Under the pieces are notes generated by a model. The model saw only the letters and a program-made list of their open reading frames with translations, was not told where the DNA came from and ran no database searches. 64,000 nucleotides of DNA from Limnomonas spitsbergensis (taxonomy: Eukaryota > Chlorophyta > Chlorophyceae > Chlamydomonadales). The position numbers were made by a program, and so were the translations under genes. The DNA lies in contig JAYJMM010000123.1 in NCBI GenBank assembly GCA_037349105.1, positions 1,426,001 to 1,490,000 on the forward strand. Direction: 5' to 3'. Numbering within the stretch: position 1 is the first letter of the stretch; the number at the start of each line of letters is the position of its first letter. Below are positions 1 through 64,000 of this stretch, piece by piece.

Positions 1-330
1 CGGCACCTAAACACAACAATAATCTGCTGCTGCGTTGACAGCCTGCTTGGCTGGATCATCTACTTAATTAAATACATTGCCTTGCTCTGTGATCTGCCAC
101 TGCATGGACAGCTTAAACAGCATTATATTCTTCCTCAGTGGTTAGATCTGCCGCTGAGTTGCTCGAGGCCGAGGCAGCAGCAGCATTCTTGGCAGAACGC
201 TTGCATTCCTCCCACGTCTTCTCATCCCCTTCATCAGCGAAGCATGCTCCTCATCATCCCCTGAAACATCTCAGCATGAGCAACAGGCCGCACCTTCCCA
301 TGCGAGTGTGTGTGTGTGTGTGGCTCTCAG
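1..330. other. Upstream flank; no exon identified
   Basis: This is probably intron or upstream exon sequence of the succinate-CoA ligase gene, because the first recognised exon begins at 331 in mid-protein. I could not align any upstream exon here with confidence. A short GT microsatellite lies at about 305-322, just before the 3' splice site. Confidence 0.4.
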
Positions 331-3300
331 GGTCTCAAGTGCACTGGCGACAAGAAGGCTGCTGCTGAGCAGATCAAGGGTCTGTACAACCTGTTTGTGA
401 AGGCTGACTGCACCATGGTGGAGGTGAGCCATGGGCTTGGGTTACAAGGGTTTAGGTCAGTACGACCTGTCTGGAAGGCAGACTGCACCTTGGTGGAAGT
501 TCTGTTGTGGGTCAAGGGTTTAGGCCTGTGCAACCTGCATGTCAGGGCCGACTGCACCATGGTGGAGGTGAGCCATGGGCTTAGGTTACAAGGGTTTAGG
601 TCAGTACGACCTGTCTGGAAGGCAGACTGCACGATGGTGGAAGTGTCTTGTGGGACAAGGGTTTAGGCCTGTGCAACCTGCAGGTAAAGGTAATGAATGG
701 CAAAGTTTTGTGTAGGTCCTCAAGCCTTTTAGAGGAGGGGCAGAAGGCAAGTTTTCTCATGCTGCATGCACCCCATGCGCTGTGCACGTGCATGTGGCCG
801 GCGCACCCCATGCGCCTAGTCTGCACCCCATGTGCTGCGCCTAGTCTGCACCTCATGTGCATGTTGCCAATGCACTGCAGGCTTGCATCCCATGCGTCAT
901 GCATGCAGTGAGGCATGGGGCAGGGCTGTAGTTCCTGGATGGAATTTGGAGGGCATGAATGGCTGCCAGCGGCTAGCTTGTGCGGGATTACAGCACTTGA
1001 CAAGTAACACCCTGGGAGCCCTCAAGACACCCTCTGACGCCCTGTAAATTACTAAAATCTGATTTAAAGCCAGTACCGTTTCCATCATGATCATTGCAAA
1101 CATAAATAAATAATCTGCGACTGGATGTCACAGTGGAAATGAGGATATGAGGATTCCTGAGTTCGCACACAGGGCTTGCCAGATGGCCGATCAGTTGACG
1201 CGACTCCCCTGACATACACTTCTGTAATTACGCCCCTGACCTAGGACCTGACGGCCTCCCGCGGCCCCTGGTGACCACTGAGCTCGCCCAGGTTGTAGAG
1301 TTCAGATCGTAGAAAGAAAGGAAAAAAGAAAGTTCATATTGTACCTGAACCCTCAGACATCAAACCCTGTAAAATTTGGTCATTAAGCCCTGATTTCTGT
1401 TACCGTATGCAGGTCAACCCGCTGGCTGAGGATGAGAAGGGCACCCTGATCGCGGCGGATGCCAAGATGGGGTTTGATGACAACGCTTCATTTCGCCAGA
1501 AGGAGATCTTTGCGATGAAGGACGACTCGCAGATCGACTCAAGGTGGGACACCAGGGGGGAGGGGGGGAGGGAAGACACTAGGACAGGCTGTGGAAGGCT
1601 TGGGGAGCTTCATCTACTCAATTTCCATAGTCAAGTATAGCAACATCCCTGTGCGGTTGCAACGCTCAAAACGAATATAATAATAACGCTTGGTGGGACA
1701 AGGCGGAGGGGGAAGAAGGGGGGAGTTTGAAATTATCTCAATGTGATGGGCAGCATGTTGATTCATCAGGGGTTCATCACCACACACACACACTTTCCCC
1801 TCTTCCTCCGTTCCCTCACTGACACCTCCACCCTCCGTCCCTCGCTGACACCTCCACCCTGGCTCTCCTTCAGGGAGGTACCTGCCGCCACCTCCACCCT
1901 CCGTCCCTCACTCACACCTCCACCCTGGCTCTCCTTCAGGGAGGTCGCTGCCGCCAAGGTCGACCTGAACTACATTGGCCTGGACGGCAGCATTGGCTGC
2001 ATGGTCAATGGCGCCGGGCTGGCAATGGCCACCATGGACATCATTAAGCTGCATGGCAGTGCACCGGCTAATTTCCTGGACGTGGGCGGGAACGCAAGCG
2101 AGCACCAGGTAGGGAATAAACTGGGACAAGCGGGCACCAGGGAATAGACTGGGACCAGAGGGCACCAGGCAGGGAATAGACTGGGACCAGAGGGCACCAG
2201 GCAGGGAAAAGACTGGGACCAGAGGGCACCAGGCAGGGAATAGACTGGGACCAGAGGGCACCAGGCAGGGAATAGACTGGTGCAAGCAAGAAGCTGATTA
2301 CAGTGATTGTTTGGTGATGTCCACTGTTGATCATACATTACTGAAATGTTTGGAACAACCGCCGCAGCCACCAGGCGCAAAAATCTCGATTCTCAGCTGT
2401 TTTCGCTTTTATTCGGTGCATGTCTGTGTGTGGATATTTTCAGTACCGAGGGAGTGATCTCAAGACCAATAGTTGTTCAATACCGTATTTCGGTACGAGT
2501 CGTACCCGGTAACGGCTAAAAAAATCACTGCCTACGAAGCATGACCCATGGTTGCCATGGAATCCAGAGCCTGCTCCTGATTCATGGATGATCCCTCTCT
2601 ATGCATTCCCTCCCCCTTCCTGACCGCCCCGAATTGGTGAATATTCCCTCTCCCATTCACCCGTCTCCCTCCCCCAGACGGCCCGCTCTTGACCGGAGGT
2701 GATTGGTGTTGCCTGTCAGGTAATGCCTAACCCCTTTGCCTACCCCCTCCCCTGACCGTGCAATGCCTCTTGCGTTCCTGTCAGGTTGTGGAAGCGTTCA
2801 AGATCTTGACCACGGATCCTCAAGTCAAGGCGATCCTTGTCAACATCTTCGGTGAGCCACACACACCTAATCCGCACTCAAAAGTTCACACCCAATCCAC
2901 ACACATTGTACACCCATGTGAAACCCAAGCCAACCTCCGATCAGCACAGGTTTGCAGCCTGATATCATAACCCATCACATTAACTGATTCAAGCGGATCT
3001 ATCTTTACCCTCTTCCCTGGTTCAGGGGGTTTAACCCTGAGCCTGATTTAGGCGGATTGATACCCTAACCACAATTCAGACGCTTTAACCCTGAGGCATT
3101 ACCCAGATCCAGGTAGCAAAGACCCAATCCTTGAAACTGACTCAGGTGGATGAAGTATTCAACCTTCCACCATAATTTAAACGGCTGAACCCTGAACCAT
3201 GACTTGCATCCAGGCGGCTGAACCCTGAACCCGAACCCCTGATGCAGGTGGTATCATGAAGTGTGACGTGATTGCGAGTGGGATTGTGAATGCAGCGCGT

Positions 3301-3777
3301 GAGGTTGGAGTCAAGGTTAGTGACAGTCTTTTGGGGGGCAGCTATAAGGCTGCCTGTCTGCCTGCTGCTGAGCGCCTGCGAGAGTTAGGCACCACCTTGG
3401 AAAAAAAATCAAAAAGCATTGATGCGCCATCTAGTGAATGTTGTGTGATTTTGAGTGGCTCATCCCAATCCTGTTGCAAAAAGGTTTCGACATAGTATTC
3501 CCCTTCTATTCATGTGTGTTCAGCCCTGAACCCCAGGGAAGACCAGCAGCGCAAGGCTTAGCTGACCTGTGGCTATTTTGCCTCGCGAAGCCGTCTTGAA
3601 ACCCTGTCCTGTAACTCCAAACCCTACCCCCCTGCGCAGGTTCCTTTGGTGGTCCGCCTTGAAGGCACCAATGTGGAGGAGGGGCGCAAGATCCTGAGCA
3701 CCAGTGGCCTCCCCATCATCAACGCCACCGACCTGGACGACGCAGCCAAGAAGGCCGTCCAGTCCCTGAAGCAATAG
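331..3777 (+). CDS. SCLB: Succinate-CoA ligase beta subunit, mitochondrial (5' partial)
   Basis: Beta subunit of succinyl-CoA synthetase, the TCA-cycle enzyme that interconverts succinyl-CoA and succinate with nucleotide phosphorylation in the mitochondrial matrix. Exons read 331-423, 1413-1543, 1940-2108, 2785-2851, 3248-3315 and 3640-3777; all junctions are GT-AG and phases join to 221 residues plus TAG. Family hallmarks are visible in order: DCTMVEVNPLAED (end of the ATP-grasp fold), [45 protein letters not shown], the segment ILVNIFGGIMKCD, and [17 protein letters not shown] near the C-terminus. The close match to plant mitochondrial enzymes is from memory of the family. The N-terminal half (about 200 residues with the transit peptide) is not found in the window. 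Introns 1, 2 and 3 carry duplicated splice junctions. The 3' UTR runs into a LINE tail at about 3.8-3.95 kb. Confidence 0.95.
406..693 (+). repeat. 144-bp tandem duplication of exon end plus 5' splice site
   Basis: The last exon bases and donor (GACTGCACCATGGTGGAG followed by GTGAGC) at 406 recur at 550, exactly 144 bp later. Two more diverged half-copies start at 481 and 625, again 144 bp apart. The array therefore consists of two 144-bp units, each made of two related ~70-bp halves, and it begins inside the coding exon. Confidence 0.9.
1826..1957 (+). repeat. 66-bp duplication of 3' splice site plus exon start
   Basis: The polypyrimidine tract, CAG and first exon bases (CTCCTTCAGGGAGGT) are present twice, with CAG at 1871-1873 and 1937-1939. 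Only the second copy leads into the full open exon ([13 protein letters not shown]), so the first is taken as an upstream decoy. Confidence 0.85.
2101..2283 (+). repeat. ~32-bp minisatellite seeded on a 5' splice site
   Basis: Exon end GCACCAG plus donor GTAGGGAATA starts a run of about five units of roughly 32 bp (GGCACCAGGCAGGGAATAGA and flanks). In later units the GT has become GC, so the copied donors are mostly inactivated. Confidence 0.85.
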
Positions 3778-3789
3778 ACACCTGGAAGT

Positions 3790-3950
3790 AGTACCTCGTT
3801 TGGGGGATGTTCTCTTTTCCTCCTTTTCCCGTATTTTCCTTCCTGCTCTCCTAGCATCTAGTTTCATTTCCTCCCAACCAGACAGCTAGGCGCCCCATGC
3901 GGCCTAGCCTTTACAGCATGGCCCAGTGGTTTAATGTCATTGACCTGGAA
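3790..3950 (+). mobile_element. LINE 3' tail fragment
   Basis: The stretch ends in a tail shared by several loci: GCTAGGCGCC, then GCGGCCTAGCC, then GCATGGCCCAG and a GTCATTGAC end. The pyrimidine-rich part before it also resembles the region in front of the tail at 25.06-25.23 kb. It lies just after the stop codon of succinate-CoA ligase and may supply its 3' UTR or polyadenylation region. Confidence 0.6.
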
Positions 3951-4539
3951 GGAGTAGGCCTCTGGAAGGAACAGGCCCCGAGAGGAAGGAGTGGTCGCAG
4001 GGATTTTGTGGAATTCGAAATACCGGTGTGTTCCGGTTGTATATTGGATTATAACAACAACGTAGTTGGGGGGACACTACCAAGGACTGAGGCCGCTTCT
4101 TCAGAAGAACGAATGGGAATGGAGGGCTCTGGAAGTTATCTAAAGACATGGTCCTATGCAGGGCCGGGAGTCCACCTTCTTGACAGGTAGTTGGTCTGAA
4201 TCCGATTAAATATCTACACAACAAAGCCGGTTGAAAACTTTGTAGAAAGCAGAGGCGATACTAGCTATTGAGCGTGGGTATTGATCACCCTCACACGCTG
4301 TGATTCGCAAGTTAACTGGCCCTAGTAGAAGAGGCGATGTCTGATGACTGCAATGATCTTGCTTTGATAGATTGGGCATGACAGCCATCTACGATGTGGC
4401 TATTGTGGCATTACCAACCCGGCCTGGGGGGCGGACCAAGGTGGGCGGGCGGGCCACCTAACCGCCAAAGTGCCCAACAGCTGCGAAGAATCTCCTACAC
4501 AACGGCACTTGTGGAGACAGCACGGAGTAGACGGTGCAT

Positions 4540-4750
4540 GTCAATCACTTAACACCTCAGGCCTCTGCTGAAAAGGCTCGGCCGCATGGGCGCCCAGCCG
4601 CCCAATTATTCGGGTGGGAGAAAAATATAGATACCGACCAGTAAGTCAGGAAGAACAAGGAAAAGGGGAAATTTAAGTCAACGGACACAACAGGCTGAGA
4701 AAAAGGTCGGTGCTTGTGTGCGATCGCTGTGCTAGCACATTGAGCCGCCC
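4540..4750 (-). mobile_element. LINE 3' tail fragment, opposite orientation
   Basis: The reverse complement carries the same tail (GGCGCCCATGCGGCCGAGCC, then AGCAGAGGCCTGAGGTG). Together with the + strand tail at 3.8-3.95 kb it makes an inverted pair around about 600 bp of unrecognised DNA. A further scrap of the tail end (GTCAATGACGTTACACCT) is at about 4768. Confidence 0.6.
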
Positions 4751-5180
4751 GTGAATGGCACACATGCAGGTGTCAATGACGTTACACCTAGGCTGCACCA
4801 CATCTAGGCTGCAACATGGGGCAAGAAGAAGTGCAGCCATGGACTTAACCACAACAGGGGTATAGGGGCCACATAGCAATCCCATATAATCAGGAGAAGA
4901 GGCCCCATCATTAGTATTGGGGCGCCAATGCTAGGGATGCACAATAGCCCCCCCTCTCCCACCCCGGGGGAAAGAGCACAAAATGAGGAGGCCCCACACT
5001 TGTGAACTATTGTAGGCCACAGAGGGTCCCACATTTGAAGTGAGCACAAGCGTGGCATAGACTTTTAAAAGCTAGTGAATGGCTCCTACATGCTTCTAGG
5101 TGCGACCTCGAGTGAGTCATTCATTACACTCATCATTCTCCCTATCCCAGCAATCCCAAAGATCGCCCTCCCCGCTCTCT

Positions 5181-6919
5181 TCACAAACCTCTTGCCTTAT
5201 TCACCCTCTTCAACGTCCTCACTATCACCCTCCTCACCCTCCTCGCTCTCATCCTCACCCTCCTCCTCACTCTCCTCGCTCTCTTCCTCACTCTCCTCAC
5301 TCTCTTGCTCACCCTCACCTTCCTCCTCCTATTCGTCATCTTTGTCAGAGTCACTAACCTCAGAATCTCCGTCATCCCCAATATTTTGACGCTCTGGAAG
5401 CGCACGAAGGAGACAGGCACCAGAGCCTCATGTCCATTTGAAGCTGCTCTGTGTACCGCCCTATCACGGACAAAGTATGTGTAATGCGCATCCATCGGCC
5501 ATTTTCCAAACAAAATGCGCACCACTCCTTCGTGGCCCTCCTGAGCTGCACGGCATAACGCCAAGCCATGCTGACAGTCTGCATGAGGTGCATGCTCCTC
5601 CCACTCCAAAAGCATACACACCACTGCCTCGTGGCCACCCTTAGCCGCCTTGCAAAATGCTAGGCCATGCTGGCAATCTGCACGAGGCGCATGCTCCGGC
5701 CACTCCAAAAGCATGCGCACCACTCCTTCGTGGCCACCCTCAGCCGCCCAACAAAACGCCTTGCCATGCTGACAGTCCGATCGAGGCGCATGCTCCGGAA
5801 ACTCTAGTAGCATGCGTACCACAGCCTCATGGCCACCCCTTGCTGCATGGCACAACGCCATGCCATGCTGGCAGGCGGCACGAGGCGCGTGCTCCTCCCA
5901 TTCTAGAAGCATACGCACCACTACCTCATGGCCACCCCTAGCCGCCTCGCACAACGCCCTGCCATCACGACAGTCTGCATGAGGTGCATGCTCCCCCACT
6001 CCAATAACATACGCACCACTGCCTCATGGCCACCCATAGCCGCCTTGCACAATGCCCTGCCATGTTGACAGTCTGCGCGAGGCATACGCCCTGGACACTC
6101 CAGCAGTATGTGCACCACTGCCGCATGTCCACCCCTAGCCGCCTCGCACAACGCCCTGCCATCACGGCAGTCTGCATGAGGCGCATGCTCCCCCCACTCC
6201 AACAACATGCGCACCACTGCCTCATGGCCACCCATAGCCGCATCGCACAATGCCCTGCCATGTTGACAGTCTGCACGAGATGCATGCTCCTCCCACTCCA
6301 AGAGCATATGCACCACTGCCTCATGGCCACCCTCAGCCGCCTTGCACAATGCCAGGCCATACTGGCAATCGGCACTAGGTGCATGCTCATCCCACTCTAG
6401 TATCATGAGCACCACTGCCTCATGGCCACCCTCGGCCGCATTGCACAATGCCCGGCCATCACGACAGTCCGCATGAGGCGCATGGTCAGCCCACTCCAGC
6501 AGCATACGCACCAATGCCTCATGGCCTCCCGCAGCTGCATCGCACAAGGCCAGGCCATTAGCACAGTCCGCACGAGGTGCATGCTCCTCCCACTGCAGTA
6601 ACATGCACACTATTGCCTCGTGGCCATTTCCAGCTGCATTGCACAATGCCATGCCACGTTGACAGTCGGCGCGAGGTGCATGCTCCTCCCACTCCAGTAG
6701 CATGCGCACCACTGCCTCATGGCCACATTCAGGTGCAATGCTCAACGCCTCGCCATCCTCACAGTCAGCACGAGGCGCATGCTCCGGCGCCTCCAGGAAT
6801 ATACGAACTAGAGCTTGGTTGCCACGATCTGCAGCTAAAGTCAGCAAACGTCCAAGAAAAGAAAAGAGAACGCCGATGCAGCATGGATTTTGGAAAGTAC
6901 AGGTTGACGAGACGCCCAA
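5181..6919 (-). pseudogene. Ankyrin-repeat protein gene, probably broken
   Basis: About 14 near-identical 33-residue ankyrin repeats of the form EHAPRADCQHGRALCKAA followed by GGHEAVVRMLLEW, 99 bp each, run from about 6810 to 5430. Repeats 1-8 and the start of repeat 9 are in one frame (6919 to about 6000); the rest are in another (about 5999 onward). The switch falls in a C run at 5993-5997 that has five C where the sister repeat at about 6190 has six. Near 5425 the repeat pattern shifts frame again, towards LLRALPERQNIGDDGDSE and a long acidic Glu/Ser tail, and that tail holds an in-frame TAG at 5329-5331. The first ~30 residues are uncertain: a pyrimidine-rich tract ending in GCTGCAG at about 6832-6840 could be a 3' splice site. 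Ankyrin repeats mediate protein binding; the partner is unknown. Confidence 0.8.
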
Positions 6920-9361
6920 GCCCCAGTCGGTATATACCCTTGAAGGTGCTATGACGGGTCGCGGGTCAGTTAGAACAGGGTGAGATTCAGGCAGGCAGTC
7001 GGGTGAACTGTTTGTCGGGTGGATTGTTTTGAAGGAAACGTTGGAGACGATGGCGATGGATGGAAAAGGCAGACTGGACAGTGTGAACTGCTAGTTGTTT
7101 CAGGAGTGGGGGGACGTGGAGGGGTGGGATACCAAGGACTGGAAAGAGGCGCATGATATCTTTATAGAAAATGCCTGAGCAACCAATGTGTAGAGGTGAA
7201 CATAGGGGTAGAGAATTTCTGTGGCAGGGGGTTAGTAACGGATTTGGAAGAGGGTGTGAGGGTCAGGAGTAAGGAGAGGGTCCATGATAGGTGTAGAAGT
7301 TTATCAGCAGAGATCTTTATTGATCAGTACGCAGTGTTTGGACCAAATCAGTATGTTACAAGTACAAATTCAGGTGTACTTTGGTGAGATGTACCAGCAC
7401 GCCCATATTAGTTGCGAGCCGACCAAGGCACAGATGATCTCTGTGCTCGATGTCATGGTCAATATGGTGAAGTTTTGGGGCGGCTCTGCCACCAGGCATG
7501 TCGCGAAAGAGTCCCTGCAGCCGCCAAGCTTCACAACTGAAGTGGGGACACACTGCAGGTCTTCAATGTGAAAGGAAAGGAAGGAACTCCGTTTTAAGGC
7601 ATGGATTTGAGGATGGCAAAGTGTGCTCACAGACTAGCCGCACTTAAGCGATCGCCTCTCGAGAGAGGGCCTGTGCACCCGCAACCTATGGTTATGGGGC
7701 CCCTTTTTATTCACCAACCGATTCGCACACCAAGTGGTGTACTCGGGACCCTGTCGCTACTAGTCAAACTCTCCTTGCTGAGCACGAAGAGGGGTCTTTC
7801 AAGTCCCTCCGGAGAGTGAGAGCCAAATGGCGTTGCCGAACGGCAGTTTCGAACCCTCAACCATGTGCCGTGGATGCCGCCAGTGGTGTACGGAGCCGAC
7901 CTGGCCTTCAACCCTTTCATCCAGCAGTCCACTGTACATCAGCCCTCAAACAAGTGTACTGGACATGTGCACCTCTCCTTGCAGCTTCCTTTCGTTGTTC
8001 TGTTCACGAATGTCAAAGCCTTCTGAGCTGTGCCTAGGCCTAGGTGCAACTGCATTAAACAAGGCAGGTGGAAATTAAGAATCAATGGGGAAAACAGCCA
8101 CGCTAAAATAACCGTGGCCTGCAGCCAGGCTCAATGCCTGACCCTGCCATGTGTTCTTAAAGGGACAGCTTCCTTGATTTCGATCATCAGCCATACTCAT
8201 AAGCTTTTAAACCCTAAATCAATTAATTGTTTTGTAACATGACAGTCCTCTGGTGACGGTTTCGCACCACACCTCCATATGTACGGCACAGTCTGTTTGT
8301 TCATACCTCTTGATTCATGTACAACCTACCATCCAAATTTCACCAGGGAGCATCCCTACTCGTCAACCTCACAATTTGAATTTGAATTATAATTATGACC
8401 CGGATTAATACCTACCAGTATATATACCGGGTCAACATCAGACTCCAAACCTGTGACATACAGGCTAACCAATCTTGTACCAATTTTAAATGCATTTGGG
8501 ACCTACGCAGAAGCCAGCCGCATTCCACAGATGTAGCGCTGGCAGAAAACCAGGCAGGCCCTGCTGCACCCTTCAATCCCGGCTGCCAGCTCATTGACCG
8601 GTATCCACAACGAGCCTTATCGACCAAATTGTGGACAGGGCTTCCTACCAAAGGTGTGACAGGCGCTTCCTACCAAAGTGTGACCGTGACCTTTGAGTGA
8701 TCATTCCATGATTGGCACCGTAACCATACCCTCATCGGCGATTGCTCGATGATCCCATGCACATGAGCCCCTCCCCATTCCATCCTGCCATGCTGTGAGG
8801 CTGAAAGCTATACCTTGCAGGCCCTCACAGACCCTGGCTGCTTGGCGATCATCCACCGACAATCTCATAAATCAAATCAAAGCTGTTTCAGCTGTTTCAC
8901 CCCGTCATTCCAGGATCCCCTTCTCTGCCCCCTCCGCGCATTCTCTGTCGGAGATCTGCAAATCAAATCAAAAAACGAGGGTCGAACCCAGCTGCCGCTG
9001 GGCCCTTCAAGCTAATAACTTCCAGCTGCCCGATCAGCTCCTCAGCGAGCACATGCTACCACTAGGTTGCGGGCGGCCCAGCGACACCCCACCACTCCGA
9101 CCGACCTCCCTCCATTGCCAGCCCTATGATCTGCTCCAGATTTTTAAAAGCGTCCTTTTAAAAAACAGCTGCCGCAAGGGCACAAGTAACTTGGCACCAG
9201 GCGGCCGGACGCCGCCCCCATGATCAGCAGCCGCTCCAGCCAGTCCTTTTTTACCAACCTACCATCCTGCACTACTGTGTATCTACAGTTCGGACAGTGG
9301 GCAGCCAGTGACTGCAGGCGGCTGGCAGCAAGCAGCTGCGGCTGCAGCTGCCACCTCTCCC
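6920..9361. other. Intergenic region, no gene recognised
   Basis: Only short open frames without family signatures are present on either strand. Part of it (6920-7200) could hold a first exon or promoter for the ankyrin gene. An AT-rich patch lies at 8375-8430 (TTTGAATTTGAATTATAATT). Confidence 0.4.
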
Positions 9362-12300
9362 TCACAGCTCAGACTTGGTGGGCAAGAACACGTTGCGCGG
9401 GAACGCACCCCAGACGTTGCCAGCCGGGTAGTACTCGCACGCAAACAGCCGGCCGTTCCACATCGTTGCGCCAATAGAGACGCCGTACGGGCAGTATCCA
9501 ATGGCACAACCCATCTGTGGGTGGAGGTTTGTGGATTCAGAGTTTCGGTATCGGATTTGGGGTTTGGGGCTCGAGGTTTGTGTCTAGAGCTTAGTGTTCA
9601 GGGTTTAGCCTATCTGCGGGATCAGGGACATTCTGACGATGTGCACGGGCACACAGGCCAGGCTGTCCCGTTCTCACTCGGCTTCACCGAATCCATGATG
9701 TCCCAAATCCCCAATTCCCAATATTTTCTTCTTTCACTTCCGAGGAAGGGAAGGGGCACTTTTTCAAATGTGAATTCCACAAGTCCAAATGGGGGGTAGA
9801 GGGCAGAATTAGCTCAATTAGCTTCATACGGCACTCAGATTTCGACGACAAACCGAATACTAATCCCTGAAGACCCTTGAACCTGATGAATGGATCTGTG
9901 TTCCTTAACCCTAGACCCGGGATCCTGAAACATAGATCCTGCACCCTGGATCCTGCACCCTGCACCCTGTGAGCCATTGCTCCGGACTCACCAAGCTGGT
10001 GCCTGCCCATACCAGCTGCGTGAAATGACCTGTCTCTTCAGAAAAGCTCGGCACATCGAAGTTGTACAGCCTGATTTCTCTGCAAGTACAGATGCAGTAC
10101 AAGGTCCTCACATGCAGAAATACAGTAATGCTCGATGCAGGGCTGTGTTTGAGATGCGCAGTACAGGGTAGGCAGTACACATTCGACAGTGCATGTGGGT
10201 GGCAGTACAGGTGGCTCAGCACAGTTTCCATTTGCTCCCACTTGTACCACACATCCACTTCGGGCGTGAAAGTGGAGAAGCCTAGTGCTAGGTTTCCCCC
10301 ACAGTACACAGGTTTGCAGTACATGTGTGGCAGTACAGTTTCATTGGCTGGTTAACGCCATCCCCCCCCTAACCTGTACCAGGCGTCCACCACAGGTGTG
10401 AAGGAGGGGAAGCCTAGGGCCAAGTTCTCCCCATAGTAGTAGTCTGAGTGCTCAAACCAACAGTTGTTGGCCCACATCTGCGGAAACACGTAGCAGGGAC
10501 CGGAGGGGGGGGGGCGGGAGGTGGTGCAAGGTCCAGTGGAATTTTACAGGTAGGGCGATTTATGTTTTTTCTTTCTGCTTTATGTTGATTTTTCTGGCCA
10601 AATGGTTTGTTGGGATACCGAAAAGGTTTCTGATCGAAGAGGTAACCGCATGGTTGATTGTTTATGAATAATGATTAATTGTAAGTGAAGGATGAATTGC
10701 TGAATTAGGGTTTGGTTGTCTATAACTTAGGATTGACTTTTTATGAATGATGACTGATTGCTCATAAATTATGACTGATTGTTTGTGAATTGTGTATAAA
10801 TAAGGGCTCATAGCAATATACCATAAATTCATAATCCTATCCACGCGTATTGCCATAATATTGATCCTCCGTATGTCCACCAGCCCCACCCGAATGCCAC
10901 CCACCTGTGCCTTCTTAGCTAAGATATCGCTCCAACCGAGGGCCTGGACCCCATGCCAGGTCCGGTACATGTTGTGGCGGTCCAGCACCTGCCAGCGAGG
11001 GGGGGGTCAGGAAAGTGGTGGGTGGTGGGTGGGTGGGTGGTGGTAGGTGGGTGGGTGGTGGGAAGGGGAAGAAGGGAGTTGCAGTCGGAGTTCATAAGAG
11101 GTTGGGGTTAACAAGTGGGGGGTAAAAAGGGATCGAATTATGGTAACACGGGGGCGCATTAAGGGGGGAGAAGGAGTTTGGAGGCGGGGTAAAGAGGGGT
11201 TTAAAAGTGGGGTTCCATGTGTGGGTAAAAAGGGGTTGCAGATAAAGTGTAGGAGGATACAGAGCCTGTTCAAGAGGGAGTTAACAGAGGGGGCTCAAAT
11301 AGTGGGATACATTTGAGGTTGAGGAGATTTTTTAAGAGGAGGGGTCAAGGGTAGGGGTAGGGGGGGGCAAAAAGGTGCTCAAGATGGGGGTTTTAAATGG
11401 GGTTTAGACATGACCCAAGGAGCAGCCACTAACCTCGGTCGCATTGGTCCAGTACGGCGAGTTGGGGCCGATTGGCGGCTCGGAAGATGGAGGGGAGGTT
11501 GGTGGGTAGGGCGGGTACTTCACCCGGGGGTCGGGGCTGGGCGGGGGTGGGATCTTGGGTGTGGGCGGCCGAGGAGGTGGTGGTGGTAACAGGTCCGCCC
11601 AGGCGGGGAGCTGGTTGGGTGGTGGTTGGGGCGGCGGTAGGGGGGGCAGCGGGGGCGTGGGTGGAGGGCGGGGGGGCCGCGGGGCGTCAAACGGACGGAA
11701 TGGCGGGAATGGTGGGAAAGGCGGCGGTGGAGGAGATGCAGCGGGGGGCCTTGGGAAGCGGAAGGGCGGTGGTAGCGCGGGCGGCCTGGTTGGGGGTGTT
11801 GGAGGGAAGGAGGAGCGGAGGGGGGAGGGCGGGCGCGGCGGGGGGCTAGGTGGCCTCGGTGGCACGAACAGCTTGTAAGGGGGCGGAGGCGGGGGTGGGC
11901 TGGGTGAGGGGTCGGCCTTGAAGGGGGGAGGTGTCTTGGGGACGTTGGGTGGGGGTGGAGGGGGCGAGGGAGGCGGGGGCGGGGGCGGACTGAGCGGGGG
12001 CGGCGGAGGGGAGGGAGAGAGGAAGCTGAAGAAAGGACGCGGAGGGGGTGGAGAGGGAGGAGGGGGAGAGGGAGGGTGCGGGGAAGGAGGGGGGGGAGAG
12101 GGAGGGGGAGGAGAGGGAGGGGGGGGAGAGGGAGGGGGGGGAGAAGGAGGGGGGGGAGAAGGAGGGGGTCGAGAGGGAGGGGGTGGAGAGAGGAAGCTGA
12201 AGAAAGGACGCGGAGGGGGAGGAGAGGGAGGTGGGGGAGAGGGCGGAGGAGGGGAGGGGAGGATGCGCCATGGTCTTGGCGGAGGCGGGTCAGGAGATGC

Positions 12301-13700
12301 GAACGGTGCATGCGGGGGAGGCTGTGGTGGGCCGCCGGCAGCCACAGGCTGCGCAGGAGAAACAAATGGGATACGGAATTTATGACGTAAAAAAGGTACC
12401 GTATTACATTAGAAAGCACCGTATTAGATGTGGATTAACAAGACTTTGCTGCATCGTTTAAGCCATCATGGACTGATTTCATGGGATTACACCTGGAGTT
12501 TAGCGGTAGCAAGGGTTTGCAGTGGTGTCACACAGCAACGGGCAGTTGAGGCAGTTACATCACTACACCAGGAGTTACTGAGCACCAGTTGTTTGAAGCA
12601 GTTACACCAGAGTACTAGGGTTAACGCAGTAGCCTGTTCCGCCAGTCAGCGTACTACAAATGTCGTCACAAATACTGTAGCTGGATAATGTAGCTTGCAT
12701 ATGATAAGCACTGCCGTATATGGCCCCACAGGGCAGTACAAAGTGCGTCGTGTGACATGTACCTTCAAGCTCCTTCAGCTGGGTGGGCATCTACTCAGCA
12801 GGGAGACCAGGAGCAGCAGCTGCCTCTTTTTATTGTGGGTTGTTTCAGCATAGGATGCTGCTGGCCGTAGGTCGGTCAAGGTCTGAGTTTGGTTACCATC
12901 GGCCCAGTGGTGGCCGCCCTGTGGCCTGTCAAGGGCGGTCTAGTGCTAACTGCCAGAACACTTTTTAGTTCCTAGGCCAGGCTCTCCCATATGCATTTTT
13001 GAGGGTCCTGAATTAGTTAGGTCCTCGTCCTGACCATCTCCTGATCGGTCAGTGGGATTTTGGTGCCCCCATAGACTGTTTAACTACCTGCAGTGCATCC
13101 CGTGCTCAAACATCCTGAATTATTTGGCTTGAAGTACTGAACATCTCATGATCGGCGGTTGTGGTATCCTACCGAGCGATGTGCACATGCTACTTGCGAT
13201 CGTAACAGGTCTAATGCAGTGCCCTTTCTTGTGGCATACCTATGGACAGCAAAATTGTCGGCGGTCCTGGTATATCTGTATTTGCATGTGCATAATGAAT
13301 AGCACAGGGAGATGAATAAAGTACGAATGCGTAGATGATTCCACACTTATGCTACAGACAGGCACCCGTATGCTACAGGCAGGCACCCTTCCATTATGCG
13401 GTAGAGCCTACCCGCTGTTGTGCACCAGGATGCATCCCAAGCACTACACCCTAGACCCTTGACCCAATCGCTAATCCCAAACCCTAACTGTCAATCCTCT
13501 GCTGCTGCACACCTGTATGCATCCGAGGCAGTTGGTCATGAGGCTGCCTCAAACCCTAACTGTCAATCCTCTGCTGCTGCACACCTGTATGCATCCGAGG
13601 CAGTTGGTCATGAGGCTGCCGCAAGTCATCTCGGGGTTCCATGTCTCAAACTGAGCGGGGGAGACCCCGTAGTACAAGCTAATCAGGCTGCACGTCAGGC
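9362..13700 (-). CDS. Secreted LysM / proline-rich / CAP (PR-1-like) protein, 5' incomplete
   Basis: Exons in transcript order are 13700-13585, 12348-11434, 10988-10905, 10477-10374, 10079-9992 and 9514-9362 (stop at 9364-9362). All have GT-AG borders and consistent phase, giving about 485 residues. The first exon is a LysM-like motif, LISLYYGVSPAQFETWNP, with flanking Cys residues; LysM motifs bind N-acetylglucosamine polymers. Next come about 300 residues of PPPPSPPPP type, a hydroxyproline-rich wall-protein rod. The C-terminal ~142 residues are a CAP/SCP domain: LDRHNMYRTWHGVQALGWSD, CWFEHSDYYYGENLALGF, WYREI, GHFTQLVWAGTSL, GCAIGYCPYG. The CAP metal-site tetrad (His in FEHS, Glu in GEN, Glu in WYRE, His in GHFTQ) is complete. 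The signal peptide exon is not secure. Likely extracellular matrix or secreted; the biochemical function is unknown. Linking the LysM exon to the rest rests on phase and position. Confidence 0.8.
10241..10324 (-). pseudogene. Degenerate copy of the CAP 'GENLALGF' exon
   Basis: Between the two last CAP introns a second copy of the exon at 10374-10477 can be read: GGNLALGFSTFTPEVDVWYK against GENLALGFPSFTPVVDAWYR. The catalytic-site Glu of GEN is Gly here and the FEHS His is lost. There is no donor in the expected place and the frame runs on into the intron. It is either an exon relic or, less likely, an alternative exon. Confidence 0.65.
13479..13622 (-). repeat. 72-bp tandem duplication at the LysM exon 5' splice site
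   Basis: The exon end and donor (minus strand GGATGCATACAG then GTGTGC) exist twice, at 13585-13596 and 72 bp further into the intron at 13513-13524. The unit includes the LysM exon's last ~40 bases. Confidence 0.85.
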
Positions 13701-13749
13701 CTGCAAGCAGCAGTTCATCACAGGGCATTCTGTCAAGGGATACGGACAC

Positions 13750-14170
13750 AGGGTGTAGCCGGGTGCTTTCTCGCATGGTGATGGGTTTAGAGTCCAGGGC
13801 AAAGGCTGCAGGGTTAAGGGTTCAGGATTAAATTACCGTAAAACGGGTTTGACTCGGCGTTTAATTAATCATTTTTGGAGGTGCGCGGAGTGGTGTGCGA
13901 CAGAATATAAATTGACAACTTTTTGGGGGGAGCGCGGAGTACCGGCAGTGTTTCCGGCACCAAATATAAAAACATCAACTGCGCATGCGCGGAGTAGGGT
14001 ACTTTTTGCCTGTGCGACGAATTTGATACAGTAGTTCTCAATAGGGGTACGCGGACCTTATCCCCTTTTAAAGTACCGGGTAATGTAGAAATAAGATAAT
14101 CCTGAACTGGGTAAGGTCAAATCCCTCCCATCGTGGGTGGGGTCTGCCTCAATATAAAGCATGCACATGG
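13750..14170. repeat. Degenerate ~50-60-bp repeats
   Basis: The motif GCGCGGAGT recurs at about 13883, 13932 and 13987, with a weaker copy at about 14049. Each is followed by an AT-rich stretch such as GAATATAAATTGACAAC. No coding sense is seen. It lies inside or upstream of the LysM/CAP gene on the minus strand. Confidence 0.45.
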
Positions 14171-14174
14171 TGCC

Positions 14175-14900
14175 TCCATTACAGTTGAATCAATTTCCTT
14201 CTTCCCTTCTTCCCTGTTTCATTCTTGCCCAATCTCTTCTTCCCTGCTCCCATCGTTCCCACTTCCTCGTTCCCCGCTCCCTCCTTTATTGCTCCCTCCC
14301 TCTTCGCCCCTTCATCTCCGCTTCTTTCTTCTCCGCTCCCTCCCTCTGGGCAGCCTGCCACCCGCTCCCTACTTCCTAGCCCCTTCTTCCCTGCTCCTTC
14401 CCTCACCCTCGTCTTCCCTGCACCTTCCTTCCCTCCCCCCTTTCTTCTATTTGGCTCCCTCCCTCCTCCCCCCTTCTTCCCTCTTTCTCACGCCCCCCCC
14501 CCCCTCCCTTCCCTTCTTCCCCGCTTCTTACTGCCCAGCTCCCTTCCTCCCTCTCCCTTCTTCCTGGCCCTATCTTCACCTCCCCCTTCTTCTCCCCTCC
14601 CTTCTCCTGATATACCAATGCGTGTGTTGTACCAAAGCGTGTGAGGCCATGCTCGTGCTGGGAAATAAACAACTACTTCTTCCCTGCACCCATCGTCGTC
14701 CTCCCCTGTACTCCCAGGTTCGGACTTCCTCCTCCACATTCCCCTCAGGTTCCTCCTCTCCTTCTTCAAGCTCCCTGCCCTCCCACTCCTGCCTCTCTCA
14801 CCCTCCTCCCCATTCCCCTCTCTTCCCTTCCCTCTCTCACTCCCTCTCTTTCACCCCTGTCCTCTCCCTCCTCCACCTCCTTCCTCCCTTACTGCCTGCC
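14175..14900. repeat. Polypyrimidine low-complexity tract
   Basis: About 700 bases are almost entirely C and T on the + strand (TTCCCTGCTCC-type units). The open frames across it are Ser/Pro/Leu-rich or Arg/Glu/Gly-rich composition artefacts. On the minus strand it is purine-rich and could be intron of the LysM/CAP gene. Confidence 0.7.
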
Positions 14901-14934
14901 TCACCAGGGCTCAGGAAGACGACACGTTGGCAGT

Positions 14935-15100
14935 AGCTCCAGTTGAGTGTGGGACAGGTCCCTGAGGTGAGACCAGGGAACCCCGATAGGGCAACAACTG
15001 TGGCAAGCGCGAGCGCTAGGCGCGTCCGGGACAGGGATGCTGGACGGCAGGTTGCTGCATCGGCTGCGGCAACAGCATGTTTGCCGCTGAGCTTGCCACT
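14935..15100 (-). other. Possible signal-peptide exon of the LysM/CAP gene
   Basis: The minus strand reads RTRLALALATVVALSGFPGL followed by TSGTCPTLNWSYCQ, which looks like a secretory leader and a Cys-containing mature N-terminus. It ends one base into a codon, which matches the phase needed by the LysM exon at 13700. No good start codon or strong donor (GTGTCG) is seen, so this is only a candidate. Confidence 0.3.
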
Positions 15101-17869
15101 GCAGGGCTCCGATGGGCAAGGTTGGAGCTGTGCGCACGAAGTTGATGGGGGGCAGCATGATGAGGGATTCTGCTGCATCGGCATCGTGTGCGTTTGCGCG
15201 TTCGTATAGCTGCCCTCTCTGCATGTGCGCCTGTCTTGTTGTCGCTGCGTCGATGATGTGCTGGATGTATGCGCAGCGATGCTAGCAGGAACGGTGAGGT
15301 TCGGTTTTGCCAAGTCTGCTGCCCCAGGTTTTGTAGCGCTTCCTCTGCAGGTTGAAGTATCACCCCCGATATCACCCCAGAAGCCGGGCAGCATATCTTC
15401 TGCTGCACAGCTGCGGTTGCGGTTGCAGCCCCGATGTCGCTGTCGCCTGCTGCAGCAGACGTGCTGATACGCGAAGTCACCACAGTTTCAGGCAGAATTG
15501 CCCTTTACCTGCGCATGATCAGTAGGGACGAAATGGGAGGCGGTCTGTCAGGCTGGCAGGAGTGCAACATCTGAGATGTCTGGTTGCATGATCCGCCCCG
15601 CCGATGCATGCATTCGTCAGCTTGAAGGATACGACAGGGCAACCCAAGAAGCATGCGATGCAGCCACCAGGAGTTTGTCTGCGTCCCTCGTGTGTTCTAG
15701 GATGGGAAAATGTGCGCACCGAGATGTGCATTACCGACTCGGCATCGGCTGTGCATGTGGAGGTGAGGGTGGTGGGGGCAATATCGGGCGATCTACACGC
15801 CTCTCCTGCCTCCTGTGCCCAGCGAGTGTAAGCTCGTGCTTTTATTCGAGATGGATCAACGGTTTAGATCCTCACTTAGAATGCGGCGAGAGGCGTAGAC
15901 TATCAGACACGTGCGGCGATGTTCTTGGCATGTGGATGCGGGAGCAACAGGATGTACTGCCACATGTGCATCAATTTGTACCACCGTATGTAGTCAGGAG
16001 CCTCGCCCGAGCCCGCCCGACCCACAGCACGTTTCTGATTGGGACCCCGGAAAAAACGTGTACGACGGTCTTCTGGTCTTCAGGAAGTTCCCAGGTGTGG
16101 TGTTTCTGCAAACAACCCGGAGCCAGACACCGGAACGTGAGGGCGCGTAATCTTGCGTGGTTCAGGGTTTACTGCGATATTGCCGAATGTGTGCCTAAAA
16201 GTTATCTGCGCTGTTGCTGCTGCTTCTGCTTCTGCTGATGATGATAATGATGATGATAGGGATGACTCGATCGCGGAGTAGTGGCCAAGGCCGAGGCGGG
16301 CCGCGGCCTTTCTGCAGGGCGGCCCCCAAGACTACCATCCGATAAGATCATGGGAAGAAAAATGCGGCGATTCTTATTTGCCTTTCGAAGGCCTAAATAC
16401 ACTCCGGGTCCTTTGGAATTTCCGGGGAGGGGGGGGGGGTGGTCTCCGGAAAAACAAGAGACGTACTGTACTACTCTTGGTGGTCTAAAGGGCCCGGAGA
16501 TTTTCCGGGGTGCAGTGTTTCAGCTCAAAACAACCCGGAAACAGCCCGGAAAGTTTCCCAGGTCCAATCAGAAACGTGCTGCCAGACTCGGTGACGGTGA
16601 CGCCCATCAGCACATGACAGACCTTACCGTCTTCGCGTATCACGTAACTGGAAACCTTAAGGGAATTTGGAAGGGATGATGTGCCGATGCGACATTTATG
16701 ACGAATCCGAACCATGACCGAACCATAACGTCAAAGTTCTTAACACCGTGATTCTAGCGTTCAACATATGTTAAGCTGTTTCTCTGAGCTCAATGTGCTT
16801 GAGGAAGAGGCTCTGGACTTCTTACTTGATTTACAACCATAGGGATCCAGACAGGACCCAGGTGCGTACGTGGCCTGGTGCCAATTTCCCGCTGCCCTTC
16901 TCGGTTTCGGCGCATTTGACGATTTTTGCGGTCGATGGTCGTCGGGCCTGATCTCGGCAGAATGCATGTATTACTATTTGCAACATGGTATGCAGATATG
17001 GCATGCGTCGTCCAAGACGTCACGAGGCCACAGCGGGCGGGATAATAGCCCGCAGGGGTCGTTCTTTATAGTATCGGTGTATGTGATGACTATTGTTGTG
17101 CACTACGATTTTGTCGTGCTTGCAGCCATCCATCAAGAACGAGCAAAGAGTATCCTCTATGACGATGCCCCATGCACCCACTCTTGCCCCATGCAACTTG
17201 AACCTTGCTACCTAAGCTACAGAAGCAGATATTAATTTGAATTGCATTATCATGTATTAATCATCACCCATGCACCAAACGCCCATTTGCATTCACCATC
17301 GGCATTTTCTGATCCTATTATTGTGATAAGAAGAACATACTACCGGTAGTCTCTCAACATGATGAAAACAACCTGACGTATGGACTGTGGGAGCTTGAAC
17401 GAGTAGTGTTGCAATAGATGTGGCAGGCATGGGAGAACAACATGTGAGGGATGCATTTTATTCTCAGGCATGAGGCCCTGGCATGGCTAGCATGGCTGGG
17501 TGAATGATTTCAGACCTAACTCCTACTTGGATGAAGGGCGCCATGGGTAGACCACAGCGGGACCGACATATATCGTACCATGTTGCGCACAAATTGTCGC
17601 TCAATGTAGCGATGTGCCATTCAATGGGCAGGGATCGTGCCACTCGGACAAAAAGATCTAGATGTGTGCGAGGCACGCTAGCGGGTACTTACCCCCGTGC
17701 GTGTACGCTACACTAAAGGTGAAGAAACAGCATAGTGACATGCAACACACTCGCCATGCCTTAAGAGGGCACGACTACAAGTGTCAGCCGTGGCGCCGCC
17801 TTTTCTTGTTTGGTGTGGATTATTGGCCTTGCACCACAACGTGAAAGGCAGGCGTCTGTTGGTGATCAG
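15101..17869. other. Intergenic region, no gene recognised
   Basis: No domain signature was found on either strand. The longest open frame (15576-16238, +) has an atypical Cys/Arg-rich composition and overlaps an inverted-repeat element. (CTGCTT)n microsatellite sequence is at 16213-16240. Confidence 0.4.
16025..16581. mobile_element. Element bounded by ~21-bp inverted repeats
   Basis: The left end CAGCACGTTTCTGATTGGGA (16025) and the right end (16561-16581) are reverse complements apart from one base. Further inside, both arms hold GTTGTTTGC/GTTGTTTTG and CCGG-rich segments that are loosely complementary. The size (~557 bp) and lack of coding capacity suggest a non-autonomous DNA transposon (MITE-like). 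I see no convincing target-site duplication. Confidence 0.45.
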
Positions 17870-18345
17870 TAGTGGTGAGAATGGGGTGGGGTTGCCTAAC
17901 TAGGAAGGGCAGACAAAAAAAGAAGGAAAGGGGTAGATAAGGTGAAATGGCAGACAAAAGGCTGGAAAGGAAAGGCAAAGGAAGTTCCAGCCTCTGACAA
18001 CGTTTACGCCTCATCGATATCGAACACGTCTTCCTCAAAACCAGGGCATCCCAACCAAGCTTGCCCTGGTACAAAACGGAAAGGTTTCTAGCACCGTTCG
18101 GGGGACCTGCCCATCCCCGCTCCCTAAGTTGATCATGCATGCTGGGGCATTGAAAGCATGCATGCAACACGTCCTCCACATGCTCGCCGTCTCCCCTAGC
18201 CCAGCATCGCTGGCAACACCGGTTGTCAAGCTGCTGACCACTGCGCCCTCCTCTAGTCTTGGCCGTGTTGACAGCGCCGAGCCGTAGCCTTAAGTTCGTG
18301 CGCTCGCAAGCACACTACCTTGTGCTGGTGCGGCCCCTGGCCTGC
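17870..18345 (-). mobile_element. 5'-truncated LINE copy
   Basis: Minus-strand translation shows the C-terminal zinc-finger region of a non-LTR retrotransposon reverse transcriptase ORF: CCQRCWARGDGEHVEDVLHA, then CFQCPSMHDQLRERGW. The Cys-Cys-His-Cys spacing is C-x2-C-x13-H-x4-C. The reading frame is interrupted and the reverse transcriptase domain is missing. Confidence 0.7.
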
Positions 18346-18374
18346 GCAAGGACGGCGCATAGGTACAACTCGTG

Positions 18375-18595
18375 TCTCGTGAAAGTCAGTGGCACCATCC
18401 AGGGGACCTGCTCATCTCGACTCCCTTTTCTTCTCCTGGATACTATAGGGGGGGGGGCACATGATGTAAACATGCAGCGCATCATCCCCATTATCGCCAT
18501 ATCCCTAGACCAGCATCAATGGCAACTACGCTCTTCGCCGCATACCATTGCGCGGTCCTCAAGTGTAGACCATGCTGACTGCGCCTAAAGTTTGG
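18375..18595 (-). mobile_element. Decayed LINE fragment
   Basis: At nucleotide level it parallels the copies at 22.2 and 18.1 kb (GGGGACCTGCTCATC, ATGCAGCGCATCATCC, CGGTCCTCAAGTGTAGACC), with many substitutions and no open frame. Confidence 0.55.
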
Positions 18596-18599
18596 GGGG

Positions 18600-19284
18600 C
18601 TGGGCGGTCTGGCTCTGGGATGTTTTACAGGTGTGTGATGCACTTCTCTGGTCGACCTTCCTGCTCATTCCTACCCACACTCAGAGAATCCAAGCCTCTT
18701 CAGCATGCCATAGCCTACAGGCTGCCCAACCCTGCTCCTGGCGTTCTTAAACTCAAATTCTGCTGTGCCATCGGTGGCAGGGTGTTCCTGTTCTGCGCCC
18801 GGGTGCCTCCGCAGCGCATGCAAAAGCTTGTTGCATGTGCCACCACATAACGGCGATCTGTGGCCTCGCCTGGTTGTTGTTCGTCCAAGTCCACGCCCCT
18901 TGACTGTCCTGACACTCCGGGAAATGCTAAATGCATGGCATGTCATGAGGACAAAGAGTTTTTGGGTCAGGATCTGATGAGACCAGACCGAAATAACACA
19001 GCAAGCATTGCTTTATGTAATGCAAAAATCAGGACGGCCAATACTGCGTGACCGCTTCTTGGTCTAGACGGTGGAAAGACGGAAAGTAGACAATAGAAGG
19101 AGCAAGATCTGACTGACTGACGTGTTTCATGACGATCGAATGCCATGGGGGTGGCAGAAAACATGGTTCAATGACGTCAGCTCCCCGTGACCCCTGTCCT
19201 GGATGACATCCTGCCGTGACAGGATGACATTATGACATACAACTTCGGATGGACACCTACAGCATCGCGAGCCTTTCTATTGCA
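18600..19284. other. Intergenic region upstream of the CONSTANS-like gene
   Basis: No gene recognised. A 91-codon minus-strand open frame (18671-18946) has no family signature. The part next to the CONSTANS-like gene probably contains its promoter. Confidence 0.4.
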
Positions 19285-19292
19285 TATATAAT
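19285..19292 (+). promoter_or_regulatory. Candidate TATA box
   Basis: TATATAAT lies about 320 bp before the CONSTANS-like start codon on the same strand, within otherwise mixed sequence. It would imply a 5' UTR of about 290 bases if unspliced. The assignment is positional only. Confidence 0.35.
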
Positions 19293-19609
19293 CGTTCAAA
19301 AATACTGGGCAGTGCCCATTAGCCTGTTCCAGAAAGCCCACCCAGCTTATTTTCAACGGTGAGCAGGTGCCCCAAAATCACTCTGAAGTTCACCACGTGT
19401 ACCCTACTTTTCACCACCCTCACCCCACCCTTCTACTAGAACCACCTACGTCCTCACATCGCTTATCCTAATACCATTTGGCACCCAAAAGTGAATCCAA
19501 GATTCCAAGGCCTCCAAGTTTATCACACGCTCACGCCTTTTGTCAAGAAACTCTCCTCAAGCCACCTCTGCCTTTGCCAACGTTTTTGAACAAGTGCCTT
19601 TCGGCGATC

Positions 19610-21173
19610 ATGTCCAAGAACTGCCAAGTTTGCGCCGCTGCTGCCACCCATTTCTGCACCAACGACGAGGGTATGATTGCCTTGGGGGGTCGGCATGAGT
19701 GGGGTTCTTACAGGCGTTTCTGTCTAGACACGCTGGTGGGCAACATACAGCTGGTCGATTATGTCTGTGCCCCTTTCTCGACATTTTCGTCATTGAAGCT
19801 TGAACCTCGCCTCTTACTAAAATGCATGTTTGTTGCCCCATCCCCCAGCCTTCCTCTGTGGCCCTTGCAACCTGAGTATTCACTCTGCCAACATCTTGGC
19901 GTCAAGGCACAAAGTTATGCCTATCGACGAGTATCTTTCAGATCAGGTATGCGGCCTTAGCCAGGGTTGTTCCGCGTGGGATGCTGCAGGTCCTCGGTCT
20001 TGGTCTCTTCGTATAGGAAGCAGCGAGACATTTCATCGCCAAAACGGTGTGCATCGACATGAACAGCGAAGACAAAAAAGGCAACTAACGCGTTGACGTG
20101 ACGTAATTCTTCTGACCTGCGTTCGCAGAGTCGCCCAGGCCACAGCCAAACATCTGCAAGTCCGACCCCTTTTGCCGTCTCCGAGACGGAGGGTGTATCT
20201 TTGACCGGCACTGAAGGAGTTGTGCCAGTGCTTGACACCTCGGTGCTGCCCAGGGCCACTTCAAACACATTCGGCAATGATTTCGAGGTAATCTCACCTC
20301 GAAGTCCACGTCAATGAATCCACCCCTGAAATGAATGCTTTCTCTATCCCGTCCGAAATGTCGTGGATCTCACCTGCCATGGTGACAATCCTATTACAGA
20401 TGTTCGACCTGGGCGACTCCTGGTTGGACAAGTTTGACGGGAGCAACCTGTTTGACTTCGGCGACGTGATGGCGGAAGAAGCCGAGGGTGAGTCTTCGCA
20501 AAGCCAGCACGGTCTGTTGTTGTTGTTCTGTAGGTTCAGGCCTCAAAATTCTAGTGAAGTCAAACTCTCTCTTACGGTCTGCCCTCCCAAATTGCCTCCA
20601 GGCTTCGGTTTGGTGCCCACCATGAGCCCTGCAGCCAACGACGCAGCTGCTGACTTCCCCACGGTCCCCTCTATGGAAGGGTTCAGCTTCAAGATTATGA
20701 GCGACGAGGAGGATGATATGCATGAGCTGTTGGTCCCCAACATGATGGGTCCCTTTCCCTCAGTCTCCAACGAGGAGTTCCAGGATGTGTCTGTGGCAGC
20801 AGCGCCTGTAGCCCAGCCCGCATTCCGCTTGCCGCTGCCTTCAGCCCCGACACCCCTTATGTCGATGGCGCCGCACCACCGCGTTGTGCAGGGTGTCACT
20901 TTCCAGATGCCAGCCCCCATTGCTAAGATCAGCCATCAGCAGGCATCGATTAACCGTGCGGAGCGCGTTGCGCTGTACCGCGAGAAGCGCAAGACCCGCA
21001 AGTTTGAGAAGACAATCCGATACGCATCACGGAAGGCTTATGCAGAGGTCCGCCCGCGAATTAAGGGTCGCTTCGCCAAGCCTGGCGAGCTGGCAGCCAT
21101 GGCGCAGGCTTCCATGGCAGCAGCCATGGGTGGCCTGATGGAGGATGAGGATGCAGTTGTGCCATGCTTTTAA
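19610..21173 (+). CDS. CONSTANS-like B-box/CCT transcriptional regulator
   Basis: Exons 19610-19670, 19849-19946, 20129-20287, 20400-20487 and 20602-21173 have GT-AG introns and join to 978 nt, giving 325 residues. An N-terminal B-box zinc finger spans residues 5-41: [12 protein letters not shown], then CGPCNLSIH, then ASRH, with the C-x2-C-x7-C-x7-C-x2-C-x4-H-x8-H spacing. The middle is acidic and Ser/Thr/Pro-rich (for example [12 protein letters not shown]). A CCT domain covers about residues 253-297 with [20 protein letters not shown] and [15 protein letters not shown], almost the plant consensus. B-box/CCT proteins act in the nucleus in photoperiod and circadian output; CCT binds NF-Y subunits and DNA. 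I see only one B-box, whereas many plant CONSTANS proteins have two. The ATG chosen is the first in frame immediately before the B-box. No junction-duplication arrays are present in its short introns. Confidence 0.93.
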
Positions 21174-22199
21174 ATTGATGACCACTGTGTCTTGAGTTCT
21201 TGATGTTTTTGTGCTGGGCGCACTCGCAAGAATAAGGTGGAATAAATGATAATGAAAGGTACTGAATATGAACTGAGGTGTGTGGTTAAGATCGTGTGCG
21301 CCCTGCCATTTTCACAGGCAGGTTGAAGCACTCCTTTTTTGACCACCCGTCCGCCCTGTTTGCCTGCAATGATAGGCAACCAGAAAGGTTGGGATCTAGA
21401 ACCTTCTGATGCCTTCTGTAGGGAAGAGAGTGAAGGTTGAGCCTTAGAGATGTTGTGCGCAGATGAATGCAGCTGTTTTAGCTGTGCGCCTGGGGGAGAG
21501 TTGAGTGAAATGAGAGAGGATCTGTCCAACACAAGGGTTGCGAGCTGTCCCCTGGTGCACAAAGTATTTTTTTCTGCCGTCTGATGGCCCATACTGTGCC
21601 TTGTCTAAATGGGGAGATCTGTTTGGGTTGCCAGATGTTAACTGTTGAGACTAGCCCCGAGTCTGTTCGCAAGGGGAGTCGGGGATTATTTTGCCCCTGC
21701 CCACACAACACCCAAGGCTTGTCCCTGTGGTCGTGGATAGGGGCTTTAGGATAACTTTTCTTTTCATACCTTATTCCTGTATATCGAGTATCTACAGTGT
21801 AGCCCTGGGTGGTGGCTTCAGGCCCCCCCACACACTCGTATGAGTCATGGTTTTTGAATTGGCCATGTACTGATCTGTATTTGTAGGACTGCAGCTCGGC
21901 TCGGTGTAATTTCCTTTGCTGAGAACCAGCTGTCCCTGTGATTGGCCTCGCTTGCTATTGAGCTGTGGTTCACCACCAGGGGAGAGATAGAGAAGGTTGC
22001 CCACTCCATAGATTTTTTGTTTCTCATATGTTGTGTCACACATGTTTACTACTACTGTTGCTGAAGGTAGTCCACACTGACTTCCATAAGTTTCCGTGCT
22101 TGGGTTAGTTGTCTGTTCAGCAATGCTGCATCCGAGTTGTGGGGCCCGAATTCAAGACTCAGTTAACCTCAATGTAAATGTAACGTGACTAGTTATTGG
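21174..22199. other. 3' flank of the CONSTANS-like gene
   Basis: No gene recognised. The 3' UTR is probably here. TGTAA, the usual green-algal polyadenylation signal, occurs twice at about 22171-22182, just before a LINE copy. Shorter transcripts ending earlier cannot be excluded. Confidence 0.4.
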
Positions 22200-23085
22200 A
22201 GCAATGACATAACACTAGTGGGCCTTGCTCTAAAAGTCTAGGCCGCGTAAGCGCCCAATTGTCTTGTCGGAAAAAATGGAGAGACAGGACAAAATAATGG
22301 AAAAAACTACCCTCCCCTACAAAACTAGGCCTCAACAAACCGAACGACGTCCTCAACAAAAGTCAGGGCCACCCATCCAAGCCTGCCCTGGTATAACGGA
22401 TGAAAGTCTGTGGCACCTTCCGGGGGGCCTGGCCTGTCCAATCTCTCTCTCTAAACCTCTCCTTCATGCTGAGGCACTGGAAGCAGACATGCAGCGCATC
22501 CTCCACATGCTCGCCATCTCCCCTTGCCCAACACCGCTGACAGCACCGTCCGTCACAGCGCTGTCCTCGAGTGTCAGCTGTACTGACGGCGCCGAGCCGC
22601 AGCCTTAAGTTCGTGCGCACGCAAGCACACTCCCTTCGACTGGTGCGGCCCCTGGCCTGCGCCCCCCGTAGACTGAAACCAGGTGCGGTAAGCCGCCGTA
22701 GACCGATGTTCAGTGGCAGGATCTCTGGGGTCCCCTCTGCCAGCTGCATCCAGCTGCGCCCGCTCGTATGCTGCATCAACTAGCGCCAGCACCTCTAGGA
22801 CATACAGCGGCTGTAGGTCAGTCGCTGTCTGACGCAGTTTGGGGACAGCTCCAGCTCCTCCAAAGCACCTAGCAATTCCCTGCACCAATTGCGCCCTCCG
22901 GTGCTCTGTCTGACAGCAAGCTCCATGTCGGCTGCTATGGCTGCAGCCATGAGTGGGCTGTCTTGCTGTGCTGTTGGTGCGACCGCGGCGTTGTAGAAGC
23001 GAAGCACATGCTGCCACCAACTTCGCTGTAATGGCTGGATCTGCAGCTCCCTCATGACCCCCCAACTGGCACTCTGGCAGCGGAC
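22200..23085 (-). mobile_element. 5'-truncated LINE copy (best preserved)
   Basis: Minus strand. The 3' tail begins at about 22207 (reverse complement of the GGCGCC / GGCCTAGAC / AGCAAGGCCCA tail). Coding remnants read CQRCWARGDGEHVEDALHVC followed by FQCLSMKERFRERDW, a C-terminal zinc finger of a non-LTR retrotransposon ORF2. Upstream is an in-frame segment of the same protein in a second frame (SWWQHVLRFYNAA; GALEELELSPNCVRQ). Frameshifts separate the parts and the reverse transcriptase itself is absent. Confidence 0.75.
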
Positions 23086-23129
23086 TGAGGTAGCAATGTG
23101 ATGACGATTTATTTAACCTCTACCACCCC

Positions 23130-24125
23130 GGCTAGGTCAATGATACAACACCTCTGGGCCCTGCTCAAAAAGGCTCGACCGCGTAGACGCCTAACTCAGG
23201 TTCAGAGAAAAAAGGGACCACCCCAGGGAGGTACCCCCCCAAAAGGGAAAGGTAGCCCGAAGGATCCCTGCTCATCAAAGCCTAATACCCAAAATACAGA
23301 AAAAGCAAGAACCTAGGCCCCGACAATGCCTACCACGTCCTCAACGACAGTCAGAGCCTCCCACCTAAGCCTGCCATGGTACACTTGTTGAAAATCTGTG
23401 GCTCTCTCCGGATGGCCTGTCCAATCTCTTTCCCTAAGCCTCTTTTCACGCTAGGGCACTGGATGCAGAAATTCAGCGCATCATATCAAATTTTAAGGTA
23501 GAAAAGGAAAGAACATAAAGCAAGTTTACCTTACAAACAACAAAAAGGTCAGACAACCGTATCCCTTGCCCCTGAGATATAAGAACCTCGACTGCAAGTT
23601 CCACTTAAGGCAGAGCCTTCCACTCCTGCTTGCGGGCTATCCTAGTTCTTGTCTCGCAGGAAAAAAAGGAAATAGCAAGAGGAAAGACAGAGAGGAGCTT
23701 ATGGGACTAAGACCTCCCCCCTCCCAGAAAGGCCCCTAGAAACAAGAGAGGAGAGACAAAAAGGGAAAGAGCCAGTTGGCAAAAGCGTGTATCACGCTGC
23801 TGATCGCTGCGCCGTCCTGAAGTATCAGCTGTGCTGACCGCTCCGATTCGCAGCCTGAAATTACTGCACACACGAGCACACACCCTTTTGCCAGTGCAAC
23901 TCTTGGCGTGCGCCGGCTGTTGGCTAAAACTAAGCGTGGTGAGCGGCCGCAGACCTGTGTACGGTGGCAGGGTCACTAGAGTCTCCCCCGACAACGATCT
24001 CCATATGCGCCCGCTCATGACAGCGTCCACTGGCGCCAGCACCTTAGAGACGGGGAGAAGTTGTAGGACAGCCGCTGCCTGACGCAGTTTGGGGACGGCT
24101 GCTCCCCGCTCTAGTTCCTCTACGG
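23130..24125 (-). mobile_element. LINE copy with internal foreign insertion
   Basis: Starts at its 3' tail (AATGATACAACACCTCTGGG at 23139) only ~50 bp beyond the neighbouring copy, in the same orientation. Coding homology resumes at about 23785 (minus strand NFRLRIGAVSTADTSGRRSD). Between about 23492 and 23780 the expected zinc-finger segment is replaced by purine-rich sequence unrelated to the other copies, which suggests an insertion or replacement. Confidence 0.65.
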
Positions 24126-24239
24126 CACCTAAACGATTGGTTTGTGCCCAGCATGTCTCTGAATGATATCAGCACAACCCAAAGAGGAGCACGACAAATA
24201 CCATCCCGAAGAGAGGAGGTCTGAAGAAACCCCAGGCCG

Positions 24240-24510
24240 TCCAGGTCCTAGCCCTCAACAAAGAGAAAGGCAACAAACATACTAGACAGAAAGTAGGAAA
24301 ATCCGGGAATAAGGTGAAGGGACACTAAAAAAGGCTGGGGTGGAAATGAGAAAGGAAGCCCCGGCCTCTGAAACGGCTATGCCTCGACGAAAGCTGCCAC
24401 ATCCTCCACAAAAGTTACAGCATCCCACCCTAGCCTGCCCTCGTACAAAACGTGGAAGTCTGTAGCACCGTCTGAGGGGCCTGCCCATCCCCGCTCCCCC
24501 ACGGATATAA
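24240..24510 (-). mobile_element. LINE fragment
   Basis: Minus-strand sequence matches the 3' untranslated and zinc-finger-downstream part of the copy at 17.9-18.1 kb (GAGGGGCCTGCCCATCCCCG, TACAAAACGTGGAAG). It abuts head-to-head with the plus-strand copy that begins at about 24515. Confidence 0.55.
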
Positions 24511-24514
24511 TATC

Positions 24515-25225
24515 GGGCGCAGCTGGATGCAGCTGGCAGAGGGGGCCCCAGAGATCCTGCCACTGAACACAGGTCTACGGCGGCCTACCGCACTTGGTTT
24601 CAGTGTGCGGCGGGCGCCGTGCTTGCGCAGGCCAGGGGCCGCACCAGTCGAAAGGAGTGTGCTTGCGTGTGCACGAACTCAAGGCTGCAACTCGGCGCCG
24701 TCAGCACGGCTGACACTCGAGGACGGCGCAACGGTCAGCAGCGTGATGGACGGTGCTCCCAACGGTGTTGGGCTAGGGGAGATGGCGAGCATGTGGAGGA
24801 TGCGCTACATGTTTGCTTCCATTGCCCTAGCGTGAAGTAGAGGCTTAGGGAGAGAGGTTGGGCTGCCCCCCCGGAGGACGCCACAGACTTCCAACAGTTG
24901 TACCGGGGCAAGCTTGGATGGGAGGCTCTAACTTTTGTTGCGAACGTCGTACGCTTTGTTGAGGCCTAGTTTGTTGCTTTTCTTTGCCTTCTTGGGGAAT
25001 AGGCTTGAGAGGGGCAAGGGTACTTCGGGCTGCCTTTTCCATTTCGGGGGGTATATCTTTCCTTTGTATTCTTCTCCTTTTTCCCCACTTTTTCCTCCTT
25101 TCTTTTGACTAGCCCCCTTGTTTTGTTTCCATCTTTCCTAGTTTCCTCCCAACTCTTTTTAGCTAGGCGCCCACGCGGCCGAGCCTTTTTGAGCAGGGCC
25201 CAGAGGTGTAACGTCAATGACTCCA
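24515..25225 (+). mobile_element. 5'-truncated LINE copy, plus strand
   Basis: The plus strand reads SRLQLGAVSTADTRGRR, then CSQRCWARGDGEHVEDALHV and CFHCPSVK before a stop. A ~330-base 3' UTR follows, ending in the complete family tail at 25163-25222 (GCTAGGCGCCCACGCGGCCG, then AGCCTTTTTGAGCAGGGCCC, then AGAGGTGTAACGTCAATGAC). This copy defines the tail used to find the other fragments. Confidence 0.75.
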
Positions 25226-25229
25226 CCAC

Positions 25230-26460
25230 TGAGAATACCAGTGGTAGGGGTGCAGTCCCAAGCATGTTGTCCTCTTATCTCTTATAGCCATACCATCAGG
25301 TGGATACAATCCTAATACCCGTACATGAGCAAAAGTCACATTCGTCCCTTCGAAGTTTTTTAACTTTTTGGAATGGTGGCGCCAGAGAAAACCGATCTTG
25401 ATCGTTCGTCTGTTGGCATAGCCTTCGCCTCTTCGTGGGTGCAATTCCCGAGTGTTGAGGTTCGTCATCCCGCCCATGGGCCCATGCTCCAGGCAGGTGG
25501 CCAACCAACGGCTAACCGCCGCTCGTCCAATTGATCGATCGTGCTACTGCTGGCAGCTTTGACGTCGCCTCCTCCAAGTAGCAGTTGCCCATAGTGTCGA
25601 TCTAGATTGTTCAGTCTAAGAAATGCGTCCCGGCTTCCTATGATCACATCCCAGGAAAACAAACGTCCCGCACACTACCAAGAGTCGCTGTCTTGACTCA
25701 ACGACTCGCGTCATCCCGTGAAAATCTAAAACTCATTCCCATGCATGATCCCGTCCAACGTATTTTTATGGCTAAAATATCTTGCTGAATCGCCGCTAAT
25801 TACTAACCTGGCACGACCTTTCCGCTCCACTGTCGTTAGCCCTCCGTTCATTACCGCAGCGACCGCTTCAAACGGCGTCCGGCACCTCCGGTGTCCGGGG
25901 CGTTAGCATGCTGCCACCTGGACCAAGCAATCACTAGGAGGTAGCCGGCACACATCACTCATCTCTGGGCTAGCGCTAACTGGCACACCTGACAATATCA
26001 CCTGAAAACACTCAGCAGCCCGGATAGGCACAACGTTCCTCCATCTCTGATTCTGACCTCCTGGGATCTCTGCCTGGCCAGCTAACCAGCAAAAAACACT
26101 CATCTCTGGACCTTGTCTATCTGGTACACAATATCATCTTGCACCAGGATCGTGCTCTGACATCAGTCAGACAAGATTTCCTAGGACCAGCAGGCATCCC
26201 AGCGCACACATCGCTCCCCTTGGATTCAAAACTCATGTCCGGGTCTGGGCTATCCGGCACACATGATCAACTCTTGACATACTCGTGTTTCCACCTGCAC
26301 ATCAGGAACACAGAGGGCACAGCTAATCAGCACAGCAAGGTCAGGCAGGCAGCGCTCTCCCGTGACTCTGTCAGACACTTGCATCTCCTCCGTCGTTTCC
26401 ATGAAGAACCTGGACGCAACATTCCAGGTGCGCCCACACGCTTGACTTGATGTTTTGTTG
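25230..26460. other. Intergenic region with degenerate repeats
   Basis: No gene recognised. A motif like CTATCTGGTACACAATATCA recurs loosely at about 25968, 26112 and 26247 (period ~140 bp). Confidence 0.35.
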
Positions 26461-26495
26461 CTTCAGCTACAGCTCAGCTACATCATATGGCTTGC

Positions 26496-26680
26496 GGCCA
26501 GGGACACAGCATACGGATTACGGTAATGTAATACGGTACGATACGATACGCCACGGGATGGTGGCCAATACGGGACACAAGTGTGGATTTCCAGTCGGTG
26601 CTCCGTAGTGGACCGTATGGATACAAAGCAAAACAATAGGGGATTTTTGGCCACAACGGCCCGTATCCTGTGTCCCTGCC
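26496..26680. repeat. Inverted repeat / hairpin (~185 bp)
   Basis: GGCCAGGGACACAGCATACG at 26496 is complementary, with two or so differences, to CCGTATCCTGTGTCCCTGCC at 26661-26680. The interior is rich in ACGGTAC / ACGATAC motifs. The flanks (GCTACATCATATGGCTTGCG and CTACATAATGGCCTGCGG at about 26769) resemble each other as direct repeats. Confidence 0.5.
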
Positions 26681-26929
26681 AGCGGCCAAGGGCGGCCGGT
26701 GCAACCAGGACAGCCGGCATGTCGGGGAAAAGTCATCATGGCATGGTTAGAGCGCTGCAACTAAAACTTAGCTACATAATGGCCTGCGGCTATGAAGGAC
26801 TAGTGTATAGGACCCAAGTGCTTTTGCACCGGCCACAGGCTGGTTGTCGTGTTATCACCTTTGGCTCAGCAGCAGGTGTCAGGCGTCAAAAAAAACGCTT
26901 GACCAATACCCTGTTGCGCATTCTTGCAT

Positions 26930-27165
26930 CCTTCTTGTTCAGGCAGGCACATGTCGATGCAGCAGCGGCGGCGGCAGCGGCGGCGGCAGGTCCCCCAAAT
27001 CGTTGAACCCACACCGTACCTTGTCGCATATTTCTCAGCTGCTGCGGCAGCGGCAACGGGCCCAAGAAAACTCTTCAAACAACACCCCTTATGGAAGGCG
27101 TATCATTGGTCCCCAAACTCTTGCTGCTGTTGCGGCGGCGGGGACGGCAAGCCGGCAACTGGCCC
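26930..27165 (+). repeat. Copies of 3' splice site plus exon start
   Basis: Two or three decaying copies of the next exon's beginning precede it: GCAGGCACATGTCGATGCAG with GGTCCCCCAAATCG, then a GCTGCTGCGGCAGCGGCAAC copy with GGGCCCAAGAAAAC. Compare the real exon, GCAGGCATACGCCGAAGCGG with GGTCCCAAGAACTT. Confidence 0.6.
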
Positions 27166-27232
27166 TACAACCTCATATGAGCTAACGCCCTCCCGGTATT
27201 TCATGTTTTTGTCTTTTCTTGTGAAATGGCAG

Positions 27233-27513
27233 GCATACGCCGAAGCGGCTGGAGGCGGATACACCAGCGGTCCCAAGAACTTCTGGACTGCGGCGGACAA
27301 GATAAATGACGAGGCTAACTGTAATGGCGGCGGCGGGGTATACTACGACGGCGGGAAGGGGCAGTACAACGGCAGGACGGAGCACTACGGCATGGGCGGA
27401 TTTTTTAGATCTAGCGGATCTTCCGGATGTCCTCAAAGCCCCTCGAAGCAAAGGAAGGCCTTCACCAGGAGCCTCTTCAGCCGTCTGCTACTCCTGCATA
27501 GGTGCATGCCAAG
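27233..27513 (+). CDS. Exon of an unrecognised Gly-rich protein
   Basis: Preceded by a strong 3' splice site (pyrimidine tract, then GAAATGGCAG) and followed by a donor AAG-GTGAGC. The 281-base open exon reads AYAEAAGGGYTSGPKNFWTA, then ADKINDEANCNGGGGVYYDG and a Gly/Tyr-rich stretch. I do not recognise the family. Its final phase (two bases, CCA AG) fits the exon starting at 30596, so it could be an earlier exon of that gene across a ~3.1-kb intron. Confidence 0.4.
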
Positions 27514-28489
27514 GTGAGCTTCATTCCTGTGCCACTCTTTCGTGGTTAAACCCCTTAGGATTCAGGGTTTGGGGGTCAGGGTTAAAGGTTTGAAGCACAG
27601 GCCAAGGTGGGGGTATTCCTGCATTACTGTCGTGTCCAACACTACACCCCCCCTCAGGTAGGGCTCATTTGCACCATGGGGGGCAGGGGAGGCTGTGAGG
27701 AAGGAATGGGGGTCTGTTTTGTGGCTGTGTGTTTGGGGTTCAGAATAATTTGCATTTGTTGCATTTGTGCATTTTTGAAGTCGTGCACTACGGTAGATTT
27801 GCTTTGCCTTGCCTCATGATTAACGTTGTTTGGGGTTCATGGGATCCATGACTATACTAATGATCGTCTGTCAACACCACTTTTCACTCAGAGATTTAAG
27901 AGTTCTGGTCGATTATTTGCTATGAGGACAGCCTTAAAAGTAATCGTGTCATCGTACCGGAGTGAAGGCTAATAAAATCTACATTTCGTAGGCGTCCTTT
28001 GCCTCCGCAAGAAATTAACGCTTATTTTCCATCGCGGCTTATTAAATACTTAAACAAATAATCAATAGACCCTGCTGCGGCTTAGCATCTTTTGCTGGGA
28101 CTTCACAAGGTGTGAGACAGGCCGCCCAACCCTAAACCCTAAACTCTAGAAGCCTTAAGATGCCAGATTAAACAATTGCTGACGAGCCCCATACTTTGAG
28201 CTCCACACACTTATGGCACTACCGGTGGGCCTGATGTATCGGCAACGCGACCGAGATTGAGCAGCGACAGTGTGCAGTGACATGCGCATCACCTAGACCA
28301 TAGACGCGACCAGCAGGGACGGTTGATCAGCGGGTGCACGGCTTATAAACAGTTGATTTTGGCCCTCTGCGTCTTAAAAGCACATGATTTGGGGACATTC
28401 CAACAGATAAAAACTACTTGTTTGAAGTGTTTGCCGAGTCAAAGTTAATGCAACCACCCTCAGCCCACTTCGAAAGGGTCAGGCAGCAT

Positions 28490-28960
28490 AAGGGCCGTAT
28501 ATCTTGGTCCGGAGAAGAATATGAGGTGGTCATGGGTTACACTAGGAGAAAGACCTGAGTGTGCTACCAAGGTAGACCAATATGGCACGATACGGCGCAA
28601 TACGGCACAGGTTAAGCCAGATGGTAAGACCATGGTGGCACGATACGGTACAGGTCTAGCCGGATGGTGCTACCATGGTTGATACATTGCTTGAACCGGT
28701 GTTTGGTCAAGGGGCTGATCCTAGGTTTGTAACTGGCTCAGGTCTGGGTCCAAGCGTTTTTTTTATTTATCACAGCGCCGTGATTGTGCCGTGAGTAGGG
28801 CCGTATATATTGGTCCAGAGAAGAACTAGAATTGGAGTAAATGATGAACTTATGAACTTGGGTTGAACTCGATGAAGGACCGGAGCTTGATACATTGCTT
28901 GGTCCGGAGTTTAGACGGGTTCATCCTGAATCTGTTTGTGGCTCCACCTTGGGTTTGACC
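28490..28960. repeat. Diverged ~306-bp direct duplication
   Basis: GGGCCGTATATCTTGGTCCG (28492) and GGGCCGTATATATTGGTCCA (28798) start two related blocks. The second has a ~100-bp internal deletion, so TTGATACATTGCTTG recurs only 208 bp later. Confidence 0.6.
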
Positions 28961-29374
28961 ATGTTACTTAATTTTTTAAGACAGTCCCGTGAATAAGTAA
29001 GTAAGAGCCGAACTGGGGAAGGCCATCAAACAAAGCCAAAACAGGGGACCGATGAGCAACCAACAGAGAAACGGAGCGAAAGCAAAAGAAAAAAGAAAAG
29101 CCAGCAACCAAAACACCATTGTACGTGTTTACATGTCGAGGCCTGAACATGTAAACTCCTGGCCCTGGTCTTTCTTACCTACTCAGGCAGTAGCTTTTTG
29201 TCCCTGAACGCAACACACATAAGTGATGTGAACAGCTGTCCCCGCTAGCAGGCGTCTGTTCCCTGCTGCAGATCTTATAACAACCCGACTCGTTCATATC
29301 CATCTCAATGCCCGGCCTCGGACTGCCTTTTTGGAACAGATGAGAGCTTGATGCCCCTGAGCGTAACGCATATT

Positions 29375-29520
29375 AAACCTAATTAAACCATATTAAACCA
29401 AATTAAACCAAATTAAAACCAAGTAAACCAAATTAAGCCAAATTAAAACCAAATCAAACTAAAATAAACGAAAATTAACGAAAGTAACAAAAATGAAACC
29501 AAATGAAACCAAATGAAACT
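29375..29520. repeat. AT-rich microsatellite (AAATTAAACC)n
   Basis: Imperfect 9-10-bp units such as CAAATTAAACC drift into ATGAAACCAA units. No coding content. Confidence 0.85.
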
Positions 29521-30329
29521 GATGTCCTTGCAGGCATCGGTTCCTTGCCACTTTCCTGATGACAACTAACCCTGGTCTTGTATTGAGGTCTTGCTGCCCG
29601 GCCTTGGGTTGCCTTATTAGGCCATTGCTTGTCACCGCTGAACATAACGCACATAATCAATTTAAATTAATGCCCGACCTCGCAGGTTTTGGTTCCTTGC
29701 CGCTTTCTTGGTGACAAGCCTGATTTGTTATTGGGGGCTACATGACGCGACTGAGCGGGCTTGGCCTTCGGGTGGCCATCAGCTGACGGCTGAAGATCGG
29801 TGAGAAAAATGTCATGATGACCGACTCCCTGACTCAAAAAGAAAGAAAGCTGCGCCTCTCGGGGAGGTCAGAGCTGCGCCCCTCGGTGGGTGAGAGCTGA
29901 GGAAGCAGCGCAGCCTTTGCCGTCAAACACCTGCTGGCAGTCGTGACGCCCAGACTGATAATAACACGCATGTCTTGCATGCTCCAGACACCTCTCTTGT
30001 TCCTAAATGTTGCTTCAGGCAGCAGTCGCCCCACCCCCCGTCCATTTTTCCAAAATGCTGTTTCAGGCAGCAAACGCCCTGCCTCCTCCCAATTTTGTTT
30101 AATTTTATTTACAAGCGGCAGGCTTCATGTCTTTTGGGAAGATTGCGGCCATGTCCACCTTTTCAGCGAAATTAGTGAGGCTATTTGCAGCGAAACATTA
30201 CTCATCGTTATGTTGCGTGTGCCTGAAAATGTAATAACGCCGTTCATATGATAACAAACATTCAGTGACAAAGCCTTTAATCACCAGCACTGCCTTGGCT
30301 GGCAGAGCCACACACGCTCTCTCCACTGC

Positions 30330-30595
30330 CCCAAGATGTTCCTCCAAACGGAATTTACGTCACCCGAGCGTTCTGCCACCATTCGTGACGTACTCACCTT
30401 CTCACTTTCTATCATTTTTTCTGTCCCAGGATGTCCTTCCAGACAGAGTTCATGTCGCCCGAGCGCTTTGCAACCATGCGGGACATACTCAAGGACAGCC
30501 CGCTAGCCAACAAAAGACATTTCTTCCTCTTTCTCTCTTCCCTCAAGTTCCTTCCTCTGGTTGCAAGTCCCCTTTCTTTTTTCTCTCTGTCCCAG
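30330..30595 (+). repeat. Two upstream decoy copies of the next exon
   Basis: Copies at about 30330-30405 (AGATGTTCCTCCAAACGGAA, decayed) and about 30428-30510 (CCCAGGATGTCCTTCCAGAC, nearly perfect) precede the exon at 30596. The near-perfect copy carries its own CCCAG acceptor and keeps about 75 bases of exon before diverging. Confidence 0.8.
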
Positions 30596-33500
30596 GATGT
30601 CCTTTCAGACGGAGTTCATGTCACCCGAGCGCTTTGCAACCATGCGGGACATACTCAAGGACAGCCTGCTGATCATGACAAAGAGTAGCCTCAACGAAGA
30701 TCTGTTCGGTGAGGCGCCTCTTTACATGATGGGTGTTCGGTACGATGAATAAAATAAAGAAATTACGATTACCTGTCTAAATGTTTTCGCCGCGCATCTG
30801 TTTGTGACTCAGGTTCTTCTGTAAAAGCCGCTGCAAGCAAGCAAGTCTGGAATATATCTTGATTCTTAAGGATTGTTTTGGTAGAGCCATGACCCATGCT
30901 TCGGCCAAATGGGTGGCTGCCTCAAGCCACTCGCTTGTTTGCGTTCCGGGATCAATTTATTTGTTTATTTATTTATATTGGTGCCGATGACTGGTGACCC
31001 ATGCTGTTTTTATAATTATTTGTCACAGCTAGCAGAAGATTTCCATTTTATCATAACGTACCATTATTCTAAGACTGAAATGACGAGGAAGTGTGGTCCA
31101 TCAGCTGAGGGGGAGTAGGGGGGGGAGGGGGGGGGGAGGAGGGGGGGGGAGGGAGGGGGAGGAGGGAGGGGAGGTCTCATGCTTCAGCCAAAAGAAGCGG
31201 CTTCGTCAATCCACTCACTTCTTTGTGTAGCTATTCCTTTATTTATTTATTTATTTATTTATTCATTCATTCACTGGATTCTTTTCGGGGTGATTTACCA
31301 GATTGGCAACATCACCAAATCATCAGGTGATGCTGGCTAAAGGGGCAGGGAACCTTTGCACTGCCTGTCTATTTCTAGGGGGGGTCTTCTTTAGTGTTCC
31401 GCTCTCTCTTTCCTTTCCCCTCTTGCCTTTACGTTCCTTCTCCAAACTTCCTTCTCCTTCTGCTGGGCGCCCACACTGTTTTTCACACCTTGCTTCCACA
31501 CGTGCTGCCAGCTCAGAAGAGTGGCGATGTCATGCCCTTCCACCAGGATACCTACATTCTGTTTTCATACATTTATTCCACGCTCAACCTTCACAATGGA
31601 TGCCAGGTCAGACGAGTGGTGTCGTCATGTCCTTCAATCTGGAAGGATTCAAGGAGTTGCGAGAGATTGCCCGGATGGAAAGGTATGTGGGTTGTCTAGA
31701 AAATCGTTTGATTAGGTAAATTAAAAGAAAACCCAGAGGAATTAAGTGATGTTTAGAAGAACAAAATAGACAGACAGTTTATACAATGAGTTATAATTTA
31801 ATTTTACATTGAGATAATTTTAGTTGAATTTCGATTCAATTGTTTTCTTTAATTTTATACCTATTTTGATCAATCTAGAGAACTTAAATTAAGGTTGAAA
31901 GGTGGACAGGAGTATTGAAGGGCAGGACGTTGCTCCATCTGCTAGGTGCCTGGCCATAAAAAATAAACTGCACCAATTAAAAGGAAGGAAAACATCATGT
32001 AGGGGGGGTGACCCTATAAGGGGGTATAGGACTATAGGGGGGTTTGCTTGTGCCTCCTTTTGCTTCCTTTGCTTCGTTTGCTTCCTTTTGTGATGTTTCG
32101 AACACGTTGGCGTTCGTGGACATGGTGCGCCTGAAGAGCGCAACCGTGTTTGTTTTCCTCCTGTTGGGCATCTTTCGGCGGTACAGCACCTCCGTTCCGC
32201 CCCCACTGCTCAGAACCTGCCAGCCTCACTAACCCTGCCCCTTCCCCCCCCAAACCAATTCCTGGTAGCATATCGGTAGCATAGCTAAATATTAGTTTGC
32301 CATTGTTTTGCGGCTGTCAATTTGTGTGTTTTTCTTGCGGGTTTCAATTCGATCCCGTCTCTTGCTTGCATGCTTGCTTGTGCCACTAGGGACATTTCCG
32401 AGATGTTGGCGTTCGTCGATATGGTGCGCCTAAAAGGCGCAAATGCTTTTGTGGTAAATCTGCTTCGCATCGATGGCAAGTCCCAGCCTCCTGAAGGCGA
32501 CAATGAGGAAGAACAGGCCCAGGACCTGCAGCCGGCTCTGGCAGCCACTCAGCAGGAGGAGGATTCTGTGGTGGGTACCAAGAAATTTTATTTTCAGGCC
32601 TTGGAGGGCATGGTGCACTAAAGCACTGCCTCCCGAAAAAGATGCCGTGCCGGCTTTGGTAGCCGCTCAAGTACCGGATTATGATTTGGTAGGTTGCACA
32701 ACATATTGTTTTGGTGGGCATGGTGCACATTTGCACCACATAATGAAGATGGCGCAAAGGGAGGACAAGCCTCAAAAGACAATGCCAGGATGAATTTGGA
32801 GGGGAATGTCAGGAAAATGTTTCAAATTAAAAAACAAATGTTGTGATTTAAATTGGGCCTGATGGCTCTAGCAGTAGCCGCCGAAAATTGTCTTGCGTTA
32901 CACCCTTTTAGGCCCTTTTACGGTGTCACACACCGTCTTGCGTTACACCCTTTCAGTCCTTTTACGGTGTCACACACCGTCTTGCGTTACACCCTTTTAG
33001 TCTCTTTTATGGTGTCACACACCGTCTTGCGTTACACCCTTTTAGTCCCTTTTACGGTGTCACACACCGACACTGATCATAACGCCTTAAGGCATGCGGT
33101 GCACATCAGCACTACCTCCTTCAGAAGACGTCGTGCCGGCTCTGGTAGATGCTCAACTCACGGGAGGGTTGATTGGTAAGTTATACAGTACGGTCAAGCA
33201 GTATGTTCCGGGTACGGTACGGTACTGACAAAATTGTAAGAAGATGAATGAGTTACCCCTGATAGCCCAAGGGCACTGCTTCTGAAAACAACGATGTGAC
33301 AGCTCTGGCAGCGACTCCCCCAGAAGAAGCGTTTTTTCTGTGTTGCAAATGCGTGAATGGTTAAACTTCTCCGCATCGATGGCAAGCTCTCGCATCCTGA
33401 AAAAACATGTCAAAGGAGGATCAGGTCCAGGACCTGAAGCAGGTAGCAGACTCAGGTAGCAGCTGACCGTGGGGTGTCTGCGGTAGGTGACTAATTTATT

Positions 33501-36500
33501 AGAACGCCTCGTGGGATATCGCGCACCGTAGTCCGTAGCATAGCCGGCCTCTGGAGGGAACGACTTAACGACCTGATGGCCCTGGCAGGGCTTCAACCAC
33601 AGGCTTCTGCGGTGAGTACTGAATTGTTTGAATTAGGGGGCTTGGTTCGCTTGAGCACAGCCTCCTGAAAATACGCTGAGGATGGACAAGGCCTAGGGAC
33701 ATACCTGCTCGGGTAGCAGCTCAACTGGAGGTGGATTGCACTACGATAGTACGATGGTAGCTCGATACGGCATTATTCAGCGACGTCAAAAATGACGATC
33801 CCTTCCTCAGCAGGCCCCTCGTCAAGGTAGCCTCTGTAAATTCACGCTCCGTATTTGTATACTGATGATACCGGTGGAACCTACATTTTGCTTTACAAAA
33901 TGTCTCAGCGCGCTGCTTGATTCATCCCCTCTCGGCAGGATCCTCTTAAAACGCAGCCGTCACGAACGGCCCTGTTTCGATCTACTCATCCCCGTCGGGA
34001 TGGCATATTTTGTCTCTGCTTTAAAAATAAATTCCACCTGGACAGGCCCCTCGCAATTTTCGCCTCTGTCAATCCCCGCGCCTTATATTTATGAATGTTT
34101 TTGTGTGCATACCGGTACCCCTGTGCATACCAGTATCAGGTTAATATTTAACCAAATCAATTTCAACAAATGAATCTCCTTACCCCTTTCAATCTTAGCC
34201 TTCTTCAATCCACGTGATGTTTTAATCCACAGGTAATCAATTCATGTTTTAAAATGTTTCAAGCCATCCTTTGTTATTACATACTTGACACAAACCCCCC
34301 CAGCTTTCAAAAGGGCCAGGCAGAGGAAAGCCAGCGACATGAACCTAAACATAGCCTAAAACCCGCACAAAAGAGACATGCGACCAACTGAAGGAACATT
34401 TTGTCTCCCTCCTCCTTGGCAGGCCCCTCCTAAATACCGGCTTCGCAATCTGCTCTTCGACCCCACAGACAGTTCTACATCCCTCACTTCCGACAGTTCT
34501 GGTGGTACGGCATCTCGTCCTGCTGACAGCACCGGCGGTACAGCACCTCGTACTGCTGACGCTACTGGCGGTACCGCACCTCGTACTGCCAGGAAAGTTG
34601 AAATAGCTCGAAGAGCGACTGCCATCACTGCTGGCGCTGCCACTGTCCCTGCTGCTGGCCCTGTATCAGGCACTGCAGCTGGCATCGCCACTGGCCTTGC
34701 AACTGGGCTTGCTGCCAAGGCGGAGGACAAAACGAGTCAACATCAGGCGCCGCCGGAGCAGTCAAAAGAGCAGCAGCAGGAGCAGCAGCAACAGCAGGGG
34801 CAGGAGCAGGGGCTGCAGGGGCAGCAACAGCAGCAACAGCAGCAGCGTTTGATGCTGCCGCAGCACCAGAGTCAAAGCGATAGGCAGCTTGGTGATCAGC
34901 TGTCACAGGAGCAGCATCGGCGGTATTTGCAGAGCCTGGTGCAAGGTGGTGAGCAGCTGGAACTGAGAGATCAGCAGGAGCAGGAGGAACTGCAGCAGCA
35001 GCAGCAGCAAGAGCAGCAACAGCTGCATTTGATCCGGCTGCAAGAGCTTGCATGGCAGCAGCAGCAGCCACGGAAGGCGCGACAGCTGCACTCGCAGAGC
35101 TTGGGACAGCGCAAAGAGCTGCTGGAACTGAACGGCCAGCAGGATCAGGCGGAACAACAGCATCAATTGCAGCAAGAGCAGCTGGAACTCTCGCTGCTGC
35201 AGGGGCTGTCGAAGAAGTTTGAAAATCAGCAGTTAAAGAATCAGCAGTTGGAGAGGCAGCAGTTACAGAATCAACAGTTAAAGAATGAACTGTTAGGAAA
35301 CCAGCAGTTGCAGAGTCCACAGCATCAGGTTGGGCTGCACCTGAACGAGCAGCAGCTGCTCGATCTCTCACAGCTGCAGGTGCTGGAGAAGCGACGGCTG
35401 GAGGAGCTGACACATCTGCAGCAGCTGGAGGAACAGCGGCTGGAACTGATTGAGGGACAGCTGGTCAAACAGCTCGATGCCAATCAGGGTGAACAGGTGC
35501 AGGCGCCCCAGGGCGCTCCTAATCAGGAAGGGGAAGAGGAAGAGGATGCTCCTGAAGGTGCTGCTGGAGAGCATCTGGACAGTGAGTAAATGGTTTATGT
35601 ATCGTGATGGTTGATCAAGGTTCCAGTTGAAGGCAGTATGCCAATCTGGGTGGACAGGAGCAGGACAGAATCAGTCAATGGAGGTCAGGCTGTGCACAGT
35701 ATCTGCTAAAACGAAGGCAAATGAAAGATACAAAGAAAGAGAATTAAGTCCCCCTAGGGACATTTGGGTTAGGGGAATGACGCAATGCTAAAATACAGCC
35801 AGGGAGTTCTGGTTCAGGGTTTCAGGCGCCGCCACCCCAAGGGACCAAGTCAGACAGTTGAGGGAGGGTGATGAGCATTATCTGAGCCCTAGTTGATGAG
35901 ATCCGTCTGAGAGCTGTTGAGACTGGAGAATGTGAAACCTTCAAGCCTACCTCTTGAACATGTAGCCTTGAACCATGAACCATGACTCCTGAGCCCTGGA
36001 ATTTATACCCAACAAAAGTGGGAGCCCGTTATGAAAGGATGCAGAGGGAAGGAAACCATTATAGCATCCTGACCATTTCGCCCTCCTTTCCTGCTGTGCC
36101 CTAAACACTACACCCTACACTCTACACCGTCTAACCTAAACCCTTAAACCCAACCCCTGCACCATCTTACCCTATGCAGACACCCTACATGTGCTAGAAC
36201 CGTACAAGCAGTTTGTTTCAAACCATACTTTTGTGCTGTATCTCCAGGTCAGTTTCGGTGGTTGTGACGGTTACGGGGTGGGTGGTTATGGTTGTAACAC
36301 GGTGCTTTGGGTAGTTTTGCATAGTAGAAGGGGCGTAGCTCCCTTTTTCTTTCAGGTTTGCCAAAGTGGCTGTAGCAGTTACAGGGTGGTTGACTGCGTC
36401 AGTTACGGTAGTTTTGGTGGTTGTCAGACGGCCGGGGGCATAGGTTTTGTATCCTTCTCCTGGATCTGTCACGGTGGTACTGGCAGGTAAAGGTGGTTGG

Positions 36501-36837
36501 TCATGGTGGTTGTGGTGGTTATGCTGGCTGTCCGTCACTCACTGTCGGGGCGTAATCTTCTCACTGTCTGTCTGACAGGTATTCTCTTCCGTTGTACTGA
36601 TAGTTATGGACCCTTAACCCTTTACTACTCTACCCCATACCCCAAACCCTTGACCCTAAAATCCAAATTCTTAAGCCCTTATGCTGGTGCTTCTGATGTT
36701 AGGTCTGTTGTCACGGTGGTACCGGTAGTTCTAGGATGGTGATGAAGGGGAGCTCCCACTCGAGCAGCCATCCGTGTTATTTGTTTTTGCTTCAGAGGCA
36801 ACGATTGGCAGAATATGCCGCGGCTACAAAAGCGTAG
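30596..36837 (+). CDS. Uncharacterised protein with long Gln-rich region (5' incomplete)
   Basis: Exons 30596-30708, 31607-31682, 32390-32570, 34423-35581, 36180-36247 and 36796-36837 join in phase to about 545 residues ending in TAG. The N-terminal part reads MSFQTEFMSPERFATMRDIL, then MSFNLEGFKELREIARMER, then DISEMLAFVDMVRLKGANAF and VVNLLRIDGK, a helical region I cannot assign. An acidic Gln/Glu linker and a Ser/Thr/Gly/Ala segment follow. About 34740-35510 encodes Gln/Leu-rich repeats (LKNQQLERQQLQNQQLKNEL type), likely coiled coil or prion-like low complexity, ending in an acidic tail. The last exon (RQRLAEYAAATKA, stop) has a strong acceptor, but splicing from 36247 to 37217 is an in-phase alternative. 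Decoy exon copies surround several exons, supporting the chosen borders. No function is assigned. Confidence 0.55.
31108..31280. repeat. G-rich tract and (TTTA)n microsatellite
   Basis: A near-pure G/A run lies at about 31108-31173, then ATTTATTTATTTATTTATTT with ATTC units at about 31231-31275. Both lie within an intron. Confidence 0.85.
31508..31560 (+). repeat. Upstream copy of exon 31607 start
   Basis: TGCCAGCTCAGAAGAGTGGC (31508) parallels the true acceptor and exon start TGCCAGGTCAGACGAGTGGT (31601), ~93 bp later. Confidence 0.75.
32085..32165 (+). repeat. Upstream copy of exon 32390 start
   Basis: ACGTTGGCGTTCGTGGACAT with GGTGCGCCTGAAGAGCGCAA at about 32104-32145 matches ATGTTGGCGTTCGTCGATAT with GGTGCGCCTAAAAGGCGCAA in the exon. 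It lies about 300 bp upstream and is diverged after ~60 bases. Confidence 0.8.
32640..33745 (+). repeat. Series of decayed exon-end/donor copies
   Basis: The end of exon 32390-32570 (GCCGGCTCTGGCAGCCACTC ... donor GTGGGTACC) is echoed at about 32650 (GCCGGCTTTGGTAGCCGCTC with a GTAGGTTGC donor-like end), 33135 (GCCGGCTCTGGTAGATGCTC with GTAAGTTA), 33297, 33440 and 33580 (GCCCTGGCAGGGCTTCAACC with GGTGAGTACTG). A further echo is at about 33700. Most retain a plausible 5' splice site. Confidence 0.65.
32885..33070. repeat. ~45-bp tandem repeat, four units
   Basis: CTTGCGTTACACCCTTTTAG followed by CCTTTTACGGTGTCACACAC, repeated four times with few changes, inside the intron after the exon at 32390. 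Confidence 0.9.
33800..34065 (+). repeat. Upstream copies of the Gln-rich exon's acceptor
   Basis: AGCAGGCCCCTCGTCAAGGT (33812), GGCAGGATCCTCTTAAAACG (33935) and GACAGGCCCCTCGCAATTTT (34043) echo the real acceptor and exon start GGCAGGCCCCTCCTAAATAC (34419). The pieces around them (CGATCTACTCATCCCCGTCG versus CAATCTGCTCTTCGACCCCA) also match. Confidence 0.65.
35590..36179. other. Intron after the Gln-rich exon
   Basis: Unrecognised intron sequence, with the C/T and CCCTAAACCC-type words common in this genome. A GGTGGTTGTGACGGTTACGG-type Gly-codon-like repeat runs through the following intron (36250-36740). Confidence 0.4.
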
Positions 36838-37216
36838 ACTGCACTGATTGTGACCAAAGGTTTGGTCCCAAAGCTAGAGCCCAGCCTATGGTCGGTGGCC
36901 CTAGATGACAGGCCACCCCTATTATTTGCCCCCAACCTAAGCTATGACTGAACTTCGAGCCCAGCAGATGGCCGACGTTGACCCAGACGGCAACGTCTCA
37001 CATCTTAAGGCCACCGGGCAGGCGCTGAAATGTAGCTGATATAGTGATATGTTGCTCAGTCACGAGAAGAGACTCATGAAACATATATGGATTTTTTCCC
37101 AAAGGAGAATGTAATCAATGGCTCAGAGATTCATAATTGCGCTCAACAAATAAATTCATTAAGGACCGTACAAGAAATCTGAAAATAAGCCTGAAAACTC
37201 TTCCCTCCATGACCAG

Positions 37217-37456
37217 GTGCCCCCCGACATGGTAGGCGGCCGAATCGTCTTCAGTGCAAAGGAGGGCATGCCTTCCCAGCCACCTGCGCCACAGGAGAAC
37301 GCCGTGCTCCGCTTCCTGTCTCACATGCAGCACTCGGTGCAGAGGTTCCACAGCCCGTCCGGGGCGCCGCGGCTCAGCCTGGTGGTGGAGCAGTACTTCA
37401 TACCCAGGAACATGTATCACAGGGTAGTTCGTCTCTACTCCTCAGAGTCGATCTAG
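37217..37456 (+). CDS. Exon of an unrecognised protein
   Basis: After an acceptor GACCAG the open frame reads VPPDMVGGRIVFSAKEGMPS, then ENAVLRFLSHMQHSVQRFHS and PRLSLVVEQYFIPRNMYHR. It either splices at GTAGTT (37423) or runs to TAG at 37454-37456. The phase is compatible with the exon ending at 36247, making it a possible alternative 3' part of the Gln-rich gene. A decayed copy of its end (CATAGCCAGGAACATGTACT) lies at 37567, which suggests that it is normally spliced onward. Confidence 0.5.
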   Translation: MPPDMVGGRIVFSAKEGMPSQPPAPQENAVLRFLSHMQHSVQRFHSPSGAPRLSLVVEQYFIPRNMYHRVVRLYSSESI

Positions 37457-37924
37457 GTTGGCACAGCGTGGCTGATCAGTGAAGGGTGGTGCAACACGAA
37501 TTTTATAAGGCAACAGCTAACACTGTGATCTAAGTGAGGGTACCACTTTACTTTGAAGTATGAATTCATAGCCAGGAACATGTACTGCCTGCAAGATTTT
37601 CTCGTTAAGGGATGGGGACTCCACGGAATGGATGGTGGACAAAAGCAAGCCCTAAAAAGAGCTACCATCAGTAAGTTAGGTAGGTTCAGGTTTAGGGTTA
37701 AGGGTTCAGGTTTGGTCCCCATTGGCCCAGCGATGGCCTGCCTAATACGGTTGGTCGGTTACGAAAAGCAACAGGTGCCACAAGGATTGGGCATGCTGCC
37801 ATGCTCGCCAACACAATTCACGACTTGTTGCGCACAATCAGCAAGTCCATCAAGAATTAATCTCGCCACTCCTGGGACATGTCTCTCAAACTTATGCAGC
37901 CTCATTAATACGCCATAATCGCCA

Positions 37925-38065
37925 CTGAGTTGCTCTTGCCCCACAGGGGCTCGTCCTCCCCCAAAATGCAGGCCAGGTCTGCACAACGTCCATGTGGCCT
38001 GCATGCGCCGTGGCATTCAGCGCCTCACCCTTGCGGCAGTTGCATGAGGAGCATGCTCTGTTTGT
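37925..38065 (-). pseudogene. Ankyrin-repeat relic
   Basis: Minus strand reads EHAPHATAA and, after a frameshift, EALNATAHAGHMDVVQT. This resembles one 33-residue unit of the ankyrin gene at 5.2-6.9 kb. Only about one repeat remains and there are no flanking units in frame. Confidence 0.4.
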
Positions 38066-38614
38066 TTGTAAAATAACGGTTTTACTCTCAGCTTTACTGG
38101 GCACACGAGTAATGACGCCCTCGGTGTGGATCAATCCCAGCATACGACCTCAGTAAGCCTGCGGGGCTGCCCTTGCCACCCGGCCCACCCATGAATCCAC
38201 CCCTGCACCGTTTCCATTCTTGTGGACAGTTCTCACTTCATCTGCTGTTAAAAAGCTGGGCAGCCGGACCGGCGCTCAAGGGCAGCACCCCACCTTTTTT
38301 ATTTGAAACACTTTCAACCCCTTGGACAGCGACTGGTCAGCAACATAGCAGCCATCAGGGTCATTGGCAGCAGGTTCATTGCTCAAGGCCAACATCTGTA
38401 CTTGCTTAGCAGTTCCTAAAAGATTAGAGTGTCAGGATTTTGAACAGGTAACACTTTGCATGGCACTGATCATATTGTATGGCATGCGACACCTTTTGAC
38501 ATATGAATGTCGAGCATTATGCTGCCACCCCAAAGCAGTCAAGTCAGTCTGATGCGGCAAGGAAGCAAACGTCCACTATATACAGAGAAGGCCTCATGCG
38601 CTTCCTTCCACCTG
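38066..38614. other. Intergenic stretch, nothing recognised
   Basis: No domain or repeat identified on either strand. Confidence 0.35.
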
Positions 38615-38700
38615 TGATAATGGCGTTACACCTCTGGGCCCTACCTGCTGCTCAAAAAAGACGACGGCTTCCGTGTACACGCCATGTACGTCGCAGGTCA
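38615..38700 (-). mobile_element. LINE 3' tail fragment
   Basis: GGCGTTACACCTCTGGGCCC (38623) followed by TGCTCAAAAAAGACGACGGC matches the reverse complement of the LINE tail, with a short duplication (CCTGCTGCTC) and decay beyond about 38680. Confidence 0.65.
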
Positions 38701-38962
38701 AATCGAGGTCAGGGGGGATGGGTAACAACTTAGAAAGTGCAGATGAGGCAAGCGAGTGCGTTGGTTGTGATTGGTTGACGTGTCGGTTTTCTCCTCGTGG
38801 ATCGGTTTTATTCGCACAGAGCCACGCCCGCCTCTCCACCCAACCTTCTCGACCCTCTCGAACGCCTCCCACATTGACCGCCAATCACCCCCTTACTCCC
38901 CAAACTTGCATCACGATCTGGCTACGCCGATTGAAACATAATACGAGAGCAAGCGCTGCGTA

Positions 38963-41900
38963 ATGAACCAGTCGTATTCATCATATTTGGCGATATGCAG
39001 CGAAATCGGCGCGTCGCCCGTCCCAGAGCTGCTGAGCTGCCGTAAGAGCACCACGCAACACGCAGAGTGCATGTCACTACGCTATGGCCAAGCCATTGAC
39101 ATCATGCATCCCCGTATTTAATTATTCAATGTCTGTGCCCAAGTATACGCAAGGCACTGTGGGCATCACCGACCCTGCATCGCCCCCCTCCCCATGTCCT
39201 CCGCCTGCCTCCCCCCTCTCGAATTGGCACCAAATGCGCAGTGAGCTCCAACTTGAAGACATGCAGCATCAGCAGCCCGACAGAGACGCTGATTGACGGC
39301 CAGGTCATCGCGCTATGCGCAGTGGTGCCTCTGGCACCCTTCGAGAATCTTTCCTTCCACAACCTATCGCTGGTGAGGCCCGTGGTCGTCCTTGTGCACA
39401 ATAACACCAGCTACATCAGCAACATCGCAGGCTGGTATGGATTTCAAAATCTAGAGAGCGAGCTATTTTTTTCTGCTAGAGGCTGGATACCCATACCGTG
39501 TCCTGACTTTCCAGCTTTTCAAGGTGTCAGGGCATAGCATGTCTAAGCTTTGAAGTTGAAAAGCGTACGCTGCAAAACCTCAATAATAAGAAATGCGTGC
39601 ACTCCCTGCTCCCCTCGCCATGCGCTTCAACGCTAACGTGCTCATGCACATGCGCATGCCATGCGTCTCATGTTCATCGGCGCCTGTGATCTGAGCTTCA
39701 TGGGCACCACTGACCATTGTGCCTGCGTCACAGCTTCTGAGCTGTGATACGAACCAACATGGGCCACATGGCGCACATAGGCCACTGTGCGGGTGCATAA
39801 GCTCTGATGTGCATTTACATAGGCCAGTGTGACGGTGCATGAGCTCGGATGTGCATGCACATGGGGCACATGGGCCAGTGTGAGGGTGCAAGAGCTCTGA
39901 CGTGCATGCACATGGGGCAAATGGGCAAGTGTGGGGTACATGAACTCCGATGTGGATGCACATGGGGCACATGGGCCGGTGTGAGGGTGCATGTGCTCTA
40001 ATTTGCATGCACATGGAGCACATGGGCCGGTGTGAGGGTGCATGTGCTCTGATTTGCATGCACATGGAGCACATGGGCCGGTGTGAGGGTGCATGTGCTC
40101 TGATTTGCATGCACATGGGGCATATGGGCCAGTGAAGGGGTGCATGTGCTCTGGTGTGCATGCATATGGGGCACATGGGCCGGTGTGAGGGTGCATGTGC
40201 TCTGATTTGCATGCACATGGAGCACATGGGCCGGTGTGAGGGTGCATGTGCTCTGATTTGCATGCACATGGAGCACATGGGCCGGTGTGAGGGTGCATGT
40301 GCTCTGATGTGCATGCACATGGGGCATATGGGCCAGTGAAGGGGTGCATGTGCTCTGGTGTGCATGCACATGGGGCACATGGGCCGGTGTGGGGGTGCAT
40401 GTGCTCTGACTTGCATGCACATGGAGCACATGGGCCGGTGTGAGGGTGCATGTGCTCTGATTTGCATGCACATGGAGCACATGGGCCGGTGTGAGGGTGC
40501 ATGTGCTCTGATTTGCATGCACATGGAGCACATGGGCCGGTGTGAGGGTGCAAGAGCTCTGATGTGCATGCACATGGAGCACATGGGCCGGTGTGAGGGT
40601 GCATGTGCTCTGATTTGCATGCACATGGAGCACATGGGCCGGTGTGAGGGTGCATGTGCTCTGATTTGCATGCACATGGAGCACATGGGCCGGTGTGAGG
40701 GTGCATGTGCTCTGATTTGCATGCACATGGGGCACATGGGCCGGTGTGAGGGTGCATGTGCTCTGATTTGCATGCACATGGAGCACATGGGCCGGTGTGA
40801 GGGTGCATGTGCTCTGATTTGCATGCACATGGGGCATATGGGCCAGTGAAGGGGTGCATGTGCTCTGATTTGCATGCACATGGAGCACATGGGCCGGTGT
40901 GAGGGTGCATGTGCTCTGATGTGCATGCACATGGGGCATATGGGCCAGTGAAGGGGTGCATGTGCTCTGGTGTGCATGCATATGGGGCACATGGGCCGGT
41001 GTGAGGGTGCATGTGCTCTGATTTGCATGCACATGGAGCACATGGGCCGGTGTGAGGGTGCATGTGCTCTGATTTGCATGCACATGGAGCATATGGGCCG
41101 GTGTGAGGGTGCATGTGCTCTGATTTGCATGCACATGGGGCATATGGGCCGGTGTGAGGGTGCATGAGCTCTGTTGCACATGCACATGGTCCATCATGAG
41201 GGTGTATGAGCTCGGTTATGCATACATAAGGGGCATAGGGGCCAAGGATAGATTGTAGAAGATCTGCTGTATACACGCACGGGCCCAAGAGAGGGTTGCG
41301 GTCGGTCCATCTGGCTTCTTGGTGCCCTCACCAGCTCACCGGGTACAGGTTCATCCACACATGGAGCTGGCTGCCCAGATGGAACCTGATGTTTACAGGC
41401 CAGGGAGTATCAGAGGGGGGCTGAATGCCGAGTAGCAGGTTACTGTGTCCATAGTATATCGCCTGATGGCCGGGGGACCGCTGACTCCCATTTTGGATGA
41501 TAGGATATCGCCTGATGGCCGGGGGACCGCTGACTCCCATTTTGGATGATAGGATATCGCCTGATGGCCGGGGGACCGCTGACTCCCATTTTGGATGATA
41601 GGATATCGCCTGATGGCCGGGGGACCGCTGACTCCCATTTTGGATGATAGGATATCGCCTGATGGCCGGGGGACCGCTGACTCCCATTTTGGATGATAGG
41701 ATATCGCCTGATGGCCGGTGGACCGCTGACTCCCATTTTGGATGATGGTATATTGCCTGATGGCCGAGGGACCGCTGACTCCCATTTTGGATGATGGTAC
41801 ATTGCCTGATGGCTGAGGGACCGCTGACTCCCATTTTGGATGATGGTATATTGCCTGATGGCCGGGGGACCGCTGACTCCCGTTTTGGATGATAGGATAT

Positions 41901-44900
41901 TGCCTGATGGCCGGGGGACCGCTGACTCCCATTTTGGATGATAGGATATTGCCTGATGGCCGGGGGACCGCTGACTCCCATTTTGGATAATAGGATATCG
42001 CCTGATAGCTGGGGGACCGCTGACTCCCATTTTGGATAATAGGATATCGCCTGATGGCCGGGGGACCGCTGACTCCCATTTTGGATGATAGGATATCGCC
42101 TGATGGCCGGGGGACCGCTGACTCCCATTTTGGATGATAGGATATCGCCTGATGGCCGGGGGACCGCTGACTCCCATTTTGGATGATAGGATATCGCCCG
42201 ATGGCCGGGGGACCGCTGACTCCCATTTTGGATGATGGTATATTGCCTGATGGCCGGTGGACCGCTGACTTCCATTTTGGATGATAGGATATTGCCTGAT
42301 GGCCGAGGGACCGCTGACTCCCATTTTGGATGATGGTATATTGCCTGATGGCTGAGGGACCGCTGACTCCCATTTTGGATGATGGTATTTTGCCTGATGG
42401 CCGGGGGACCGCTTACTTCCATTTTGGATGATGGTATATTGCCTGATGGCTGAGGGACCGCTGACTCCCATTTTGGATGATGGTATATTGCCTGATGGCT
42501 GAGGGACCGCTGACTCCCATTTTGGATGATGGTATATTGCCTGATGGCTGAGGGACCGCTGACTCCCATTTTGGATGATAGGATATTGCCTGAAGCCGAG
42601 TGGTTGTTGGCTCCCATTTTTAATGGCACTGATGGCACCTGTGCATATGCAAACCACATTCCAATAGTCCAGTCCTGTCATCAAGCGTGACTACTTTAGT
42701 AACAGTTAAGTTATAATGCTTGCACTCTTGAGTGTCGTCTACCACCCCAATCCCATTGTGACCCCCCTTTCCAGTGTGCCTCTGGCCCCTGCTTACCCCC
42801 CCTATGCAGAACATCAACTCCTGGGTTGCGATTGCCGACTCATGCTCCAAGTGCAAGACACTGCTGAAGCTTTCCATTAAGGACTGCAGCTTCAATGAGG
42901 GTGCGTACCAGTGCTGTCCTTTTCAGATTTTAGGGTTTAGGACTTACTTTCCAGGAGCCGTGTGTATGAAAAAGTGTGACCGAGTGGGGAAAGTGTGGAG
43001 TGTAGCTTCAATGAGGGTGCGTACATGCCCTTGGGAGGGTGGGTGCACTGGTGGAACTCAACGCAATGAGGGTGGGTGCACAGGTGGAACAACGCAATGA
43101 GGGTGGGTGCACAGGTGGAACAACGCAATGAGGGTGGATGGACCTTGAGGTAGACACGGTGAGACTATTGTGCGTCAACGGGTCTTGAAAACTTGCCAAC
43201 TGAAAGCTAGATATACCAATGCACTATCGCAATGAGGTTTGGTGGACCTTGACTCCTTAAGGCAAACATGGGCTCTTTTCAGGGCCAGACCGTGGGCGTT
43301 TCCTAAGGGTCTTGAAAATCTTGCAAACTGAAAGCAAGAAACATGAAAACGCTATAACCATGAGGGAGGCATCGCGAGTGCAAAAGTAAGGCTTGGCACA
43401 ATCAAGGAACCCTGGTCTGCAGTGGGAGTGCAGGGCCATGGCAGTTTCAGCTCCGCCTGCCAAGCCTACGGCAGCAGCAGCAGCAACAGCGGGGTCAGCA
43501 GCAGCAGCGGCCCCTGAATATAGTGATGATATCAAAACCAAAGTACGTTCCCTTCTCTGCGCAGGGGGCCAGGGCCTGCGTACCTTTGCGCGAGCGCTTG
43601 GCGGCGCAGAGATCCAGAGCCTGGAGATCACAAGCTGCAAGCTGGTGCGTTGTTTTCTCTGATCGTTTGTTTTGGACTGGTAACGTTGATGCAAACCCTA
43701 GCCAACTGTAACCCTGAGCTGCTGGGCAATGGGCAGCATGCAGGGTTCAGGACTGAAGGGCGGTACAACCACCTTAGCAGTTACCCTTGACTACCTAGAT
43801 CAGTATGAGTCCCTATCCTCCCACATAACTGCATGCCAGTATGCCGTTGGCCCCCGCTTTGCTGCAGCAGCTACTGCCCGCCTGCCCCTGCTAACCCTGC
43901 TTATGTTCTTCTCAACTGCTCCTGCTCTATTGCATCATCGCTGCTGCCCCTGCTTTGCTGCAATAGCTGTTGCAACTGCTTCCACTGCTGACACTATTCC
44001 TGCTCCTGCTGCTGCTCCTGCTGCTGCTTTTGCTCCTGCTCCTCCGTCTACTGACGCTCCTGCTCCTGCTGCCTCTGCTCTTACTTACACTGCTGCTCCT
44101 GCTCCTGCTCCTGCTGATGCTTCTGCTTCTGCTTCTACTGTTCCTGCTGATGCTGCTGCCTCTCGTCCTGCTTCTCCTCCTGTTCCTGCTGCGTGGTAGG
44201 GCGATGACTTTGCAGCCATACTGGCCGACAGCCGTCTACTCAAGTGTGACAGGCTGGAGTCAGTGCACCTGGTCCAGTGCGGCATCACGTGCGAAGGTGT
44301 CACTCATTTGGCCAAGGCTTTTGAGAGCGTGGGTAAGAGGGAGTAATGCGTGTGGTCAAGACGTTTGAGAGCATGGGAGAGAGAGGGGTACGTGAGTGGC
44401 CGAGGCTTTTGAGATCGTGGGTGTGAAGGAGTCTCTCACTTTGCCAAGACGTTTGAGAGCATGGGAGAGAGAGGGGTACGTGAGTGGCCGAGGCTTTTGA
44501 GATCGTGGGTGTGAAGGAGTCTCTCACTTGGCCAAGGCGTTTGAGAGCAAGCTGAGCGGACGTCACAGGGGGGCGCCAGATTTCATTCTCTCTAATCTCT
44601 GCCCCCACCCCACCACTTTCTAAGCCTCTGCCCCCACCCCACCACTTTTCATCTTACATTCCCGGCCTCCGTCCCCACACCACAAATTTTCATCTAAGAT
44701 CCCCAGCCTCCGTTCCCACCCCAGCACCCGTCATCCAGCACACCCAACCTCTGCTTCCACCCCTCCAACCTCCACCCAGCATGACCAGCCTCTACTCCTG
44801 GTCCGGAACCCCACCATGCTTGATCGAAATTTCCAACCTTCAGCCTCTACCCCCCCCCCCCTGCTCCTGCCAAGCATGATGTCCAAGCCGCAGAAGGTCA

Positions 44901-47900
44901 GTCTGTCCCGTCCTTCTACCCTGCCATCCCTATCCCACATGCCCAGCCTCTGCCCCAGTCTCCACCCTTCAACCAACATGCCCAGCCTCTGCCCCAGTCT
45001 CCACCCTTCAACCAACATGCCCAGCCTCTGCCCCAGTCTCCACCCTTCAACCAACATGCCCAGCCTCTGCCCCAGTCTCCACCCTTCAACCAACATGCCC
45101 AGCCTCTGCCCCAGTCTCCACCCTTCAACCAACATGCCCAGCATCTGCCCCAGTCTCCACCCTTCAACCAACATGCCCAGCCTCTGCCCCAGTCTCCACC
45201 CTTCAACCAACATGCCCAGCATCTGCCCCAGTCTCCACCCTTCAACCAACATGCCCAGCCTCTGCCCCAGTCTCCACCCATCAACCAACATGCCCAGCCT
45301 TTGCCCCAGTCTCCACCCTTCAACCAACATGCCCAGCCTCTGCCCCAGTCTCCACCCTTCAACCAACATGCCCAGCCTCTGCCCCAGTCTCCACCCTTCA
45401 ACCAACATGTCCAGCCTCTGCCCCAGTCTCCACCCTTCAACCAACATGCCCAGCCTCTGCCCCAGTCTCCACCCATCAACCAACATGCCCAGCCTCTGCC
45501 CCAGTCTCCACCCTTCAACCAACATGCCCAGCCTCTGCCCCAGTCTCCACCCATCAACCAACATGCCCAGCCTTTGCCTCCAGTCCCCCATCCCTCCATC
45601 TCTTGTCAACATTGAAGTATTCCACCTCCATCCTCTGCCCCCTCTCCCCCCCACCCCTCCCCTGCTCCTGGCAGGCATGATGTCCAACCTGCAGACTCTG
45701 TGCCTGTCCCACAACCGAGTGGGCGATAAGGGTGCATGTGCCCTGGCCGCGATGCTCATCAGCGAAGGAGTGTCCTCATCGGTGCCGCTGCTCAAACTGG
45801 AGCTGGAAGGGAACCAGGTGGGGTGGAGGTGTAGGGTTGAGGTGGAGGGGAACCAGGTGGGGTGGAGGTGTAGGGTTGAGGTGGAGGGGAACCAGGTGGG
45901 GTGGAGGTGCAGGGTTGAGGTGGAGGGGAACCAGGTGGGGTGGAGGTATAGGGTTGAGGTGGAGGGGAACCAGGTGGGGTGGAGGTGCAGGGTTGAGGTG
46001 GAGGGGAACCAGGTGGGGTGGAGGTGCAGGGTTGAGGTGGAGGGGAACCAGGTGGGGTGGAGGTGTAGGGTTGAGGTGGAGGGGAACCAGGTGGGGTGGA
46101 GGTGTAGGGTTGAGGTGGAGGGGAACCAGGTGGGGTGGAGGTGCAGGGTTGAGGTGGAGGGGAACCAGGTGGGGTGGAGGTGTAGGGTTGAGGTGGAGGG
46201 GAACCAGGTGGGGTGGAGGTGTAGGGTGGAGGTGCAGGGTTGAGCTGGAGGGGACCAGGCGGGGGGGAGGGTTTAGGCCTTAGGCCTTAGGATTCAGAGC
46301 AGAGATGTTTCGTTAGGTCTCCCTCCTTTTCTCTCCTTCCTCTTTCTCCTTATCATTATCTGCACTTCTTTGTCTCTGCTCCTGCTACAGCTGCATGGTT
46401 AGCTTCCTTAAGCCAAGCCTTGGGGCATATCTTTATTTATTTGTAAGTCAAGCCTCGGAGCGTGTTGTGCATTTATTTATTTATAAACCAAGCTTCGGGG
46501 AGTGCTTTATTCAATGACCTTTCCATGCTGTGCAGCTAACTGATCTTGGTGATCTGACACAGCGACACTGTTAGACGAGCTTGTTTCTTTCGAATCAGTT
46601 AAAACCTGAAGCTGCAGCCTTCATGCTGCGCAGATCACTGATGTTGGTGGCCTGGCTTTGTGCAAGGCGGCCAAGGGTGCCCTGGTGCTGTCCCGCCTCA
46701 ATGTCAGCCACAACAACATGGGGGACGGGACCATGCTGGCCGTGGCGGATGCACTGAGGTTCAATACAGGTGAGAATGTGTGCTGAGGCTCAGTGGTTGG
46801 TGGTGGTGGTGGTGGTGGTAGGTGTTGTTGTGGGATCAGATGAGGGATCAGTGGTTGGTGCTGGTGGTGTTGGTGGTGGTGGTGGTAGGTGTTGTTGTGG
46901 GATCAGATGAGGGATCAGTGGTTGGTGCTGGTGGTGTTGGTGGTGGTGGTGGTAGGTGTTGTTGTGAGATCAGATGAGGGATCAGTGGCTGGTGGTGTTG
47001 TGGGATCAGTTGAGGGATCAGTGGTTGGTGGTGTTGTGGGATCTGTTGAGACTTGAGACAGGTGGCCGCCCTTGGCGTAGAAAGCCTTAACCCTGCAGGC
47101 ATGAACCCTCCCCCAGACACCCTCAAGAAGAGCCTTGAACCCTAAACCTTATCCCCTAGGGATATTTTTGGAGCTTGAACTTCAAAACCCTTTTCCGTAG
47201 GCAACCTCCATAAGGAACCTGACCCCTTTCCCCAGACTCCCTCGTGGAGGACCAGGCATATGTCCCATGCATCAAATGTGATGCTCTGCTGGACTGTAAA
47301 AACTTCACAAAACTTCACAGGAGGACCCTGAACCCTTCTCCCCCTGACAGCCTCAATGAGACCCTTGAACCCTAACTGAATTAGGGACCATTTAGATGCT
47401 GAACTTTGAGCCCTGACCCCTTTCCCCAGACACCCTCAATAAGAACCCTGAACCCCCTCCATCCCAGGCACCCTCAAGGAGGTGGCAGTAGCCGGCTGTC
47501 GCTGTGGTGAGGCGGCGGTCGTGGCAGTCATCCAAGCGGCAACCAAGAACAACAGCCTGCACCTGCTAGACGTCCGCGGTGTTCCGCTGGGGCCAGAGGT
47601 GCGGATCCAGGGTTAAGGGTATGGGGTTTAGGAGTATATAACAGCCTGCACCTGCTGGTCGTCCAGGCTGTCCCGCTGGGGCCAGGGTGAAGGGTTGCAG
47701 GGGCCTCATAACTCGAAGGGCTTTAGCCTGCACATGGTGGACGTCTGGGGATGTCCCACTGGGACCAGAGCTATGAACCCGGGGACTAGCACTCACGTGT
47801 GCAGGGTGCTGCTTAGCAGTGCCAGTGGCTCAGCGTTTTTGAAGATACGTGATCTTTATCGTGCATTTGAGCGCAGGGTGTTGCACAGCTGTGTCAGATG

Positions 47901-50900
47901 TTGCGCTACACGGCCACGCTGAATACGCTACGTCTGGATGTCGTGTCGCGCGACTGCGCGGAGCTGGTGGCTCGGGAGCTGCCTAACAACCGCAGGTGCG
48001 GACCGACAAATCAAATGAATTTGGAAATAAATGTGCGTTCGGGAGATAGTGCACTCGAGTACCTGAACCCAAACACCTAAACCCACCACCTCTCACCTTA
48101 TCCCCAAGGCTGCCCCCAGCCTGATGCACACGCCACTGGTCCGTCAGGCTCCGGAGCGCCTTCCGACCATAATGATTGAGATAAATGGAAATCCATGCCG
48201 TGTTTCGTGTTAATTCCTCACCTGCGCCACCCACACCCTCTCTCCCCCAGCCTCATGCACCCCACACCTGAACCCACCCACACCCTCTCACCCCCCAGCC
48301 TCATGCACTCCACACCTGAACCCACCCACACCCTCTCACCCCCAGCCTCATACACCCCACACCTGCACCGCCCACACCCTCTCACCCCCCAGCCTCATAC
48401 ACCCCACACCTGAACCCACCCACACCCTCTCACCCCCCAGCCTCATACACCCCACACCTGCACCGCCCACGCCCTCTCACCCCCCAGCCTCATACACCCC
48501 ACACCTGCATCGCCCACACCCTCTCACCCGCAGCCTCATACACCCCACACCTGAACCCACCCACACCCTCTCACCCCCCAGCCTCATACACTCCACACCT
48601 GAACCCACCCACACCCTCTCACCCCCCAGCCTCATGCACCCCACACCTGAACCACCCACGCCCTCTCACCCCCCAGCCTCATACACCCCACACCTGCACC
48701 ACCCACGCCCTCTCACCCCCCAGCCTCATGCACTCCACACCTGAACCCACCCACACCCTCTCACCCCCAGCCTCATACACTCCACACCTGCACCGCCCAC
48801 GCCCTCTCACCCCCAGCCTCATACACTCCACACCTGCACCGCCCACACCCTCTCACCCCCCAGCCTCATACACCCCACACCTGCACCACCCACGCCCTCT
48901 CACCCCCCAGCCTCATACACTCCACACCTGAACCCACCCACACCCTCTCACCCCCCAGCCTCATACACCCCACACCTGCACCGCCCATGCCCTCTCACCC
49001 CCCAGCCTCATACACTCCACACCTGAACCCACCCACACCCTCTCACCCCCAGCCTCATACACTCCACACCTGCACCGCCCACGCCCTCTCACCCCCAGCC
49101 TCATACACTCCACACCTGCACCGCCCACACCCTCTCACCCCCCAGCCTCATACACCCCACACCTGCACCACCCACGCCCTCTCACCCCCCAGCCTCATAC
49201 ACTCCACACCTGAACCCACCCACACCCTCTCACCCCCCAGCCTCATACACCCCACACCTGCACCGCCCATGCCCTCTCACCCCCCAGCCTCATACACCCC
49301 ACACCTGCATCGCCCACACCCTCTCACCCCCAGCCTCATACACCCCACACCTGAACCCACCCACACCCTCTCACCCCCCAGCCTCATACACTCCACACCT
49401 GAACCCACCCACACCCTCTCACCCCCCAGCCTCATGCACCCCACACCTGCACCACCCACGCCCTCTCACCCCCCAGCCTCATACACCCCACACCTGCACC
49501 ACCCACGCCCTCTCACCCCCCAGCCTCATGCACTCCACACCTGAACCCACCCACACCCTCTCACCCCCAGCCTCATACACTCCACACCTGCACCGCCCAC
49601 GCCCTCTCACCCCCAGCCTCATACACTCCACACCTGCACCGCCCACGCCCTCTCACCCCCCAGTCTCATGCACCTGACACTGGGAGGTCCGGTTCCGGAG
49701 CATCTCCTCGCGATGATGAGCGAGATCCTTGCTGCCAACACCATGCGGGCGGTCTCCGTCTCTCCAGGTGAGAGGATGGACACTGAGGGGGGCAGCTGCC
49801 TTGGTGCTAGGGTTGGACATCTTGTTCGTCGGGGTTCAGGGTGCCACTATCTAGGTATATAGCGTAGACATCTTGTTTGTCAGTTTGAAGGGTGCTACTA
49901 TCTAAGTATCTAGGGTGCACTGTGTTTCATTCACCCTCCGCTGGCTGCATCTGCCCCTTTGCAGTCCGCTCCTCCCCGCACATTCATGCTTGGATCGAGA
50001 ATGCCTCGATGGCCTCCGGACGCAAAGGTAAAGATGGGTTATGCTACTGATGTGGTGGGGGATGGGTTGGGGAAGATGCAGGGCTTAGCACTTCTTCCTG
50101 TGCTATGAGGAGGGTGGCTGCGAGCCTTAGTTTGCCAGGTGTTCTCACATTGCGGCCTCATGAGGAGTATCACGAGGATGCCGAAGCCATTATTTCTCTA
50201 AATTCTCCCTCCCCCCTCGCCACCCGTACAGGGGCCTCCTCCTCCTTCTCTGCTCTGCCCTATAGCCAGCAGGCGGCGGGCAGCAGCACGGGCCGTGCAA
50301 GGTCCATATCCCCTAGGCCCAGACACGGCCCGCGCTCTGAAGCTGGCGGCAGCGTGTACAGCCACAACACGTACAACACGGCCAACACGCAGCGCACAGC
50401 CGTGACCGCCGTCTCGTTCCAGTTCAGCCAGGTGGGGGTTAGGGTTCAATTGGGCAAATCTGGATTTGGGTGGGCACTTGGGGTTCAGGTAGGTGGGTAA
50501 GGGTTTGGGTGGACATTTAGTGCTAATGCGGATAACTTAGGGTTTGGGTGGGCATCTAGAATTAATGCAGATAAGTGAGGATTTGGGTGGGGTAACCGCC
50601 ACTAGGTATGCGACTGGGCGTCCCGATGCTGTTGGGCCCTGCTGCCTGGCATGGGGTAGCTGGTGCAGCGGTGCGAGCATAAGCCCTCATGCCCCTCAGA
50701 TGCCCATGTTGCTGTGTCCACAGAATTATGTCCACCGCATTGTCCAGCCCAGAGAATGATGTTCCTCTCCCGGATGAAATGCACGTGATCCTGATGCCAG
50801 CAATCCCGTTATCTTTCATGGCAGTTCATATCCCGGGACTGGATGCTCCCTTGTTGCGCCTTGGAAGAACATGGTGTTTCCACTTCTGATGAACTGCCAG

Positions 50901-53900
50901 ACCGGCACAAGGGCTGTCCTTCGTGTCTTTGCACTGATTATATACCTGAAACCCTTACATGAGGCCCTACACCCTCAACACTGAGACCCTAAACCCTGAG
51001 TGATCTGCTTGTTTCCCTGCCAGATGAGCCGCAAGACTGGCATGAGTACCAGCCCGGGTGCTATGAAGATCAGCAACAGCCTGGCGGCTGGAGGAGCTGC
51101 CGAGAAGGCAGCCATCATCTTCCGCAAGCATGACCAGAACCAGGACAACTACCTCAGCAGGTGAGTGCGGAATCACTTGCATGATGAGAAAGTGAAATGG
51201 GGTGGGCGGCCATGATTTACCGCCAGCACGATCAGGATCAGGACTTCTGACTGGTTGGGCATGCGTGCAGTACAACTTCATAACCAGGTGGATGCATGTG
51301 TGCATTCATGAGTTATGATCTGACAAGCAGGTGGATGCATAGACTGATCAGGGTTGAGTGTTGGCAGTGCTGCATGATCAGGGTTTAGGGTAAAGCCATA
51401 CACTAAAACATTTTTGTCACAAGCCATTTTTCTCATGCCTTAATGCCTCCACTAGCAGTTCAGGGATAAGATTGTTGGCAGTGCTGCATGATGAAGGTTT
51501 AGAGCATAGCCCACACCCTAAAGCCCTTTTTCCACTACCCCTTTTTCCGTCCACCCCTGAGCAGGGATGAGATGCTGGCAGCAATGCATGAGGTTGGCGT
51601 GCTGACGGGATTGAAGGCGCGACACGTTGGTGAGCAGTGGGCAGTACCTAGCAGCAGGAAGGGTTGAGTAGCGGGAAGAGGGGGGACAGCAGCAGGGAAG
51701 AGGGCAGGAAGGGCAGTAGTTAGGAGGGTGGGATGGAAGGGTAGGATGGGAGGGTGGGATGGAAGGGTGTGATGAGAAGTGGGTAGGAGGGTGGGATGGG
51801 AAGTGGGTAGGAGGGTGGGGCTGGGAAGTGGATAGGAGGGTGGGATGGGCACTCTGTGATCAGCGGAAAGGGGGGCAGGAGAGGGGTCGGAGAGCAGGGT
51901 GCATCGGCCTGAGCATGGGGTCAGGGTCACAGGGTTGGGGCCCGGGACATGGGGGGGGAGATGGATGCCCTGTGCACAGTTGAGAGTTTAGGGTTTAGGA
52001 AACCCAGGGGCTAGGGGTGAGAGATGGATCACCAGTGAGCAGTGGAATCATGTAGGGGCGGGGCATGCAAGGGGAATGCTTCCTTCGGGCTGCTCCTGCA
52101 AACAAGCGCTAAATGTGCATTTATTTTGACCGATGGCCTTTCCTGTATTTTGACATGATGCCGTTAAGCCTACCCCCTGGTTGAAGTCACATTTTGACTG
52201 TGGGCATGCCACCCATTTCAAGAAAATGCTTATGGGCCTGCCCCTTTCAGGCCGCATCCTGGATGCCGAGTTCAAGAAGGCTGACCGGGATGGAGACGGC
52301 CGCATCAGCCTCCAAGACTTCATCAGCTGGTGAGACACAGCAGGGTGCAGTAGCAGCATCTTGATACTTAACCTACAAAACCTAGAGCAGAGAAGGCCAC
52401 ATCAGCCTGAAAGACTGCATCAGCTGGTTGGAGATAACAAGAAAGCGGCGGCAGTGACAGCAGGCCCCTAAACCCTAGATTTTATGCAGACGCGGTGGCC
52501 TGCAGGATTTTAACACCTGGTAGCAGGCAACAGGCAAGCAGCAGCGGGACATTCATCCCTAAACATGCGACCCTGTACAGCCCTTCCTTTGTTGCTCGGC
52601 ACCTTGTGGCAGTATGTGTGGATCTGTGAAGACCAAGCAGGAAGGAAGCACGGCGGACTGCATTGGTGGCCTAGATCCTGCATCTGAGTACCTACATAGC
52701 ATGGGCGTGCCTGTTCAAAGATCCCTGAACCCCTGAACACTTGCGCGCAGGTACGACCAGATTGCAAAGTTCCAGTCTCAGGCCACTCGCGAGGGACGCA
52801 TCAAGTCTGCGACATACAAGCATCAAGTCCCTGTGGGTGAGTGGGTGTCTGTTCTTTTTGTTTTTGTCCCCACAGCGGTTGACAAGCATCAAGTCCCCGT
52901 GGGTGGGTCTTTTGCCGGGCAGTGCAGCCGGGAGGAAGGAAAACGTAGAAGTTGTTATTGCGGTTGAATGACAGCTGACAAGTGTCAGGTCCCAATGGAT
53001 GAGGGGGTGTCTGTTCTAGTCGTTTTGTTCCCCCAGCGTTTCCCTGTCCTCCGCCTGAACCCTGCACCCTGGTTTTGCCCCCCCTCCGCCCCCCTCCCCA
53101 CGCATCCAGAATAACCCTGCACTCAAGTCAGTGTTAAAGAATAATTACAAGCTTGCCTGCCCTCACACCTAGACCCCCCCCTCTCCGTCTCCCTCCTTAG
53201 GTGTCCAGAACAACCTTGCACTCAAGCGCGTGTTCAAGAACTATTGCAAGTTTGCCCTGGGTCAGGGCCGGCTATACACCCAAGAGAGTGTTTCCATGAT
53301 GAACATGCCTCAGTTCAGCCGACTGTGTGCAGACGCTGGCTTTGTGGAGCCAGATGGTGAGGCGGGATATGCATTTATGAAGGGGATAAGGACTTAGACA
53401 TTCACCTATGCCTTTACCGTCAGTGTAAACTTCAAAGAAAATATTGCTGATCCATATCGTTTCAGTTCCTTCCCCTTGCCCATGTGGATCCCTCAGCCCT
53501 TAGCCCTGGCTCCCTTTGTCCCCTCCCCTCTGTGTTGCCTCTCTTGATCCCGCACCCCTCACCCCTCATTCCCCAAAGGTGGCCACAACCCTCACCGCTG
53601 ACCCCTCACCCCTCATGCCTAACAGGTCGCCTTAGCTCCACGGCGGTTGAGGTGATATTTTTCCGCTACCGGCCCACGGGCTCTAGGTGAGAGAAGTGTA
53701 ACATGGTGTGACCAAGCGTAAAAGGGTGTGACAGGGTGTAACCTAGTGTACATGGTGAAACCAAGTGTAAATGGTTAGGGTTTGGCCATCTCTGACTCCC
53801 ATCGGCACCTGTGTGTTTTTGTGTGTGTAGGCGCCTAGCCTACAAGGAATTTGTTGAGGCTCTGGCGGCAGTGGCGCACGAGGCGGACGTGCCGTTTGAG

Positions 53901-56900
53901 GATGCGATGATGATCCTCGGCTGCAGGATGGGCGGACAGCCGCTGACGCCGGAGACCTCAACAACGGTAGGTCGCCGGAGGCAGGGAAGCGGGGAAGGAG
54001 GGTGGGTGGGAATGCAGGATGGGTGGACAGCAGCTGATCCTGGAGACCTCGGAGCCGGAAGGTGTGAAGGGGGGGAAGCAGGATGGCTGGGCCAGAGTGC
54101 AGGATGGGTGGACACTTACTGAAGCCGGAGACCTCCGCGGTAGATAGTCCACAGGGGGGAAGGGGGGTGAAGGAAGTAGTCAGGGCAGGTAAGGAGGATG
54201 GGGAAGCGTGGTGGGGCGGGGCAAGAAATCAGAATGGTGACCTCGTTTGGAGTAAGCAGACAGCAGGGACGTGGGGCATGCAGGAAAGTAAAATGCAGGA
54301 AAGTGGGGCGGAAAGCAAGACGGGGTGGGAAGCAGAGCAGGGCAGATCAGGTAAGCAAGATGGGGAAGCGGGTTGGGGTGGGGCAGGATAGCAGAATAGT
54401 AAAATGGAGACCTCAGCGGTCGGGGGTGGCGGGCTGTGGGGTAGGCAGGAAACTAAGACAGGGAAATGGGGCAGGAATCAGAGCTGGGCAGGTCAGGGAG
54501 GAAGGATGGGGAAGCAGGGTGGGGCGGGGGGCGGGGCTGACTGGAACTGACATGAGTAAATGACGGCGTGAAGTGAAAATCCTGATCAACAATCGATATT
54601 GCCAGCTTTCTAACAGCAGAGCCTGGGCAGCCACACACGATTCTGCTTCCAATGTGCATGCAGGGATTTGGGTCACGCAAAGCACCTCTACCATCTGGGA
54701 CCGACCTTGACCTATTCCAGGCAGAAAAAAAAAGCAAGGCAGGATTTGCCACGGACAATAAGTTTGGGTTACGTATCTTGACCCTACCCCCCTGACCCTC
54801 CCATTGCTTCTGTAGAGAGGCAGTGACGGCGGTAACGGCCCTGATGGCCTGGCAGCCCTGGCAGCGGTGTTCGCCGCCAGCGGGCCGGCAGCCTCAGCCT
54901 CCGAGGCGGCCAGCAGGTCCGGGCTAGAGGCAATCCAGGAGGTACCTGCTGGAGGTGAGCGACTATTCAGCCAGCAGGAGGGGGTCGGGTTTTCACTCCT
55001 TAGGGTTTCAAGATTTTAACCCTGAGGTTTATAATTTGAAAACCCTGAAATTCATAATTTTGAACCTTCAGTTTTAAAAATGTTATCCCTTCTAGGTGGA
55101 TGAACTTGTGAATGTTTTTGCCGTGGCTCGAGGCCAACCAGCAGGTGCCGTCTGAGGGCGAGTGTGCAGCCAGACAGACAGATAGCTAGAAGGATAGCTA
55201 GAAGCTTAAAACCTCAAACCCCTGAGGAGTAATTACCTGCAGTCATCCCCTGGTTCCAGCCGGGGGTAACCACCTGCACTCATCCCAGGGTTGCTGGTGC
55301 GCTCCCCATCTCAACATGCAATGCAACGCCTTGTTGCTCAGAGGGTGTTGCTTGATATCTCCCTTTGCTGATTTCTTATTTCACAATCCTGCATTCTCTG
55401 GCACTGAGGGTTAAGGGATTTGTCCCTAAACCCCAAGGCTTCAAGTGCTTGCTACTGCAATATGGCACAAGCCACCGCTTGCGGTAGATTTGGAGTCGAT
55501 GTATAGACGCTGCCGACCGCAACTGTGGGATTTTGCTACTGCAACAAGAACTTAAGTGTGCTTGCTGCTGCAGCAGCAGCATCAGGGCTAGGGCACCCGA
55601 CTCCTAAGCGCAACCTGGAACCTTAAAACCCTCAGGCGGCACCCCGGGCAAGAAGACGACCGGCATCCTCAAGAAGAAGAAAAAGGCGGCCGTCGGCGGC
55701 TCACCCTCCTCGGCCGCCGCCTCCGCTGACGTCGCCAACCCACTGTTCGAAAGCATGGAGGGCATGCTGAAGAAGCTGAGCCTGGATGGCCCCGGCATCA
55801 CCAAGCAGGCCGAGGTGCGCGGCCTGGAGGCACGGCTGCAAATGCTGGAGAGTAAGCTGATGGCTTCGGAGCACATGAAGCGGTACAACACCAGCATGCA
55901 GGACGAGGATGTGAACTCGAGGATGCTCAAACTGGAGAACACGGTGAGTTGATGGGGCAAGGCTGGACCTTAAACCCTAAAAGAGGGGGATGGTAACATT
56001 GTGTCAACCCTCATCCTTGAGAGAAGGGGGGGGGGGAGCTGGAGATATTACTTCAAGGGTTTGGGCTGGGGAACACGATGAGTAGACGGGGCAAGTCTAG
56101 ACCCTTTACCCTAAAAGAGGAGGAGGGTGTGAACCCTTCTCCTTGAAAGAAGGGGGGGGGGGGGGGCTGGAGAGAACATAAAGAGGGGATGGGCTGGTGG
56201 ACACGGTGAAGAGGGGGCTGTGGCTTCACCTTCAAGGCGGGAAGGTGGACTAGAGAATGCGGAAGGGGCATGGCTGAACCCATAACCTTCAAAGAAGAGG
56301 GAGGTGTATAAAACCCGAGAATGGTCATGGCACGGCTGCGAACTCGTCAACCCTGCTGCCTAATACGTCACCCCCCGCAGACCGGTGCTGTTAGTCAGTC
56401 AGTCCCTCTCATTCGCCAGCCCTTAAGTGCAGTATCAGGGCACTCTGGCACGCTCAAGCATTACATCCCTACCTTTGTTTCTAGGCAGGTAGAGGGTACA
56501 CTGGCGGGAAACCTTCGACCCATCATTTGAAGCCTCAGACATTGTAATCCTGCATTCAAGTGGAGGGCCCTCTAGTAGGACACCCTCAACCCTGCATTCA
56601 GGTGGAGGGCACTCTGGTAGGACACCCCAAAGCCTGCATTTAAACACCAAACATGTGTATCCTTCTTGCAGGTGGAGGGCACGCTGGCTAACCAACAGCA
56701 TATGGGGCTGGTATCAAATCAAATGACCAGCCTACAGGTAAGAGGAATGGTAAACCTCAAGCTTGGTGGGGTGGACACTAAACCCTCACTCCCCTGAATA
56801 GGCTGCAGGTGAGAGGAATGGTAAACCTTAAGCTTGGTGGGGTGGACACTAAACCCTCACTCCCCTGAATAGGCTGCAGTTGAGAGGATTGGTAAACCCT

Positions 56901-59540
56901 AACCTTGGTGGGGTGGACACTAAACCCTCACTCCCCTGAATAGGCTGCAGGTGAGAGGAATGGTAAACCTTAAGCTTGGTGGGGTGGACACTAAACCCTC
57001 ACTCCCCTGAATAGGCTGCAGGTGAGAGGAATGGTAAACCTTAAGCTTGGTGGGGTGGACACTAAACCCTCACTCCCCTGAATAGGCTGCAGGTGAGAGG
57101 AATGGTAAACCTTAAGCTTGGTGGGGTGGACACTAAACCCTCACTCCCCTGAATAGGCTGCAGGTGAGAGGAATGGTAAACCTTAAGCTTGGTGGGGTGG
57201 ACACTAAACCCTCACTCCCCTGAATAGGCTGCAGGTGAGAGGAATGGTAAACCTTAAGCTTGGTGGGGTGGACACTAAACCCTCACTCCCCTGAATAGGC
57301 TGCAGGTGAGAGGAATGGTAAACCTTAAGCTTGGTGGGGTGGACACTAAACCCTCACTCCCCTGAATAGGCTGCAGGTGAGAGGAATGGTAAACCCTAAG
57401 CTTGGTGGGGCGGACACTAGACCCTCAAGAGGAATGGTAAACCCTACATTGGCTGGGGGTAGTGAACGAGTGTCAAAGTTTTGTCCTAATTGGTCCAGTA
57501 GTGGCCTGTGTTTCAAAAATCTTAATTTTGTTATGCTGCGCTTCTTTCTGCCTGGTGTTCAGTAGTGTTCACCCGACATCATTATCCACGTAAACACACA
57601 CAAGCCTTGTATCCCGTCCTCTCTCCAGGGTTGGCTATGTAGGGTTGAGGTTTAGCGCAAAACCCTGAACCCTATCTCTTTTTGCATGCCTTTATGTCTA
57701 GGATTGAGGTTGAGCGCGCAGTCCTAATCCCCTCGCTCCACAATCCATATGCATGGCGAATAAGATCATTCTGGATTGGCCTGTTGGGGTGCAAATATTG
57801 ACAAAGTGTGTTCATGTCGCAACAAAGTGAGATACCCGCCATGCAGGGCCTGCTGTTGAGCATGGTCAGGGAGATCAGTCTTATTCATTTTAGTACTTTG
57901 TAGCATTTTGCTGTTGTAACATCACAATCCATGGGCAGGGCCTGCTGTCCAGCATGGCGAGTGAGATTGCAGACATCCAGGCATCCCGCAGCTCAGCTGC
58001 ACCCCCCCTAGACCCTTACAGCCCTTCAACCCTCATGTGCAGGGCCTGCTGTCCAGCATGGCGAGGGAGATTGCAGACATCCAGGCATCCCGCAGCTGCG
58101 GGGGTGGCGGCTCCGGAACCACCTTGGCCGTGGAGGCGGGAGCAGGGAGGTGGGGCCAGGGGAGCCAGGCCAGGGCGGCAGAGGTGGCGATGGCTGTGGA
58201 TGGCCTCGCTTCAGCTGTGGCACGCCTGACATCGGAGGTGAAAACGGTGGCAGGTGAGGAGGGAGGTTAGGGTGACGCGGGAGATGTGGGCAGGGAGGGG
58301 GTGAGGCAGGAGGCAGGATGACTGGACAGCAGGGAATATTTCGGTTGGGCGGTTGCCTGCCAAGGCGCACAGTGGTGACTGTGGTGATATGGGAGGGCAG
58401 GTGGGAGGGGGGAAGGAAGGGTTGAGGGGGGTGCAGGTGAGGATGGCATGGGCGGCAGGGGGGGTGAGGGAAGCTTAAGGGCTGCTAGGATCCAGGGGTA
58501 GGAGGAGGAGGTGGGGGATGCGTGGAAGATGCATCTCGTGACGTATGTTTTGCTATTTCCCTTGTTTCGTTTTGCTATATTCCCTGTCATCAAAATTCGA
58601 ACTACATGAATGATTGCTTTACTTTTTTTTATGCTGCAGAGGTCGTCAGCCATACTGCTGCCACACCTACCTACCTGAATACCCCCCTTGACCTGCTTAT
58701 TATATGTTTCTATAACACTACAGTGCAATCAATCTTCTTATTTTCTCTGTCTTCTCAGGCCGTGTGGATGGCACTCGGCTGGAAATGTCTGCACTTCGCA
58801 GCCAGCAGCAGCAGCAGAGGCTGTTGATGCCCACTGCTGGGGACCCGACCATGGACCTGGCATCTGCATCGGCCAGCCTAGAGAGGAAGATGGCAGAGTG
58901 GCAGTCCCGCTTTGAGGGCGCGTTGATGCAGGTGAGGAAGAACGTTGAACGCAGTGTTCTAAAGTAGGGTTAAAGAGAAGGATGACAGCGGCAGTCACCC
59001 TTTGAGGGTACGCAGAAGCAGGTTGCAAGAGGGTCGGAAAAGAGTCTTGATAACATGTGATGTGAATGGACGTTTCTCTGGGAGCCTGGTCTTGCTTGCC
59101 CCCCCACCCCACCCTTCTTCCTCCTCGATCCTCCATCCATCCAACTGCCCCCCCCCCTCCCTCTTGCGCCGCTGCGGGCTGAAATCTACACCTTTCCCGC
59201 CGCTGCTTCCTGCTGCGCATGAAGTATATGGCCTGGAGGGGAGGCAGCGCAAGGATCAGCAGGCTCCCCTGATTCCCCTTGTGTCAGGATTAACCCTAAA
59301 CCCTTCATATTCTCTGTTCTACGTCAGGTTGCACGCCAAGTAGATGGCCTGGAGGGGAGACTGCGTGAGGAGCAACAGGCCTCCCTGCAGGCCATTGAGA
59401 GCATGCTGGCGCAAGCGGGCCTGCCGCCTCCCTCCTCAGCGCTGGCGGTGCGCATGCCAACATTGAAGCCGGGCGCTCTGCTGGCCGCGGGGGACCGCCA
59501 CCCGGATGTGCAGCAGGTTGACAACATGCCCTCCTTCTGA
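38963..59540 (+). CDS. LRR / EF-hand / p25-alpha (TPPP) / coiled-coil protein, 25 exons
   Basis: Exons: 38963-39041, 39242-39372, 42810-42900, 43451-43644, 44200-44332, 45675-45817, 46634-46769, 47468-47598, 47877-47995, 49664-49767, 49965-50027, 50232-50431, 51024-51160, 51565-51629, 52251-52329, 52751-52836, 53201-53356, 53626-53686, 53831-53966, 54816-54954, 55636-55943, 56672-56737, 58043-58253, 58759-58931, 59328-59540. All are GT-AG and sum to 3354 nt, giving 1117 residues. Residues ~20-420 are RNase-inhibitor-type LRRs (LQTLCLSHNRVGDKGACALA). Two EF-hand loops follow at about 545-556 (DQNQDNYLSRDE) and 587-598 (DRDGDGRISLQD). A p25-alpha/TPPP domain spans about 636-718 (LKRVFKNYCKF, FSRLCADAGFV, VEVIFFRYRP). 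A Lys cluster and coiled coils (~800-1080) complete it. p25-alpha proteins bind tubulin and track with cilia, so an axonemal or microtubule role with Ca2+ control is inferred. The start is the first ATG before the LRRs. Exon 4's acceptor was chosen by phase. Confidence 0.9.
39757..41260. repeat. 51-bp minisatellite (intron 2, array I)
   Basis: About 28 units of GGTGTGAGGGTGCATGTGCT, then CTGATTTGCATGCACATGGA, then GCACATGGGCC. Because 51 is a multiple of three and the unit lacks stops in several frames, 400-550-codon open frames appear on the minus strand. They have no other gene features. Unit variants (GGGGCATATGGGCCAGTGAA) recur in blocks, indicating higher-order duplication. Confidence 0.95.
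41455..42620. repeat. 49-bp minisatellite (intron 2, array II)
   Basis: About 24 units of GGATATCGCCTGATGGCCGG, then GGGACCGCTGACTCCCATTT, then TGGATGATA. It starts ~200 bp after array I. The middle units are almost identical and the two ends more diverged (ATATTGCCTGATGGCTGAGG). The period is not a multiple of three, so all three frames are open in turn. Confidence 0.95.
42880..43145 (+). repeat. Donor-derived repeats after exon 3
   Basis: Exon 3's end and donor (GCTTCAATGAGGGTGCGTAC) recurs almost exactly at 43006 (AGCTTCAATGAGGGTGCGTA). It is followed by three or more ~30-bp units AACGCAATGAGGGTGGGTGC. Confidence 0.85.
43960..44190. repeat. (CTCCTG)n / (CTGCTG)n microsatellite before exon 5
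   Basis: Tri- and hexanucleotide units (GCTCCTGCTGCTGCTCCTGC) run up to 10 bp from the exon 5 acceptor (CGTGGTAG). The Leu-rich and Ala/Pro-rich open frames over it are composition artefacts. Confidence 0.85.
44330..44565 (+). repeat. Donor-derived repeats after exon 5
   Basis: Exon 5's end (CACTCATTTGGCCAAGGCTT TTGAGAGC, donor GTAAGAGG) is echoed at about 44357, 44400, 44440, 44480 and 44525 (TCTCACTTGGCCAAGGCGTT). A ~80-bp composite unit (GAGCATGGGAGAGAGAGGGG) is repeated twice. Confidence 0.85.
44850..44900 (+). repeat. Distant copy of exon 6 acceptor and start
   Basis: CCTGCTCCTGCCAAGCATGA TGTCCAAGCC at 44862 matches the true CCTGCTCCTGGCAGGCATGA TGTCCAACCT at 45662, 800 bp away. The acceptor AG is changed to AA. 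The 39-bp array lies between the two. Confidence 0.85.
44930..45590. repeat. 39-bp minisatellite (array III)
   Basis: About 17 units of CCCAGCCTCTGCCCCAGTCT followed by CCACCCTTCAACCAACATG. The pyrimidine-CAG composition mimics 3' splice sites. A 13-codon period gives long open frames on both strands. Confidence 0.95.
45805..46245 (+). repeat. 39-bp minisatellite built from the exon 6 donor (array IV)
   Basis: Each of about 10 units contains the exon 6 end and donor (GGGAACCAG then GTGGGG): GTGGGGTGGAGGTGTAGGGT, then TGAGGTGGAGGGGAACCAG. The period is exactly 13 codons and the coding frame stays open (GNQVGWRCRVEVE) through the whole array to about 46243. Any of ~10 donors could therefore be used without a frameshift. 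Confidence 0.95.
46796..47045. repeat. (GGT)n-rich repeat, ~66-bp units
   Basis: GGTGGTAGGTGTTGTTGTGG GATCAGATGAGGGATCAGTG units, about three and a half copies, within intron 7. Confidence 0.85.
47640..47775 (+). repeat. Two copies of the exon 8 end plus donor
   Basis: CAGCCTGCACCTGCTGGTCG ... GGGGCCAGGGTGAAGG (47643) and AGCCTGCACATGGTGGACGT ... GGGACCAGAGCTATG (47727) echo exon 8's end (CAGCCTGCACCTGCTAGACG ... GGGGCCAGAG, donor GTGCGG). Confidence 0.85.
48105..49670 (+). repeat. ~47-bp minisatellite built from the exon 10 acceptor (array VI)
   Basis: About 30 units of CCTCATACACCCCACACCTG, then CACCGCCCACACCCTCTCAC, then CCCCCAG lead up to the genuine acceptor (TCTCACCCCCCAG at 49651-49663) and the exon 10 start TCTCATGCACCTGACACT. 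Each unit thus reproduces pyrimidine tract, CAG and the first exon bases. A first isolated copy (CCCCCAGCCTGATGCACA) is at 48112. Blocks of several hundred bases are themselves duplicated. Confidence 0.95.
51205..51255 (+). repeat. Copy of the exon 13 end
   Basis: GGCGGCCATGATTTACCGCC AGCACGATCAGGATCAGGAC echoes exon 13's GGCAGCCATCATCTTCCGCA AGCATGACCAGAACCAGGAC, about 100 bp after the real donor. Confidence 0.7.
51350..51510 (+). repeat. Two upstream copies of the exon 14 start
   Basis: GTTGGCAGTGCTGCATGATC (51359) and GTTGGCAGTGCTGCATGATG (51474) echo exon 14's GCTGGCAGCAATGCATGAGG (51573). Confidence 0.65.
52385..52440 (+). repeat. Copy of the exon 15 (EF-hand) end
   Basis: GGCCACATCAGCCTGAAAGA CTGCATCAGCTGGTTGGAGA copies GGCCGCATCAGCCTCCAAGA CTTCATCAGCTGGTGAGACA from the exon 15 border about 95 bp earlier. 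Confidence 0.8.
52870..53030 (+). repeat. Two copies of the exon 16 end plus donor
   Basis: GACAAGCATCAAGTCCCCGT GGGTGGGTC (52880) and GACAAGTGTCAGGTCCCAAT GGATGAGGG (52977) echo the exon 16 end TACAAGCATCAAGTCCCTGT GGGTGAGTG. Confidence 0.85.
53095..53165 (+). repeat. Upstream decayed copy of exon 17
   Basis: ATCCAGAATAACCCTGCACT CAAGTCAGTGTTAAAGAATA (53106) copies exon 17's GTCCAGAACAACCTTGCACT CAAGCGCGTGTTCAAGAACT (53203). Confidence 0.85.
54000..54440 (+). repeat. Donor-derived copies after exon 19
   Basis: The exon 19 end (GCAGGATGGGCGGACAGCCG CTGACGCCGGAGACCTCAAC) recurs at about 54016 (GCAGGATGGGTGGACAGCAG), 54100 (GCAGGATGGGTGGACACTTA) and, shorter, 54407 (GGAGACCTCAGCGGTCGGG). Between them are GGGGAAGCAGG-type units. 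Confidence 0.8.
55930..56220 (+). repeat. Donor-derived ~120-bp repeats after exon 21
   Basis: CTGGAGAACACGGTGAGTTG ATGGGGCAAG (exon 21 border) is echoed at about 56067 (CTGGGGAACACGATGAGTAG ACGGGGCAAG) and 56190 (CTGGTGGACACGGTGAAGAG). Poly-G runs sit at 56025-56037 and 56152-56166. Confidence 0.85.
56480..56640 (+). repeat. Upstream copies of the exon 22 start
   Basis: CAGGTAGAGGGTACACTGGC (56484), CAAGTGGAGGGCCCTCTAGT (56557) and CAGGTGGAGGGCACTCTGGT (56599) echo the genuine CAGGTGGAGGGCACGCTGGC at 56669. Confidence 0.9.
56725..57420 (+). repeat. 71-bp minisatellite built from the exon 22 donor (array VII)
   Basis: About nine units of GTGAGAGGAATGGTAAACCT, then TAAGCTTGGTGGGGTGGACA, then CTAAACCCTCACTCCCCTGA and ATAGGCTGCAG. 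The real border is CCTACAG-GTAAGAGGAATGG. Each unit ends in CAG and begins with GTGAG, so each junction looks like a full donor; one unit carries a mutated donor (TTGAGAGG at 56880). Confidence 0.95.
57835..58042 (+). repeat. Two upstream copies of the exon 23 start
   Basis: CAGGGCCTGCTGTTGAGCAT GGTCAGGGAG (57845) and CAGGGCCTGCTGTCCAGCAT GGCGAGTGAG (57938, extending ~65 bases) precede the genuine copy at 58040. The 57938 copy keeps an acceptor and 65 open bases, so it is a possible alternative exon start. Confidence 0.9.
58980..59035 (+). repeat. Copy of the exon 24 end
   Basis: AGCGGCAGTCACCCTTTGAG GGTACGCAGAAGCAGGTTGC copies the exon 24 end AGTGGCAGTCCCGCTTTGAG GGCGCGTTGATGCAGGTGAG about 80 bp downstream. 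Confidence 0.8.
59215..59275 (+). repeat. Upstream copy of the exon 25 start
   Basis: GAAGTATATGGCCTGGAGGG GAGGCAGCGCAAGGATCAGC precedes and matches exon 25's CAAGTAGATGGCCTGGAGGG GAGACTGCGTGAGGAGCAAC. Confidence 0.85.
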
Positions 59541-59589
59541 GCTGGGGCTGGATGATGGGTTTCGGGGATCCTCCGCTAGGTGAGGGGAC

Positions 59590-59980
59590 CGCGTCTGCTT
59601 GCAGGGGAGGTCTGATGCCCTGCTTCTTACAAGGTCGACTACAGCCCTGCTTCTCATCAGGCTGGATTATAATGCCCGAGCACTTCATCAGGTCAAGGAC
59701 AGGCCCTGCTTCTGATCAGGCTGGATGCGGAGCTTGTTTGTCCAGTTTTTACAGTCCGGCAGAGCCAATCACATTTGATGCATGAGCTCAGTGCCTGTCA
59801 AGCGGGATGAAGCTGAATCAACATGCCCTGCCTCTAGTCAGGTCCACAACAGGCCATGTTGCTGATCAGACTGGCTAGCTAGCTATGTCCTCTTATTTAT
59901 CAGGCTGGCTAGCTTTGCCTCCCTACTTATCAAGCTGGGTGACTACCGCATGCCCTCCTTCAAGTCAGGGTCGGCGGGTA
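59590..59980 (+). repeat. Echoes of the coding end in the 3' flank
   Basis: The end of exon 25 (GACAACATGCCCTCCTTCTG) is echoed about eight times: GATGCCCTGCTTCTTACAAG, CAGCCCTGCTTCTCATCAGG, AGGCCCTGCTTCTGATCAGG, ACATGCCCTGCCTCTAGTCA, and last CGCATGCCCTCCTTCAAGTC at about 59948. Most are followed by a (G)ATCAGGCTGG-type word. Confidence 0.7.
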
Positions 59981-61632
59981 ATCCCAGCCTTGACACACAT
60001 ACATATGCTTTGCTTTTGCCCCGTGGGTTCTCTCGTTCAGGGTGGAAGGACACCAGAGGATGTAATCGGAATAGGTGACCGAAGCAATGCATGTTCACAC
60101 AAACATGTTCGGACTTGCTTCTCTGACTATTGATGATGGGATAGGGGGAGTGTGGGGCCATTGGTGCCCTCAGCAAATTTTGCCGTACGGCATCATGTAC
60201 TTTTGTATTGTACCCTACTAGAGTATCCCAGCACTACCCTTCCGTGGAAAATGCCTGTTATGTCCACGTTAGGAAGCACGGCTTTCAGAAGGACCTCAGA
60301 CGTCAGATACTTTGTGGGACAGCCTGGGAGCAGTTGTTTTTATCAAGGCGCTCGTTTCCGCGGTATCCCCGCTCTTCCCGTCATTAAGGCCTCCTATTGG
60401 CTCCTTGGTCCTCCTTCCATCCTTACTATGTCTTACCAGGTGTGACTCCTAGTTTGTGTTGCGGCATTGGATGCCATGGATTCTGGATTTATGACCAGCG
60501 TTTTCTGATGAGCACTTACATAAGCATGCTCTGCTGAGCCCCCTGCTTTCTCCTACCCGCCATTCTGCCTTATGATATGGGTGCAACCTCGCAGACTTTG
60601 TTCAAATGTTGCCTACTGGCTTCATTAGTATTTTTCGAGTATATTCTTGTTTTCCTGGGTGTTGTGTAGCCCTGGCAGTGCTGGTGTCTGCCTAACACCC
60701 TCGTGGCGGTTACCCTTCCCCCAGCTGCTGCCTTGCATGGAGCTCCAGGCTTTTCTTTCGTCCTGGCTTTGACAGACAGTAACTTTGCCTATTTTTAGTT
60801 TGCCTTCTACTACATGTGTTGCCCTTTTTCAATTTCCTTGGATTGCCAATTTCCTTGAAATAAATCTGCACCTCATCTTCCTACTGCCTGGCCTTTTAGA
60901 AAGGCTATGGGGTCTATGCGCAGGCACTATAACAACACGCTTGCTTCGTAAATGGAAATTCTATCCTTGGTTTCCCAAATGGATCTTGATGCGAGAAAAA
61001 CGAGGGCAACGAATCTGTCGAGACCATGGGGGGCCCTGTGCGAGAAGTATGTCCTCAGACATACCGGACATGGAAGGATCGGAAAGGCATAGGAGGAAGC
61101 ATTACACCACTATTTGAATGTTTGTCGTCTTAAACTTAAGAGGCCATGGCCATGCAACCTGTAGCGCACAGTACCTGGAATTGTAACCAAGTCGAGGGTG
61201 GACGCATTGTACGTTACTATCATTGAGGTCGATGTCACTTAAGGGTTGCCTCCGAAATAAGTAAGGTGGCCTGCAAGTTATAACGAGAAAGGGAGTGAAG
61301 CTGTCAGGCATTGCACAACCGCTCCCAGTGTTGCCGTCATCTATTGGTGCCAGTGCCCATTCAGACTGATTGGTGCCGCAGCCCTACAAACCACAGATCA
61401 CAACTTGACATGATGAAGCATGAGTCCATACGCCGTGTTGGCGCCCTACGGATTACAATAGCTGGAAATCTGAATAATGGACATCTTCAATTTCCACACA
61501 CGCCTTTATATATTGGCCAGGAGATTGACCTGCAAGGGAGTTAAATTCTAATTTAGCCCGCCATGAAAGAAAGACCAGCCTCTTCATCAGGCCCACCCAA
61601 ACGTTGTTGTGCCCCTGAATGAAATGACAGAG
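59981..61632. other. Intergenic region, no gene recognised
   Basis: No domain signature was found on either strand; short open frames only. It separates two convergent genes, so it should hold both 3' ends. Confidence 0.4.
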
Positions 61633-61648
61633 GACTTGCACTACATCC

Positions 61649-61715
61649 CAGCCCTCTGGTTAGGCACCCACGCGGCCGAGCCTTTTTGAGCAGGGCCCAG
61701 AGGTGTAACGTCATT
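61649..61715 (+). mobile_element. ~67-bp LINE 3'-end insertion with target-site duplication
   Basis: The element is only the LINE tail (GGCACCCACGCGGCCGAGCC, then TTTTTGAGCAGGGCCCAGAG, then GTGTAACGTCATT). It is flanked by a 16-base direct repeat GACTTGCACTACATCC at 61633-61648 and 61716-61731. The first three bases may be tail microhomology, leaving at least 13. This is an extreme 5' truncation typical of target-primed reverse transcription. Confidence 0.85.
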
Positions 61716-61723
61716 GACTTGCA

Positions 61724-63825
61724 CTACATCCAAGGAAGGCCTGCATCACTCCCGGCTGTGATACCGCCAAAAGATATCCGCCACAGATCCAAGAGGATGG
61801 TTACCAGCATGGCGGCGGCTAGGCCGTCCAAGGCAGCATCGCTAGCGGACCACTTCTTCTTGGGGTCCTGTGCGGACAGAAAAGAAAAGAGGACGTATGT
61901 CAAACACATGACAGCATACAAGGGAGTGGGTCAGACCTGCTTTGCGAGCAAGTCTTTAGACACATCTCAGTTGGCAACGCAAGAAGGCGCTTTATGGATG
62001 ATCAGTACCACCTGCATGGATGTTGATAATACAGCCTCCCTGTTTTCCTCCCCAAAGCTGAAAATGTCATTCCTTTCCCGGGTTTCAGCAGTGGTTATAG
62101 AGATCACATCTGAGGCGGGCGCTACCGCCGCTGATGCTGCCAGAACGCTGATTTCCCTTGGCATCCAGCCTCACCTCATCCATGCGGTAGAACATGGGGA
62201 ACGAGACAAAAAAGTATATCGCATAGAAGAGCGAGCCCACGGAGTACATCTTGTCACGATCCACAAAAGTATAGTAGGGGTACTGCAGCAGCCAAGCAGG
62301 GCACACCAAGTGGGCAACGCATGGGTGACGCGGCCAGAGGGCCCGTTGGAAAACAGGCATGCAGCTTTACATCTAATAATCTCTCCAGCTGCTGCAACCA
62401 GCATCTCACGTTTTAATGTCAGCATGAGAGACAAGTCTCATGGTAAATGACGTTGCGCTTCTGGGCCCTGCTGAAAAAAGCTCGGCCGCATGGGCGCCGA
62501 GTCTCATGGACGAGCCTCTAAACCCACAGCTTTTAGCACACGGGTAGAGGCTCTTAAGAGCTATTGTTCACACCAGGCCCTTTTTGAGGGGTGGCAGGCG
62601 GCTATCACAGGGGACCTGATCGGGACTAAACCTTGACCAACCTACAGCCGGTGGCCCAACCGAAAGGGCTTGCTGCTCCAAGCCCTGCAAACCTTAGGCC
62701 GGGTTGTGGCTGAACTGCCCAAGTATGGCTGAAGCACCTCTAAAAGAAACAACAATGGGTGGCCACTTACATGCGCTATCGTCAAGGTCTCCATGAACGC
62801 TGCAGAGGGCAGGAGATGCACACAGTCAGGCCCCAGTCAGGCTCCTTCATGCCGGGGAGATCAGGGAGTCGAGAAGAGTTGGGGAAAGGAATCCTGAATC
62901 CTGACGCGAATGAGCATCGTTGCCTGGCATACCTGTCGAGTAAGCTAGCAGTCCAACGACGAGAGCCATAGCTGATCGCCGCACGAGGGGAGACGACTTG
63001 AGCAGAGCTGTCTGGGTCTGCAACATGGGTCAACAGCCCTGCGTGATTCTGTGGCCTAGTGCGGTGAAGACTGGATTTCGACGAGAAAGGGAACCCACTG
63101 CCCCCCCACACAAAGGCGTCGGCGTGGCAGTGGCTGCAGAAAAAACAAGGCATCTAATAGCAGAGAGCAGGTGCCGCTTGCTTGCTCACCCGTCGAAGGA
63201 GCACGTTAGAGATGGCGTGGTAGAAGCAGAAGTAGGCGTGTGTCATTAGGTACATGACCAGGGGAATGTCATTCAGCCGGTGAGACTTCATCGTGTACGC
63301 GGCACCCAGGACTTTGAAGAAGTAGTGGGTCCAAAAGTAGTTCCCGACATAACCAAAGACTGCAATCCAAATGTTGGCCTGCAATGGTGGGGCATTCTTT
63401 CTAAGCCTGGGAATGCCACACAGACTAGGTAGCCATGCCGCCCATGCGAGACAGCGTATGACAGTTATGAGCAGGGGGCAACGGTATTGTGCGGTTCACA
63501 CTCACTTTGACCCAGTACCTCTGATGCCACGGTTTCTGTCGATCTGCCTGTGATATTGATGGTCAATCCAGGACTCAAAAACAGGTAAGGTGCAGATACC
63601 GGTCAGCTTCCAACGAGAATAGCGAGGTTGGACAAAAAGTCAGGTGTCCACCTCCCGACAGCGTCCCGGCCTTTTATACAAGAAGGATTCACTACTAGGC
63701 CAGGAGTTCAGTAAGGAGGCTTATGGGCAGCATTACTGTACCTTGCTCTGCAAGAACATGGGCAGGACGAAGCAAGGGGTGGCAGCGGCCACTCCGATCA
63801 TCAGGTAGCCATAGCTCTCGCAATA
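61724..63825 (-). CDS. CPI1: Cycloeucalenol cycloisomerase (5' partial)
   Basis: Opens the 9,19-cyclopropane ring of cycloeucalenol to give obtusifoliol in plant-type sterol synthesis, in the endoplasmic reticulum membrane. Exons in transcript order are 63825-63742, 63547-63506, 63378-63190, 63017-62933, 62799-62771, 62282-62175 and 61867-61724. All phases agree, giving 226 residues and TAG at 61726-61724. The conserved family core is visible: ADRQKPWHQRYWVK, then ANIWIAVFGYVGNYFWTHYF, FKVLGAAYT, LMTHAYFCFYHAISNVLLRR, AFMETLTIAHYPYYTFVDRD, KMYSVGSLFYAIYFFVSFPM, FYRMDE and AAAMLVTILLDLWRISFG. Several segments are hydrophobic membrane spans. Against the ~280-residue Arabidopsis enzyme (from memory) about the first 55 residues lie beyond the window edge. 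Two LINE tails sit in it: one in the intron at 62.45 kb and one directly after the stop. No junction-duplication arrays are seen. Confidence 0.95.
62445..62500 (-). mobile_element. 56-bp LINE 3'-end insertion with target-site duplication
   Basis: Within a CPI1 intron. AATGACGTTGCGCTTCTGGG, then CCCTGCTGAAAAAAGCTCGG, then CCGCATGGGCGCC is the reverse complement of the LINE tail. A 10-base direct repeat, AGTCTCATGG, flanks it at 62435-62444 and 62501-62510. Confidence 0.8.
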
Positions 63826-64000
63826 CTGTACATCCAAAGGCATCAAAAGTAAAATGCAGGTAGAAGAGGGAAGCCCAGCATGAGATCCATAAAGGACAAA
63901 CAGAGGATATGCCTGTCGCCATGGACATGCATCTCCAGTCTGTCCGTCAGGCGCCTTCACTGCGGCCATGCTCCAGGTTTGCAAGCAAGGAAGAGAATGC

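Follow-up and report, generated by a model that had tools for sequence, protein, structure and literature searches.

In the snow alga Limnomonas spitsbergensis, existing introns have been lengthened by repeated short duplication, and they carry copies of their own exon borders, in direct orientation and close to the source, more often than controls do, both in the stretch of DNA analyzed and well beyond it. These border copies are very probably explained by dense, short, local and direct duplication, with copies often 50-200 bp apart, that acts across the non-coding DNA and is largely excluded from exons. The stretch in question (hereafter the window) comprises 64,000 nucleotides, positions 1426001-1490000 of contig C123 in a genome of 260.2 Mb and 124 contigs. 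The published description gives 260.248 Mb in 124 contigs with a GC content of 54.15%, assembled from PacBio reads at 63x average coverage, and an average intron length of 788 bp (PMC11228838). In protein homology searches the best relatives come from Chlamydomonadales.

Two gene models of the window, both on the forward strand, were put together by hand. The first (331-3777), with a match to PF00549, is a gene that we take to encode the beta subunit of succinate-CoA ligase (SucC); six of its exons lie in the window (331-423, 1413-1543, 1940-2108, 2785-2851, 3248-3315 and 3640-3777, as an in-frame GT-AG model) and further 5' exons precede it. The second (42810-59540) was modeled with the help of homologues as 23 exons, the first (5') ones missing from the model, and its Pfam numbers presumably denote LRR, EF-hand and p25-alpha domains. 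All 27 introns of the two genes are of the GT-AG type, the frame stays open through to the stop, and 19 of the 22 exon junctions of the LRR/p25-alpha gene are gapless against the homologue from Chlamydomonas eustigma, with gap marks at junctions 9, 17 and 18; hence the finding of border copies rests on real introns.

To quantify the copies, 60 bp from each of the two exons flanking an intron (the end of the upstream one and the start of the downstream one) were aligned to that intron, with same-length stretches of other introns as the null and a match called at p<0.02. Exon ends were copied at 12 of the 27 donors and exon starts at 7 of the 27 acceptors, as against one of 27 at either side for reverse-complement queries, 2/14 (donor side) and 1/16 (acceptor side) for exon interiors, and 0/14 and 2/16 for the wrong exon end. 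The claim of the earlier note that introns begin and end with copies of their borders is thus upheld as an excess over controls, but not for most single borders, with 15 of the 27 donors and 20 of the 27 acceptors lacking a significant own-intron copy in this 60-bp test.

Individual cases on the forward strand illustrate the range from decayed single copies to arrays. In SucC, Tandem Repeats Finder (TRF) reports a 144-bp unit, present 2.2 times, over the donor of exon 331-423 (382-690); an ungapped pair at offset 144 spans this border and the best copy of the exon end lies at 510-567 (p=0.01). The acceptor of exon 1940-2108 is covered by two copies of a 66-bp unit (1823-1956; TRF), with an offset-66 pair spanning the border and an alignment score reaching just p=0.08. 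A 32-bp unit repeated 5.7 times, found by TRF only, starts from the last 7 bases of the same exon and includes its donor (2102-2280); the alignment match for this donor (p=0.02) sits outside the array, at about 2417-2464. The start of exon 3640-3777 has a decayed copy at 3509-3562 (p=0.01).

The LRR/p25-alpha gene has many such sites, all those given here with p=0.01 unless stated otherwise. Exon 42810-42900 has its donor border copied at 42997-43016, with further evidence from TRF and repeat pairs, and a 31-bp array lies downstream of this copy at 43035-43137. The end and donor of exon 44200-44332 form a 44/88-bp array (44309-44549; TRF), and those of exon 45675-45817 a 39-bp array (45800-46239; TRF), the start of the latter exon having a decayed copy at 44874-44909. 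For exon 47468-47598 the top-scoring copy of the start lies at 46836-46888, with others closer to the exon by eye, and a decayed copy of the end at 47638-47687. The acceptor and start of exon 49664-49767 recur over 48121-49674, as a decayed copy (48121-48179) and a 47-bp array (48219-49674; TRF). Exon ends are further copied, in decayed form, for exons 51024-51160 (51205-51252) and 52251-52329 (52390-52426), and also for exons 52751-52836 (52882-52902, where a pair with a longer offset of 162 spans the border too), 53831-53966 (54013-54050, with more downstream by eye) and 54816-54954 (55121-55154), and exon starts for exons 53201-53356 (53105-53157) and 58043-58253 (57939-57993). A 71-bp array of 9.8 units at 56735-57427, identified by TRF and repeat pairs, includes the donor of exon 56672-56737 in its unit, although the 60-bp exon-end test is not significant there (p=0.94), and the last intron has copies of both its donor (58971-59021) and its acceptor (59212-59271). 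Minisatellite units of 32, 39, 47, 71 and 144 bp had been described before from the letters alone; TRF recovers all five, and its arrays bear out the proposal that some border copies have grown into minisatellites. The 32-bp and 71-bp units include just the final few exon bases and the donor, and in arrays of 51-bp, 49-bp and 67-bp units (39.8-42.6 kb; 46.8 kb) border sequence was not found by eye.

Two further loci of the window had been named as examples. At 13.5 kb, on the reverse strand, a 72-bp unit is indeed present twice (98% identity; TRF) over the donor of predicted exon 13585-13700 (13478-13624), but the gene, which had been called a LysM gene, is a CAP-domain gene by gene prediction and PF00188, and Pfam detected no LysM domain in the submitted piece. 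In the gene at 30-37 kb, on the forward strand, the one intron examined fits the description: the exon start at 30586-30670 (predicted exon 30596-30708) has an 85-bp copy, 95% identical, at 30420-30504, and the 81-bp stretch between copy and source appears unmatched.

Border copying extends beyond the window, as had been supposed. We scanned 100 kb on either side with a small trained gene finder, which recovers 26 of 29 known exons, these having belonged to its training set. Of 180 new introns, 162 were 100-6000 bp long and had sufficient exon and target sequence, and, with a 400-bp target and 60 nulls, donor copies were found in 34/162 and acceptor copies in 31/162 of these ab initio introns, as against 6/162 and 0/162 for reverse complements. 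Homologues confirmed 60 introns in two genes that were predicted beyond the window (34/53 and 26/34); among the 59 long enough for the test, 16 had donor and 17 acceptor copies, with 1/59 and 0/59 for reverse complements. At four dynein heavy-chain loci, on contigs C75, C92 and C86 and at 3.39 Mb of C123, 18 exon-hit pairs yielded 14 introns, four of them with poor splice scores; 8/14 had donor and 6/14 acceptor copies, reverse complements giving 0/28, and one locus (on contig C86, with three introns; L028) was without any border copies. Border copies are hence widespread in the genome, of which about 310 kb out of 260 Mb were sampled.

The same kind of copying pervades the DNA around the borders. 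When 60-mers taken every 60 bp were compared with the next 800 bp, a match being a score that beats 30 nulls, local copies were found for 318 of 1042 in the window and 202 of 475 in a distant 30-kb stretch (265/475 with nulls taken from elsewhere), as opposed to 32/475 in E. coli K-12 and 20/475 in first-order simulated DNA. Reverse-complement queries matched at 72/1042 and 51/475, respectively. In the alga 23% and 51% of the scores were strong; the corresponding fractions for reverse complements were 3% and 2%, and E. coli and simulated DNA gave no strong scores. With the histone array excluded, ungapped repeat pairs numbered 729 at offsets of 15-600 versus 50 at 8000-8585, and 397 of the 729 lay below 210 bp. 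The duplications are therefore direct in orientation and near their source. Across 264 kb, local copies were found for 46% of 250 intron, 27% of 4062 unannotated and 26% of 34 exon 60-mers. These exon 60-mers came from the window genes; the 26% are the 9 of 34 that beat 30 nulls, and just 12% scored 100 or more. In the two window genes near pairs account for 12% of the coding sequence, 26% of the introns and 25% of other DNA. Local copies are thus scarcer in exons, though not absent from them.

This locality also accounts for an arrangement in which the earlier note had seen different rules for the two sides of an intron, with donor copies to the left and acceptor copies to the right. In the ab initio introns exon ends match the donor side in 34/162 cases versus 17/162 for the acceptor side, and exon starts match the acceptor side in 31/162 versus 11/162 for the donor side. 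However, the arrangement follows from the duplication being local and would be expected of any short-range duplication, and no separate rules need be invoked.

The chief alternative to generic local duplication is that a process tied to splicing or transcription, such as R-loops or breaks at nucleosome or exon edges, preferentially copies borders and thereby seeds intron growth. The comparison with exon interiors proposed in the earlier note came out in the expected direction, border copies exceeding them, but it is blind to the difference between border targeting and generic duplication, since a short tandem duplication that stays within the interior of an exon cannot place a copy in the intron. 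The control for border targeting was accordingly placed at points inside the same intron. In 76 introns no shorter than 360 bp (46 homology-checked, 21 from the window and 9 dynein, the four poorly spliced dynein introns being left out), at least one border copy was present in 40, and a nearby copy was found in 51 of 152 border tests, as against 331 of 760 interior points, which take in minisatellites and are hence not independent events. The mean within-intron difference of border minus interior was -0.10 (bootstrap 95% CI -0.20 to 0.00), or -0.07 (CI -0.15 to 0.02) with strong matches only. Interior points had copies at 67/224 and 59/224 in the ab initio introns, and at 53/138 and 49/138 in the homology-checked ones. 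The dynein subset, a small sample in which 4 of 14 introns are poorly spliced, reverses the trend (borders 14/28, interior 29/96) and speaks for border targeting, as does the presence of copies at 51 of 152 borders, nearly all crossing the border. On the other hand, in the window genes ungapped repeat pairs span random interior points (19%) and other DNA (22%) as often as borders (9/54).

Evidence on seeding points the same way. In 32 introns of at least 700 bp, 28 of 192 deep-interior 60-mers resemble the exon ends of their own intron, as would be expected if borders had seeded the interior; but 58/192 match their own two border regions and 64/192 match two random interior 120-mers, indicating that interiors are not seeded by borders in particular. 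At first, interior repeats had seemed to derive from borders (80 of 144 interior 60-mers with a local repeat versus 25 of 168 others), but this signal was gone when set against interior reference stretches. Edges that are no splice borders are copied as well: on the forward strand, the final 60 bp of p25 coding sequence, with the stop codon, have a decayed copy in the 3' flank (59598-59656; score 96 versus a maximum of 92 in 200 nulls). For the SucC stop edge no significant 3'-flank copy was found (55/200 nulls as good), and among predicted genes 2/13 stops and 2/14 starts were copied. The exon-intron borders, which the earlier note had taken for the sites or seeds of duplication, are therefore neither duplication hot spots nor seeds of the intron interior, and we consider preferential copying of borders improbable.

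The form of the copies bears on whether they serve a function. Queries of 70 bp (45 bp of exon and 25 bp of intron; blind to offsets smaller than about 45 bp) were run for 191 donors and 191 acceptors. They gave 56 donor and 52 acceptor matches, of which 55 and 49, respectively, extend over the border, the outcome to be expected of duplicated units that include it; 82 of the 108 lie within 200 bp of the source. Most are decayed, with an exon-side identity of about 80%. It could be supposed that they are alternative exons or splice-site reserves kept by selection, and splice dinucleotides do persist in most of them (42/55 donor and 34/49 acceptor copies). However, this retention tracks the overall identity of each copy (37 and 32 expected), mismatches are about equal across codon positions (0.19, 0.18 and 0.22 in donor copies; 0.22, 0.17 and 0.23 in acceptor copies), and offsets modulo 3 (0/1/2: 19/13/24 for donors, 11/25/16 for acceptors) show no excess of multiples of three. 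Given the even codon-position mismatch and the expected dinucleotide retention, the copies resemble non-coding DNA and show no visible sign of being removed as decoys; they would be largely neutral, and a function for them is most unlikely.

Two details of their decay fit less well. Extra decay on the intron side of the copies was expected and not seen in the test of identity by side, and third-position mismatch is just slightly raised, such that the model of age and decay is incomplete. The idea that conserved exons keep border copies readable for longer than copies of interior DNA was given up (identity 0.68/0.65 on the intron side, 0.70/0.60 on the exon side and 0.50 for unrelated DNA). Error-prone copying, suggested by the near-equal codon-position mismatch, was also dropped, since constraint on synonymous sites is possible.

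The two remaining alternatives concern the origin of the copies. Introners are known to create new introns (PMC9860276), and dispersed elements of this kind might have inserted at borders; but what is copied is the end of an exon of the gene itself, and three border-copy units (from the 53105-53157, 44309-44549 and 56735-57427 regions) had no near-identical match beyond their own locus in the 260-Mb genome, in a search that detects near-identical copies only, that diverged ones would escape and in which one query did not return even its source exon, so that we give this origin very little credence. Equally implausible is an artefact of collapsed or mis-stitched repeats: tandem arrays are difficult to assemble and their copy numbers may be inexact, but most border copies are decayed, and the 82 of 108 that lie within 200 bp of their source are well inside one long read of the PacBio assembly (63x; PMC11228838).

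Under the favored explanation of generic local duplication, short direct duplications, abutting or slightly gapped, would repeatedly extend non-coding DNA wherever they are tolerated, and those inside exons would mostly be lost. When a duplication falls over a splice border the exon-proximal site would stay in use, and the extra exon end with its donor, or acceptor with exon start, would turn into intron and then decay as non-coding DNA, some duplicated units expanding further into minisatellites. Among the 30 recent repeat pairs listed, nine entries are array harmonics and two represent one event, leaving 20 distinct non-array events; judged by hand, 11 of these are abutting, and in nine the copies are separated by about 20-90 bp of unmatched DNA. 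Such intervening DNA hints at break repair with filler, or at later indels, rather than at slippage alone. At the level of DNA the mechanism that we favor would be fill-in at staggered breaks and subsequent end joining, slippage giving rise to the arrays; we prefer it to processes that depend on splicing or transcription.

Related phenomena are known from other eukaryotes. Rice insertions have reportedly been placed in the context of break-induced tandem duplication by Vaughn and Bennetzen in 2014, and the model of Rogers, and likewise Hellsten in 2011, reportedly derive new introns from tandem duplication of AGGT-containing exon segments. Individual cases of intron gain by tandem duplication have been presented for an RdRp gene of potato (PMC4974935) and for Drosophila (PMC2891723). 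As in AGGT-based intron gain, tandem duplication in the alga provides splice sites and exon-derived sequence becomes intron, but the duplications described here lengthen introns that already exist. Short tandem duplications are the main source of small insertions in flies and primates, where simple or complex ones account for about 80-90% of the short insertions (PMC2374710, which cites Messer and Arndt). These share with the alga a direct and local copying, in tandem or nearly so, but its units are longer (31-144 bp in arrays, with border copies mostly 50-200 bp apart) and its copies occur at about one third of splice borders and for 30-43% of the 60-mers sampled. In cells of mouse and human, fill-in by Pol alpha-primase/CST at 3' overhangs, with end joining thereafter, gives rise to break-induced tandem duplications, and likewise yields units tens of bp long without pre-existing repeats (PMC8355091); that evidence is experimental and from mammalian cells, whereas in the alga a comparable role would be conjectural. 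Local sequence duplication has also been reported for fly regulatory DNA, similarly as a broad source of non-coding sequence, though that case, by the start of its abstract, is not concerned with introns or splice borders (PMC3188502). A limited search of the open-licence literature found no published description of the border-copy pattern. Thus the class of mutation and intron gain by tandem duplication are already known, and it is the density in this alga and the visible effect on most of the genes examined that appear unusual.

These observations offer a record of intron lengthening without transposons, in which exon edges tag the origin of intron DNA, and they imply that, before a link to splicing is claimed, counts of border copies have to be set against points inside the intron. 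As a tentative possibility, non-coding DNA in this alga might derive chiefly from local duplication under a standing mutator-like bias, for instance because break ends are filled in and joined or because slipped strands are poorly corrected. Introns might then be patchworks of their neighborhood, exon-end-derived at about one in seven deep-interior sites (28/192), and the spliceosome would have to choose the outermost of about nine donors or about 30 acceptors that are near-identical. The window holds natural tests of such splice-site choice, in which real sites compete with nearby copies of themselves: at the exon ending at 56737, the context of the real donor recurs downstream of it in eight exact copies, and at exon 49664-49767 the real acceptor is preceded by 29 acceptor-like copies.

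Within the introns, the borders of certain exons have been copied many times over beside the functional splice sites. Downstream of one real donor lie eight exact copies of the donor context (56735-57427), and at another intron the real acceptor has 29 acceptor-like copies upstream of it (48219-49674). Both sets of copies constitute natural tests of how the spliceosome chooses the outermost site. Across the border copies of the 191 introns queried with border sequences, mismatches are slightly more frequent at the third codon position than at positions one and two, and this excess is smaller than expected if the silent sites of the source had evolved at the rate of the copy.

To the left of the window is encoded a predicted FRY-like (cell morphogenesis) protein, whose predicted exons contain in-frame repeats, namely a 19-residue unit present twice and a 15-residue unit present about seven times. 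These repeats may be donor copies mistaken for exon.

Two large minisatellites (27 copies of 51 bp and 23 of 49 bp; 39817-42593) lie immediately upstream of the first detected exon of the p25-alpha-like gene, and inspection by eye showed no border sequence in either of them. On the minus strand, 12.8 copies of a 99-bp coding unit (33 residues, ankyrin-like by eye; 5515-6785) were fused by the gene finder with the CAP-domain gene, probably wrongly.

Right of the window, at about 70-115 kb in window coordinates (6-51 kb beyond its end), the spacing of predicted genes points to a 5.58-kb unit repeated in tandem about eight times. This array contains a 411-nt predicted coding sequence whose product resembles histone H3 at its N-terminus, and it is predicted to be a histone gene cluster.
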